Shown here: one piece after another, positions 1 through 64,000 of the stretch
How the letters are laid out: the number at the start of each line of letters is the position of its first letter
Position numbering within the stretch: the first letter of the stretch is position 1
Translations under genes and position numbers: made by a program
The notes under the pieces: model-generated
The model's input: the letters and a program-made list of their open reading frames with translations, nothing else
Databases searched by the model: none
What the model was told of the DNA's origin: nothing
From: Leptasterias polaris
Taxonomy: Eukaryota; Echinodermata; Asteroidea; Forcipulatida; Asteriidae
DNA length: 64,000 bases
Direction of reading: 5' to 3'
NCBI GenBank assembly: GCA_037783415.1
Contig: JAZGTN010000009.1
Coordinates: 10,974,001 to 11,038,000, forward strand

Positions 1-112
1 TGCCATGTTGTTGAACATTGTACATGTATGGCGTGAAATAAATGCATATTATGTGTCAATCATGTGAAAAAACAGAACACTTGTCCATTGAATTTCCATT
101 GGTGCAGGTGGA
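1..112. other. Unique flank left of the large minisatellite
   Basis: This short AT-rich stretch contains no recognisable gene. It ends where the GA-rich array begins with GGTGCAGGTGGAGTGCAGG. Open frames that start here only extend into the array and are not taken as genes. Confidence 0.5.
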
Positions 113-3100
113 GTGCAGGAGGAGTGGAGTGCAGGAGGAGTGGAGTGCAGGAGGAGTGGAGTGCAGGAGGAGTGGAGTGCAGGAGGAGTGGAGTGCAGGA
201 GGAGTGGAGTGCAGGAGGAGTGGAGTGCAGGAGGAGTGGAGTGCAGGAGGAGTGGAGTGCAGGAGGAGTGGAGTGCAGGAGGAGTGGAGTGCAGGAGGAG
301 TGGAGTGCAGGAGGAGTGGAGTGCAGGAGGAGTGGAGTGCAGGAGGAGTGGAGTGCAGGAGGAGTGGAGTGCAGGAGGAGTGGAGTGCAGGAGGAGTGGA
401 GTGCAGGAGGAGTGGAGTGCAGGAGGAGTGGAGTGCAGGAGGAGTGGAGTGCAGGAGGAGTGGAGTGCAGGAGGAGTGGAGTGCAGGAGGAGTGGAGTGC
501 AGGAGGAGTGGAGTGCAGGAGGAGTGGAGTGCAGGAGGAGTGGAGTGCAGGAGGAGTGGAGTGCAGGAGGAGTGGAGTGCAGGAGGAGTGGAGTGCAGGA
601 GGAGTGGAGTGCAGGAGGAGTGGAGTGCAGGAGGAGTGGAGTGCAGGAGGAGTGGAGTGCAGGAGGAGTGGAGTGCAGGAGGAGTGGAGTGCAGGAGGAG
701 TGGAGTGCAGGAGGAGTGGAGTGCAGGAGGAGTGGAGTGCAGGAGGAGTGGAGTGCAGGAGGAGTGGAGTGCAGGAGGAGTGGAGTGCAGGAGGAGTGGA
801 GTGCAGGAGGAGTGGAGTGCAGGAGGAGTGGAGTGCAGGAGGAGTGGAGTGCAGGAGGAGTGGAGTGCAGGAGGAGTGGAGTGCAGGAGGAGTGGAGTGC
901 AGGAGGAGTGGAGTGCAGGAGGAGTGGAGTGCAGGAGGAGTGGAGTGCAGGAGGAGTGGAGTGCAGGAGGAGTGGAGTGCAGGAGGAGTGGAGTGCAGGA
1001 GGAGTGGAGTGCAGGAGGAGTGGAGTGCAGGAGGAGTGGAGTGCAGGAGGAGTGGAGTGCAGGAGGAGTGGAGTGCAGGAGGAGTGGAGTGCAGGAGGAG
1101 TGGAGTGCAGGAGGAGTGGAGTGCAGGAGGAGTGGAGTGCAGGAGGAGTGGAGTGCAGGAGGAGTGGAGTGCAGGAGGAGTGGAGTGCAGGAGGAGTGGA
1201 GTGCAGGAGGAGTGGAGTGCAGGAGGAGTGGAGTGCAGGAGGAGTGGAGTGCAGGAGGAGTGGAGTGCAGGAGGAGTGGAGTGCAGGAGGAGTGGAGTGC
1301 AGGAGTGGAGTGGAGTGCAGGAGTGGAGTGGAGTGCAGGAGTGGAGTGGAGTGCAGGAGTGGAGTGGAGTGCAGGAGTGGAGTGGAGTGCAGGAGTGGAG
1401 TGGAGTGCAGGAGTGGAGTGCTGGAGTGGAGTGCAGGAGTGCTGGAGTGGAGTGCAGGAGTGCTGGAGTGGAGTGCAGGAGTGCTGGAGTGGAGTGCAGG
1501 AGTGCTGGAGTGGAGTGCAGGAGTGCTGGAGTGGAGTGCAGGAGTGGAGTGGAGTGGAGTGCAGGAGTGGAGTGGAGTGCAGGAGTGCTGGAGTGGAGTG
1601 GAGTGCAGGAGTGCTGGAGTGGAGTGGAGTGCAGGAGTGGAGTGGAGTGGAGTGCAGGAGTGGAGTGGAGTGGAGTGCAGGAGTGGAGTGGAGTGCAGGA
1701 GTGGAGTGGAGTGCAGGAGTGGAGTGGAGTGCAGGAGTGGAGTGGAGTGCAGGAGTGGAGTGGAGTGCAGGAGTGGAGTGGAGTGCAGGAGTGGAGTGGA
1801 GTGCAGGAGTGGAGTGGAGTGCAGGAGTGGAGTGGAGGAGGAGTGGAGTGGAGGAGGAGTGGAGTGGAGGAGGAGTGGAGTGGAGGAGGAGTGGAGTGGA
1901 GGAGGAGTGGAGTGGAGGAGGAGTGGAGTGGAGGAGGAGTGGAGGAGGAGGAGTGGAGGAGGAGGAGTGGAGGAGGAGTGGAGGAGGAGTGGAGGAGGAG
2001 TGGAGGAGGAGTGGAGGAGGAGTGGAGGAGGAGTGGAGGAGGAGTGGAGGAGGAGTGGAGGAGGAGTGGAGGAGGAGTGGAGGAGGAGTGGAGGAGGAGT
2101 GGAGGAGGAGTGGAGGAGGAGTGGAGGAGGAGTGGAGGAGGAGTGGAGGAGGAGTGGAGGAGGAGTGGAGGAGGAGTGGAGGAGGAGTGGAGGAGGAGTG
2201 GAGGAGGAGGAGTGGAGGAGGAGGAGTGGAGGAGGAGTGGAGGAGGAGGAGTGGAGGAGGAGGAGTGGAGGAGGAGTGGAGGAGGAGTGGAGGAGGAGTG
2301 GAGGAGGAGTGGAGGAGGAGTGGAGGAGGAGTGGAGGAGGAGTGGAGGAGGAGTGGAGGAGGAGTGGAGGAGGAGTGGAGGAGGAGTGGAGGAGGAGTGG
2401 AGGAGGAGTGGAGGAGGAGTGGAGGAGGAGTGGAGGAGGAGTGGAGGAGGAGTGGAGGAGGAGTGGAGGAGGAGTGGAGGAGGAGTGGAGGAGGAGTGGA
2501 GGAGGAGTGGAGGAGGAGTGGAGGAGGAGTGGAGGAGGAGTGGAGGAGGAGTGGAGGAGGAGTGGAGGAGGAGTGGAGGAGGAGTGGAGGAGGAGTGGAG
2601 GAGGAGTGGAGGAGGAGTGGAGGAGGAGTGGAGGAGGAGTGGAGGAGGAGTGGAGGAGGAGTGGAGGAGGAGTGGAGGAGGAGTGGAGGAGGAGTGGAGG
2701 AGGAGTGGAGGAGGAGTGGAGGAGGAGTGGAGGAGGAGTGGAGGAGGAGTGGAGGAGGAGTGGAGGAGGAGTGGAGGAGGAGTGGAGGAGGAGTGGAGGA
2801 GGAGTGGAGGAGGAGTGGAGGAGGAGTGGAGGAGGAGTGGAGGAGGAGTGGAGGAGGAGTGGAGGAGGAGTGGAGGAGGAGTGGAGGAGGAGTGGAGGAG
2901 GAGTGGAGGAGGAGTGGAGGAGGAGTGGAGGAGGAGTGGAGGAGGAGTGGAGGAGGAGTGGAGGAGGAGTGGAGGAGGAGTGGAGGAGGAGTGGAGGAGG
3001 AGTGGAGGAGGAGTGGAGGAGGAGTGGAGGAGGAGTGGAGGAGGAGTGGAGGAGGAGTGGAGGAGGAGTGGAGGAGGAGTGGAGGAGGAGTGGAGGAGGA

Positions 3101-6100
3101 GTGGAGGAGGAGTGGAGGAGGAGTGGAGGAGGAGTGGAGGAGGAGTGGAGGAGGAGTGGAGGAGGAGTGGAGGAGGAGTGGAGGAGGAGTGGAGGAGGAG
3201 TGGAGGAGGAGTGGAGGAGGAGTGGAGGAGGAGTGGAGGAGGAGTGGAGGAGGAGTGGAGGAGGAGTGGAGGAGGAGTGGAGGAGGAGTGGAGGAGGAGT
3301 GGAGGAGGAGTGGAGGAGGAGTGGAGGAGGAGTGGAGGAGGAGTGGAGGAGGAGTGGAGGAGGAGTGGAGGAGGAGTGGAGGAGGAGTGGAGGAGGAGTG
3401 GAGGAGGAGTGGAGGAGGAGTGGAGGAGGAGTGGAGGAGGAGTGGAGGAGGAGTGGAGGAGGAGTGGAGGAGGAGTGGAGGAGGAGTGGAGGAGGAGTGG
3501 AGGAGGAGTGGAGGAGGAGTGGAGGAGGAGTGGAGGAGGAGTGGAGGAGGAGTGGAGGAGGAGTGGAGGAGGAGTGGAGGAGGAGTGGAGGAGGAGTGGA
3601 GGAGGAGTGGAGGAGGAGTGGAGGAGGAGTGGAGGAGGAGTGGAGGAGGAGTGGAGGAGGAGTGGAGGAGGAGTGGAGGAGGAGTGGAGGAGGAGTGGAG
3701 GAGGAGTGGAGGAGGAGTGGAGGAGGAGTGGAGGAGGAGTGGAGGAGGAGTGGAGGAGGAGTGGAGGAGGAGTGGAGGAGGAGTGGAGGAGGAGTGGAGG
3801 AGGAGTGGAGGAGGAGTGGAGGAGGAGTGGAGGAGGAGTGGAGGAGGAGTGGAGGAGGAGTGGAGGAGGAGTGGAGGAGGAGTGGAGGAGGAGTGGAGGA
3901 GGAGTGGAGGAGGAGTGGAGGAGGAGTGGAGGAGGAGTGGAGGAGGAGTGGAGGAGGAGTGGAGGAGGAGTGGAGGAGGAGTGGAGGAGGAGTGGAGGAG
4001 GAGTGGAGGAGGAGTGGAGGAGGAGTGGAGGAGGAGTGGAGGAGGAGTGGAGGAGGAGTGGAGGAGGAGTGGAGGAGGAGTGGAGGAGGAGTGGAGGAGG
4101 AGTGGAGGAGGAGTGGAGGAGGAGTGGAGGAGGAGTGGAGGAGGAGTGGAGGAGGAGTGGAGGAGGAGTGGAGGAGGAGTGGAGGAGGAGTGGAGGAGGA
4201 GTGGAGGAGGAGTGGAGGAGGAGTGGAGGAGGAGTGGAGGAGGAGTGGAGGAGGAGTGGAGGAGGAGTGGAGGAGGAGTGGAGGAGGAGTGGAGGAGGAG
4301 TGGAGGAGGAGTGGAGGAGGAGTGGAGGAGGAGTGGAGGAGGAGTGGAGGAGGAGTGGAGGAGGAGTGGAGGAGGAGTGGAGGAGGAGTGGAGGAGGAGT
4401 GGAGGAGGAGTGGAGGAGGAGTGGAGGAGGAGTGGAGGAGGAGTGGAGGAGGAGTGGAGGAGGAGTGGAGGAGGAGTGGAGGAGGAGTGGAGGAGGAGTG
4501 GAGGAGGAGTGGAGGAGGAGTGGAGGAGGAGTGGAGGAGGAGTGGAGGAGGAGTGGAGGAGGAGTGGAGGAGGAGTGGAGGAGGAGTGGAGGAGGAGTGG
4601 AGGAGGAGTGGAGGAGGAGTGGAGGAGGAGTGGAGGAGGAGTGGAGGAGGAGTGGAGGAGGAGTGGAGGAGGAGTGGAGGAGGAGTGGAGGAGGAGTGGA
4701 GGAGGAGTGGAGGAGGAGTGGAGGAGGAGTGGAGGAGGAGTGGAGGAGGAGTGGAGGAGGAGTGGAGGAGGAGTGGAGGAGGAGTGGAGGAGGAGTGGAG
4801 GAGGAGTGGAGGAGGAGTGGAGGAGGAGTGGAGGAGGAGTGGAGGAGGAGTGGAGGAGGAGTGGAGGAGGAGTGGAGGAGGAGTGGAGGAGGAGTGGAGG
4901 AGGAGTGGAGGAGGAGTGGAGGAGGAGTGGAGGAGGAGTGCAGGAGGAGTGCAGGAGGAGTGCAGGAGGAGTGCAGGAGGAGTGCAGGAGGAGTGCAGGA
5001 GGAGTGCAGGAGGAGTGCAGGAGGAGTGCAGGAGGAGTGCAGGAGGAGTGCAGGAGGAGTGCAGGAGGAGTGCAGGAGGAGTGCAGGAGGAGTGCAGGAG
5101 GAGTGCAGGAGGAGTGCAGGAGGAGTGCAGGAGGAGTGCAGGAGGAGTGCAGGAGGAGTGCAGGAGGAGTGCAGGAGGAGTGCAGGAGGAGTGCAGGAGG
5201 AGTGCAGGAGGAGTGCAGGAGGAGTGCAGGAGGAGTGCAGGAGGAGTGCAGGAGGAGTGCAGGAGGAGTGCAGGAGGAGTGCAGGAGGAGTGCAGGAGGA
5301 GTGCAGGAGGAGTGCAGGAGGAGTGCAGGAGGAGTGCAGGAGGAGTGCAGGAGGAGTGCAGGAGGAGTGCAGGAGGAGTGCAGGAGGAGTGCAGGAGGAG
5401 TGCAGGAGGAGTGCAGGAGGAGTGCAGGAGGAGTGCAGGAGGAGTGCAGGAGGAGTGCAGGAGGAGTGCAGGAGGAGTGCAGGAGGAGTGCAGGAGGAGT
5501 GCAGGAGGAGTGCAGGAGGAGTGCAGGAGGAGTGCAGGAGGAGTGCAGGAGGAGTGCAGGAGGAGTGCAGGAGGAGTGCAGGAGGAGTGCAGGAGGAGTG
5601 CAGGAGGAGTGCAGGAGGAGTGCAGGAGGAGTGCAGGAGGAGTGCAGGAGGAGTGCAGGAGGAGTGCAGGAGGAGTGCAGGAGGAGTGCAGGAGGAGTGC
5701 AGGAGGAGTGCAGGAGGAGTGCAGGAGGAGTGCAGGAGGAGTGCAGGAGGAGTGCAGGAGGAGTGCAGGAGGAGTGCAGGAGGAGTGCAGGAGGAGTGCA
5801 GGAGGAGTGCAGGAGGAGTGCAGGAGGAGTGCAGGAGGAGTGCAGGAGGAGTGCAGGAGGAGTGCAGGAGGAGTGCAGGAGGAGTGCAGGAGGAGTGCAG
5901 GAGGAGTGCAGGAGGAGTGCAGGAGGAGTGCAGGAGGAGTGCAGGAGGAGTGCAGGAGGAGTGCAGGAGGAGTGCAGGAGGAGTGCAGGAGGAGTGCAGG
6001 AGGAGTGCAGGAGGAGTGCAGGAGGAGTGCAGGAGGAGTGCAGGAGGAGTGCAGGAGGAGTGCAGGAGGAGTGCAGGAGGAGTGCAGGAGGAGTGCAGGA

Positions 6101-7714
6101 GGAGTGCAGGAGGAGTGCAGGAGGAGTGCAGGAGGAGTGCAGGAGGAGTGCAGGAGGAGTGCAGGAGGAGTGCAGGAGGAGTGCAGGAGGAGTGCAGGAG
6201 GAGTGCAGGAGGAGTGCAGGAGGAGTGCAGGAGGAGTGCAGGAGGAGTGCAGGAGGAGTGCAGGAGGAGTGCAGGAGGAGTGCAGGAGGAGTGCAGGAGG
6301 AGTGCAGGAGGAGTGCAGGAGGAGTGCAGGAGGAGTGCAGGAGGAGTGCAGGAGGAGTGCAGGAGGAGTGCAGGAGGAGTGCAGGAGGAGTGCAGGAGGA
6401 GTGCAGGAGGAGTGCAGGAGGAGTGCAGGAGGAGTGCAGGAGGAGTGCAGGAGGAGGAGTGGAGGAGGAGTGGAGGAGGAGTGGAGGAGGAGTGCAGGAG
6501 GAGGAGTGCTGGAGGAGGAGTGCTGGAGGAGGAGTGCTGGAGGAGGAGTGCTGGAGGAGGAGTGGAGGAGGAGTGGAGGAGGAGTGGAGGAGGAGTGGAG
6601 GAGGAGTGGAGGAGGAGTGGAGGAGGAGTGGAGGAGGAGTGGAGGAGGAGTGGAGGAGGAGTGGAGGAGGAGTGGAGGAGGAGTGGAGGAGGAGTGGAGG
6701 AGGAGTGGAGGAGGAGTGGAGGAGGAGTGCAGGAGTGCAGGAGGAGTGCAGGAGTGGAGGAGGAGTGCAGGAGTGGAGGAGGAGTGCAGGAGTGGAGGAG
6801 GAGTGCAGGAGTGGAGGAGGAGTGCAGGAGTGGAGGAGGAGTGCAGGAGTGGAGGAGGAGTGCAGGAGTGGAGGAGGAGTGCAGGAGTGGAGGAGGAGTG
6901 CAGGAGTGGAGGAGGAGTGCAGGAGTGGAGGAGGAGTGCAGGAGTGGAGGAGGAGTGCAGGAGTGGAGGAGGAGTGCAGGAGTGGAGGAGGAGTGCAGGA
7001 GTGGAGGAGGAGTGCAGGAGTGGAGGAGGAGTGGAGGAGTGGAGGAGTGGAGGAGTGCAGGAGTGGAGGAGTGCAGGAGTGCAGGAGTGGAGGAGTGGAG
7101 GAGTGGAGGAGTGGAGGAGTGGAGGAGTGGAGGAGTGGAGGAGTGGAGGAGTGGAGGAGTGGAGGAGTGGAGGAGTGGAGGAGTGGAGGAGTGGAGGAGT
7201 GGAGGAGTGGAGGAGTGGAGGAGTGGAGGAGTGGAGGAGTGGAGGAGTGGAGGAGTGGAGGAGTGGAGGAGTGGAGGAGTGGAGGAGTGGAGGAGTGGAG
7301 GAGTGGAGGAGTGGAGGAGTGGAGGAGTGGAGGAGTGGAGGAGTGGAGGAGTGGAGGAGTGGAGGAGTGGAGGAGTGGAGGAGTGGAGGAGTGGAGGAGT
7401 GGAGGAGTGGAGGAGTGGAGGAGTGGAGGAGTGGAGGAGTGGAGGAGTGGAGGAGTGGAGGAGTGGAGGAGTGGAGGAGTGGAGGAGTGGAGGAGTGGAG
7501 GAGTGGAGGAGTGGAGGAGTGGAGGAGTGGAGGAGTGGAGGAGTGGAGGAGTGGAGGAGTGGAGGAGTGGAGGAGTGGAGGAGTGGAGGAGTGGAGGAGT
7601 GGAGGAGTGGAGGAGTGGAGGAGTGGAGGAGTGGAGGAGTGGAGGAGTGGAGGAGTGGAGGAGTGGAGGAGTGGAGGAGTGGAGGAGTGGAGGAGTGCAG
7701 GAGTGCAGGAGTGC
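113..7714. repeat. 7.6-kb GA-rich compound minisatellite made of GTG-initiated words
   Basis: Blocks of different period follow one another. A 16-bp unit (GTGCAGGAGGAGTGGA) runs from 113 to about 1300. 18-bp and 21-bp units run from about 1300 to 1830, and a second 16-bp form (GTGGAGGAGGAGTGGA) to about 1935. An 11-bp unit (GTGGAGGAGGA) runs to about 4938, and its one-base variant (GTGCAGGAGGA) to about 6450. After mixed units come more 11-mers to about 6730, a 19-bp unit to about 7030, and an 8-bp unit (GTGGAGGA) to about 7700. Longer periods are sums of shorter words: 16 is 11+5, 18 is 8+5+5, 21 is 8+8+5, 19 is 8+11. The unit contains no TAA, TAG or TGA in most frames, so several overlapping frames stay open for more than 2,500 codons on both strands. 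These are not genes. The purine-rich GGA runs could form G-quadruplex or triplex structures (inference). Confidence 0.97.
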
Positions 7715-8046
7715 ATTTTACCTGGCCTCGCGGCAGCATTTTACCTGGCCTCGCGGCAGCATTTTACCTGGCCTCGCGGCAGCATTTTACCTGGCCTCGC
7801 GGCAGCATTTTACCTGGCCTCGCGGCAGCATTTTACCTGGCCTCGCGGCAGCATTTTACCTGGCCTCGCGGCAGCATTTTACCTGGCCTCGCGGCAGCAT
7901 TTTACCTGGCCTCGCGGCAGCATTTTACCTGGCCTCGCGGCAGCATTTTACCTGGCCTCGCGGCAGCATTTTACCTGGCCTCGCGGCAGCATTTTACCTG
8001 GCCTCGCGGCAGCATTTTACCTGGCCTCGCGGCAGCATTTTACCTG
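7714..8046. repeat. 23-bp CpG-rich tandem repeat
   Basis: About 14 almost perfect copies of a 23-bp unit run from ATTTTACCTGGCCTCGCGG through CAGC. The array abuts the GA-rich minisatellite directly but is unrelated in sequence. Each unit contains TCGCGG with two CpGs, giving a dense CpG cluster of about 28 sites in 330 bp. No gene is visible. Confidence 0.96.
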
Positions 8047-8070
8047 TATTTTTGAAAAATCTCATAGGTA

Positions 8071-8216
8071 TCTCTTGACCTCTGACCTGACCTCTGACCT
8101 GAACTTTGACCTCAAAAAACGTTTATCTCTTGACCTCTGACCTCAAAAAACGTTTATCTCTGACCTCAAAAACCTTGACCTGTGACCTGAACTTTGACCT
8201 CAAAAAACGTTTATCT
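8071..8216. repeat. Degenerate tandem repeat rich in TGACCT
   Basis: TGACCT recurs, interleaved with copies of CAAAAAACGTTTATCTC. Four pairs are spaced by one base (TGACCT-n-TGACCT), at 8076-8088, 8088-8100, 8131-8143 and 8176-8188. TGACCT is the reverse complement of AGGTCA, the classical nuclear-receptor half-site, and direct repeats with spacer 1 are the DR1 type. A regulatory role is inference only. The same bases can be explained as a short tandem array. Confidence 0.7.
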
Positions 8217-8219
8217 CAC

Positions 8220-9200
8220 GTTTTGTACAGTTTGCATAGGGTTTTCTTGTTCTACTTAATTTTGACTCAAAAGGAGATTTCATTACGACTGGTTTAATTT
8301 TATCTATTTCTTTGACTCTCATTAAGCAAACACTTCAGAACAATGTATACTTTATTACTTGTATCTAAACATTTTATTGGATGCAAACTCCTAACTTTTT
8401 AGATACAAATTTTACATTTAAATAATACTTTTTAACGCAAACTTCTAATTGTTAAGAATACAATTTAACATAAAACTAAACTTAAATTGTTGAAAATAAA
8501 GGCAAGAGTGGAAGTGATACACAAGTATTGAAGTGGTCAATAAACGGAAGGAGGGGAGCAAGATTTTGATGGGTATTGATTCAGTGTTAAGAGGGAGGAG
8601 AGAAGATGGAGGATATGTGAAAGGGTTAAGCATCTTATTTTGATTTAAAGATTTGGAGCAGCAATTGGAGTGTTCATGGCAGTAGTTTTACCAAAAATAC
8701 AAGTACTAATGTTATGCCTTAATTCAAAACATTAAATAAGTAAGCATATTCTAAAAATTTTCAAACTATTATCGTTTACAAAATGGCATTGAATTAAATA
8801 AAGGAATAACATTTTACCACAGATGTTAAGTTTCAATTAAAAGCCTCTGTGTTTGAAGATGTTGGATGCATGAGGGCGAGTTTACACAGACTCCATATCA
8901 ATTTATTGCGCAATCAAAACTATGCTACATGACACAGGAACATGATCCTAGTGCTTTAAGTGTATAATAATGCATTTATTGTGCTTTTAATGCTCACTAA
9001 ATTTGACATGTGAATTCTTTCAATTGCATTTTTCTTTCTACTTTTGATTCATCAAGAGAAGAAAGCCAAAAAGGTGAACCTTAGATTAATTTTTTTCTTT
9101 GCTTTTGACTATTGAAATAGTTGTATTATTTTGCTTTTTCAGAAAACAATAACAAGCACTGCCAAGCGCATTTCTCGAATGAATATTCGCATTACCTTAA
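8220..9200. other. AT-rich stretch, no gene seen
   Basis: The sequence is low in GC and free of obvious repeats or splice-flanked exons. The open frames here (the longest is 62 codons) show no recognisable protein features. Confidence 0.5.
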
Positions 9201-9204
9201 AAAT

Positions 9205-9740
9205 GAATATACACAATGCTAGATATTCAGGCATGCAACATCGAGCAGATCGCAGATTGTCAATAAAAGAGTAAAATGCATCAGAGCAAGACTTTGCGCT
9301 GTGTTTTTAAATTTTCAATATGGATGTGGAAATAAAATAGGAAATAAGTTGATAACCTGAAATGTGTTGCCTGCCTGTATATTGTCAATACATAATAAAA
9401 TAACTTTGCACATTCAGGCATGCATGCAACAGCAATTTTCTTTTCAGTTTTGAAAAAGAAAAAGCCAGGCAGAGTATGTCTTTGCGGTTTTAAGCAGTTA
9501 GGAAATCTTTACTAAAACCAGTTGCATGCCTGTATATTATAAATGAATAATTTTAAATTATTGTATATTCAGGCATGCATTTAACCAAATCTTGCCAAAT
9601 AGAGGAAAGTACCAGGCACAGCAATATACTTTGTGCCAAGTTTTTAATTTTCAATGGCAGTACATCTGAAAACCAAGTGAGGAAATCAGCTGATGACATG
9701 AAAAGTAGCATGCCTGTATATTAATTACATTGTAAATAAA
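9205..9740. repeat. Tandem ~165-180-bp repeat with palindromic AGGCATGC / GCATGCCT arms
   Basis: Diverged copies recur at about 9205, 9365, 9525 and 9705. Each carries GCATGCCTGTATATT and, after a short AT-rich loop, the inverted form TATTCAGGCATGC, so each unit can fold into a hairpin. Between hairpins lies a shared motif around TTTTTAATTTTCAAT. No coding potential is seen. Confidence 0.65.
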
Positions 9741-9844
9741 ATTCATGAAAGTAAAGTGTAATGTATAAGTGCACCATTGCAAGCATTTTTATTAATTTGC
9801 TTCTGATTTTTGCCAATATCATCCTGGTAAGCTTAGTTCAAAGC

Positions 9845-10600
9845 AGGGCCACCACGTGCAGGTCCCAGGATACCAGCCCCAACACGCTTTCCGAGTTTAT
9901 CAAGGCCTTCATACTCCTTTCAGAGCGCCCGGTCCACGCACCCGTATGCGGGGCACGACCTCTAACTCCTACTAACGCGGGCCCTAGCCCCACGGCGTAG
10001 ACTAGGGACTACTCCCGTTGGCCGACCATTTGTGGAAACACCAGTACCATCCAACCCGCTGTGGAGCCTGGTGCTCTTTTAAGGTCAACCACCAACTGTC
10101 ACCCTGGCCAGGAGTAGAACCCCACATGCCACGTGCATGTGTCCAGGTCCCTTTTCGCAATTAAGTTTGGAATTTCCCGTGATTTTACTACCATTCGATT
10201 CCAAACGATTCGAAACGACGCACCACCATTCGAAGCGACGCACCACCAACACGCTTTGGGAGATCATCGGGGCCTTCATACTCTGTTCCATTCAGAGCGT
10301 CCGGTCCACGCACCCTTATGCAGGGTAACGCCCCCCTACTCCCTTAAAACGCGGTCCCTAGCCCCACGGCGTAGACTAGGAACTACTCCCGTTGGTCAAC
10401 CAACTGTGAAAACACCAGAGCATCCTCGCCGCTGAGGAGCTGATGCATCTTTAAGATCAACCACCAACTGTTACCCTGGCCAGGAGTAGAACCCCACATG
10501 CCACGTGCATGTGTCCAGGTCCCTTTTCGCAATTAATGTTGGAATTTCCCGTGATTTTACCACCAATCGATTCCAAACAATTCGAAGCGACGCACCACCA
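9845..10600. repeat. ~372-bp segment in direct tandem duplication
   Basis: Two diverged copies sit head to tail. The motif AACTGTYACCCTGGCCAGG recurs about 372 bp apart (starting near 10085 and 10457). GAGCGYCCGGTCCACGCACC also recurs (about 9920 and 10297). The copies are GC-richer than their surroundings. Short frames of up to 100 codons overlap here on both strands, but none is conserved between copies. Confidence 0.75.
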
Positions 10601-11359
10601 ACCATTTCAAATCTTTGCACCATCGAAAAACGCACAACCACTTGAAATGTTCGCTCAACAAATGCTCAAACTTTTTTAGTCTAAGCATAATTGCCAAGAT
10701 CTCCAGTTTCTCATTTCAAAATACGCATATATGCACTTGCTTGCAATGGTGCAGTTATTTACAATGTTACTTGTATAGTGCTGCAAAAACAGCCCACTAC
10801 ACGACAATATGAAAAACCTAGTGATAACAAAAACTTACACCAAAATTTACATACTATGCCTTAGTCTTGAACATCTACATCTACGTATGGGAAGACATTC
10901 AGCTGATGATACGCATTTTGCAGATAACACTCATCTACATTTCGGATGGGTAGATCTCATTGGAGAACTAGACTTTCTAGAGGGAAAAAATGGAAATTAG
11001 AAGAAAAAAATGTAATATCTATGGAAGAGAAATAATTGTATTACTTCTTACCTTAGAGATGAGACCTAATTGCAAATTGGCTTGCATTATGGTCAACATT
11101 TTTCAAATGAGCAACATTTATTTATTTTTTACTTTTGTGTTATGTGGTGTGTGATTCAAAAATACCTGGGACAGTTTATTCATCCTGATTGGGTGAGAGG
11201 AGACCATGTGAAAATGTTTAAACGTGCGATATGAACACAGGTAGGAGTGATTAAACAGGACCTTACTGAGTTAAGCCAAGGGCACACTCAGATGATTGCG
11301 CACAGTGCCCAAATGTCACAGCCCAGTTTAAGTCTATATTTCACGTATTTGGCATACGC

Positions 11360-11430
11360 AAGTTGGTAATCATTTGCACGCAAGTTGGTAATCATTTGCA
11401 CGCAAGTTAGAAATCATTTGCGTGCAACAA
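11360..11430. repeat. 22-bp tandem repeat, three copies
   Basis: The unit CGCAAGTTGGTAATCATTTG recurs three times with slight divergence. It is a short local array with no other signal. Confidence 0.7.
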
Positions 11431-11587
11431 GGTACTCATCGCTCAACACATGCATAGAAATTCAACGCAGAGGCGAGGTGAGCTTAAGCTAAACTGCCAC
11501 TTTTGTTCTCAACTTCTACAGGGTTCTGAATGTTTTAAATTGAAGGGATTTTTTAATGGGAATCAACATGTTGAATTGGTTATAAAG

Positions 11588-11698
11588 AAGTGGTTTACAC
11601 GTATGCTGAGGCATGGTTCTTGATAATTTTACCTCAACTTCGTCTTGATAAAATTATCAAGAACTAGGCCTTAGCGAGTTTAAACCACTGTCTTAAAA
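11588..11698. repeat. Short foldback (hairpin) element
   Basis: The arms AGTGGTTTACACGTATGCTG and its near-inverse ending in TTTAAACCACT enclose GTTCTTGATAATTTTA and its inverse. The result is a hairpin of about 45-bp arms. It is probably a MITE. Confidence 0.6.
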
Positions 11699-12644
11699 CC
11701 TCTCAACACACTTTGATTAATTGCAAAGTGCCGCAAAAATAGCCCACTTTACACTTTAGGATAACAAAAAACACCAAGATTTACATACCTTTGCCTGAGC
11801 CTGAATCCATGTGCTACAAGAAGATGTTTGGCAGTGAAAAGAGACCTCACAACATTTGCTTCGTTGATGGAAGGAGCCCGTCAGAGCATTTCTAGATGCA
11901 AACAAATAAAAAAATTATTTAGATTAGATATAAAACCAGTTTTTACCTGAAAATAACTGAATATAACACATTAACTTTAGAGTGCAACCTTTAAAATATG
12001 GTTGAGAAAGTACAAATTAGAACACAAATTAACCTCAATGAGGTGTGCATGTTAGGTAAAATCCCTAAAGAAATTTCAACTAATTTGTAACCTGAATCAG
12101 AAGTTTTGTTTAGCTTAAAACTACTTTAAACATGGGTTCTGAAGATTGCTGTCAATTCCCACAGTCGCTTGTGAATTTAACAACAACCCATTGTTGAGAT
12201 TCACAGTCTCTATCTACTTGCTGTAATAAATTGGAAACAATTTTATTTACCAAAAACACCACAGTTGGACTTCAACCCTGGCTTTTCAATCCAAATTTTA
12301 GGGGCCCAAACTGTTGAATGTTTGAATACTGATCAGAAAATTGTAATTCAAAATGCCATGAAATTGCCAAAAAAACTACATTATTTTACTCTTAAGGAAT
12401 TTACCTTTTACTGGAGAGAGCAGCTCCTTTATTATTTAGGCCGATCTTGGACATCTTAAATTGTTATCTACTTGTTGATGGGTAGATCACTTTGAAGATG
12501 GTAAGCCTTTCTGCACACAAGCATAAAGCACAATTGGCAACAATTTATTTTAAAAACATTGTCCATAGTTAAACAAGTTGATTCAGACAAATTACATTAG
12601 CAGTTTTGTATACTTCAATCCCAAAATTGAAAACTATTAGTTTA

Positions 12645-12790
12645 AAAAACATGATGTGTCACGATTAAGCGCACCGTACTCAAGCTATGGTGTTTCTGAT
12701 CAGCAGAGTATGGGTTCAGAGTTCTGGTCTTGACACTTGTGTCCTTGACCGAGAGACAAGCTATTATTGTTTCTTTCTTTGGATGGGATG
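12645..12790 (+). mobile_element. SINE fragment, tRNA-Leu-like head
   Basis: The segment from GTGTCACGATTAAGCGCACC through GCAGAGTATGGGTTC matches the 5' part of the better preserved SINE at 48451-48814. The A-box region is diverged and the body is truncated. Confidence 0.6.
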
Positions 12791-13956
12791 TAAAGCTGTA
12801 GGTCCCGTGTGTTTTGCAATAAGCGTCTAAGTACGCAAAAAATGATTGTTTTCGGGGGACCCCAAGACCAATCCACACACAAAGTTTGGAGATAATATGC
12901 CAAGTCCTTCATGAGTTATAGTTGTAATGACCTTTACGTTTTACCTAGAAGTCCAAAAACAAAGGCTTGCAGGGAATTTGAAGACCAATCCACACACTAA
13001 ATTTGGAGTTGATATTTTTTGTTGAGTTTCTTTTGTTTTAGTCATAATGACATTGACATTTGGCCTAAGGTCCAAAGGCATAAGACCAGTCCACATACTG
13101 AGGATTATTTTGATTGCTACAATCAAAGTAAGCAACAGTGATTTGAGGGGAATGTCAAATGCTTAAAACAGTCCTGATGATTGGTGTTGGTATGAACTGT
13201 ATTAGCAGTGAGTCCTCAAAATCAAACTAATCTACCAAGTGTCGCACATTATTTTAATAACCAAAAGCTAAAAGGTTGTTTTATTTTTTAAAATTTACCT
13301 TTCACTGGAGAGTGCAGCTCTTGGCATTTACTTGTTGATGGGTAGATCTCTTTGGAAATTTTAAGCACTCCTGCAACACAAAAAAAATGTACACTTTGCA
13401 ACATGAGTGATTAAATACATAACACATAATTTAAAAAAATACTTGTTTTTGCTGGGGATTTTGTATAAACTTTCACTGACACAGTACAAAAACCAACATT
13501 GATAATAGCAACAACAACAAACAACAATTAAAGGAACTTTTGCATATCAGGATTATTTTGATTGTTACAATCAAAATGAGAAAAAGTGATTTGACAGGTA
13601 GGTCAAATGGCTGAGACAGTTCTCTTGGAGATTGGTTGTGGTATGAACTTGATTATCAGTGGGTCCTCAGAATCAAACTAGTCTAGCAAAGTGCATGCAA
13701 CATTTAAATAACAAAAAGCTAACATTTGTTCTTTCATTATTGAGGAACTAACCTTTGACTGGAGAGTGCATCTCCTTTCTTGGACATCTTCTTGTTGATG
13801 GGTACATGTAGATGTCTTTGGAGATAGTAAGCCCACTGCAACACAAACAAAAGGAATACTTTGCAACATTAGTGATTAATTAAATACAATATTCATGATA
13901 ACCAAACAAATAATCAAGATTATTTTGATTGTTGCAATGTCTGGCTGTGACTGGGG

Positions 13957-13978
13957 GGGGGGGGGGGGGGGGGGGGGG
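13957..13978. repeat. Poly-G homopolymer tract
   Basis: An uninterrupted run of about 22 G lies between ACTG and CTGG. It is a likely length-polymorphic and sequencing-error-prone site. Confidence 0.9.
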
Positions 13979-14734
13979 CTGGTCCTCTACTGAAAGGGGA
14001 AACAGCACTTGGAGACCATAACAAATAATAATTCACAGTATGACGACATTATCTCAAAAGAACTTAATTTAATCCTCAGCTTAAATAAACAGTGGGTGGT
14101 TTACTTTGTTATCGAGATATGTAATAATAGGTTAAACATTTTTTTTAAATTGTAAAAAATAATGTGATGACGCCGACATGATGTCACTTTTAATTTAAAC
14201 AGTCAATGTCATTGTCTAACAATCGACTAAGTTTTAACTCAGTCGGACTTGTGGTTTGGTAGATACACGGCTTCAAAAAGTGCACCTTTAAGTCAATTGG
14301 CAATACCACTTGACACATAATGACGTCATCAATCTACGACTCTACACATATTTTGTCTGCTTGAAGGTCAGTATGTATTTCAATTTTAAAAGGAATATAA
14401 TAAACTTTGGCAAAGACATCTAGTAAAAGTGTATTTTGAACTGTTTTTAACCTGCCACTAGAGGGTGCTTTTAGCTGTGATGATGTCACCGGTCATATTT
14501 TTCATGACTGTTAAACTCAATAAGCAACCACTGATATACATCAAACCTTTTCATCTCAAACATATCAAATATCATAAATTTGTCCCTAACTTTGTCAAAA
14601 TGATAGTGTTTCAAGTTCATGAAGGTAGGCAAACAATCATACACTGAAAGCTAAGGTTAAAAAATGATTCAACTTCCAGCTTAAAGTCAACTCATGTTCT
14701 TCAGACACAAACTCAGTTCATTCCTTTTGATGTT

Positions 14735-15740
14735 TCATGTGATGTTAGCCCAAATTACAAGGGGTAAGCCTTGCTGTTCATTCCTGTTGATGTTTCTTGT
14801 GATTTTAGCCAAAATTACAAGAGGTAAGCCTTGCTGTTCATCCCTATTGATGTTTCATTTGATTTGAGCCAAAATTACATGGGGTAAGCCTTGCTGTTTA
14901 TTCCTGTTAATGTTTTATGTGATTTTAGCGAAAAATTACAAGGGGTAAGCTTTGCTGTCTGCTCGTTGATGTTCCATGTAATTTTAGTCAAATTTACAAT
15001 TTGAGCCAAAGCCTTGCTGTTTTCCCTGTTGATGTTTCATGTGATTTTAGCCAAAATTACAAGGGGTAAGCCTTCCTGTTATTCCCTGTCGATGTTTCAT
15101 GTTATTTCAGCCAAAATTACAAGGGGTAAGCTTTGCTGTCCGATCTTGTTGATGTTTCGTTTACATGTAATTTGAGCCAAAATTACAAGAGGTAAGCCTT
15201 CCTGTTATTCCCTGTCGATGTTTCATGTGATTTTAGCCAAAATGACATTCCTTTCGATGTTTCATGTGATTTTAGCCAAAATTACAAGGGGTAAGCCTTG
15301 CTGTTATTCCCTGTCGATGTTTCATGTGATTTAAGCAAAAACTACAAGGCCTACCCCTCGTAATTTTGGCTCAAATCACATGAAACATCCATATGAATGG
15401 CGACAGCAAGGCTTACCCCTTGTAATTTTGGCTCAAATCAAATGAAACATCAATAGGGATGAACAGTACAATGTAAGGCTTACTCCTTGTAATTTTGGCT
15501 CAAATCAAATGAAACATCAACAGGGAATTGACAACAAGGCTTACCCCTTGTAATTTTGGCTCAAATCAAATGAAACTTCAACAGGGATGAACAGCAAGGC
15601 TTACCCCTTGTAATTTTGGCTAAAATTACATGAAACATCAAAAGGAATGAACAGCAAGGCTTACCCCTTGACAGCAAGGGTTACCCCCTTGTAAATTTGG
15701 CTTAAATCAAATGAAACATCAACAGGGCTGAACAGCAAGT
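14735..15740. repeat. ~57-bp repeat array that reverses orientation near 15,350
   Basis: From 14735 to about 15350 the unit reads TGTTGATGTTTCATGTGATT ... CCAAAATTACAAGGGGTAAG ... CCTTGCTGT. From about 15350 to 15740 the same unit appears reversed (CTTACCCCTTGTAATTTTGG ... GAAACATCAACAGGG). The whole forms an imperfect giant palindrome of about 1 kb. The same family recurs on either side of the foldback at 30109-31179. Confidence 0.85.
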
Positions 15741-15779
15741 CTTACAAAGTTACATACTCAAATCTCAAGTTACAATACT

Positions 15780-15962
15780 GAAATCTTCTTGGGCGACTTT
15801 GTTAGGGGGCGACTGTGTCGGGGGGCGACTTTGTTGGTGGGTGACTCTGTCAGGGGGCGACTTTGTGAGGGGCGACTTTGACAGGGGGCGACTTTGTAAG
15901 TGAGGGGGCGACTTTGTAATGGGCGACTTTGTAGTGGGCGACTTTGCTGGGGGGCGAGTTGA
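15780..15962. repeat. Short minisatellite around GGGGCGACTTTG
   Basis: About ten irregular copies of GGGGGCGACTTTGTnnG, 13-19 bp apart, follow each other. An open frame on the minus strand across it is a by-product of the repeat. Confidence 0.85.
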
Positions 15963-15967
15963 CTGGT

Positions 15968-16108
15968 ATTCCCCTCAACAACTCTACAACATTTCAACTG
16001 TTACAATCTAGTGGGACCAGACTATAAATGCTGAGTAAATCAGTCTGGTCCCCATTAGATTACAGCAGTTGATCGTACTATAACTGTTGTGGAGTTGTTG
16101 AGGGAATT
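15968..16108. repeat. Palindromic foldback element (~140 bp)
   Basis: The left arm ATTCCCCTCAACAACTC through TAGTGGGACCAGACT is mirrored by AGTCTGGTCCCCATTAGA through GAGTTGTTGAGGGAAT, with a loop of about 20 bp. This is typical of a non-autonomous DNA element. Confidence 0.8.
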
Positions 16109-16817
16109 GGGGAACCAGAAAAATCATGGTTTTCGCGCAAGGTGTTAATTATGTGAAAAAAATTCACAATCGCGACGCGAAAAGCAATCAATTTTCCCTC
16201 AAAAAAACCGAATTTTAAACGAATTCCACCTGTCCGGCTATTGGCACAGCACTCGATCGGTATAGTTTCATGATGCAGATCTTTGCGGAATAAAATTCCA
16301 AGGGGGCACAAGATTAGGTTTGCAATTGTACTAGGGCCAAGGATACGGAGTGGATTGGCCCTAATTGGAGCTAGAATGTACGCAATAGCAGATAGGAATT
16401 GTAAATTGTCATTCAAAAACGGTGGTCACATGGCTCTTTTTAAATGGTTGTATGTCCGCAACCATATGCCCCAGAGATTTTATTCTTGTTTTAAAATGTA
16501 GCTCTTGAGTTGCTCTTTAAACCATGATAAATAATTTATGTGGAAAGTGTGTTTAACATTTTTATGTATCAGCCTACCATTTGTTTGAATAGTAAAATAG
16601 TTCTCGGTTCAGTTTTCAACGTTATAATTTCGTGAACAAAAACGGCAAGAAAATCACACTTTTATTCTTTTTATGACTTTGTTTTGCTACTCACATAAGT
16701 CTTCAGTTTACCGCTGCCACCATGTAATGCCTCCTGCTGGCATTTAGAGAGAGAGAGAGGGACTCGGCTTCTGTCATAAACTTTGGTAGTTTTAATCACA
16801 TGGAGTCTGGACACTTG

Positions 16818-16890
16818 GCAGACATGTTGGAGAAAAAGTGGAGAGAGGGATCGAACTCTAGAGGGCGCTATTCATGTCTGATTGCATGTA
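16818..16890. repeat. Diverged copy of the 3' end of the 4.1-kb unit
   Basis: The sequence begins GGCAGACATGTT and ends AGGGCGCTATTCATG...TGTA. The last part of each downstream unit begins GGCAGACATGTT and ends AGGGCGCCACCATGTTGTA. Order and spacing agree, so this may be the remnant of an older unit left of the array. Confidence 0.5.
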
Positions 16891-17910
16891 AGGGCGCACC
16901 CCTCTAAATAATCTCCCATAGGAACCAATGCTAAATGATAATTATTCAAAAATACTCAAAAAATCGTGTAAGTCTCTCAGCCTCTTGAAAACCAATCAGA
17001 CATATTTCCGGACAACTAAACTTCAGAATTCTTTTCAATTTTTGGCAGGTCAGCCGTTTGGAATTTTTGCTAACTACCCCAGAAGAAAAAAACACGATAT
17101 TTTTTTTTTTTCCAAAACCGACTTGCTGCCAGTTTTCGTGAAGCACTTCTCCACTTCCCCGGTCAAATAGGGCCAACTTTAACGCCTAAATTTATCAAGT
17201 CTCCTCAAAAGTTGAAGCACAGAACCCCCAGGTTGTGATAGATTTTTATATTTACACAATCTATTAATTGCATGACCCCCAAAACGTTATAATTAAAAAT
17301 AAGTTGTGGGTTTACAAATTATGATAAGTAGCTTGGCGCATTAATTCTGGCTTATTTAGTGTGGTGCACCCTATAAGGGCACTTAATTATTCTTTATGGT
17401 TAAAAAATTATGCTTAAATTGTTGAGAATAAGTCACTGACTTGATATCTGGAAAAAAAAATGTGAAATGTTATTGCGTTCGTCTACAACAAGGTCAAACA
17501 TGTTGGAGCATTTACATGTACTCTAAGCACTATGCGAGAAGAAAAACCTGCACGACACACTGTGTACATTCTAAGGACAAGTCAGAAGTTATATCCAAGT
17601 CCTCACTCAAAAAGTTATTAACATGTCTCTTTTTTATCACAGGATCATAAAAACCTTACAAGTTATTTAATTAATCATTAAGAAGGGGTTAATTGGCATG
17701 AACAAGCTGTAAACATGGAAGGGGGCTGGCCGGGGGGGGGGGGGGGGGGGGGTCACATTTTGCTTTCCCTTAAATTATTCTAACCATGCATTCATATTAG
17801 TCTAAAATGGGGAGCTTTATAAAATCTAGAAAACACATAGGTCACTTTTTGTACATTTAACTGCCCTTTCAAATTGTATTCTACCTCTGGAACGGGGTAA
17901 AAGGGGGAAA

Positions 17911-17934
17911 GGGTGGGCGGGGCGTGGGCGGGGC
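17911..17934 (+). promoter_or_regulatory. GC-box cluster upstream of the unit 1 ORF
   Basis: GGGTGGGCGGGGCG is followed by TGGGCGGGGC. These are two Sp1/KLF-type GGGCGGGG boxes about 360 bp before the ORF. They could serve as the promoter of the element (inference). The (AT)n run at about 18142-18162 lies closer to the start. Confidence 0.35.
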
Positions 17935-18128
17935 ATGTTGAAAAAGGCCAAACCATTATGATTGTTTCTGGTTGATGGGGACAAGTTATAACTCTATCCA
18001 GAAACAGATGGCTATTATCTTAGACAATTCCCCTGGGATGGGGGCCTTTTCACAGGTCCTACTGTCCAATATGGAGCATTGGCAATGGTTTTATCTTGAT
18101 GAATTTTTGTGAAATTTATCTGAAATTG

Positions 18129-18159
<31 letters not shown>

Positions 18160-18288
18160 TTTTGGCATATCGGCCGAAATTTGTGCGTTCAGCGTAGTGT
18201 CGGCCCTGATACGCTAGCTTGTGCATCGGGAGAACTCTAAAAGTATTTTTGCTTTAGACCACAATTAATGTGAGATCACTTATGATGG

Positions 18289-20430
18289 ATGCCATTCAAT
18301 GTTTGTAACAAATCCATTGCCATAAAAATGGGTAGAGCTAGACGCGGCATTTTCAAGATGCAAAAAACTTGGTTCAAGCCGAAAAATAAATTTAATTCAC
18401 TACAAGACAAAGGCAGTGAAACTCAAAGTATACCTACACCACGGTATGTCAGGCCAACCCATCAGCAGTTGAGTTTAGCCGCCCCAAATACGGAGCGAGG
18501 AGATTTCTGCCACATTGCAGCACAGATGGAACAAGACAACCGCAGAAATGTGATGCTCCTTCGTCCAAAAGTTGTAGAAATGGCTCCAGTTGACAAGATC
18601 CAGCTCAAGGGAGTGATCCCAATAGCCAACAAATGTGGCCAGCCACTGCCCAAGAGAGGAACTGATCACCAAGGAGGAGGTTATCGTTTTGTAGACATCA
18701 ACTCAGCTCTAGAGCTGGGTGCACAAGCTGTACTTGATCATCAACAAACACATCCTAAGTGTGATGGTCAACCTAAACTATTGGCTGAGGCAGAAGAGCG
18801 TAGAGGTTTAGCCGTCTCAGAGGTAATGTCCTGCAAAAAGTGTGGTTTTAAAACACAAAAGACAAAACTTTACAGTGAGATAGCTAACGAGGGTAGGAAG
18901 CGGGGACGACGCACTGCAACCCCAAACATGTCTTTCCAAGTTGGCCTGCAGAACACTGGCATTGCAACCGCACGTGCGAGGAGGCTCTTGACATCAATGG
19001 ACACAGCTGTACCATGCACTAGTGGGCTGCAAAAAATTTCGAACAAATGTGGTGAAATTATCAAAAATGAAAATATCAGAGACATGGCAGACAAGAGGAA
19101 ACTAGTGAAAGACATCCGTGAGCTCCAAGGCTTTGAACGAGAAAGTCCAATTGCAGTTGAAATGGACAGGCAGTATAATAATCCCCTGCGCAACTGTAGG
19201 AAAAAAAACCCATTTGTTCCTGCAACACAGACAAGAGACACCGTGTGCGAGAACGCAACTACTTCAAAGTTTGTTATAATGTACCATCAAGAAAACAAGC
19301 TTTGTAAAAGTGGTGAAATGTCACCATCATCATTCGGTCAACAATGCACATCCGCTAAGCACGGCGACAAGTGCACAGCTACTCGTCCAGCGCATTTCAA
19401 TATGGGAGATGAGAGAGAAGGGGGTGTTCGATGTGCGACTAAACTTTTGGAGTGCACGGAACCAGTTCTTGTGGATAGAATAACAACAGACGCTGACGGC
19501 TGTCTAGCAAAAGGAATGAATTCTGTCATGAGAAGAAGAACGGGAAAGGAAATGGAAAGTCTGCTGGACCCATCCCACTTGAACCGCTCGCTTTGTGCGG
19601 CAGTCAGCCGAGCAAACTTTAGCAGTGACATGTTCCCTGGGAACAGTGCAAGAGACCGAAACAGAGTACAGGACCGATTTGCTGATGACGTGAGTCACAG
19701 AGCACAGGCTGAGGCACACCATATTTCCATTAAATGCGGAAATGACACAGCAAGCATGAAAAGACTGGCTGCAAAGGCGATTGATGCAATTCCGAACTGC
19801 TACATGGGAGACCATGAGAAATGCAAACAAAATTCTCATGTTTGCAACGGTAAATACAAGTACCCATACCTCTCTCGCTATGTCCGCGGCAGATTTATTT
19901 TAACATCTAAAGATGAGGAAATCTTAAAAACAATTTTGGAAAAACGCATAGGAGACGAAGCGATAGAGAGAACCAAGTACAGAACAAGTTCCCAGAAGTC
20001 TGAATCCATGAATCATGCCTACGCCATGACAAATCCAAAAGGAACACTAACCTTTTCAAGGAACGGAGCTTCAAGAGATCACAGCGCCATCCATCTGGTG
20101 AACAACCAACATGCAAACTCTATTATCAAAAAGTGTGAGGCAACTCATTGCCCCATTACTGCTGGATCACCCGCTGCAAAAGCCCTCGATGCAATGGACA
20201 AAAAACAACAATATCACAAAAAACGTGTTATGGGAAAGATCTACAAAAAGCGACGAGCACAGTGTCGAGCTGAACGATATCACACTTACTATGCTAAACA
20301 AAATTTGTATCAACCTGGCCAACTAAATCCAAAGTCACAGGACACTAACTCATCGTATAACTATGAGGGGCCAAAGATTCACAAGGAGCACAATTACAGC
20401 AGAATGTTCTCAAAATGGAAAAACCGATAG
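18289..20430 (+). CDS. Mutator-like DDE transposase, probable (unit 1)
   Basis: A 713-residue intronless frame. The N-terminus is basic. A CxxC pair (C182, C185, in SCKKCGF) may be a zinc ribbon. A plausible RNase H-like DDE triad is D293 (AVEMDRQYNNP), D401 or D403 (TTDADG) and E572 (SQKSESMNH). A Cys/His cluster (C504, H509, C512, H517, C519) lies between the second and third acidic residues, as in the insertion of Mutator-type enzymes. The C-terminus is again very basic (KKRVMGKIYKKRRAQCRAER), fitting DNA binding. The expected role is cut-and-paste transposition of its own element in the nucleus. Met14 (18328, context AAAAATGG) has a better initiation context than Met1 and precedes the basic MGRARRGIF. 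Family assignment comes from motif order and remembered similarity to metazoan Mutator-like proteins. The frame is intact, so the element may be recently active. Confidence 0.65.
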   Translation: MPFNVCNKSIAIKMGRARRGIFKMQKTWFKPKNKFNSLQDKGSETQSIPTPRYVRPTHQQLSLAAPNTERGDFCHIAAQMEQDNRRNVMLLRPKVVEMAPVDKIQLKGVIPIANKCGQPLPKRGTDHQGGGYRFVDINSALELGAQAVLDHQQTHPKCDGQPKLLAEAEERRGLAVSEVMSCKKCGFKTQKTKLYSEIANEGRKRGRRTATPNMSFQVGLQNTGIATARARRLLTSMDTAVPCTSGLQKISNKCGEIIKNENIRDMADKRKLVKDIRELQGFERESPIAVEMDRQYNNPLRNCRKKNPFVPATQTRDTVCENATTSKFVIMYHQENKLCKSGEMSPSSFGQQCTSAKHGDKCTATRPAHFNMGDEREGGVRCATKLLECTEPVLVDRITTDADGCLAKGMNSVMRRRTGKEMESLLDPSHLNRSLCAAVSRANFSSDMFPGNSARDRNRVQDRFADDVSHRAQAEAHHISIKCGNDTASMKRLAAKAIDAIPNCYMGDHEKCKQNSHVCNGKYKYPYLSRYVRGRFILTSKDEEILKTILEKRIGDEAIERTKYRTSSQKSESMNHAYAMTNPKGTLTFSRNGASRDHSAIHLVNNQHANSIIKKCEATHCPITAGSPAAKALDAMDKKQQYHKKRVMGKIYKKRRAQCRAERYHTYYAKQNLYQPGQLNPKSQDTNSSYNYEGPKIHKEHNYSRMFSKWKNR

Positions 20431-20878
20431 AGTGTAACTCTAATTGAATCACTTGACTTTTCCGGAAACTTGACATTCATAATAATGCAATGTTTACACC
20501 TCCCCCACTCTTCTTGTTCAGTTATTAGTTAATACCAACCATACCATGCCATGTAATGTATGATGATGATGTTTACAACATGTTTATTTCTTCCTAATTG
20601 AGGAAGCAACCAGCCGCTGTTGACCCATGATTTTCTTGAAAGTGACTTACCATCACAGTCTCATCAAATAGTCATACACGATAGTCGTACCGTCGATCGT
20701 AGTTTGTCCCGTCTTACACACTGTATACTGTTAAGTGTGTAGGAATAGGATGCCTAAAAAAAAAGCAAGCCACTCTTTGAAAACGTTGAATTATTCTGTT
20801 AACAAGTGACAATGTTATTGCTATCTATATTTTATTATAATTACTGTTTGCAGCCAGAGGAGTGATGTTTTCACGAAC

Positions 20879-20884
20879 AATAAA
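20879..20884 (+). terminator. Polyadenylation signal candidate, unit 1
   Basis: AATAAA lies 450 bp after the transposase stop codon in an A-rich context. It is repeated at 25004-25009 in unit 2. Confidence 0.4.
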
Positions 20885-22035
20885 AAAAACCGGCGATAAC
20901 TGACGAAAGAAGTCTCAAACAACTCATTTCTGTCACGCCTGCAATTGTAAACAAACGGCAGACATGTTTAAATCCCAACAAAAATGGCTGCAAGGGCGCC
21001 ACCATGTTGTATATATAGGGCGCACCCCTCTAAATAATCTCCCATAGGAACCAATGCTAAATGATAATTATTCAAAAATACTCAAAAAATCGTGTAAGTC
21101 TCTCAGCCTCTTGAAAACCAATCAGACATATTTCCGGACAACTAAACTTCAGAATTCTTTTCAATTTTTGGCAGGTCAGCCGTTTGGAATTTTTGCTAAC
21201 TACCCCAGAAGAAAAAAACACGATATTTTTTTTTTTTCCAAAACCGACTTGCTGCCAGTTTTCGTGAAGCACTTCTCCACTTCCCCGGTCAAATAGGGCC
21301 AACTTTAACGCCTAAATTTATCAAGTCTCCTCAAAAGTTGAAGCACAGAACCCCCAGGTTGTGATAGATTTTTATATTTACACAATCTATTAATTGCATG
21401 ACCCCCAAAACGTTATAATTAAAAATAAGTTGTGGGTTTACAAATTATGATAAGTAGCTTGGCGCATTAATTCTGGCTTATTTAGTGTGGTGCACCCTAT
21501 AAGGGCACTTAATTATTCTTTATGGTTAAAAAATTATGCTTAAATTGTTGAGAATAAGTCACTGACTTGATATCTGGAAAAAAAAATGTGAAATGTTATT
21601 GCGTTCGTCTACAACAAGGTCAAACATGTTGGAGCATTTACATGTACTCTAAGCACTATGCGAGAAGAAAAACCTGCACGACACACTGTGTACATTCTAA
21701 GGACAAGTCAGAAGTTATATCCAAGTCCTCACTCAAAAAGTTATTAACATGTCTCTTTTTTATCACAGGATCATAAAAACCTTACAAGTTATTTAATTAA
21801 TCATTAAGAAGGGGTTAATTGGCATGAACAAGCTGTAAACATGGAAGGGGGCTGGCCGGGGGGGGGGGGGGGGGGGGTCACATTTTGCTTTCCCTTAAAT
21901 TATTCTAACCATGCATTCATATTAGTCTAAAATGGGGAGCTTTATAAAATCTAGAAAACACATAGGTCACTTTTTGTACATTTAACTGCCCTTTCAAATT
22001 GTATTCTACCTCTGGAACGGGGTAAAAGGGGGAAA

Positions 22036-22059
22036 GGGTGGGCGGGGCGTGGGCGGGGC
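22036..22059 (+). promoter_or_regulatory. GC-box cluster upstream of the unit 2 ORF
   Basis: Same pair of GGGCGGGG boxes as in unit 1, at the same distance from the frame. Confidence 0.35.
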
Positions 22060-22253
22060 ATGTTGAAAAAGGCCAAACCATTATGATTGTTTCTGGTTGA
22101 TGGGGACAAGTTATAACTCTATCCAGAAACAGATGGCTATTATCTTAGACAATTCCCCTGGGATGGGGGCCTTTTCACAGGTCCTACTGTCCAATATGGA
22201 GCATTGGCAATGGTTTTATCTTGATGAATTTTTGTGAAATTTATCTGAAATTG

Positions 22254-22284
<31 letters not shown>

Positions 22285-22413
22285 TTTTGGCATATCGGCC
22301 GAAATTTGTGCGTTCAGCGTAGTGTCGGCCCTGATACGCTAGCTTGTGCATCGGGAGAACTCTAAAAGTATTTTTGCTTTAGACCACAATTAATGTGAGA
22401 TCACTTATGATGG

Positions 22414-24555
22414 ATGCCATTCAATGTTTGTAACAAATCCATTGCCATAAAAATGGGTAGAGCTAGACGCGGCATTTTCAAGATGCAAAAAACTTGGTTC
22501 AAGCCGAAAAATAAATTTAATTCACTACAAGACAAAGGCAGTGAAACTCAAAGTATACCTACACCACGGTATGTCAGGCCAACCCATCAGCAGTTGAGTT
22601 TAGCCGCCCCAAATACGGAGCGAGGAGATTTCTGCCACATTGCAGCACAGATGGAACAAGACAACCGCAGAAATGTGATGCTCCTTCGTCCAAAAGTTGT
22701 AGAAATGGCTCCAGTTGACAAGATCCAGCTCAAGGGAGTGATCCCAATAGCCAACAAATGTGGCCAGCCACTGCCCAAGAGAGGAACTGATCACCAAGGA
22801 GGAGGTTATCGTTTTGTAGACATCAACTCAGCTCTAGAGCTGGGTGCACAAGCTGTACTTGATCATCAACAAACACATCCTAAGTGTGATGGTCAACCTA
22901 AACTATTGGCTGAGGCAGAAGAGCGTAGAGGTTTAGCCGTCTCAGAGGTAATGTCCTGCAAAAAGTGTGGTTTTAAAACACAAAAGACAAAACTTTACAG
23001 TGAGATAGCTAACGAGGGTAGGAAGCGGGGACGACGCACTGCAACCCCAAACATGTCTTTCCAAGTTGGCCTGCAGAACACTGGCATTGCAACCGCACGT
23101 GCGAGGAGGCTCTTGACATCAATGGACACAGCTGTACCATGCACTAGTGGGCTGCAAAAAATTTCGAACAAATGTGGTGAAATTATCAAAAATGAAAATA
23201 TCAGAGACATGGCAGACAAGAGGAAACTAGTGAAAGACATCCGTGAGCTCCAAGGCTTTGAACGAGAAAGTCCAATTGCAGTTGAAATGGACAGGCAGTA
23301 TAATAATCCCCTGCGCAACTGTAGGAAAAAAAACCCATTTGTTCCTGCAACACAGACAAGAGACACCGTGTGCGAGAACGCAACTACTTCAAAGTTTGTT
23401 ATAATGTACCATCAAGAAAACAAGCTTTGTAAAAGTGGTGAAATGTCACCATCATCATTCGGTCAACAATGCACATCCGCTAAGCACGGCGACAAGTGCA
23501 CAGCTACTCGTCCAGCGCATTTCAATATGGGAGATGAGAGAGAAGGGGGTGTTCGATGTGCGACTAAACTTTTGGAGTGCACGGAACCAGTTCTTGTGGA
23601 TAGAATAACAACAGACGCTGACGGCTGTCTAGCAAAAGGAATGAATTCTGTCATGAGAAGAAGAACGGGAAAGGAAATGGAAAGTCTGCTGGACCCATCC
23701 CACTTGAACCGCTCGCTTTGTGCGGCAGTCAGCCGAGCAAACTTTAGCAGTGACATGTTCCCTGGGAACAGTGCAAGAGACCGAAACAGAGTACAGGACC
23801 GATTTGCTGATGACGTGAGTCACAGAGCACAGGCTGAGGCACACCATATTTCCATTAAATGCGGAAATGACACAGCAAGCATGAAAAGACTGGCTGCAAA
23901 GGCGATTGATGCAATTCCGAACTGCTACATGGGAGACCATGAGAAATGCAAACAAAATTCTCATGTTTGCAACGGTAAATACAAGTACCCATACCTCTCT
24001 CGCTATGTCCGCGGCAGATTTATTTTAACATCTAAAGATGAGGAAATCTTAAAAACAATTTTGGAAAAACGCATAGGAGACGAAGCGATAGAGAGAACCA
24101 AGTACAGAACAAGTTCCCAGAAGTCTGAATCCATGAATCATGCCTACGCCATGACAAATCCAAAAGGAACACTAACCTTTTCAAGGAACGGAGCTTCAAG
24201 AGATCACAGCGCCATCCATCTGGTGAACAACCAACATGCAAACTCTATTATCAAAAAGTGTGAGGCAACTCATTGCCCCATTACTGCTGGATCACCCGCT
24301 GCAAAAGCCCTCGATGCAATGGACAAAAAACAACAATATCACAAAAAACGTGTTATGGGAAAGATCTACAAAAAGCGACGAGCACAGTGTCGAGCTGAAC
24401 GATATCACACTTACTATGCTAAACAAAATTTGTATCAACCTGGCCAACTAAATCCAAAGTCACAGGACACTAACTCATCGTATAACTATGAGGGGCCAAA
24501 GATTCACAAGGAGCACAATTACAGCAGAATGTTCTCAAAATGGAAAAACCGATAG
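22414..24555 (+). CDS. Mutator-like DDE transposase, probable (unit 2)
   Basis: The 713 residues appear identical to the unit 1 protein. The same candidate catalytic residues (D293, D401/D403, E572), CxxC pair and basic ends are present, and Met14 at 22453 is again the better start. No frameshift or stop breaks it. Two intact identical copies next to each other are unusual, because old transposase genes normally accumulate differences. The call rests on the DDE pattern and could be another RNase H-fold transposase family. Confidence 0.65.
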   Translation: MPFNVCNKSIAIKMGRARRGIFKMQKTWFKPKNKFNSLQDKGSETQSIPTPRYVRPTHQQLSLAAPNTERGDFCHIAAQMEQDNRRNVMLLRPKVVEMAPVDKIQLKGVIPIANKCGQPLPKRGTDHQGGGYRFVDINSALELGAQAVLDHQQTHPKCDGQPKLLAEAEERRGLAVSEVMSCKKCGFKTQKTKLYSEIANEGRKRGRRTATPNMSFQVGLQNTGIATARARRLLTSMDTAVPCTSGLQKISNKCGEIIKNENIRDMADKRKLVKDIRELQGFERESPIAVEMDRQYNNPLRNCRKKNPFVPATQTRDTVCENATTSKFVIMYHQENKLCKSGEMSPSSFGQQCTSAKHGDKCTATRPAHFNMGDEREGGVRCATKLLECTEPVLVDRITTDADGCLAKGMNSVMRRRTGKEMESLLDPSHLNRSLCAAVSRANFSSDMFPGNSARDRNRVQDRFADDVSHRAQAEAHHISIKCGNDTASMKRLAAKAIDAIPNCYMGDHEKCKQNSHVCNGKYKYPYLSRYVRGRFILTSKDEEILKTILEKRIGDEAIERTKYRTSSQKSESMNHAYAMTNPKGTLTFSRNGASRDHSAIHLVNNQHANSIIKKCEATHCPITAGSPAAKALDAMDKKQQYHKKRVMGKIYKKRRAQCRAERYHTYYAKQNLYQPGQLNPKSQDTNSSYNYEGPKIHKEHNYSRMFSKWKNR

Positions 24556-25141
24556 AGTGTAACTCTAATTGAATCACTTGACTTTTCCGGAAACTTGACA
24601 TTCATAATAATGCAATGTTTACACCTCCCCCACTCTTCTTGTTCAGTTATTAGTTAATACCAACCATACCATGCCATGTAATGTATGATGATGATGTTTA
24701 CAACATGTTTATTTCTTCCTAATTGAGGAAGCAACCAGCCGCTGTTGACCCATGATTTTCTTGAAAGTGACTTACCATCACAGTCTCATCAAATAGTCAT
24801 ACACGATAGTCGTACCGTCGATCGTAGTTTGTCCCGTCTTACACACTGTATACTGTTAAGTGTGTAGGAATAGGATGCCTAAAAAAAAAGCAAGCCACTC
24901 TTTGAAAACGTTGAATTATTCTGTTAACAAGTGACAATGTTATTGCTATCTATATTTTATTATAATTACTGTTTGCAGCCAGAGGAGTGATGTTTTCACG
25001 AACAATAAAAAAAACCGGCGATAACTGACGAAAGAAGTCTCAAACAACTCATTTCTGTCACGCCTGCAATTGTAAACAAACGGCAGACATGTTTAAATCC
25101 CAACAAAAATGGCTGCAAGGGCGCCACCATGTTGTATATAT

Positions 25142-25622
25142 AGGGCGCACCCCTCTAAATAATCTCCCATAGGAACCAATGCTAAATGATAATTATTCAA
25201 AAATACTCAAAAAATCGTGTAAGTCTCTCAGCCTCTTGAAAACCAATCAGACATATTTCCGGACAACTAAACTTCAGAATTCTTTTCAATTTTTGGCAGG
25301 TCAGCCGTTTGGAATTTTTGCTAACTACCCCAGAAGAAAAAAACACGATATTTTTTTTTTTTCCAAAACCGACTTGCTGCCAGTTTTCGTGAAGCACTTC
25401 TCCACTTCCCCGGTCAAATAGGGCCAACTTTAACGCCTAAATTTATCAAGTCTCCTCAAAAGTTGAAGCACAGAACCCCCAGGTTGTGATAGATTTTTAT
25501 ATTTACACAATCTATTAATTGCATGACCCCCAAAACGTTATAATTAAAAATAAGTTGTGGGTTTACAAATTATGATAAGTAGCTTGGCGCATTAATTCTG
25601 GCTTATTTAGTGTGGTGCACCC
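25142..25622 (+). mobile_element. Unit 3 of the Mutator-like array, truncated after ~481 bp
   Basis: It repeats the first 481 bp of the unit up to GTGTGGTGCACCC. There it switches abruptly to GTAAACCATGCACGTACG, the left edge of the 4.3-kb duplicated segment. The transposase frame is absent. Confidence 0.85.
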
Positions 25623-26489
25623 GTAAACCATGCACGTACGTACCTTTGCCATACATCGTGTATTTTCCGGTCTGACCTTGCGCGTTGATGCTTTGTGTAA
25701 CAACGCGGGAATTATGTCAAAAATGCGAGAAAACAGGGCGCCCGCGCGCGGTCAAAATGCGTTTCGCGGGCTTTGGGTTTTCAAAAGTTTTTGAACGGAC
25801 TAATCACCGAAAGGAAAGGAAAACAGGCGGGATAGATAACCTAATGAATATTTATTACCCCCAATCGATTCCCCATTATCCAATCATCATTCTAGGTTAA
25901 GCGTTGCCTTCTATTAATACGTAGATCGAGCGTAGTACTTGATTTTCTTGGACGCATTTCACGGTAAATAATCACCGTTTTTGTTTACTTTTTACCAAAT
26001 CCCCATCCCAAATATCTTTAAAAATGTAAACAAAAATAAAACAGAGATCGTATAAAAGTGCGCAAATCTACAAAAAACCCATTATTATAACTATATTGTT
26101 CAGGTTAATTCAGGAATGACGTTGGTTTTCGTTTTAGAGCTAAACTTTTTTTAACGGTACAGCAGTGTGTAAAACTCGTCAAGGTCATTGGGGCAAATTG
26201 TAATTTGACACCCAACACGATTCACGAGAAACGCGCTCTGAACGCGCAAAGCTGAACAGCGTGCCGTGAAACCTAGGTGTTTGACGGGTGCATTTGTTAT
26301 GGGCAGGCTGGGTCGCTCGATCTTCACTCGTAGTATTGTGCCTGTGTAACCAAAGGATAAGGTTGAATAAAAAGGGGCATGCAGCTGCTTAATGCTTAAC
26401 TATGGCCAAATAACTTTTACTGGTAATTCTAATGGAAGTATTTAGGGCCTAAACCAGGATTAAACTAACAGTGAAATGCAGACCTAGTT

Positions 26490-28502
26490 CTACATATTTA
26501 TAAATAAACGACCAGTGTATTGATGCATGATTTTTTTAATAATAATATATAAAAGGTAATGGAATATTTAAGAGCCCCACACCAGGCTTAATAAAATCAA
26601 ACATGCTTGGCTGTCCTTTATTTTATTTGTTTCGAAACATTTATACATCACAAGTAACTAGAACAGAATATAAAGCCAAACTATAATGAATAATTAGCAG
26701 TTTTGTCTTTTTTTTTGGGGGGGGGGATGAAACGCTTCCAGTAAATTGATCACACCAAAGGAAGTTGCAAAGATTTTTTTGTTTGAGTTTAACTGATTAA
26801 ACTTGAAAATACAAAATGAAAAATGTGTTGTTAAAATCATGGAGGTAGGTATACCTCCATGTTAAAATGTACTTCTAAAACACAGATTAAACATGGATAA
26901 ATCTGAAATGTAATGTAGACTGTACAAATTCTGTCATATGGCTAAAAGCTGGTGGAGTACAAAAAAAGAAGCAGAAACATCCAGGGAGAGACATGACTAG
27001 GACCCCCCCTCCCCCACCCCGCAAGCCTACAGGGATACAAAATCCCATTTGAGCCATTGTCAAGTACACCCCAATCAGATGTAAAATTTGCACCAGCGTA
27101 CAGAAACGATGGTTGAAGGAATACAAATTTCTGACTGAAGGCAAAAAGGCCAAGCGTCAACAACAACACAATGTTGTGGTGGATAACAACATCTCTGCCG
27201 AGAACTTCCCCTTTTCATTTCTCTGGTGACGCCTCCAGAAGAGTTACTATCACGCCCAAAAAGTCGCCAACTCGTTGCGTAGCTGTGAAGTCCCTCGTCG
27301 CTAAAGTAAAGCAGCAACTAGATGCCTAAGAGAAGTAAGAAAAATAAGGATGTGTATTTTAATGTTTTGGGTTTTATTTAGAAAACAATTTAATAAACTC
27401 TTAAAATTTATAATTTGCTCTTATTCTCCGAACAGGACTTACGAACTAAGTTTGTTAAAACAACATCCCGCAGAATGAGGTTAGGGTCAAGATCTGAGGC
27501 AACAAGGGAGGCTGGACGTTCAAATAAATATTTCACATTGCCAACGTTGGTTGTCCCAATTGCCCTTTGACACACCTTGGACACATGTGATTAGAGAGCC
27601 TGTGTTTAGGATTCCGATGACACAGGTAAATAAAATAGTTTGTACAGCGTAATTAAATCAACAGTGTAAAAATAGATAAATAATTGCAAATTACAGTGAA
27701 TATGAGGTAACATTGCAATGACCTTTTTTTATGACAGGTCTGCCAACTCAGACTTCACATTTAGTCTCAAGTTCTACCTCTAGAATTTCAACAGCTTTGA
27801 AGGGCCATGTCACACCCTTGACATGCAAGTGTCAGCTGTGTTGGCCTTAGCTAAGAAGATAAACATCACACCAAGGAAGAATCTCCAGCACTTGGCTCCT
27901 TCTTCAAGAGTGTCTCTATATTGAAGAGGGCCTGACAATTACATGTAGATCTGCAGGCAAAGGCTTTTGATGAGGAATTCTTTCTCAAAGAGGAACGTGT
28001 GGACACGATCATGTCACCTGTGCAGGGAAGTGCAGACATCTAACCTTACTTGGATGAAACGACCGCACTGCGGAAGCAACAAGAACATCTGGTAAGCTGT
28101 CATAACCATTAAAAAAAGTATGTAAATATTGTAAGCTTTTATTAATAAGTGTGCAAGGCTTTTAATAAACAAATTTGACCATGTTTTATTTTTTCAGCTG
28201 GTGAAAGCAAAGGCCCTCCATTAAAAGACATTGTTCCTGGCTTACTTCCGCATCTCTTTTTCGTCTCGTCAAAGTGTACGTGTGCTGCCGAAGATGCATC
28301 TACAAGAAGACCATGTCATTCCCTGGCTGCGGCAGTTGTACTTTGGTCAAGGATACCACGGCGAGCAAAGAGGGTAGTCTGTCCATGCCCTTTGATGTCC
28401 GAAGACTGCATTAGAGATGGATATTCTGCAGTCTGTCATTCAGTCTCACTGCGTCATTGCCAGCCCTGCCAGCGCACCACCTGCTACCTTTTTAAAATGA
28501 TA
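26490..28502. other. ~2.0 kb present only in copy 1 of the duplication
   Basis: In copy 2 the sequence runs without gap from GCAGACCTAG into TTTTTATTTTTATTTTC. This block is therefore either inserted in copy 1 or deleted from copy 2, with a TT overlap at the junction. It holds a T/G homopolymer pair near 26710-26727 and broken coding-like stretches (for example 27090-27320 and 28200-28490) that I could not assign. Confidence 0.6.
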
Positions 28503-29165
28503 TTTTTATTTTTATTTTCACAAAACAACAAATTTTCATGAAAATATCTTCATTTTCACAAGTGTATAATATGATTAAATTGTATCTTAATCTTCAGCCT
28601 ATTTATAAGCTGCAACATTTTTGAGAATCAAATTCAATGTTTTCTGGGGCTTTTTATACGTCAAAGATTGTACAAAACATACGTATAAATTTCTTCTTTT
28701 AATAAAACTGCACCATTGTATGCATTTTTTGTATAAAATTATTTCTGTATTCGCTTCGGCGTGAAGTATTAACCAGGCTTATAGACCTATATATAGTATT
28801 AAAAAACTATCTATGTATAAATTAAACATGAAGCGCCTATAGTAATTAGTATCATTTGTATTTGTCACCTTTTATTTGTTGAAACCCCTTATTATTTAAT
28901 TCTCAAATGTCCACTCCAAGACCAACGAATGAATTAATGAATTATAACTCCCAATACTGTCATTAAAAAATTCAATTCAATTCAATCTAACAGTAGTTAA
29001 ACACCAGGCATGTGAAACGTGATCGTACATGTCGTATGGGAGAATTGTAAATTGTAATTTACTGTAGGTCTACTGTCAGTTTATGCAAGAAGGAATATTC
29101 ATCTTATAATAATTTATTATTAATATCATATGTAATTTACAATAAATAGCCGACAATTACAATAC

Positions 29166-29257
29166 CTGAAAGAATTTAGCCTCTCCACCATGGATTCATG
29201 GTGACCATGTCCACCTGTTTTCGTCACTAAGCGTTCCCACGCCATGTCTTCAATCAT
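29166..29257 (-). CDS. Candidate first coding exon, conserved in both duplication copies
   Basis: Reading from an ATG at 29257, the minus strand gives MIEDMAWERLVTKTGGHG, then HHESMVERLNSF, and meets a donor TTTCAG/GTATTG after 92 nt. The same stretch appears unchanged in the second duplication copy (46104-46195). Its codons look protein-like, but I do not recognise a family and could not trace a second exon with confidence. It may belong to an element or a gene fragment carried by the duplication. Confidence 0.25.
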
Positions 29258-30049
29258 GGAGGTTAGTGCACAAACACCATGCAGTCGAACGGTGCATGCC
29301 CACACAGCATGCAACGTGGCTTGGCTTCTTATCTTGAAGACGCCGTGTCAAGTTACACTACTCAAGTCTATGGGTATTTTGTGTGTGATCAGTTTACGAT
29401 GTACAAACTGACTGGTGGTAAGCTAACGGAAATCTTCAAAAATCTGCAAGTTTTCTGCAGAAAAATTGACTAATAGCAATTCTAAACGATCTTGTTTACG
29501 TACAAAGTTACTATTTGGACAAGAAAGATGCTAGAAAATGGCATATTCATGAACAAATTTACGACTGAAAAAAAAAAGTTTAGCTCTGTTCTAGGACGTA
29601 CAGGTTCGTTGTAAACATCCTCATTCATGACATTTTAGATTCCATATACCCCTCAAATTGCGCTTTTAAGAAAACCCAACAAATACTCAAAATATTCTCA
29701 TAAAACGTAATTTTAGGACAAATATTTACCCATTTTAGGAACGACAGTTACATCGTTTAAAAACCATAGGTTTTCAAAAATTAAAACACGAACGTAAACA
29801 TCGAACGAGCCCCTACTAATGCATATTCATTAAAAGAGCCAAGGCTCCTCCTTTGCCCCCTCTACACCGTCTTCTTATCGATGAGTCATGGCTTTGTTTT
29901 CTTAGAACTAAAATTGCATATGCATGAGCAGATAATTACGCGTCATATGACGTTTTTTTCGCGCGTGCGCGCATAAGAATCCCAGGGGAAAACATACGTG
30001 ATAGCGTCGTATCCATAGGAGGAGGAATGAACGAACAGCAATGATTAAC

Positions 30050-30108
30050 CCTTGCAGTTGTAAATCAGATGAAACATCTACTGGAATGGACAGCAAGCAA
30101 GGCTTACC
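30050..30108. repeat. 57-bp repeat family, left flank of foldback
   Basis: AGATGAAACATCTACTGGAA...CAAGGCTTACC matches the unit of the array at 14735-15740 in its reversed orientation. It is interrupted by the foldback that begins at 30109. Confidence 0.7.
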
Positions 30109-31179
30109 TATGGTGGCCCTGAAGGGACATTGCATATCGCAAACGTGTGCGCACACGTATGCAATGTCGTGAAACAATTCGCGAATATGTGCGCACACGT
30201 ACGCAATGTCGTGAAACAAATCGCGAATGTGTGCGCACACGTATGCAATGTCGTGAAACAAATCGCGAATGTGTGCGCACACGGTATGCAATGTCGTGAA
30301 ACAAATCGCGAATATGTGCGCACACGTCTGCAAATATATTTGCAATGTCGTGAACGTTTATTGCATACCAAGTTGCATACCTTTGAATAAAATGTCTAAT
30401 GATCTGGGGGGTTTCTTGCCCACAGTGAGATTAGCGGTAGTCATTGCAGCGGTAGTCATTGTTGTGAGGCAAGCGAGGCGGGTGGCGTATTTCTTTTTTT
30501 CCCACGACGAACGTGGGCTATTAACATAAAATGGGCGTGTTTGACCGTAAAATACCCTCGCGCGTGCGTACTCTTCGACCTTGATTGTAATAGCACAAGT
30601 ACAATTATTAGTAGGCTGCAGGTAGATAGCTTATGCTGTAGTACATGTTGGCGAAACTTGGCCTGGTGCCAAGTTCTTGGGTACACATTATTGTATAGCC
30701 ATGCTTACAGGAGCCTGACTGTAGCGCCACGTACTCCCTAGGTCTCTAACAAATTGTCTGCAACTATGACATCATCCCAAAGGTATGCAACTTGGTATGC
30801 AATAAACGTTCACGACATTGCAAATATATTCGCACTCGTGTGCGCACACATTCGCGATTTGTTTCACGACATTGCATACGTGTGCGCACATATTCGCGAT
30901 TTGTTTCACGACATTGCATACGTGTGCGCACATATTCGCGATTTGTTTCACGACATTGCATACGTGTGCGCACACATTTGCGAATTGTTCCACGACATTG
31001 CATACGTGTGCGCACATATTCGCGAATTGTTTCACGACATTGCATACGTGTGCGCACATATTCGCGATTTGTTTCACGACATTGCATACGTGTGCGCACA
31101 TATTCGCGAATTGTTTCACGACATTGCATACGTGTGCGCACACGTATGCGATATGCGATGTCCCTTCAGGGCCACCATA
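30109..31179. mobile_element. 1.07-kb foldback element with internal 42-bp repeats and 6-bp target duplication
   Basis: The ends are TATGGTGGCCCTGAAGGGAC and its exact inverse. Each arm carries tandem 42-bp units (CACGTATGCAATGTCGTGAA...CGCGAATATGTGCGCA): about five on the left (to about 30345) and more than seven on the right (from about 30830). A loop of about 390 bp (30390-30775) separates the arms. CTTACC directly precedes (30103-30108) and follows (31180-31185) the element, consistent with a target-site duplication. Because 42 is divisible by three and the unit lacks stops, several frames run open through the arms. These are not genes. Confidence 0.85.
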
Positions 31180-31290
31180 CTTACCCTTGTAATTTTGGCT
31201 CAAATCACATGAAATATCCAGAGGAATGGACGGCGCAAGGCTTACCCCTTGCAATTTTGGCTCAATTACATGAAACATCCATATGAAGCC
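31180..31290. repeat. 57-bp repeat family, right flank of foldback
   Basis: CTTACCCTTGTAATTTTGGC...CACATGAAATATCC and a second unit continue the array interrupted by the foldback. Confidence 0.75.
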
Positions 31291-31294
31291 CTGC

Positions 31295-31600
31295 GAAAGC
31301 TCTGAGCTTGGCATTTTTAGGGGTGAAAAACCAAGCCTTCATGTGCCTAAAACAGAGAAATAGACACACTCTTATTGGAAATTAGATCCATATAAATCTT
31401 CTAAGTTTACTCTAAAAATGTCTGAACATCAATGGTGGGGTCCAGGGGTGAGGCCCCGGAAGCTCTGGATGAGCTTTTGGCACTTTGTGGGGTGAAAAAT
31501 CAAGCCATGTGTGCCTTAATTCGAGAAATAGACACACTTTTTAAGCACTTCTTATCCATACCACTCTTTTAATTTTACTAAATGGAAATTTTAATCCCAC
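31295..31600. repeat. Diverged ~160-bp direct repeat, two copies
   Basis: GAAAGCTCTGAGCTTGGCA...GGGGTGAAAAACCAAGCC...GAAATAGACACACT recurs as GGAAGCTCTGGATGAGC...GGGGTGAAAAATCAAGCC...GAAATAGACACACT. Confidence 0.65.
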
Positions 31601-31959
31601 AAATCTCGCGTTTGGATCTGGTTGCTGCAATATCTGGTTTCATGCATATTCATTCAAAAAATATAGTTCAAGCTTAGTGTAGTCTTTACACTTGGAATGC
31701 CAGAACGAAATGAAATATATTTTATGCAGGACAAATTGGCACGTCAGGTTTCAAACGCTTATGCTCTCACCTTTTAAAGTGGCTGACCATGGCAATCTGT
31801 CATAATAAAATTAAAACATAACAAAACAGAGAAGCCAAAACCCTTGGAGCTCTAGTCCCAGCCATATAGAGCCTGTACCCTAACCTTAACCATAATTATA
31901 ATTGGAAGCCCCTACCATTTAAAAGCGCTAACTCTCACCATAGAAGTGCTAACCCTAAC

Positions 31960-31994
31960 CATGGAGGAAGGAAGAGTCTCTTCCTTCCTCCATG
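31960..31994. repeat. Perfect 17-bp hairpin
   Basis: CATGGAGGAAGGAAGAG, one T, then the exact inverse CTCTTCCTTCCTCCATG. It lies among diverged CTAACC motifs. The function is unknown. Confidence 0.8.
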
Positions 31995-32460
31995 CCCTAA
32001 CCCTTGAATCTCTATAACCTGCTGTGTGTAAACACACTCATAGTCGTCCATGATTCACTACATAAAACAGACACAGTCAACTTAATTTCTTTACAAATTC
32101 AGCCTGCACACCAGTGTAAAATAGTCCACTTAAGGAGATTTAAGAAGACAACATTGGTTTTTATTTTCCATTTTACATGTATTCATTTTAAAATAACGCA
32201 ATTGCATGCAATAGACACCTTTGTTTCCATTTATTAATAATGTTCATGTAAAAATAAAAGCTAAGCATTTGATAAACTGTTAAAAAAGTTAGTACTAATG
32301 CATTTATAAATAAATTGTGATACACACATACTTGTCCTTATTTCAAAACGAGTAATTAATTGTGGACGCAAAAAATAAATGATTCTGATAACATAAACTA
32401 ACTTCTCTAAAGGTACTCTAAGTGTCTCTTGTGGCCCAGCATGGTTCCGTAAAAGCACCT

Positions 32461-32774
32461 TAAAGGGACACATTGCCTTGGATCGGGCGAGTTGGTCTAT
32501 GAAAAGCGTTTGAAACTGTTTGTTATAAAATGCATATGGTTAGAAAGATGTTTAAAAAGTAGAACATAATGATCCACACAAATATGCCTCGAAATTTGGT
32601 GGTTTTCCTTTAACTTCCTGAACTAGCAAGGCCCACGCAATTTCGAGGTATGTATGTGTGGATCATTTTATAGTACTTTAAAAACATCTTTCTAACCCTA
32701 TGTATTTCATAACAAACAGTTTGAAACGCTTTTCATAGCCCAAATCGCCCAATCCGAGGCAATGTGTCCCTTTC
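32461..32774. mobile_element. Palindromic MITE, TAAAGGGACACATTGCC ends
   Basis: The left end AAAGGGACACATTGCCTTGG and the right end CCGAGGCAATGTGTCCCTTT are inverted copies. Internal parts are inverted as well (TGGATCATTTTATAG, AACATCTTTCTAACC), so the whole 310 bp folds back. Confidence 0.85.
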
Positions 32775-33116
32775 AGTCATCCATTTACTTGTATTAATCA
32801 ATTACAGAGTAGAAAGTCATCTTGACTCCAGCCATGCAAACATTTTGGTGACCGCAGCCAACCAGAAACATGTTCGAACTTCGATTGAGCATTTTCCCCA
32901 TGTGTACGTTTAACTGCAGTGACACGGCTGTCCCGACCAAACTGAAAATAGTTGCTGGCTCAGTCAGGCTTGGTCTTATGATGGCAAATGCTACAAACTA
33001 TCAACAACAAAAAATTGAAGGAATTCTTTCAAGAGTGAAACAAATTAAATCCAAACATTTTGATTAAATGTTTACGACTGAGTTCCATTTATTAAAACAA
33101 ATCAAAAGGTTGTATG

Positions 33117-33268
33117 TTAACCCTCCTACTGTTCGCAACATTTTCAAGTGAGTTGACCAACCATTTGAAAGCATTCAACTGCCAAAGTTGTGTATGGTGC
33201 CACAACTGTGCACAGAACTAACTGTGTACTGTGTACATGCATTCCCTCATGGTATCATATTGCAAGCC
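33117..33268. mobile_element. Truncated TTAA-type MITE
   Basis: TTAACCCTCCTACTGTTCGC and the following 130 bp match the complete copy at 40229-40447. The right end is missing here. A further diverged piece with the right end (AGACAGTAGGAGGATTAA) lies at about 35105-35258. Confidence 0.75.
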
Positions 33269-33509
33269 TGTATTGGTTGGCAAACGCCATAGAGATGTGC
33301 ACTAAGCAGACGCACAAATGCGCGTCTGCCTCACGCCACCATCAGCCCCATACAAAAAGACGCAAAGTTCCATAATTATGCGCTATGTGCAATTTACATA
33401 TTTCATAGGTCTATTAGGTTTGGGTAAATTTGTTTGTATGTGTAGATCCAAACCAAGCAGTGCACTCCCAAAGTGTCACCATATCTCAAAAAAGGCTCAA
33501 TACCATTTA

Positions 33510-33820
33510 TTAAAGGCACTGTACACGTTTGGTAATTACTCAAAATATGTATTAGCATAAAAACTTACTTGGTAACGAGCAACGGAGAGCTGTTGATAGT
33601 ATAAAACACTGTGAGAAACGACTCCCAAAAGCCTTTTATTCCTATCTGAAAGCACACTAGTTTGTACAACAAGGGTGTTTTTCTTTCGTCATTTTGTTCC
33701 AACTTCAATGACCAATTGAGCCCAAATTTTCACAGGCTCGTTATTTTATGCATATGTTGGGATACACCAAGTGAGAATACTGGTCTTTGACAATTACAAA
33801 ACGTGTTCAGTGCCTTTAAA
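33510..33820. mobile_element. MITE with TTAAAGGCACTGTACACG ends
   Basis: The left end TTAAAGGCACTGTACACGTT is mirrored by AACGTGTTCAGTGCCTTTAA. The interior (GGTAATTAC, ACTTACTTGGTAA, TTCACAGG) recurs in the relatives at 57569-57934, 52890-53322, 53825-54177 and 59595-60240. Confidence 0.8.
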
Positions 33821-34559
33821 TCTCTTAGTGTTTAAATAATAGAAGACTGTTTAAATAATAGAAGAGCTCCCTGTTGGAAAAACACAGCGAGTTACAGTTT
33901 TAAAAAATGTGCCTGCATACATTATATGAAAATGTTCTGTTTACAAATTTGGAATGAATGCAAAAGTCATACAGCAAAATCAGAGTTTTTAGGCAGATGC
34001 CTTAGATTCTTACATGCTGATATTTAATACACAAAGTCAAACTATTATAGAGCAGAATATTAAATTTAAATCTGGCATATACATAAAATTACTTTTAAAA
34101 CATATTAATTAATGGTAGTACAAGTTCTAAGGACCAATTTCAAAAGTAAACAACACTTGTTAAACAACAAAATACAAAATTAAATAATCAAATAAAAATT
34201 TTCTTTTATATTACAGTTAAGTTGAACATTCAGTAAGTACTGTTAAGGTTGTTCATATTTGTTGCTATTTAATTCTGTGTACAAAAAATAAAGATTTAAT
34301 AGAAAAACTCATTTGTAGAAAAATCATCTCGTCAAATTCTTAAAAGGGAGCAATTACTTCCAATTTGTCAAGACAAAATTGCATGAAATTAAAAATGCAC
34401 CAGTTCAGATACAAATTGATACAAGAATAGCTTGTTTCTGTTAGGTAAATTGGAGGAATGATTAAATAATTACATTCAACTAATACTAAGGGATTAATAG
34501 AGTGGCGACAGGTCTTAAACGGCCGTTTAAAAACAGTGCATAATATAATATTTCTAATA

Positions 34560-34876
34560 ATAATTTGGGAGGCTCATCCTTACTGCAGCTGAGAGGCTGA
34601 ATTGTGAGGGATGCGGATACAATGTGTTAGAGCCGCAGGCATGCAAGGACGCCTGTTGCAGCCAGCCACTTCGACTCATAAATGACCAGTGGAGCACAGC
34701 CTGAGATTGAAAATGTTATTTTTCTTTTTTCGGAGGGAGGAGAACTGGAGGGCGAGGAGAAAAACCCTCTTGGCGTACAAGAGAACCAACTCTAATCACA
34801 TATGGCCTTATCCAGGAATCGAATTAGGGCTACAATGGTGAGAGGTGAGTGCTTTATGCACAAGCCAGCCGTGCTT
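34560..34876 (-). mobile_element. SINE, tRNA-derived
   Basis: GGGAGGCTCATCCTTACTGC...GAGCCGCAGGCATGCAAGG...GAGAACCAACTCTAATCACA...GGAATCGAATTAGGG. On the minus strand the last part looks like a tRNA B box (CTAATTCGATTCC). Two relatives lie at 50640-50940 and 51785-52045. Confidence 0.7.
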
Positions 34877-35310
34877 TATAACTCTAAGGTGACAAATCTT
34901 GGCACACATAGGCTTACCGAGGTCTGGGCCGACTTTCATAAAACTTTGAGGACTCACAACCGTTGGGACTAAAGAGTCCTAAGTGAATGCACACTCAATG
35001 AAACGGCAATTGTCAAGGGCATTTGATGTCAAACAGTTGCAGCAAATGACCTGCCCCATTGATCCTCACTTACATTTAAATGGGTTTATACACCTGTTCT
35101 GGCGACACTATGTACCGAATGATCAAGAAAGTAGGAGGGTTGACTGTGTAATGTGTATATGCATTCACCACATGATATCAGATTACAGGTTGACATAGTT
35201 GATCTATCATTCAAAACCACACTGGGTTATACTGAATGGTCAGACAGTAGGAGGATTAACAAGACATTAACTTAGTTCTAACTAATTTGACCAATCTCTG
35301 GTCACGCAAC

Positions 35311-36948
35311 TACACTGTAAAAACGGCGCTTAGCGTTTAAACACACACACAACATGTTTACACGCAAACATGTTTAGAAATATGTTTGTAAGCTAAATGG
35401 GTATCTCCTTAACATGTCAAAAAGCTAAACGTGTTGAGATTTGTTGTGCTTGTTTTAAGTGAAGTTTTGAATTTAAACACAATCAAAACATGTTTACACG
35501 CAAACATGTTTAGAAATATGTTTGTAAGCTAAATGGGTATCTCTTTAACATGTCAAAAAGCTAAACGTGTTGAGATTTGTTGTGCTTGTTTGAAATGCAG
35601 TTTTGAATTTAAACACATACAAAACATGTTTACAGGCAAACGTGTTTAGAAATATGTTTGAAGCTAAATGGCTACCTCTTTAACATGTCAAAAAGCTAAA
35701 CGGGTTGAGATTTGTTGTGCTTGTTTGAAATGCAGTTTTGAATTTAAACACATACAAAACATGTTTACAGGCAAACGTGTTTAGAAATATGTTTGAAGCT
35801 AAATGGCTACCTCTTTAACATGTCAAAAGCTAAACGTGTTTTGAACTGGTTTGAACATTTGAATACACCAGAATGTGTTTACATCAATTGAATACGTTTG
35901 CTATTGGTATGAAAAAGCTAAGCAGCTAGCCATGATAGGCTTCCACGTAGGCATATAGGCCTTCCTTGAAGAGCGTTTTTGCTATAAACACATATTTAAA
36001 AGGGTTTAAAATAATTCGCATTTTGGTAATACGTAACTTTACAAAGGTATCAAAAATGTCCCACACGTTTAGCCCCTCATGGCAAGTAAAATTGCTCAGG
36101 TAGCAAACGTACTAAAATGATGAACACACATTCTGGTGTATTTGAATGTTCAAACCAGTTCAAACCTGCATTGATCGCAACACGTTTAGCTTTTTGACAT
36201 GTTAAAGGGATACCAATTTAGCTTACAAACATATTTCTAAACATGTTTGCTTGTAAACATGTTTTGTATGTGTTTAAATTCATCAGTTTGTTTAGAATGA
36301 AATGGGCGGGGTTTCATTAAATATGCACAAATATAGACCTCGGTGTTTATTCAAAACCATTGTAGGTATAATAGCCTTTCCTGCGCAGTAGTTTACACTT
36401 TAATGTGTGTAATTCAATTGAAGCAAATTTTTGTTGTATCATATTGGCCAGCACTTCAAAGATTCACACCATGGGTAGAAAGTAAAGCCCAAAATGTATA
36501 ATTGGAACGGATTCTGAGACTTCAAAATTACCGTTTTCAGCATGACTGAAATTATGGCATCATTGCTCCTCAAATCATCTCGATGAAAATCATCTCGATG
36601 ACCGTTGAGATGATGATGATTTATCGATTCTCATGCCGAGCGTAGGTTGAGCGTTATGTTTCAGTAAGCAGGCAGGCGAATGTTGCAACATTTCTCTTTT
36701 CTTTTCTTCAGGTGTTTAAAAATTAAGCTTATTCTCTGAAACGTGTTGGATTCTAAACATGTTTAGCACTCACTATGAACCCTAAACACATTCAATCTAA
36801 ACGTATCACAGGCTAAATGTGTCTCGGGGTAAACATGTCACAGAAACGCAAAATCTAAACATGTTGAGGGCTAAACGTGTGAAAAAAGTGGGTACAAGCG
36901 AGGCGTTTAGAAATGTGTTTAGATTCTAAACGCCGTTTTTACAGTGTA
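35311..36948. mobile_element. 1.6-kb foldback element, TACACTGTAAAAACGGCG ends
   Basis: The terminal inverted repeats TACACTGTAAAAACGGCG occur at 35311 and inverted at 36948. Inside the left half are three to four tandem ~145-bp units built on AACATGTTTACACGCAAACA and AACATGTCAAAAAGCTAAAC. An inverted unit lies at about 36120-36290. No transposase frame is present, so it is non-autonomous. Confidence 0.8.
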
Positions 36949-38000
36949 ACATTTCACACAAAAACAAAAGTACTTGAACTTCAGTTACATTTTTCTGTTC
37001 AAAAGAAATAGTACTCTAACTGAAAACCACTCCAATACGAACTTCAAAAAGCAAAATGGAAACATAATAAGTAAACATCAAAACTTGTTTTTGGTTTTAG
37101 CGTCTATGTGATGTCAAAATGTTAAAAAAAATACTTCAAATATTTATGACTCCTTACCTTTTTTGAGTGATAAAAATATACCTCTATTTCAATTTTCTCT
37201 ATAATTTTTTTTAAAATTTGTTCAGGCATACCTAGAGGGCGCTTTGATCACCCTGACCAGAACGACGTTTGAGCTTCAGTCATTAGTTAACGTTTTTTGG
37301 TCTGTATTTTGAAAATTGTCTATGCCCACCCACAAAGTGTTTTGGGGCTTCTGAAGTAATCGTTCTCATTAGAAATACAGTTACCACAATGACTTGATAA
37401 AGGAACAATAAAGGTATAATGAGCACCAGGAATTGATGTTGTCTTGTGAGAAATTACTCAATGTGGTTCGCAGAACCTCGTTCGCAGAACCTCGGCCGTA
37501 AGCCACAGCCGATAATCTGCCTTGGTATGCTGGAATCTCGGAACACTCGGATTAACCTCCTATTCAACACGGTAGTGCATGCTTGTGCGCGCTGCACAAT
37601 GGATTGTCCGGGTGGATACTTCCATCCACTGAGGGAGCACAGAAACTGTTCTAATTGCGATTAACCAACTGCTGTAAACTAGTCCAGTGTATACACGTGT
37701 CATCCAATGTGATTATGTTTTTTTTCACGTGGTCTGTTCAGCCGTAGCAGGGGGAGCTTTTCTAACCAAACCGTAACCAAATTGATAGCTCAGATTAGGC
37801 TTGATTTCAAGATGGTGGGTTTGAACAAAAACCTACAAAAAATATTTATAGAATTCTTTTTAGAATGAACAAATAAATCCAATAATGTTGATGAAATTAT
37901 TAAGATCTTTGAGAACAAAATAGAGGTTGTATATATTGAAAATAAAAAAGCTCTTGGACATTTTTCTGGTCAGGATCACTATAGATAGTTCCCAGTAGAC
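36949..38000. other. No supported gene
   Basis: A frame at 37446-37664 ends in a cysteine-rich MDCPGGYFHPLREHRNCSNC reminiscent of extracellular modules. No acceptor or partner exon was found, so it is not called. Confidence 0.4.
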
Positions 38001-38150
38001 GCCATCTTTACGGGCAAATCGCATTTTGGCTTGCAGGCGCGTCAAGCACTCAAATTATTAACGCAGCCGCGTCATTCATTAACCAATCATGCAATTCTGT
38101 TCTCACGCGTAACGCACGACTGTGTGTTCCAAATTGCCCGTAAAGATGGC
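38001..38150. mobile_element. Short MITE-like inverted repeat
   Basis: The arms GCCATCTTTACGGGCAA (38001-38017) and TTGCCCGTAAAGATGGC (38134-38150) are exact inverses around 116 bp of CpG-containing sequence. Confidence 0.7.
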
Positions 38151-38379
38151 CGACTTACGTCATATTGCGACCTATAACACGTCCCTCATTTGTGACTGAT
38201 TTGCATATTACTTTCTCTTTGAAATTATACAATATCTTTCCTTTAAACTGATTAAACATGTTTGTCCCTGGTCAAGATTGATTCAACTGCAGGGTGGTGC
38301 CTTTTCAGTATTAATAAACCAGTGCTGTACATTAATATAGGATACAGGGAATCAACATTTGACTACACTACTGTGAATT

Positions 38380-38890
38380 TCAAGGTTGTTACATTATAGA
38401 GTTTTATATACTCGCTACATCATTTCAATTACATATCTGAAGGTTTGGTTAAAACAGGGCCAAGCCTTACATATCTGTGTAAAAATGTTGCCTCTTTCAA
38501 GAAAATCTGACGGTAATGGAAGACCAATAACAAATCCTTACAAATCTCACTCCTGAAATACTTAGTTTCTCCTGGAATGAGTGCAGTCCCATTTTGGAAA
38601 ACAATTCTTTAAATATTACCACCAAAGTGTATGAACCAGGTTGCTACAAGTTAGAGTTTTACAGACTCTCTAAATCATTTCAATTAGGTATCTAAAGGTT
38701 TGGTCGTAACACAGGCCAAATCTCCCACATCTGTGAAGAAAATTTTGCCTCTTTCAAGCAGATCTGAAGGCTCAAAGAGATCAGTGAAAAATCGTGAAAT
38801 CAGGGCAAACCCTGACCAACCTCATGCCTGTAATTTGTATATATTTTCTCTTGGGACAAGCGCATGCAGTCCCTTGTGGAAAAAAAATCT
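38380..38890. repeat. ~254-bp direct tandem duplication, diverged
   Basis: AGAGTTTTATATACTCGC...ATTTCAATTACATATCTGAA...GTTGCCTCTTTCAAGAAAAT recurs as AGAGTTTTACAGACTCTC...ATTTCAATTAGGTATCTAAA...TTTGCCTCTTTCAAGCAGAT about 254 bp later. Confidence 0.75.
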
Positions 38891-39656
38891 TCAAATAATA
38901 CCACCAAAATGTATGCACTAGGGAATGCAATGAAAATAGAAACATTAATTTGTCAACTTTAGTTATGCATGATATATTAAAGTGCTTCTGAGTATCTCTA
39001 CACATATCAAAGTTTTAAGAGACGGGCAAAATGATAAAATTTGTTCCATACACAATCAAAAGTTAAAATATATTTTTGTAAAATATATGTACAATCTCTA
39101 TTGCATCAGGCACTTCATTGTTAATCCTTCATCTCACAAAACAAATGGACACCAGTAAAAATACAACGGATACCAGAAAATATACAATGGATATCAGTGA
39201 ACATACAATGGATGCCTAAAACACTGGTAGCCAGCTAAACCATAAAACGTAGGGTGATTCACAAGACAGTTTACTCCTCAGAGGTCATTTTCCGAAAAGG
39301 GTCAACCAAGCAGTGTTCTAGCACCTTTAAATGGTGTGAAAAACATTTACCGCCCTCACCGTCTTACTCTTATGCCATAAACATACGACCTCGCAGCTTT
39401 GCAAGTTACAAACAAACTTAAACATTTGAGGTCATGTGGCAAGCACTGTGAAAGGACCAAAACTTGTCTACTTTTGATAAACTGCAAAAATGGCCTCTTC
39501 TGGGCAAACCCTAGAGGGCGCTCTGTAATGAAAATCTCCCATACTATCCTGATGCATAAAATCAGAGAGGATTATAATTTCAGTGCTTTTTTTAATGGGC
39601 AAGTTTTAGACTAGAGTCTTGCCGTCCATCTCTTACTGATGGCGCCCTTGAGCTGC

Positions 39657-39803
39657 TCAGTTCCAGGCGACATCTGGTGGCGCCAATTGCTTGAAATCGA
39701 TCGAAGCGTAGGTGGTGGATTCTTCGGTCTGTATTGGCGGTTCGTTTACAGGATGACTTTTTAAATGGCCGACTTCCATGTATATTAGCCCTTCCTCGTC
39801 AAC
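39657..39803 (-). CDS. Terminal exon of a tyrosine-motif (ITIM/ITSM) receptor-like gene
   Basis: Acceptor CTTTTTTTTAACACTAG/GTTGACG; 48 codons and TGA. It encodes EEGLIYMEV, a spacer, then STTYASIDFKQLAPPDV and WN. LIYMEV fits the ITIM consensus (I/V/L/S)xYxx(L/V). TTYASI fits the ITSM consensus TxYxx(V/I). In vertebrate CEACAM, Siglec, SLAM and PD-1 type receptors such pairs recruit SH2-domain phosphatases or adaptors at the inner membrane face. The preceding exon (53520-53578) ends in phase 0, which this one needs. With the five upstream exons it completes a 139-residue tail. The gene family is unknown, because the ectodomain and membrane segment lie outside the window. An immunoglobulin-superfamily receptor is the best guess. 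The intron before it is 13.7 kb and filled with transposons. Confidence 0.8.
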   Translation of the reverse strand, partial: VDEEGLIYMEVGHLKSHPVNEPPIQTEESTTYASIDFKQLAPPDVAWN

Positions 39804-40228
39804 CTAGTGTTAAAAAAAAGAACAAGTTTCCATATTATTAATAATTTGTTCCCTTACTTCGTGAATATATACTTTTACTATATCTTATACCATGATTGAG
39901 AGCTAATTCTCTTTGCTCCATTCACCATTATGTGCAAGAAGTATTTTTGCTGTTTACCAAGCACACAGCAGTACAGTAATGAGATTTTACAAATGTGAAA
40001 ATTTCTGAGAATTGCTTGGGGGCCTGGGTTCACCCTTAATCATTCTACACCCAGAGCATAAACAATTCAGGAGGTTTTACTCAGTGCATCACTAGAAATA
40101 CAAAACTACAGGTTTAGAAACAATGCTGGGGTTCCTTCTTTCTCCCTTTGGTGAGTGCTTTACTTTCTGTTTCCAGTAAGGCTCAAGGAGATTTTGAGCA
40201 AAACTTGAATTCATCAGTCAAAGCTCCA

Positions 40229-40447
40229 TTAACCCTCCTACTGTTCGCAACATTTTCAAGTGAGTTGACCAACCATTTGAAACCATTCAACTGCCAAAGT
40301 TGTGTATGGTGGCACAACTGTGCACAGAACTAACTGTGTACTGTGTACATGCATTCCCTCATGGTATCATATTGCAAGGCTGGCATAGCATCTATCATTC
40401 AAAACCACAGTGAATGGTATTGAATGGTCAGACAGCAAGAGGGTTAA
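40229..40447. mobile_element. TTAA-type MITE, complete
   Basis: The ends TTAACCCTCCTACTGT and ACAGCAAGAGGGTTAA are near inverses and both carry TTAA. This fits piggyBac- or Kolobok-type insertion (inference). Related pieces lie at 33117-33268 and about 35105-35258. Confidence 0.8.
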
Positions 40448-42391
40448 AGAAAAAAACCACAAAAATACACATCCTTTTCGTCTGGCAACTAAAACCTGTT
40501 TATCTCCATGTAACTCCTTTTTCAAACAGTGGAGTTAATTGGATTATGCATAAACCAGTAGTGCTGCTGACTGCCCCAGGCAAATTAACTGCTCATCCAT
40601 TAAGTTTGTCAACTTCCAATACCTCAGGATTGCGCGACATTTACGTGTGCCACCATGTAGCTAGGGTGATGTTTGCGCGTGCGAATCCGTGCGACAGTTC
40701 CATGACTGCCTGATAAAGCCCATGCTTAGTAGACTGCTGCACTTGCGATATTCTACTTTGCAAGTATATTTACTGTGCGTATAATCGTAAGTGCGCTTGG
40801 TTAGAAGCAAAAATAGCATCTGGAACGTGTTGGTGAACTGACCAGAATTTAGCTCTCGATCATGAATATGTATGAGGTTATAGTATGTTGCAATCATTAC
40901 ATGGTAATAACCAACCTTTTGACACTCAATGCATCATGGGAAATGATTAAATTGTGAAAATACATGGGGGGTCCCCTCCCCGCCTGAAAGACATCACCAC
41001 GACTGACAACTGTCACAATACAAGATCTGCAGTTCGCCATCATTCGAGATGGCGTCAGCAACAAAACTGGTACTATGGATCAAAGCCATACATGTGCAGA
41101 CTTTCAGCAATGGCTCTGACTAGATCACTATACCAGTCTATTCTTTACCATTACAGCCATAGCCAGCAAGTCACTCAACTTGGACAAAGTCTTTCCAATC
41201 AAGCCTAACATTTTACAGTCACAAGAGGGCGCTTGTCTTGGGCACCGTTAACCAAAAGTGTTTATCCGACTGATTATTTATGTCCTTTGACAATCAAACG
41301 ATTTCCTGGGTGGGCTGATAACAATGTTGGCAGAGATTGATAGCTAATCACAACAACCATGATCTTATCAATATATCAACAAACGTGTGTGGCAAATTAC
41401 AAGTGGCTAGCTGGGTTTGTGGGTCGCATGCACTTCTACACAATTATTGCAGAAAGCCCATGAAATTAAGTAAACAAAAAGAAAAAATACTATTTTGTTT
41501 TCTTCTTCTGTATTTGCAAGACGGACTCTTACTTTGAAGTTGCAATTTTTCATCCAAAACAGAATAATTTGACTTTACACAATTTGGGTTGAAGTTCACT
41601 CACACCCGCTCGGTAATTACACACAAAACAACTCTGAAACTAAAGTCGACACTTTGAAAACAATTTGTTCAAGCTATATTTGCAAAGTTGCACAAAGTCC
41701 AGTGTTTAGAATATAATAGTTTTGTTTTGCCGATTGTGAATTCAAAGGTCATATTCCAATTGCAGTCTATGAGATTGTCACCAGCTGCTCCTGGTGCATG
41801 CTGATACCAGGTGATTTTGGAAAGACCTTGCTGGGGCGCTCGTCAGGGGCACCGTTAACCAGAAGTAAAAAAAAAAATGTAACTCTTGTTGTATTTTTCA
41901 ACACAATTTAGCCTTTGACTGTGATGTTTGAATGTTTTTAATCAACCGATAACAATTTTATTTCAGACCACATTTTGGCTTTCTGAAAGTCTGCAATATT
42001 ATATATTGAGAATGTCATTCGAAGATCATGCATGCCTTTAATGTGGGGAATAACCGTATCTTCTCTGGGTTTTTTTAAATCTAGGCTTACTTCTTATGCT
42101 TTTGTAGATTGCTATTAGTCCCGTTCTGTCTTTGCTTGTTTTCAAGTTTACTGTTTTGTCCATGATTTTGACTGAGCCCCATTTTGTTTTCACTCAGGAG
42201 ACCACAATGGAAATAGGTCTTGGACTTTCTTGTGCTATCCTCGGCAAACAGATTTATGTCTATTTTGTATGCATTTGCATGTATGAATGGAAGCCAGTTT
42301 GCCATCGAACACAATTCTTCACAATTTCCAGAAAGAGTGTCCAGCATAGAACTCAACTGTATTAAACAATGACAAAACAACAAACCAGTTT
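40448..42391. other. No supported gene
   Basis: Short motifs around AGAGGGCGCTTGTC and GGGGCGCTCGTCAGGGGCAC, each followed by CACCGTTAACCA, recur at about 41222 and 41836 and suggest an old repeat pair. Open frames up to 99 codons are not recognisable. Confidence 0.4.
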
Positions 42392-42475
42392 GCAAACTAG
42401 TCACGTATGTACCTTTGCCATACATCGTGTAGCATCCGGTCTGACCTTGCGCGTTGATGCTTTGTGTCAAAAACA

Positions 42476-43394
42476 TGTAACCCGGAAAAATGGATCACTT
42501 GAATAAAACTAAATAAAACTAAACACTGGGGAAACTCACTTCAGAAAAACTCAACTAATCTAGGGATCGAATAGGGTTAAGACGCGAGGAAATGCAAAAA
42601 GTAGGACAGGGACTCAAAATGTAGGTTTCTCAACAAGCAAAAAATTAAAAAATAACTTATTATTGATTATAAGGCGATGACCAAAAGCAAAACCAGTGAT
42701 CGAAGTACATCAATAAACCAAGTAAACTCTAAACCAAGACCATTATTAAACACTATTGTACTAAACCCCGAACAATGAAAAGAATTTATAGAAACCACTA
42801 AAAACAACAAATCAAAACACAGTGCCAAAGAAGGTTACAAAATTAAAATGGCTTTAAAACCTGTGTAAATAAAACAACAAGAAATACAATTGATCAAAAT
42901 ACAGTTCTTCAATCAAATTTAAGAAGAAACACTCAGTCTTAAAAATTAAATCCAAACTGAGTTTAAAACAAAAGATATTTCCAAAAATACAACTTTAGAA
43001 ATGAAATTCCAAACAAACACAGGAATATTATGGTTGACAAAATGAATAATAAAACAAAATTTAAGCTTACCGAGTCCATAGCAGTAAATACTTGAAACAG
43101 GCAAATCTTGAACATATGAAGTAAAAATCAAAGCTTGTGATGGGCGAACACATAAGTGTGGAGTGTTCCCCTTGCGCTGCCAGGCTGCTATCTGAAGTCA
43201 ATTACAGGGGTGACTAACCACACTACCAAGGATTATGCAAGAGGGTTCATTGTTTATTACAAAGGATTCCTAAGAAATTAACTAAGGGGGTGCTAGAAGA
43301 GCTTAGGGGGAAGTATAAACAGTGGAAGGGTAATAAAACTCTAACCTAGACACTTGGTCACCTATAGGACAAAGGTTTTTCTACACCTATTACA
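42476..43394 (-). mobile_element. Probable 3' LTR of a Ty3/Gypsy-type retroelement
   Basis: On the minus strand the 919-bp block starts TGTAATAGG and ends CCGGGTTACA, the TG..CA form of an LTR. A purine-rich AAGTAGTGGCGAG directly precedes it, as expected for the polypurine tract. A minus-strand AATAAA lies near 43252. The 5' LTR was not found, so the boundary is inferred from the motifs and from the insertion breakpoint at 42467/42468. Confidence 0.55.
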
Positions 43395-43504
43395 CTCGCC
43401 ACTACTTAAACCCATTGTTGTCCTCAACAATGTTAAAAAGTACAAAAATGAAAACTACAATGAATTTACAGCAAAAATTTAAAAAGAAATCAACTATACA
43501 AAAA

Positions 43505-44326
43505 TCAAGGCCAAAAATAACTTTGTCGGGCAAACCGCATAATCTCCCGAAACCCCATAATATTGTGTGAAACTTGCAGGTTGTGCAAAGTTTGCCACCT
43601 CAATGACTTGGGCAAAACTTCTAGGTACTGAGTGTTATCTCCACTGTCGGTCTGCTTATAGTAAAGCAACCCATCCTTCACGATCAGGCTCTCCCATACA
43701 CGCACCAGCCTCTTCAGTGCTCCTGGCTCCCTTTTCAGCTGATGAGGGCTAGGCTTTCTTTCTGCAGAAGATTTCAATTTCACGACTCTGGAGATGACTT
43801 TGTCTGTAAGTTGGGCTGACTTCACGTCAGGGGGAGGAGTTGGCAGGATTGCGTCCTCTACTGCTGGGGTCGAATCTACCTGCTGAAACGATGACGGACT
43901 ATAATAAACTGTTGTTGGTGTGGATTGGCCATCAAACTCTCGCCATTGCCTCTGGCAACTTCGGGGTACTTTACTGCACCAAACAGAACTTCTCCTCTGG
44001 CGCTGACGACCATCCATCTGCATCTGCAGTCTCAGCAACAGTTCTCCTTGTCGTTGCTGCTGTGCAACAATGTCTCCAAGGAGATCCTTCACCGTCTCTA
44101 GCAAGCTCCTCTCCTTAGCAGGCTCCTCCATCGACGGAACTGAGGGTCTTTCTGCTGGTTGTGGGTCAAAACCACACATCTGAAGGGTGGTCAATAATGG
44201 CTTAACCACTGGTTGAAGAATTTCATCGAAACAACCAAATCCAGGGGGAGGAGAGATGTATGGCGTCCCGTCTGGCAAAATTGTGGAACTCGGCCCTTCA
44301 ACCATAGTGAAATAAAATGCTTCCAA
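43505..44326 (-). pseudogene. Ty3/Gypsy polyprotein fragment with integrase zinc-binding start
   Basis: A 273-codon frame. The last ~70 residues (SLIVKDGLLYYKQ ... VLPKSLRWQTLH ... HNIMG ... RFARQSYFWP) match the first half of the H2C2 zinc-binding domain that opens retroviral-type integrases, including the paired histidines. The two cysteines and the catalytic core are missing, because a stop follows YFWP directly. The N-terminal ~200 residues contain a glutamine-rich helix (VAQQQRQGELLLRLQMQ) and a basic RQRQRRS stretch, not recognised as a reverse transcriptase or a CCHC nucleocapsid. It lies just upstream of the probable 3' LTR. I read it as an internally deleted element whose remaining parts have fused in frame. 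A domesticated protein is less likely. Confidence 0.6.
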
Positions 44327-44449
44327 AACTCTGGCACTGTGTTCGTAACCCTAAAACTAATGACCGTCCCTACTTTTTACAAAACCTGGCTAAGTTCTAA
44401 AGGAACATAAACCCTACCCGGATTTTTCCACCCCAAAAATGTAACCCTG

Positions 44450-44653
44450 GGTTTCCACTTGTTTTTGTCGACACATTTATGTAAATCTGTTTTATTCAAT
44501 GTGCTCTTATTTCTTTCTAAGCTACGTAATTTGTAATCTTTTTGGTTACTCTCTCTGTTTTTTGTTTTTGTTTGGTTTTTATGCGTCTCGGAATAAGTTT
44601 AGTCTTAGATAGATGGCGCTTTACAAGTTTTAATTATTATTATTATTATTATT
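44450..44653 (+). mobile_element. LINE/SINE 3' tail ending in (ATT)n
   Basis: ATGCGTCTCGGAATAAG...AGATAGATGGCGCTTTACAA followed by (ATT)n matches the 3' end of the SINE at 48451-48814. The tRNA-like head is absent. It may be a 5'-truncated LINE whose tail the SINE shares. It forms the right edge of the insertion in duplication copy 2. Confidence 0.5.
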
Positions 44654-46103
44654 AACAACGCGCGAATTATGTCAAAAATGCGAGAAAACTGGGCGCCCGC
44701 GCGCGGTCAAAATGCGTTTCGCGGGCTTTGGGTTTTCAAAAGTTTTTGAACGGACTAATCACCGAAAGGAAAGGAAAACAGGCGGGATAGATAACCTAAT
44801 GAATATTTATTACCCCCAATCGATCCCCCATTATCCAATCATCATTCTAGGTTAAGCGTTGCCTTCTATTAATACGGACGTAGATCGAACGTAGTACTTG
44901 ATTTTCTTGGACGCATTTCACGGTAAATAATCACCGTTTTTGTTTACTTTTTACCAAATCCCCATCCCAAATATCTTTAAAAATGTAAACAAAAATAAAA
45001 CAGAGATCGTATAAAAGTGCGCAAATCTACAAAAAACCCATTATAACTATATTGTTCAGGTTAATTCAGGAATGACGTTGGTTTTCGTTTTAGAGCTAAA
45101 CTTTTTTTAACGGTACAGTGTGTAAAACTCGTCAAGGTCATTGGGGCAAATTGTAATTTGACACCCAACACGATTCACGAGAAACGCGCTCTGAACGCGC
45201 AAAGCTGAACAGCGTGCCGTGAAACCTAGGTGTTTGACGGGTGCATTTGTTATGGGCAGGCTGGGTCGCTCGATCTTCACTCGTAGTATTGTGCCTGTGT
45301 AACCAAAGGATAAGGTTGAATAAAAAGGGGCATGCAGCTGCTTAATGCTTAACTATGGCCAAATAACTTTTACTGGTAATTCTAATGGAAGTATTTAGGG
45401 CCTAAACCAGGATTAAACTAACAGTGAAATGCAGACCTAGTTTTTATTTTTATTTTCACAAAACAACAATTTTTCATGAAAATATCTTCATTTTCACAAG
45501 TGTATAATATGATTAAATTGTATCTTAATCTTCAGCCTATTTATAAGCTGCAACATTTTTGAGAATCAAATTCAATGTTTTCTGGGGCTTTTTATACGTC
45601 AAAGATTGTACAAAACATACGTATAAATTTCTTCTTTTAATAAAACTGCACCATTGTATGCATTTTTTGTATAAAATTATTTCTGTATTCGCTTCGGCGT
45701 GAAGTATTAACCAGGCTTATAGACCTATATATAGTATTAAAAAACTATCTATGTATAAATTAAACATGAAGCGCCTATAGTAATTAGTATCATTTGTATT
45801 TGTCACCTTTTATTTGTTGAAACCCCTTATTATTTAATTCTCAAATGTCCACTCCAAGACCAACGAATGAATTAATGAATTATAACTCCCAATACTGTCA
45901 TTAAAAAATTCAATTCAATTCAATCTAACAGTAGTTAAACACCAGGCATGTGAAACATGATCGTACATGTCGTATGGGAGAATTGTAAATTGTAATTTAC
46001 TGTAGGTCTACTGTCAGTTTATGCAAGAAGGAATATTCATCTTATAATAATTTATTATTAATATCATATGTAATTTACAATAAATAGCCGACAATTACAA
46101 TAC

Positions 46104-46195
46104 CTGAAAGAATTTAGCCTCTCCACCATGGATTCATGGTGACCATGTCCACCTGTTTTCGTCACTAAGCGTTCCCACGCCATGTCTTCAATCAT
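46104..46195 (-). CDS. Candidate first coding exon, duplication copy 2
   Basis: It appears identical to 29166-29257, including the ATG and the GTATTG donor. Conservation here reflects the recent duplication as a whole and is not by itself proof of function. Confidence 0.25.
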
Positions 46196-46994
46196 GGAGG
46201 TTAGTGCACAAACACCATGCAGTCGAACGGTGCATGCCCACACAGCATGCAACGTGGCTTGGCTTCTTATCTTGAAGACGCCGTGTCAAGTTACACTACT
46301 CAAGTCTATGGGTATTTTGTGTGTGATCAGTTTACGATGTACAAACTGACTGGTGGTAAGCTAACGGAAATCTTCAAAAATCTGCAAGTTTTCTGCAGAA
46401 AAATTGACTAATAGCAATTCTAAACGATCTTGTTTACGTACAAAGTTACTATTTGGACAAGAAAGATGCTAGAAAATGGCATATTCATGAACAAATTTAC
46501 GACTGAAAAAAAAAGTTTAGCTCTGTTCTAGGACGTACAGGTTCGTTGTAAACATCCTCATTCATGACATTTTAGATTCCATATACCCCTCAAATTGCGC
46601 TTTTAAGAAAACCCAACAAATACTCAAAATATTCTCATAAAACGTAATTTTAGGACAAATATTTACCCATTTTAGGAACGACAGTTACATCGTTTAAAAA
46701 CCATAGGTTTTCAAAAATTAAAACACGAACGTAAACATCGAACGAGCCCCTACTAATGCATATTCATTAAAAGAGCCAAGGCTCCTCCTTCGCCCCCTCT
46801 ACACCGTCTTCTTATCGATGAGTCATGGCTTTGTTTTCTTAGAACTAAAATTGCATATGCATGAGCAGATAATTACCGCGTCATATGACGTTTTTTTCGC
46901 GCGTGCGCGCATAAGAATCCCAGGGGAAAACATAGTGTGCTTCAAAAATATGAAATATTAGTAGGCAAAAGATCTGATCGTATCAGTTTTGATT

Positions 46995-47363
46995 AAATAA
47001 TAATAATAATAATAGTGGCTTCTTATATAGCGCTCAGGTCTGTCACTCAGTGACGCTCATGGCGCTTCAACATTATTACCCCTGGTCACTGGGCCATTTT
47101 TGTGTCATTCCTTTAACCATCTCAGCTCCCTGGGGAGTATACAGCCTGTGCTGCCAAATATGTAGCGCATCAAGCTAAGTCAATCACAAGAACCATCTCT
47201 GCCCTCACAGGTACCCATTTACTCCTGGGTGATGAGAAGCAATTATAGTTAAGTGTCTTGCTCAAGGACACAAGTGTCACGACCGGGACTCGAACCCACA
47301 CTCTGCTGATCAGAAACACCAGAGCTTGGATCCGGTGCTCTTATCCGCTCGGCCACGACACGC
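46995..47363 (-). mobile_element. SINE, tRNA-Leu-derived, full length
   Basis: The minus strand begins GCGTGTCGTGGCCGAGCGG, continues to GGGTTCGAGTCCCGGTCGTG, and ends in (TTA)n. These are the A and B boxes of a tRNA-Leu-like RNA polymerase III promoter, followed by a ~280-bp body. It is a close relative of 48451-48814. Confidence 0.85.
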
Positions 47364-48098
47364 TACACGAAATGCTTCAGTTGTCTAACGAGGCTAAAAA
47401 TGCCGACTTATTGAAACATTTTTTTTTAGGGAGGGGGGGGAGTTACATGGTCACCGCAGGAGTTGCTACATCCTTGATTGTACAGAGTTATTGATAAGAA
47501 TGGGCAAAGGGGTGTCTGCATGGCCTTTGAAGACCCCATTTTATTTCGAATACTGTTTTTTATCTGTCACTTAAATCAAATGCACTTTATACCAAATGCA
47601 CTTACACTGTATACCACACGCCAACAGTGCTGTAAAATAAACACTTTACATACACAATGAAAACAATGGTATTTAAGTGAAATTGAATCTTTGACCTCAA
47701 ATACAAGTGATTGTGGACTGCTTGAATGTTTAGGGGTGTCATTTGTTATTTGTTCCTTAATTCCCCGTGACCCCAAATACAAGATTGAAGCTGTCATGTG
47801 CATTCCAGTCATATGACAAGCATGACTGAAGTTCCTCTTTCTGTTTCATAGTTCATGCCTCACACACAAAAACACCCCCTTTTTAATATTATGTTTAGGA
47901 AGTTCCTCTCCAAACTGTGGGAATTTTATATTTCCTCAAAAGGTGATGGACTTTAAATGAGTTTGTTTTCTCACATTTGTCACGTTTGTTGTAAGAACAA
48001 CGGAAGGGAGAAGCTCTTTTTTTTCCTTCAAATAAATAAAAGCGTGTTAATTGGATTTGGGTTTATTTTTCTACAAAACTTATGTTGTGACATCTCCT
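47364..48098. other. No supported gene
   Basis: AT-rich sequence with short homopolymers (for example GGGAGGGGGGGGAG near 47430). No splice-flanked exon or repeat was recognised. Confidence 0.4.
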
Positions 48099-48411
48099 TA
48101 AAGGTATATGGTCATGGATTGGTTTTCGTCAATGTTGCTGATTTATAGGCAAATTTATCAAGAAAGATACATAAAGTCACATATAAATAAACGGACACCA
48201 ACCCTCAGAAATCTGGGAAACAGTTCATGCATGAATTGTTTCTCAGACTCAAATATTTGTGTGTGAAAAATTATCCAAACCATATTACTTCAAAGGGAAC
48301 CCTTTCTCGAAATAGTTTATACTATCAACAGCTGCAGTGCTTCTCATCAAGTCAATTTCTATGGTCATTGATTTTTAGAGTAGTCACCAATCTATGACCC
48401 TACTTTGAAAG
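48099..48411. mobile_element. MITE, TAAAGG..CCTACTTTGAAAGG family
   Basis: TTAAAGGTATATGGTCATGG at the left and CAATCTATGACCCTACTTTG at the right are inverted relatives of the ends of 52890-53322. The interior motif TGTTGCTGATTTATAGGC also recurs there in inverted form. Confidence 0.6.
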
Positions 48412-48450
48412 GATTTTTTCTCTCTCATATTTGTTTGGTCATGTTTGCTT

Positions 48451-48814
48451 GGCGTGTCGTGGCCGAGTGGATAAGAGCACCGAACTCAAGCTCTGGTGTT
48501 TCTGTTCAGCAGAGTGTGGGTTCGAGTCCCGGTCGTGACACTTGTGTCCCTGAGCAAGACACTTAACTATAATTGCTTCTCTCCACCCAGGGGTAAAATG
48601 GGTACCTGTGAGGGCAGAGATGGTTCTTGTGATGGATTTAGCCTAGTAGCGCATATATTGCAGCACAGGCTGTATATACTCCCCAGGGAGCTGATATGGT
48701 TTCAGGATTGATAAAAATGGCCCAGTGACCAGGGGTAATAATATGCGCCTCGGAATAGCCTAGCTAGATAGATGGCGCTTTATAAATGCTTGATATTATT
48801 ATTATTATTATTAT
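48451..48814 (+). mobile_element. SINE, tRNA-Leu-derived, full length
   Basis: GGCGTGTCGTGGCCGAGTGG (A box) and GGGTTCGAGTCCCGG (B box) frame an anticodon-like CTCAAG, as in tRNA-Leu(CAA). The body includes GAGCAAGACACTTAACTATA and the 3' end is GATGGCGCTTTATAAATGC plus (ATT)n. It is non-autonomous and transcribed by RNA polymerase III if active. Confidence 0.85.
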
Positions 48815-48872
48815 CAATAGAAGGGATACACTCAAATGTTTTAAAACAATTCAAAACATGTTACTTGGATAG

Positions 48873-49312
48873 CGGTTTACTCTTCCAAAATCTTAAGGTT
48901 GTGTCATCTGTTTAAGATACTTATTGAAAACCAGAGATCTGGAATGAATGTGCTCAGCTACTTTGTGTACTTAATAAGGCTGTGGTTTACTCTTCCAAAA
49001 TCTTAAGTTGTGTCATCTGTTTAAGATACTTATTGAAAGCCAGAGGACTGGAATGAATGTGCTTAGCTACTTTGTGTACTTTAATAAGGCTGTGGTTTAC
49101 TCTTCCAAAATCTTAAGGTTGTGTCATCTGTTTAAGATACTTATTGAAAACCAGAGGACTGGAATGAATGTGCTCAGCTACTTTGTGTACTTAATAAGGC
49201 TGTGGTTTACTCTTCCAAAATCTTAAGGTTGTGTCATCTGTTTAAGATACTTATTGAAAGCCAGAGGACTGGAATGAATGTGCTTAGCTACTTTGTGTAC
49301 TTAAAGAGGCTG
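48873..49312. repeat. 110-bp tandem repeat, four copies
   Basis: TTTACTCTTCCAAAATCTTA recurs at 48876, 48986, 49096 and 49206, an exact 110-bp spacing. The copies differ by a few bases (AAAACC against AAAGCC). Confidence 0.9.
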
Positions 49313-49491
49313 TGTCATCATGATCAAGGCAGGCCTGCTGCTGTTCATGGAGTTATGAACTCTCACCAAGTTCCTGCACATGAGCGCTCCCCATAGATTT
49401 GATATAGAGGGAGGGTGTACCTGTAGTACCTGGGTGAGAGTTCATAATTCCATGTACAGCAACAGGCCTGCTTTGATCATGATGACAGCCC
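49310..49491. repeat. Inverted repeat, ~60-bp arms
   Basis: CTGTGTCATCATGATCAAGG...CATGGAGTTATGAACTCTCA at the left is mirrored by TGAGAGTTCATAATTCCATG...CTTTGATCATGATGACAGC at the right. Confidence 0.75.
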
Positions 49492-49586
49492 ATTTATAAT
49501 TTGTTTTTTACCCTTACACCGATGTGTGTTAAGCACTGTATACTCAGTACTTTCCCGAGTTCTGTGAAAAAAATCCACAGGCAAAT

Positions 49587-49658
49587 CACTCGGGTGGGAT
49601 TCGAGCCCACGACCGTTGCATTGATAGAGCAGATGTCTTACCACTAGACCACCGAGCT
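49587..49658 (-). mobile_element. tRNA-like sequence, probably a SINE head
   Basis: On the minus strand it has a plausible acceptor stem (AGCTCGG with CCGAGTG, imperfect at the outer two pairs), a D arm GGTCTAGTGGTAAGAC and a T arm GTGGGCTCGAATCCCAC. The anticodon arm is irregular. It sits in a longer repeat (about 49500-49730), so I treat it as tRNA-derived and not as a working tRNA gene. Confidence 0.5.
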
Positions 49659-50639
49659 AGCCTGATGGCTAGAGGCAGTTCGAATCCTTAGCAGCGGGTA
49701 CCGCAACAATTTAATAGATGCAAAGTTAACAGCCCATTTAAGCAGCTCTATGAAATTGGACACTGGTCTGAAAAGTTCAGCCACGACCCACAAATTGACT
49801 TAGTTTGAACTTTTCACTACTTGAGTTTGTGGTTCCAATTGAAGTAGGCCAACAGCCACACACAATTTCACACTTTCTGCATTTTTATGTTGCTGTGTGA
49901 CACTGTAAAATCTTTTTCAAAATGACACATGCATATCCCTCATGCACGAAGTGCAACACTGATAACAGTAAGTGTGTTTGCATCAGAGCAAATTAAAAAT
50001 ATACACAAGATAAGTTATCTATGGACAGCTGAGTGTCTGACACGGGCTTACCGGCGGTGTTTGTTTTGTACCAGATAAAAATAGAGACTGTCCAATGATG
50101 ACAAATTCGGACACGATTATGGCTCACCATGAGACATCAATAATTATTGTATGTCAAAACGCTGAGTAAACAATAAAGGTTAGATGACCTCTCCTAAGGG
50201 GGGGTGATCAGTGGGTGGTCTCTCCCTGGATGTGGGGGGGAGGAGAAGTTCATGGCAAGGTATTTCTTTTGAGGGGAACTTACCAACAAAAAACTGTCCC
50301 TCACAAAACAACAAAACTGCCCAAACATTTGAGGAGTTTGGAGCAGGAGTGAGGGGGTGGATGCAGGGTGGAGGAAATTCCCAAGAAAACTTGATTGACC
50401 TTTTCACACTCTAATTCTTAACCCTGGCAACCTCCCAGTAGGGTTAAGCAAGATAACCCTTGGGGCAGCATGGGACTGATTGTCATTCTTGCCAGGTAAA
50501 TTGCAGCAAGTATGAAAAGCACATGGTGTGGTGGTGGGGTTAAAAATCCTCAGGAATTTCCTGTGGTTTCATTTCTTGTGAATTAGCTCGGCAGTGTGAA
50601 AAGGGTTTCAGAGTTTGTACTCGTTTATGATAATACAAT

Positions 50640-50940
50640 AATAAGCTGGGAGGCTAATCATCCTTACTCGCAGCTGAGAAGCTGACTTTACAATGGATGC
50701 TGCTATGTGTTCAAGCCGCAGGCGTGCAAGGGCGCCTTTGGCAGCCATCCACATCAACCCAAAACCACGGAGCACAGCCAAAGATCGAAAGTGTTTGAAT
50801 TTACCGAAGGGAGGAAAACCCGAGGGCCCGGAGAAAAACCCTCATGGCACAGAAGAGAACCAACACAAAACTCTAGTCAAACATGGCATAGCTGGTAATC
50901 GAACAAGGGGCACATTGGAGGAGAGCTCTTTACACACATA
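50640..50940 (-). mobile_element. SINE, tRNA-derived, interrupted by a DNA element
   Basis: It belongs to the same family as 34560-34876 (GCTGGGAGGCTAATCATCC...CAGGCGTGCAAGGGCGCC). Its sequence breaks off at CACACATA and resumes as TAAGCCACCC at 51673, after the element at 50941-51672. Confidence 0.75.
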
Positions 50941-51672
50941 AGCCGTGTTCCCATTGGACTTATTTTTGCTAAAGTACCGCGACTTTTCTGTAGAATGACA
51001 AAATTAAATCCAATGGGAACGCATGGTAAACTGACCTCCCTGTCAACTTACCGCGGCCGTGATGTAAAACTAACAGGCCGAAGGAGGTCGCGGAAGACTT
51101 CCGCTCATCCACGGTAACTTAACAGGGCCGCTAAAAAGTCCAATGGGAACGCTCCACGCTGTAAACCTACCGCGACCACGGTGTAAAACGCTATACAAAC
51201 AACACCACTTCCTGTTTACGACACAACTATACACAGAGGGCGCGCGAAAATGGTATGGTTCCCTGTTTCATTTGCACTGATGGCCGTGTGGTATGTAGCG
51301 TGTGTACATGCAATACAAAAATAACGCCTTTTCTATCTCGTCCAGCGGCAGCAAGTTTTTGCTTTACTGTGGTTAGAAACATGGCAGATTTGATCAATTT
51401 TGTGAGGAGTTTAATTGGGCTAGATAAACGTGAAAATGTGGATGAATTCAGTGCGAGAAAACTACGTCACAGTCACGTCATATCCTGCATAGGTCAAAGG
51501 TGACTGTGCACAGCGCCCGCAATGTGTACATTCTGCCAGTTTCGAACAGCGAGTTAACTGTTCCATCGCGGAATTTAAGTCCAGGTGGGAACGCACGGTA
51601 GAATTACATCTAATCCAGTCACGGTAAGTTTCCGCGTGGCCGCGGAAGAAAAAGTCCAATGGGAACACGGCT
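50941..51672. mobile_element. Non-autonomous DNA element with 21-bp TIRs and TA duplication
   Basis: The ends AGCCGTGTTCCCATTGGACT and AGTCCAATGGGAACACGGCT are inverses. TA occurs directly before (50939-50940) and after (51673-51674) the element, inside a SINE that is otherwise continuous. TA duplication fits Tc1/mariner-type or related insertion. GC-rich internal subrepeats (TCCAATGGGAACGC, TACCGCG) recur. An internal 82-codon frame at 51255 is not recognisable. Confidence 0.8.
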
Positions 51673-51784
51673 TAAGCCACCCATGCTATCTGAAGTAATC
51701 TTCTACAGATAGACACTTCCGAGTTTGTCCTTAACTTTTTCAGTCAACATGGTCAATATTTTTTAAGACATAGGGAAGGACGCG

Positions 51785-52045
51785 GCTACAACAAATTCGA
51801 GCTGCTGGCATGCAAGGGGGCCTTTGGCAGCCAGCTATACATCAATCCTTATATGAATGCAGAGCAGAGCCAGAAATCGAAAGTGTTCGATTTTTCCACA
51901 GGGAGGAAAACCGGAGGGCCCGGAGAGAAAAAACCTATCGCATAGGAGAGAACCAATGCACAACTCTACTCATATGGCCTCAGCCGGGAATCAAACCAGG
52001 GCCACATTGGTGACAGGCAAGTGCTTTACGCACTACGCCACACCG
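51785..52045 (-). mobile_element. SINE, tRNA-derived
   Basis: GAGCTGCTGGCATGCAAGG...GAGGAAAACCGGAGGGCCC...GAATCAAACCAGGGCC...TGCTTTACGCACTACGCCAC. The minus strand start GTGTGGCGTAGTGCGTAAAG and the box B-like GGTTTGATTCC identify the tRNA-like head. Confidence 0.75.
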
Positions 52046-52889
52046 GTTGTTGTCCCAGTACTGTCTACAGAACTGACTTCACTTCTACCCCCAATAAATT
52101 CTTGAGTTGATTATAAAACAGATCCTGTTTTCCACGCACTAGCTTTGATAAGAAACTGTATCTTTGGTGATATCTTTTTTTCCAGCCTTCTTTTGTTTGC
52201 AATGTAAATAAAGTTACAGATAAGTCACGCACTTGGATTATAATATTTCTCTGACTTTTGTTTGCCTTTTCCAAAATATGGGTCGGACGACACGAGTTTG
52301 CTTTTCCAACCACTAAGGTCAATAGTTTGTTGAGAGTCTCTCATAGTCTTGGGCACAATGTCAAAGAGATGCTTAAGCAGAAATGTTTGTTTTGAAAGTT
52401 TTGCTAAGCGGGATACCAGTCACAGATTGTTTGACATGGTATTTTAGCTTGGTTCCTTATTCTGGTAGGTATAATTGTAATGGATGATAATTTTGCATCG
52501 GGGGTAAAGAACATAACTTGTATTTACCTGTACACCAATGTGTGTATACTCGGTACTAAACAAAAAATTGTTTGTTGCGTTTAGCTACTTTATGTGCTTA
52601 AACAGCTCTATGAAATTGGGCCTAGGGCTCTAATTTTACACTGGGCTACAAGCTTGAGGCCAGTAGTCTCAGTGTTGGGCCAGTAAACTTACGACTGGAC
52701 AAATCGGGTGGTCTTGTGATTTTCAACTGAACAATAATATTTCACTGTGTAATTTCTTAAACAAAAACAAACTATGTTCAAATGTTGACTGATAGAATAC
52801 CTTTCAATTCTACCAAGTAATGAAGTACACTTAATACCCACAAGATAAATGAGATAAATCTTGTATTAGAAAAAAAGGTTAAAATCATG

Positions 52890-53322
52890 TTAAAGGTAGT
52901 GTCATAGATTGGTAAATACTCCAAAAATTAATGACCATCAAAACTTGCTTGGTAAGAATCACTGCAGCTGTTGAAAGTATAAACTATTCTGAGAAAGGAT
53001 TCCCTTCGAAGTAATATGGTTTGGATAACTTTTCACGCCGAAACATTTGAATCTTTCTCAGATTTCTGAGGTTTGGAGTACGTTCGTCAGGAGATGCAGC
53101 CACAGATGCGGTTGTACATGTACCTGCTGTTGCCTCGCTGAATGTGGATGAACTTGACGTTTGTGTGAAAACACCGAGACATTTTTGTGCTGTTTTCTCA
53201 GCAAGCAGACGTTTTATTCAGCTGAAACATTCACATGTGATTTTTATTGCATATTGCCATTATAGTTGTGCCTATAAATCAGCATTACATTGACAAAAAC
53301 CAATCTACTACACTACCTTTAA
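52890..53322. mobile_element. MITE, TTAAAGGTAGTGTCATAG ends
   Basis: TTAAAGGTAGTGTCATAGAT at the left and CAATCTACTACACTACCTTT at the right are near inverses. It is longer than its relatives by about 100 bp in the middle (around 53080-53180). Confidence 0.75.
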
Positions 53323-53519
53323 ACTGTGTCAGGAAGTTTTTTCTCATTTTGATTCTGGTCTTGTAAAAGCAATTCTGGGTCCAGTAAACATTTGAGTTAC
53401 AAGCCCTGAAGTCTTGACGATCTTTCCCCATAGTTAGAGCCATGTAATCATTGTGTGCTTTTCCCTCACTCAGGTGGTGAGGGGTTCGAATCCATCTTAA
53501 GCCATAAATAATGACTTAC

Positions 53520-53578
53520 CGTTCTTCCAGAAGGAGATTGACATTGTTCGAGATTTGCATAATCATCTTCTCCATCAT
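53520..53578 (-). CDS. Tail exon 5: DDYANL motif
   Basis: Acceptor TTTTTTTTTGTCCTCAG/ATGATGG; donor GAACG/GTAAGT; 59 nt, entering in phase 1 and leaving in phase 0. With the G from the exon at 59468-59536 it reads DDGEDDYANLEQCQSPSGRT. YANL is a YxxL motif, and YAN also fits the GRB2 SH2 preference pYxN (family knowledge). The phase change to 0 matches the terminal exon at 39657-39803. Intron lengths are 5.9 kb upstream and 13.7 kb downstream. Confidence 0.75.
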
Positions 53579-53824
53579 CTGAGGACAAAAAAAAAGATAA
53601 ATCAATAAAACCCTTCTTTTTATAAAATACTCACCAAAATGACTCGTATTGAAATACCACAAGAGAATGCCGTGTGTGGTAGTAATGATAAAAAATATTA
53701 ATAATAAGAAGAACAACACTTCTTACGCGCCGGTATCTGTCAAGTCTTGATGCTCATGGCACGGTCCATGAACAATATTCCAAAACAATATACATATCTC
53801 ATTTATATAACACAAAATTACTCC

Positions 53825-54177
53825 TTAAAGGGTGTGTACAACATTGGTAATTGCCAAAGACCTGCATCCAAACTTGTTATGACCTAACATATACATGAAA
53901 TAACAAACCTGTGAAAATTTAAGCTCAATCGGTCTTCGGAGTCATGAGAAAACAGTGAAAACCCCCATTATATGTTTTTACTTTTTTTCAAACATCGGAT
54001 TTTATCCTGCAGGATAAAGACTATTGTTTTACTCATTTCCTAAAAAACTTTGGTATTTCAAGCAAAACTATTTTAATGGAAGTTTTCCACCATGACCATC
54101 TTTATACCATGTAAGTTATTTGCAAATCTGTGAACATTTGTATTTTCAATCTTACCAATGTTATACACACCCTTTAA
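53825..54177. mobile_element. MITE, TTAAAGGGTGTGTA ends
   Basis: TTAAAGGGTGTGTACAACAT and ACATTGGTAATTGCC at the left are mirrored by CTTACCAATGTTATACACAC and CCTTTAA at the right. Confidence 0.8.
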
Positions 54178-54378
54178 ACTAAGCTAAACTACAAGCACAA
54201 TGAAATGGGGTTCAAATGGTACTCTGTGTTCAGGAAGAGATGGGTTTTTAGAGCAACTTTGAAATCACTAAGGGCAGATAGGCTATGTATTCTTAGTGGG
54301 AGCTGATGCCAAAGGTAAGGGCCAGAACGGGAAAATGGCTCTATCCCCAAAGAACTGTGTGTCAGGGGGACGACTTAC

Positions 54379-54550
54379 AGACCTTATGCACATGACGTCA
54401 TTTGAGTAGGGCGCCCTCGGCTAGAGGTCAAAAGGAAGATGTTCATTGGCCAATCCTGTGCGTCGCGCGTACAAATCTGTGCCTTTCTCATTGTTTCATC
54501 ATCAGTTTACCTCTAAGATGGTGGCTTGATGACGTCAATGCATAAGGTCT
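54379..54550. mobile_element. MITE carrying TGACGTCA, first of an inverted pair
   Basis: The ends AGACCTTATGC and GCATAAGGTCT are inverses. TGACGTCA, a consensus CRE, occurs near both ends. The second copy at 54892-55063 is in opposite orientation. Confidence 0.8.
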
Positions 54551-54564
54551 ATAATGAAGAATAT

Positions 54565-54848
54565 GGGCCCAATTTCATTGTGCTGCTTAACGGCCGATTG
54601 TTTGCTTACTGTGCGAGTTTCTATTTCATAGCGCTGCTAACCGTAAGCACATGAAAAGGCATGCTAACCTCCTGGTGCTGACTGCACGAAAATGAATGAC
54701 GTAATAATGCAAATCCATTGTGAACGCGCGAGGTGGCCGCCTTATTTTCTTGCTAACCTGTGAAATACGCTTATGCTTAAGCAAATTTTTCTGCTACAAT
54801 TAGCACGAAAATTTGCTCACCGTTAAGCAGCTCTATGAAATTGGGCCC
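54565..54848. mobile_element. MITE, GGGCCCAATTTCAT ends
   Basis: GGGCCCAATTTCATTGTGCTGC at the left; CAGCTCTATGAAATTGGGCC at the right. It lies between the two inverted MITEs. A relative is at 59153-59377, and single ends lie at about 49740 and 52610. Confidence 0.8.
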
Positions 54849-54891
54849 TGGTGAACGAAGATGTCTAGTATCCATCTGCTTTGAGGTAAAT

Positions 54892-55063
54892 AGACCTTAT
54901 GCGTTGACATCACCAAGCCGCCATCTTAGAGGTAAACTGATGATGAAACAATGGAAACGCACAGATTTGTATGCGCGGATCACAGGCCATGGCCAATGAA
55001 CATCTTCCTTTTGACCTCTAGGCGAGGGCGCCCTACTCAAATGACGTCATGTGTATAAGGTCT
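54892..55063. mobile_element. MITE carrying TGACGTCA, second of an inverted pair
   Basis: AGACCTTATGCGTTGACATC at the left; TGACGTCATGTGTATAAGG at the right. It pairs with 54379-54550 over about 170 bp as a large inverted repeat. Confidence 0.8.
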
Positions 55064-55479
55064 ATTATGCAACATGCCATTTTAGTTGTATGGTAAGCTT
55101 CAGCTTTCCCATTGGTTGATCCAGGGATGAGATTTGCCAAATGTTTCAATTTCTAAAAACTGCTTTTGGGCTTGGGTGATCCCCCTGGTTATAGACCAAG
55201 AATCTAACAGATGTTACAAACACCGACTGTGTGAACAACCAGAAATTCAAAACTACAGGTTTGGACACACTGTGGACTATTCCTATCTCCATTTGGTGAC
55301 TGCTTTACATTCTTTCAAGAAATGTGAATGCTCAAGGAGGTTTTGAGAAAGTCCTGAAATCAGGAAAAACCATGATTGAGAAACTACATAAGTGTTGAAC
55401 TTAATTAATTTGATGTACAAGCACGGTATTGATACTCTTATGTCCGCAGCGTTTTTCTGTATTGATTTATTTATTCTGG

Positions 55480-55790
55480 AAGTGAAACCAAGGATCTCAG
55501 AAAAGTAAACTTAACCGCTACACTAGCCAAGAACCCCATGGAGAGAAGACAAGGAGGATTCAGTTTGAGATGTGGGAGGAAAACCCACACAATCTTCATA
55601 GTGCTCCCCCCTCCACAGCGGGATTCGAACCGAGGTCCTAGTGACGAGGAAAGATACCACTACGGCAACCGGACAGCTGAACTTTGGACTGGTGCAATAA
55701 ACAGGAATCGAACCCACACTTTGATGACACCAGAATCTGAGCTTGGTGCATTAGACCACTCAGCCATAACACGACAACAAATAGATGAAA
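55480..55790 (-). mobile_element. Two SINE-type tRNA-derived pieces back to back
   Basis: GCGGGATTCGAACCGAGGTC (about 55618) and CAGGAATCGAACCCACACTT (about 55702) are inverted B boxes. AGACCACTCAGCCATAACAC is an inverted A box of the Leu-like family. The first piece is the inverse of the SINE at 58655-58962. Confidence 0.65.
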
Positions 55791-56294
55791 TAGGGTACTA
55801 ACTTTTAGTGACAGGTGTCTTTGCAGAATCAAGATTCATTACTTCATAGCAAGAAGAACCAGCTGAGAATGAAAGACACACATACCACTTTTTTGTTACA
55901 TCTTACATCTTACATTCTTAACCCTTTACAGACCAGCAGCTTGTACTGAAATGTCCATAGCGGCCGCAAATGGTTGAAAAATCTGACCTACATGTACTTC
56001 CTCTCAACCAAAGAAGGTCAAAGTAAAGTTCATGACCTAAATTGACATTTTCCAATGTTTCCCACTTTAAAATAGTGTCCATCTTTTTAAAACAAAACCA
56101 AATATCTTTTTTATACTGGGTTTTTTTCCCCAGACACTTTTGCAAGGCAAATTTTTTTCAAAAAACCAACAATAAAACCATGTTTGGGCGTATGGTGATG
56201 TTTATACAGAAATGAATGGTCTCTTAAAAGTTAAGACCATGGGAAATCTCTCTTATGAGTAAGTGTGCTTCCGAAAGAAACCGATGGACTCAAC

Positions 56295-56488
56295 GTTTCG
56301 GACAATATTGACCCTTTGCAGATGCAGAATGCATCTCTGCAAAATACGCATCTACAATTTCCATCCTTTTGGGAGTCAATTCCTTTATGTACATTTTGAC
56401 TCCCAAAATGGCGGACAGGATAGGCGCGTGAAGTTCAAAGTGCATCATGCAAGGAGTCTGAGGACGGAGAGAGTATACTGTCCGAAAC
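56295..56488. mobile_element. MITE, GTTTCGGACA ends
   Basis: GTTTCGGACAATATTGACC at the left and TATACTGTCCGAAAC at the right. An inner inverted pair is TTTTGGGAGTCAA / TTGACTCCCAAAA. Confidence 0.7.
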
Positions 56489-56631
56489 ATTGTAGTCTAA
56501 CAGCTCCTTTCACAACCACACATACTCAAAAGATAGATTTGCCTACATGGTGTCACCGCAAAACTCTTCCTTTAATGTCTTTCCACCATGCAAACCTTCC
56601 GGTCTCATCTATATATTCTTAACCCATGCTT

Positions 56632-57186
56632 CACTACAGAACTGCCTCACTGCAGAACTGCCTCACTGCAGAACTGCCTCACTGCAGAACTGCCTCACTG
56701 CAGAACTGCCTCACTGCAGTACTGCCTCACTGCAGTACTGCCTCACTGCAGTACTGCCTCACTGCAGTACTGCCTCACTGCAGTACTGCCTCACTGCAGT
56801 ACTGCCTCACTGCAGAACTGCCTCACTGCAGAACTGCCTCACCGCAGAACTGCCTCACCGCAGAACTGCCTCACCGCAGAACTGCCTCACCGCAGAACTG
56901 CCTCACCGCAGAACTGCCTCACCGCAGAACTGCCTCACCGCAGAACTGCCTCACCGCAGAACTGCCTCACCGCAGAACTGCCTCACCGCAGAACTGCCTC
57001 ACCGCAGAACTGCCTCACCGCAGAACTGCCTCACCGCAGAACTGCCTCACCGCAGAACTGCCTCACCGCAGAACTGCCTCACCGCAGAACTGCCTCACCG
57101 CAGAACTGCCTCACCGCAGAACTGCCTCACTGCAGAACTGCCTCACTGCAGAACTGCCTCACTACAGAACTGCCTCACTACAGAGC
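56632..57186. repeat. 16-bp minisatellite, 35 units, with ordered variants
   Basis: The unit is CTGCCTCACTGCAGAA and its variants. In order there are 1 CTACAGA, 4 CTGCAGA, 6 CTGCAGT, 2 CTGCAGA, 18 CCGCAGA, 2 CTGCAGA and 2 CTACAGA units. Three forward frames remain open through it because the unit has no stop. These are not genes. Confidence 0.93.
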
Positions 57187-57568
57187 ACAAAAACACATTC
57201 TCGTTACTAGCAATACGAGATGGGAGACATGGCAAAATTTATCACATTGAAAAGAAATTACATGCTCTTTCCAAAGTAATAAAGTTGTTTGAATATTCTC
57301 GCAAGGCAGTAAGTCAATTAATAATATACCACACACACAAAGATCCTTGTCATTTGATTGGTGGAACACACATCATGTGCCTTCCTTTATTTTGTCATGT
57401 GAACTGCCGTGATGCGCCAAAGTTTAATACAGGAGTCCTTGCACGCCTTGCGTACTTCGCTTCCAATATAACCATTTCCTGCTCGTTTGTTCAAATGAGG
57501 CAAAGTCTCGATGCGTAGGACAAGGTTTGTTGCTACATAAAGTCATCTACATGGTTCAGAATGTTTCA

Positions 57569-57934
57569 TTTAAAGGGTCTGTATACGTTTGGTAATGACT
57601 CTGAAAATTAATGGCAATAAAAACTTACATGGTAAGAAGTACAGCAGTGTTGGATAGTATAATGCATTTTGAGAAACTTTTCACTTTGAAGTACTACGGT
57701 TATGGAAAAATATATCACTTTTTATCCCATAAAAAATTGGATCAGAGAAGCGTTACAGCCGTAACGCTTCTCAGATTGTGTATTCCTATAGGGAATATCC
57801 GCTCCGGTTTTTCGGTGATATCTCAAAAACGCGACCACCTTTTGAAGTGAAATTTTCACAGGTTAGTTGTACATTTATTTAGGATTAATACAATCAGTAG
57901 GCTCCAATTACCAAACGTATACAGCACCTTTAAA
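57569..57934. mobile_element. MITE, TTTAAAGGGTCTGTATACG ends
   Basis: TTTAAAGGGTCTGTATACGT at the left; ACGTATACAGCACCTTTAAA at the right. Interior AGAAGCGTTACAGCCGTAAC forms a small hairpin. Confidence 0.8.
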
Positions 57935-58654
57935 TAACATTTTCAGAGTGTGGGCTTGATGAGTTTCTGTGTTTGTTGTGTGTTTATTGTGAAACAAATT
58001 TCAAATGACAAAGATCTATGCAAGTTACATGTATATACATGTATACAAATACTGAAAGCATTTCAGTCATGCGTTGTCACAGGAAATAATCACTGAAATC
58101 ACCGAAATTCAGCTTTTCCATTTTACTCGCCTTCGCCTCATGAAATGGAAAAGCCCAAATTTCGCCTCAAGATTATATTCTGCAGTCAAATACATATATT
58201 ATTTATGCAACAATAATGTGACTAGTCTGGCAAACAGGCATTTGTGCACATTCCAATGGAAAGCTTTTTAGTCATCAATATATAGCTTTTCTCATGAGAT
58301 TCATGAATACTGCGCATTTGATTGGGCTTTGGATTTACAAATGTATGCGTGCTGCTGTTGGATCGGTCTACCAACTCCAACGCAAAACCAAAAGTAAGTT
58401 TAGGCGAGTGCAGTGGTAAGTTTGAGCAAGTGCAAAATAGAATGGTAGGAGTCACGAGACGGGGCAGAGTTAGAGATGAAGATTTGAAAAAGGCAACAGG
58501 GGTGAAAGATCTATTGCAAGAAGTAACAGTGGGGGTTCAAAGGTCAAATTCCGATTTAGTATATAGTGCTTTACACATCGGTGTATGGGTAAAGCCAAAT
58601 AATTTATAGACTCATCTGATTTTTAAGCTCATGGTATGCTTTGGGCATTCTGGT

Positions 58655-58898
58655 TTGCAAAGTGGTATCTTTCCTCGCCTTCCACCACTAGGACCTCATT
58701 TCAAATCCCACCAGGGACACTATGTGGATTGAGTTTTCAGTCCACAACTGATTAAGTGAGTCTTCCCTGGAATAATTCTCTTGGGTTTTCCTGCCACATC
58801 TACACTGAAACTTCCGTCTTGGCCTTCTCTCTATGGGGTTCTTGGCTAATACAGTGATTAAGTTTGCTTTTCTGAGATCATTGGCTTCACAAACAGAA

Positions 58899-58961
<63 letters not shown>

Positions 58962-58962
58962 A
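58655..58962 (+). mobile_element. SINE with (AATA)n tail
   Basis: CTAGGACCTCATTTCAAATC is a degraded B box. The body TTCTCTTGGGTTTTCCTGCC...TCTATGGGGTTCTTGGC leads to about 15 repeats of AATA (58903-58962). The piece at about 55490-55620 is an inverted relative. Confidence 0.65.
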
Positions 58963-59152
58963 AGCTGCAGATGTAGAGTATCAATACTATAAGAATCGAG
59001 ACATGCCTGTATGGCAAAATTAATAAGACCAACTTGCATGTAACTTCTCAGGGTTTTCTCAAATTCTCCCAGAGCCTTCAAATTTTCTTGAAAGAAATAA
59101 AACAGTCACTAAAGAGAATTCTTGGAAGTAATAGATGAAATGCTACAAATCT

Positions 59153-59377
59153 GGGCCCAATTTCATGGCTCTGCTTACCGCCGAGTTCTGCGCTTGCGAT
59201 CACCCACTCTGCTTACAGAGCAATTGCCGAATTTCTGCGCTAGCTGTGTATGCGTAGAATGCCTAGTAACGTGGATGCTGCAAGCACACAAGGAAAAATT
59301 GACGTAAGCGCAGAATTCCCTGCTTCCGTAAGCGCCGATTCTTTGCTGACGGTGAGCAGAGACATGAAATTGGGCCC
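59153..59377. mobile_element. MITE, GGGCCCAATTTCAT ends
   Basis: GGGCCCAATTTCATGGCTCT at the left; GAGACATGAAATTGGGCCC at the right. It lies 90 bp downstream of tail exon 4. Confidence 0.8.
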
Positions 59378-59467
59378 TGAAGTAATAAATGAAATGCTGC
59401 AAAACTGAAGCTCTAATTCCGAGAAGGAATCAACTACAATAGCTGGAGCGTGATCCCCACAACTTAC

Positions 59468-59536
59468 CACCAATCTTTGACTTCTGCTTCTGTGGAGGGA
59501 GTTTGACATCGTCATATTCTGACTCTCCGTCGTCGA
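59468..59536 (-). CDS. Tail exon 4: SEYDDV motif
   Basis: Acceptor TTTTGGGTGATTCTAG/TCGACG; donor GGTG/GTAAGT; 69 nt, phase 1-1. It reads (F)DDGESEYDDVKLPPQK followed by QKSKIG. SEYDDV fits the ITIM pattern, and YDxV is a preferred NCK SH2 site in known families. Acidic residues before the tyrosine are typical of kinase substrates. The exon can be skipped without changing frame. Confidence 0.75.
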
Positions 59537-59594
59537 CTAGAATCACCCAAAACAACAAAGTCAATATTTATAGACATGCAACCTGTTAAATGTT

Positions 59595-60240
59595 TTAAAG
59601 GTAACGTCATACATTGGTAATGACCCCCAACAAGTTTTGAGGAATTTCTATCCGAAAGCAAACTTGTTATAAAGATGTTAATGGTAGTAAGCATCCTGTG
59701 AAATTCTTTCGTTGATTAGAAATCAACAAAAATATGTCTACAAATTTTAACCTCCAAAAGTCACCTCATGGTGAGTTTGAAAATTACAATTTCTGTGGTT
59801 TGTGAATGCTGCGGCCAGAGATGCAGTTTTTGGCATTCAGCTGAAACTTTCACAGGTAATAATAATAATAATTGTGGTGCTTATATAGCGCTTTCCATCG
59901 TATCAACAATCTCAAAGCGCTTTACAATATTATTCCCCCGTTCATCAGGCCATGGGACCACGCGGCAGCCGATTATCAGCGCTCATCGATCCTCTACCCT
60001 CACAGGTACCCATTTATACCCCTGGGTGAAGAGAAGCAATTATAGCAAAGTGTCTTGCTCAAGGACACAAGCGTCTTGACCGGGACTCGAACCCACACCC
60101 CGATGACTAAACCACCAGAACTTGAATCCGATGCTCTTAACCACTCGGCCATGACACCCCAGGTGACTTTCATTGTAACTGTCTTGATATTTTGGCCTTA
60201 TAAATCAGCATTACGTTGACAATGTATGACCCTACTTTAA
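59595..60240. mobile_element. MITE interrupted by a SINE
   Basis: TTAAAGGTAACGTCATACAT at the left; ATGTATGACCCTACTTTAA at the right. The element is split by the SINE at 59857-60159. Confidence 0.7.
59857..60159 (-). mobile_element. SINE, tRNA-Leu-derived, nested in a MITE
   Basis: The minus strand begins GGTGTCATGGCCGAGTGG and has GGGTTCGAGTCCCGG as B box. It ends in (ATT)n. CAGGT occurs on both sides (ACAGGTAAT and CCAGGTGAC), a possible short target duplication. Confidence 0.8.
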
Positions 60241-60819
60241 GTGTTTTAAAAACATATTATTGGGTTTTTCCTCCTTCATCTTAAACTGAGCATTTCTTCA
60301 TCGTCTCTACACACTCATCTCCAGGCCGAGGGTTCACCATTTGAGTCACTTTAATTTTTTTTTGCGATTTTTACAATTTCATTGTTGTTTTAGAATTCTT
60401 AGAATACTGAGGTTAATTACTTAGATAAAGTGTGTTTAGATTTGGCTTTTTAAATTGTATCTCTTTGAAGCGCCTTGAGCGTCTTTTTAAAAATTATTTA
60501 TTCTACATCCAACATATCATTTTCAGGCACCATTTAAAAGCAAAGGTGGACTTTGGCACTATTATAAGTTGTTATTATTATTCGAATGTTTTTAAAACAA
60601 GAGAGAAATGATTTGCTTTCATTCAACAGGAGATTAAACTCAGATGAGTAGATAATTATGAAATATCTATCACCAAGTTAGTAAAACTAAAGCACCATAG
60701 ATAAAGTTATCTCTTACATGCTTGTTTACTTACTCAAGACACAGCTTTGTCCAAAGCTCAATAATAATAAAAAACCTGAAGAATTTTAATGAAGAATGAG
60801 AAACATTTGAAATACGTAC

Positions 60820-60861
60820 ATTTTGACGGTGGCACATATTTCTTTGGCTTCTTGGCACCAC
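60820..60861 (-). CDS. Tail exon 3: KKYVPP motif
   Basis: Acceptor CCTTGGCTTCAG/GTGGTG; donor AAAAT/GTACGT; 42 nt, phase 1-1. It reads (G)GAKKPKKYVPPSK. YVPP fits pYxxP, the CRK-type SH2 site (family knowledge). It is strongly basic, as is usual near the inner membrane face. Small size and symmetrical phase make it a natural cassette exon. Confidence 0.65.
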
Positions 60862-60921
60862 CTGAAGCCAAGGATAAAAAAATGAGATAACAAAATAAAC
60901 AAATAGTTTATCTTAAAAAAA

Positions 60922-60962
60922 TAATAATAATAAAATAAATATATATATATATATATATATAA
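60922..60962. repeat. (AAT)n / (AT)n microsatellite
   Basis: ATAATAATAATAA is followed by about 12 AT dinucleotides. Confidence 0.85.
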
Positions 60963-61291
60963 AAATAAGGGATTTGAGGCAGATTTCCGCCCAGGTAGTA
61001 GCTAATAAGCAGGACAGTTCTTTTCAGAACTACTCCGCGGCAGTAGAATAATTAGCAAGACAAGTTCTCAAAGAACAAAAATCTACCTAGCAAGTAAATA
61101 TACACATGGTGTTACCGCAAACCAAATATACAAAACATTAATAAAATAAACAAAGACCTTTGAAGGGAAAATAAACAAATGATAGTATTAAATAAATTAT
61201 TTAAAATAACAATAAATAAATAAACAAATAAATAAATAAACAAGTAAACAATAAATATAGCTTTTAACAAAAACCAATCAGCCAGACTAAC

Positions 61292-61345
61292 CTGAAGCCT
61301 TCTTGTTTACTGCAGCATACACATCATTGGTCACGTCAGGCAGGT
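61292..61345 (-). CDS. Tail exon 2: DVYAAV motif
   Basis: Acceptor TACATTTTATTAG/ACCTGC; donor TTCAG/GTTAGT; 54 nt, phase 1-1. It reads (N)LPDVTNDVYAAVNKKAS. The YAAVNKK context resembles the decayed modules at 10.8-13.8 kb. Each flanking exon also carries a single tyrosine motif, which supports a modular receptor tail. Confidence 0.75.
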
Positions 61346-61403
61346 CTAATAAAATGTAATCCCAGGTTTAAAATAATTTTAGTGTTTAAGTGCTACATAC
61401 AAA

Positions 61404-61776
61404 GTGTGGACCTGAGAACAAAAGAGGTCCACATAATGTAGTGACTTGAAACACCATGTGGACTTACACACGTCCACACAGTGTTTTTTACAGTGTTGAG
61501 GAATATGGTTTTTCTTTCAAAGTGTACAGAACTAAGGAATGTCCACAGAGTGACTGCAACAGAACTGTTTGTTTTCTTGGGGGATTGTAAATGTGGACCG
61601 GAGAACAAAAGAGGTCCACATAATGTAGTGACTTGAAACACCATGTGGACTTACACACGTCCACACATTTGTTTTTGCAGTGTTGAAGAATAGGATTTTC
61701 CTTCAGAGTGTACAGAACAAAGACATGTCCACAGAGTGACTGCAAGACAGAGCTGTGTTTTCTTTTCCAGGTTTTG
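61404..61776. repeat. ~187-bp direct duplication
   Basis: GAGAACAAAAGAGGTCCACA and CACCATGTGGACTTACACAC recur 187 bp apart. The second copy continues to about 61776 with few changes. Minus-strand frames here are shared by-products. Confidence 0.85.
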
Positions 61777-62059
61777 TTTATAGATTTGGCAGTCCAAGGT
61801 CCCCCTGTGGTAGACGCTCCTCGGCTGAAGTAATTGTTTCATCACTGGCGATGCACACACGCCACTAGAACTGTACAAACATGTGCTACAGATGCTGCAT
61901 GACACTGTTTGTACGTATCCTTCATGTGCTTAGCACTCCAGCATGGCAAACCTCCCGCATCACAAGAGAAATGTGATGTCAGTGAGAAGGGTTTACACAT
62001 AGTAGTAGCCCACCATGTTTTATTTTATGACTAGGGCTGGGACGTATAACCAGTTAACC

Positions 62060-62240
62060 ATTTAAATAGTGCTCAAATCTGTCACTCAGTGATGGTCATG
62101 GTCCTCAAACATTCGGTATTTTACCTGTGGCTGAGCTATGTTTTTGAAGTATGAGACCCTTTTCCTTTTTATAGCACCACGTAATGGTTTACAAGGCTCT
62201 TTGGCGCAATATGCAGCAAATCAACATTTCCAAATTCCCT
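62060..62240 (-). mobile_element. Degraded SINE body
   Basis: TGCTCAAATCTGTCACTCAG...TGGTCATGGTCCTCAAACAT resembles CGCTCAGGTCTGTCACTCAG in the SINE at 46995-47363. The head is missing. Confidence 0.45.
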
Positions 62241-62309
62241 TAACCCATCGTGTCTTCAATTGTGTTCTGGGAATCTTGGGAATCCTTTAAAGTTTGTTTT
62301 TTCCCTTTT

Positions 62310-62327
62310 GGGGGGGGGGGGGGGGGG
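62310..62327. repeat. Poly-G tract
   Basis: A run of about 18 G after CCCTTTT. Confidence 0.85.
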
Positions 62328-62654
62328 TAGAGAACTTCTGTACAAGAGAGAAAGAATGTCTTGAGAACATTTAAGGGAGGAGGCCTCCCTGTCCAGGCAG
62401 GGTATATAGCCATGTGACTTAAAAAACAAGCAACAACAAATAAACAAAACAAACAATACAATCAACAAACAAAACCAAGTAACCATAAAAACATATCGAC
62501 AAGTAAAACGAGGAAACAGTCAACTAAAGAAATCAACTCTGAAACAAACTTACAACATGCACCCACCTCTCCCCTTCCTCTTCATGAGGGGCACAGAACT
62601 ACTGTACCGAACAAAATTCATGAATCCTGCGGTGATCATTGTTACGGCGTACTA

Positions 62655-62760
62655 CTGTAAAATCAGTACAGTTGGTAGAGCACCATCACATTAAACCGGA
62701 GGTCGTTGGTTCAAATCCCGCAATTGTAAGTTTTTCTTTGTTCAACCCCTAATCATTTAA
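62655..62760 (+). mobile_element. tRNA-Asn-like SINE, copy 1
   Basis: CAGTTGGTAGAGCACCATCA and GGAGGTCGTTGGTTCAAATC are A-box and B-box like. TTTTTCTTTGTTCAACCCC follows. Stem pairing is too poor for a working tRNA. Confidence 0.55.
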
Positions 62761-62952
62761 AATTTTACCCAGTCAGTTTTCCTTGTGGTTTATAACTTGA
62801 TAATTGAAATAAAAAAAGTTGCACCCCCTTATGGTGATTCGCTGGTCATTGCTTCCCAGGTTGTATCGTAAAATTGGGTGTGATACAACTAATGGTAGTA
62901 TAGCTTCTGACTGGCATCCCTGAACAAAGATATTGGAAAAATATGGAGACCG

Positions 62953-63075
62953 CCAGCACAGGGCTAGATACATGTAGCTCAATTGGTAGAGCACCGGCAC
63001 GTTAATCCGGAGGTTGTTAGTTCAATTCCCGTTCTAATCTATTTTTATTTTTTTTTAACCCCCAAATCACTGCAA
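62953..63075 (+). mobile_element. tRNA-Asn-like SINE, copy 2
   Basis: GTAGCTCAATTGGTAGAGC has a good D arm. The anticodon position is GTT in CACGTTAATC, with CCGG stems. GTTCAATTCCCG is the B box. Acceptor and T stems do not pair well, and the flanks match copy 1. Confidence 0.55.
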
Positions 63076-63206
63076 TTTTAGTTACTTCTTACAGGAGTAA
63101 AATCAGAGGGTAGCGGGAGTAAGAAAGGCAGAAAGTAAAGACAGAGGGATCAACAATATAACTTAAGAAAAGAAGAAATTTTGAACTTAAGAAACATAAA
63201 TCTTAC

Positions 63207-63257
63207 TTGTTGGAGGCGGTTTACTCGGCTTCTCCTTCTTTACTATGGCATAGGTGT
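63207..63257 (-). CDS. Tail exon 1 in this window: TYAIV motif
   Basis: Acceptor AATTTTTTGGCAG/ACACCTA; donor ACAA/GTAAGA; 51 nt, phase 1-1. It reads TYAIVKKEKPSKPPP plus T. The proline-rich PSKPPP could be an SH3 ligand (inference). The first codon is split with an exon outside the window. This is the most upstream exon visible. A membrane segment and ectodomain should lie beyond 64,000 on the minus strand. Confidence 0.75.
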
Positions 63258-63412
63258 CTGCCAAAAAATTAATTGTCATAACAGAATAGTGCAAAATAAT
63301 ACAGAACAGATCATCAGCGTACTAAAGAAAAGGGGTAACTGCACAACTTTGATAAACGTTTTAACAGTTTAACAATCCTAGGCAGTAATTTGTTGGACTC
63401 ACAGTAGTATTA

Positions 63413-64000
63413 AAAGAGTTGGGCTAAGACTGGGTGGAAAGGGGTAGAGTGAGGTGGGGTAAAAAGGGGTTCGGGTAAGACTGGGGTGAAGTGGTAGAGT
63501 AAGGTGGGGTAAAAAGGGGTTGGGGTAAGACTGGGGTGAAGTGGTAGAGTAAGGTGGGGTAAAAAGGGGTTGGGGTATGGTGGGGTAAAAAGGGGTTGGG
63601 GTAAGACTGGGGGTGAAGTGGTAGAGTAAGGTGGGGTAAAATGGGTTGGGGTAAGGTGGGGTAAAAAGGGGTTGGGGTAAGACTGGGGTGAAGTGGTAGA
63701 GTAAGGTGGGGTAAAAAGGGGTTGGGGTAAGACTGGGGTGAAGCGGTAGAGTAAGGTGGGATAAAAAGGGGTTGGGGTAAGGTGGTAGAGTAAGATGGGG
63801 GTAAAAAGGGGTTGGGGTAAGACTGGGGTGAAGTGGTAGAGTAAGGTGGGGTAAAAAGGGGTTGGGGTAAGACTGGGGTGAAGCGGTAGAGTAAGGTGGG
63901 GTAAAAAGGGGTTGGGGTAAGACTGTGGTGAAGTGGTAGAGTAAGGTGGGGTAAAAAGGGGTTGGGGTAAGACTGGGGTGAAGCGGTAGAGTAAGGTGGG
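63413..64000. repeat. 50-bp G-rich minisatellite running off the window
   Basis: The unit contains GGGGTAAAAAGGGGTTGGGG, TAAGACTGGGGTGAAGTGG and TAGAGTAAGGT. Copies are 50 bp apart (for example 63481 and 63531) with occasional shortened units. Regularly spaced G runs give G-quadruplex potential. Confidence 0.92.

Follow-up and report, generated by a model that had tools for sequence, protein, structure and literature searches.

A hidden sea-star gene predicted to encode a receptor with a seven-tyrosine tail, and its sequence signature of pairing with neighbouring receptor tyrosine kinases

The 64,000-nucleotide stretch of Leptasterias polaris DNA analysed here (the window) carries six short exons on its minus strand (Table 1), for which a sequence-only reading had claimed a hidden host gene ending in a seven-tyrosine receptor tail. 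When the window sequence was read, the coordinates of all six proved to be exact: AG acceptors precede all six exons and GT donors follow the first five, the phases (1,1,1,1,1,0) are compatible on joining, the frame closes with TGA, and the joined product is 139 residues long with exactly seven tyrosines, as had been described. The tyrosine motifs are, in order, YAIV, YAAV, YVPP, YDDV, YANL, YMEV and YASI, with gaps of 24, 17, 13, 22, 21 and 24 residues from tyrosine to tyrosine, the last pair forming a C-terminal module within the sixth exon. An Asp codon is divided between exon 1, which opens with its second and third bases, and an exon beyond position 64,000, which closes with its first, and the possible polyadenylation signal past the stop is the sole AATAAA or ATTAAA in the 3 kb downstream. 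The motif of exon 4 has the YDxV form and also reads as SxYxxV. No listed six-frame ORF of 100 aa or more corresponds to the six exons.

Table 1. Tail exons and possible 3' signal in the window
Feature	Position	Strand	Length and phase	Motif	Remarks
Tail exon 1	63207..63257	-	51 nt, phase 1-1	DTYAIV	AG/GT borders; P0001 907-923
Tail exon 2	61292..61345	-	54 nt, phase 1-1	DVYAAV	P0001 925-940
Tail exon 3	60820..60861	-	42 nt, phase 1-1	KKYVPP	P0001 944-958
Tail exon 4	59468..59536	-	69 nt, phase 1-1	SEYDDV	P0001 962-980
Tail exon 5	53520..53578	-	59 nt, phase 1-0	DDYANL	P0001 981-1001
Tail exon 6	39657..39803	-	147 nt including TGA	LIYMEV, TTYASI	P0001 1001-1046, 87%
Possible polyadenylation signal	39591..39596	-		ATTAAA	~60 nt past stop; short-consensus match only

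Splice sites were scored with an approximate human matrix, and the scores vary, with three of the six acceptors falling only in the top 16-24% of the AG sites on that strand. Because this support is mixed, splice-site scoring was dropped as proof of the exons, and the proof is sought in homology. A 1,048-residue Ig and FN3 protein that has a hydrophobic membrane segment matches the 139 joined residues at its C-terminus (79%, E 2.8e-58). When the window was searched by tblastn with P0001, an independent protein, the six best matches (E 2e-20 to 0.035) were the six exons, in colinear order on the minus strand, and the next match stood at E 0.51; the six exons are therefore not a product of chance. 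All six exons are recovered in the window by the tail of P0001 and again by that of P0002, and the tail of the more distant P0003 recovers exon 6 and, with weak matches, three more, while three reversed tails, used as a control, gave a best E of 0.21. All 17 named close relatives are sea-star proteins. Tail identity to two other proteins is 80-82% with every tyrosine kept, and in an alignment of four tails, Asterias and Patiria among them, none of the seven tyrosines varies. Frame-breaking changes in relatives, on whose absence the sequence-only reading had staked its gene, were not seen, P0001 and P0002 aligning with the tail from end to end. From these comparisons of sequence we take the gene that contains the six exons to be real. 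No other long stretch of the tail is as well conserved as the ITIM/ITSM-like module at its C-terminus, in which Patiria has the same spacing of 24 residues, and last exons weakly related to exon 6 show this spacing too (C9:4522253, C9:14892367, C9:15139313 and C125:806831). A protein search with the 139 residues alone gave no match at E up to 10 among 13 candidates, because only those of 0.55-1.75 times the query length were considered; Pfam and PDB searches with the tail alone gave no match.

Upstream of position 64,000, the same strand carries what had been expected there, an Ig ectodomain and a predicted TM segment: past the window, the same genome holds start, V-set, Ig, FN3 and membrane exons. 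The joined model, built from phase-1 splice sites only, has 21 exons and a 1,072-residue open frame with a single terminal stop; it spans 86.7 kb with many repeats, and the acceptor of its exon c1 scores poorly. The modelled ectodomain comprises five Ig exons (seven with an optional pair) and one FN3, and its first Ig domain matches the V-set in P0001. The six exons in the window encode the cytoplasmic tail of a predicted type I membrane receptor with an Ig/FN3 ectodomain, and the claim of a hidden gene with a seven-tyrosine receptor tail is supported by these upstream exons together with the invariant tyrosines.

The tail gene lies head to head with a receptor tyrosine kinase gene at a distance of ~20 kb, and another full kinase gene lies 0.7 Mb from it; on C9 the tail gene occupies the minus strand and the kinases the plus strand. 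The exons of the head-to-head gene encode VAVKTLK, HRDLATRN and DFGLARDV and include a TM exon, and those of the copy at 11.78 Mb encode VAVKTLK, HRDLAARN and DFG. A search of the locus found no start exon for the head-to-head gene, which may therefore lack a part, or its first exon may have gone unrecognised. The kinase catalytic-loop exon occurs on C9 in 16 copies (10.03 to 12.14 Mb) and the tail's last exon in one; the detailed comparison covered two of the kinase copies, and the catalytic motifs were checked in the same two. One tail gene against many kinases is unlike the classical one-to-one pair.

With gap columns set aside, exon DNA identity between the tail gene and the head-to-head kinase gene is 375/378 for the V-set (99.2%, three gap columns), 326/327 for Ig2 (99.7%), 311/327 for Ig3, 291/318 for Ig4, 308/336 for Ig5, 260/285 for FN3 and 191/273 for the juxtamembrane exon, and similarity is lost by the membrane-spanning exon. 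The corresponding dS values are 0.018 for V, 0.013 for Ig2, 0.07-0.17 from Ig3 to FN3 and ~1.0 for the juxtamembrane exon. In Ig4, 20 of 105 residues differ and dN is 0.093 against a dS of 0.071, so that parts of the ectodomain do diverge. The kinase copy at C9:11.78-11.80 Mb is 91-99% identical to the tail gene in nine compared ectodomain exons, shares with it a 4,962-column alignment block at 96.7%, introns included, and is similar through the juxtamembrane exon (93.4%, dS 0.017); its TM exon has only 37.5% amino-acid identity and is followed by a kinase domain with catalytic motifs. For both kinase genes together, the ectodomain exons show 91-99.7% DNA identity to the tail gene, with an outermost dS of ~0.01-0.04. 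Recent duplication or conversion in a tandem family could also account for ectodomain identity of this kind, with no functional pairing behind it.

The pattern recurs between a tail-type and a kinase-type protein of Asterias amurensis, which agree at 84-97% per 75-residue window through residue 825 and at 71%, 36% and then 16-31% beyond it. In Patiria, the FN3 of the tail-type protein P0003 shares 91% identity with the kinase-type FN3 of the same species and 50% with that of the Asterias tail-type; over the short TM region the relation is reversed (33% and 54%), and the juxtamembrane region groups by species, not by type. Acanthaster is consistent for the ectodomain; its one non-kinase model is without the tail. 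In trees of the last Ig and FN3 regions the tail- and kinase-types are intermixed within species, as would be expected of homogenised ectodomains; in the Ig-region tree 4 of the 10 rows fill less than half of the columns, and the forks within the Patiria group are open. Among the best 60 of 125 matches, the closest solved chains for the kinase domain of the Asterias partner P0005 are FGFR1/2 and RET, and one top-scoring chain was deposited as EGFR. The Patiria paralogue P0004 has 31 cytoplasmic tyrosines, and of its 17 YEE sites the majority sit in 24-residue repeats (fourteen of the 16 steps between sites are of 24 and two of 42). Derivation of this repeat from a copied exon was considered and rejected: the unit comprises whole codons, but its length is not that of exon 4 (69 nt).

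The tail gene and the kinase genes show the sequence signature of paired receptors, judged against features drawn from excerpts of PMC5112662, PMC5701461 and PMC12447643. Vertebrate paired immune receptors (CEACAM, SIGLEC-11/16, SIRP, KIR, CD300) likewise join matched Ig ectodomains to contrasting signalling parts and lie in one gene cluster in opposite orientation, with the distal ligand domains homogenised and the rest diverged. Here the ectodomains are similar, most of all at the presumed ligand end (V-set and Ig2), a seven-tyrosine tail stands against a tyrosine kinase domain, and the genes are clustered and oppositely oriented, with an apparent conversion tract (dS 0.013-0.018 in V/Ig2 against ~1.0 in the juxtamembrane exon). 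The system differs from the vertebrate ones in belonging to a sea star, in setting one tail gene against many kinases, and in that the partner has a tyrosine kinase domain of its own rather than an ITAM or an ITAM adaptor. The two partner genes compared are like other receptor tyrosine kinases in their catalytic Lys, HRD and DFG and in having the kinase domain after one TM, and differ from them in that their V-set/Ig/FN3 ectodomain is common to a non-kinase receptor.

By the consensus sequences for ITIM, (I/V/L/S)xYxx(L/V/I), and ITSM, TxYxx(V/I), SEYDDV and LIYMEV fit the former and TTYASI the latter, and the other four of the seven motifs fit neither. An ITAM reading (YxxL/I x6-12 YxxL/I) was rejected on the tyrosine gaps, the pair separated by 13 being YVPP and YDDV. 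PD-1 is alike in having membrane-distal ITIM-like and then ITSM-like tyrosines, 25 apart (Y223 and Y248, according to excerpts of PMC7078208) against 24 here; it differs in that the tail receptor has five further tyrosine motifs, and the likeness considered is that of the tail motifs. By comparison with PD-1 only, the spacing of 24 would be compatible with recruitment of SHP-1/SHP-2. It is a weak argument, because in cells PD-1 needs no more than its ITSM tyrosine, and SHP-2 may link one receptor to another (excerpts of PMC7078208). An immune-type receptor is suggested by resemblance only, through the V-set/Ig ectodomain, the ITIM/ITSM-like C-terminal pair and the paired arrangement with kinases.

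We think it rather probable that the tail receptor sees the same ligand as the kinases, and that its phosphorylated tail recruits SH2 proteins and tempers or redirects the kinase signal. The near identity of the outermost domains suggests that both would bind one ligand and would likely form a matched signalling pair. The tail tyrosines might be phosphorylated by the partner kinases or by Src-type kinases, whereby SH2 proteins could be recruited; LIYMEV and TTYASI, 24 residues apart, might engage a tandem-SH2 phosphatase of the SHP-2 kind, which would make the receptor chiefly a brake on the kinases, and YDDV might bind Nck and so provide a coupling to actin. Motifs 1-4 each occupy one frame-neutral exon, so that splicing could drop single docking sites. 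The direction of a brake is suggested by the motifs. That four of the seven fit neither consensus counts against a brake, as does the use of multi-tyrosine tails as activating scaffolds.

An activating scaffold, that is, a nephrin- or adaptor-like docking platform that has its ligand in common with the kinases and boosts their signal via Nck, Crk- and PLC-type SH2 proteins, seems to us unlikely, yet it is the alternative that fares best. YVPP has the YxxP form, a Crk-type docking form, and the abundant tyrosines and YEE sites of P0004 look like multiplied docking sites. YDDV has the YDxV form, through which nephrin binds Nck (excerpts of PMC12203975). Against a scaffold stands the conservation of the ITIM/ITSM-like module, which exceeds that of every other long stretch of the tail; Patiria and the four diverged last exons of the same genome keep its spacing.

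Less probable still is an ordinary adhesion receptor of the nephrin/SYG-2 type, whose likeness to the kinases would stem from gene conversion not under selection, and from recent duplication, in a tandem array. Nephrin, SYG-2 and SNS are alike in their Ig domains followed by one FN3, single TM and tyrosine-rich tail with YDxV; several relatives are annotated as nephrin-like or syg-2-like, solved-structure matches include SYG-2, RPTP-delta and contactin-2, and the family is large and clustered. Human nephrin has eight C2-type Ig domains, an FN3 and three YDxV motifs (excerpts of PMC12203975), whereas the tail-gene model lacks that arrangement, having five or seven Ig domains with an N-terminal V-set, and one YDxV. 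The contrast of tail and kinase with matched ectodomains recurs, moreover, in Asterias and Patiria, and drift after one duplication would not maintain it; the Acanthaster ectodomain is consistent with the matched pattern, though the tail is missing from the non-kinase model. That the gene is a relic, no longer working but with exons still legible, might be imagined from its long span, many repeats and some weak splice scores, and is extremely improbable given 1,072 codons open over 21 exons to one terminal stop and the kept identity and tyrosines of the tail.

Beyond the preferred reading of a ligand-sharing receptor that tempers or redirects the kinases, we can tentatively picture, while leaning somewhat against it, a paired system of sea stars in which at least 16 tandem receptor tyrosine kinases would activate, a single PD-1-like receptor ending in ITIM/ITSM would be their ligand-matched checkpoint, and conversion would keep the ligand domains alike across Asterias, Patiria and Acanthaster, making this a candidate family for self/non-self recognition. 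Among the titles listed, literature searches showed no echinoderm receptors for echinoderm ITIM (twelve papers on cancer and three on other subjects); they gave only a Lepidoptera study for invertebrate paired immunoglobulin/tyrosine kinase receptors, and for sea star and nephrin no report of this tail/kinase receptor family in the listed titles or abstract starts, all of which is a thin basis for novelty. Echinoderm immune diversity has been attributed to other gene families, in a review whose excerpted text does not contain the word "tyrosine" (PMC13428168). As far as this limited search shows, paired activating and inhibitory receptors have been described from vertebrate immune cells. If our reading is true, a head-to-head echinoderm pair with homogenised ligand domains, and with kinases in the place of ITAM partners, would mean either that the design has more than one origin or that it is older and looser than has been assumed. 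The locus would offer a concrete, testable gene family for sea-star immunity and allorecognition, and an example of a gene that is invisible to open-frame searches and can be read exon by exon from raw sequence.

The six minus-strand exons that the sequence-only reading had assembled into a hidden host gene (tail exons 1-6) are confirmed at exactly the positions it gave, their borders being AG/GT, their phases compatible and the last of them ending in a stop. Together they encode 139 residues, and each of the seven tyrosines is followed at +3 by proline or a hydrophobic residue. None is covered by any listed ORF of at least 100 residues, as had been expected of exons that long-frame searches would miss. 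The tail alone found no match in Pfam or PDB, and at its own length it drew 13 candidates from the protein collection, not one of which reached E 10. Padding the query brought longer proteins into the scoring, and 449 candidates then gave a single match, P0001, a protein of 1,048 residues (E 2.8e-58), identical at 110 of 140 positions in an alignment that crosses all five exon junctions. The six best tblastn matches of P0001 in the window are the six tail exons, in order, and the seventh stands at E 0.51; reversed tails of P0001, P0002 and P0003, used as a control, reached a best E of only 0.21. Identity of the tail is 80% to P0001, 82% to P0002 of Asterias amurensis and 58% to P0003 of Patiria miniata, and the seven tyrosines are invariant across these aligned tails.

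The predicted ectodomain and membrane exons beyond position 64,000 were found on the same strand in the DNA adjoining the window (contig C9:10974001-11038000 of the 629.7-Mb assembly). Joined without the extra Ig pair, 21 exons of this tail gene encode 1,072 residues with no stop before the end; of the 1,027 residues that align with P0001, 791 are identical. The frame is also open when the pair is included. The model has eight cytoplasmic tyrosines, seven of them those of the window; its small-exon details are provisional, because only phase-1 borders were sought and the acceptor of one of them, c1, is weak. P0001, whose contig of 5,524 bases makes it look like a transcript, has V-set, C2/I-set Ig and one FN3 domain (Pfam) and, near residue 810 and ahead of the tail, a hydrophobic segment. 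Before the membrane, the juxtamembrane exon of the tail gene and the consensus of its relatives carry KRRRRA or a close variant (KRRGRA in A. rubens P0007), which we take to be a furin-type site, and the receptors may be cleaved there into two chains.

Exons of the tail gene and further places of its last-exon module (positions on contig C9 unless stated)
Feature	Position	Strand	Remark
Start exon	11100329	minus	like P0001 1-33, signal-peptide-like
V-set exon	11098023	minus	
Ig2 exon	11094841	minus	
Ig3 exon	11093696 (or ~11093708)	minus	
Extra Ig pair	11089247 and 11088531	minus	
Ig4 exon	11083922	minus	
Ig5 exon	11082505	minus	
FN3 exon	11081128	minus	
Juxtamembrane exon	C9:11064769-11064485	minus	
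TM exon	11062811	minus	
Six more small cytoplasmic exons	between TM exon and six window exons	minus	
Tail exons 1-6	window 63207-63257, 61292-61345, 60820-60861, 59468-59536, 53520-53578, 39657-39803	minus	
Two-tyrosine last-exon module, other places (L033-L036)	C9:4522253, C9:14892367, C9:15139313, C125:806831		3 of 4 nearly identical to each other

The surroundings of these exons are rich in repeats. A tRNA-family match (46.6 bits, window 49586-49658, minus strand), either a gene or a tRNA-derived repeat, lies in the intron that separates tail exon 5 from tail exon 6, and a dispersed repeat of ~107 bp (59594-59700), with at least some 40 relatives genome-wide, most at 79-86% identity, lies beside tail exon 4. 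Two plus-strand open frames of 714 residues (18286-20430 and 22411-24555), 4.1 kb apart, show no difference over 2,145 bases, within an exact repeat that continues for 553 bases on their left and 1,067 on their right; the first, on which the domain was tested, carries a Mutator-like transposase domain (PF20700, E 1.6e-44), and the pair is, judged by this identity, a recently duplicated transposon. A 7.6-kb G-rich satellite (102-7695; consensus GTGGAGGAGGA, GC skew ~0.8-0.9, all six frames open) precedes a 23-mer repeated perfectly 14.5 times (7713-8046), and two arrays of a related 42-bp unit (30146-30333 and 30837-31142) lie ~500 bp apart in opposite orientation. Beyond the left end of the window, a weak Ig-like match of another gene occurs at C9:10936330-10936734, plus strand (30% identity, E 1.6e-05).

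When residues 590-1048 of P0001 were used as query, and the 7,990 candidates sharing most words were scored, 19 proteins matched at E up to 1, of which 18 did so at 1.5e-54 or better and the nineteenth was a fish protein at E 0.11. The 18 comprise P0001 and 17 named relatives, all from genera of Asteroidea (10 Asterias amurensis, 2 A. rubens, 3 Patiria miniata and 2 Acanthaster planci). By these matches and the tail identities, the window is likely sea-star DNA, with Asterias its nearest named genus. Four (P0001-P0004) have the tyrosine tail; 13 (P0005-P0015, P0017 and P0018) have a tyrosine kinase domain in its place, P0017 being cut off inside that domain; P0016 ends ~21 residues past the membrane. 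Among solved structures the kinase domain of P0005 comes closest to FGFR and RET, if one chain deposited under the name EGFR is left aside. Residues 891-1516 of P0004 (Patiria miniata) hold 31 cytoplasmic tyrosines, 27 of them in Yxx(hydrophobic/P), with 17 YEE sites. Of the 16 intervals between these, fourteen measure 24 residues and two, into which a YVPP unit is inserted, measure 42; the tail is thus a natural array of likely docking sites for SH2 domains.

Head-to-head with the tail gene lies a plus-strand receptor tyrosine kinase gene, which runs from a V-set exon (11119887) through FN3, juxtamembrane and TM exons to kinase exons (to 11143937) with VAVK, HRD and DFG motifs; a start exon was looked for and not found. 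With gap columns set aside, exon DNA identity between the two genes is 375/378 for V, 326/327 for Ig2, 311/327 for Ig3, 291/318 for Ig4, 308/336 for Ig5, 260/285 for FN3 and 191/273 for the juxtamembrane exon, and dS in the same order is 0.018, 0.013, 0.11, 0.07, 0.14, 0.17 and ~1.0. The introns adjoining V and Ig2, where alignable, show 96.3-97.5% identity. This step in similarity is seen at synonymous sites and in introns as well and so cannot be put down to selection on the protein alone; a recent conversion or exchange involving the outer part can account for it.

A second kinase gene, the 11.78-Mb copy (plus strand, 11.779-11.800 Mb), lies 0.7 Mb from the tail gene and resembles it by 91-98.7% in nine of nine compared exons, including the juxtamembrane exon (93.4%, dS 0.017), and in a 4,962-column block of 96.7% identity, introns included, that reaches the edge of the compared DNA. 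The resemblance falls away at the TM exon (37.5% amino-acid identity), beyond which comes a kinase domain bearing its catalytic motifs. Of the two copies compared, the neighbour kinase is the nearer to the tail gene in Ig2 and the 11.78-Mb copy in the juxtamembrane exon, and such an exon-by-exon mosaic fits repeated conversion better than a single duplication. The kinase query had at least 131 matches in the genome (the best 125 of 551 candidates scored), and its catalytic-loop exon occurs in at least 16 places on C9 (10.03-12.14 Mb, all plus strand, 74-93% identity), each not necessarily a whole gene, with Ig exons of the family lying among them. Outside this main cluster, further and mostly more diverged kinase exons occur at C9:7.40-7.72 Mb and on contigs C169 and C59, which also carry Ig exons. 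Tail exon 6 was found in one place, the next best being four places at 48-50% identity (E 0.007 to 0.15); this search scored nine candidates, gave seven matches and missed tail exons 1-3 even at their own locus, so that "single copy" applies to the later exons only.

Tail-type and kinase-type proteins with matching ectodomains occur in Asterias and Patiria too. In A. amurensis, P0002 (tail) and P0005 (kinase) share 84-97% of their residues in each 75-residue window as far as residue 825, beyond which identity falls to 71%, 36% and 16-31%. No identical stretch exceeds 61 residues, so the two are separate copies, not one spliced gene. Both lie on contigs of one length (15,767,093), as do the Patiria proteins (28,030,815), and the genes within each species are therefore probably linked. 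The FN3 of Patiria P0003 (tail) is 91% identical to that of the kinase-type Patiria P0018 versus 50% to Asterias tail-type; over its TM region (~40 columns) the values are 33% and 54%. For P0004, the second Patiria tail-type, they are 78% versus 49% in FN3 and 36% versus 62% in the TM region. The Patiria juxtamembrane region groups by species, and trees of the Ig and FN3 regions united the tail types in none of 200 bootstrap trees. Two Acanthaster models, with FN3 84% identical, agree for the ectodomain; no Acanthaster tail is among the 18 close relatives. Between Asterias and Patiria, tails are conserved at 62% and kinases at 73%. Both the tail type and the kinase type thus appear to be of old origin, and the ectodomains appear to have been kept alike within each species.

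Motifs in the tail were named by the consensus forms of ITIM, ITSM and ITAM. Tail exons 1-5 carry one tyrosine motif apiece, and exons 1-4 are frame-neutral, so that splicing could drop a single site without other effect. Tail exon 6 carries LIYMEV and TTYASI, with tyrosines 24 residues apart; this spacing is kept in the Patiria tail and in the diverged last-exon modules at the four other genomic places, which follow the pattern L(I/V)Y..(L/I).H...HP.N.PPI.TE..T.YA.I. In PD-1, as described in PMC7078208, ITIM Y223 and ITSM Y248 are 25 apart, the tandem SH2 of SHP-2 forms a 1:1 complex with the doubly phosphorylated tail, and in cells the ITSM alone suffices. The YDDV of the tail is of the YDxV type to which Nck binds in nephrin (PMC12203975); nephrin is also among the automatic annotation names of the relatives, but its Ig count does not fit. 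For the paired CEACAM receptors of Xenopus, PMC5112662 describes conversion between opposite-orientation genes of one cluster that keeps ligand domains alike while the rest diverges. The tail gene and its neighbour show each of these sequence features; they differ in that the partner here is a receptor tyrosine kinase. The main rival interpretation is that the tail receptor would be a ligand-matched scaffold, amplifying the signal. The reading to which we commit, based on comparison of sequences, is that the tail receptor would serve as a ligand-matched brake on the kinase family.
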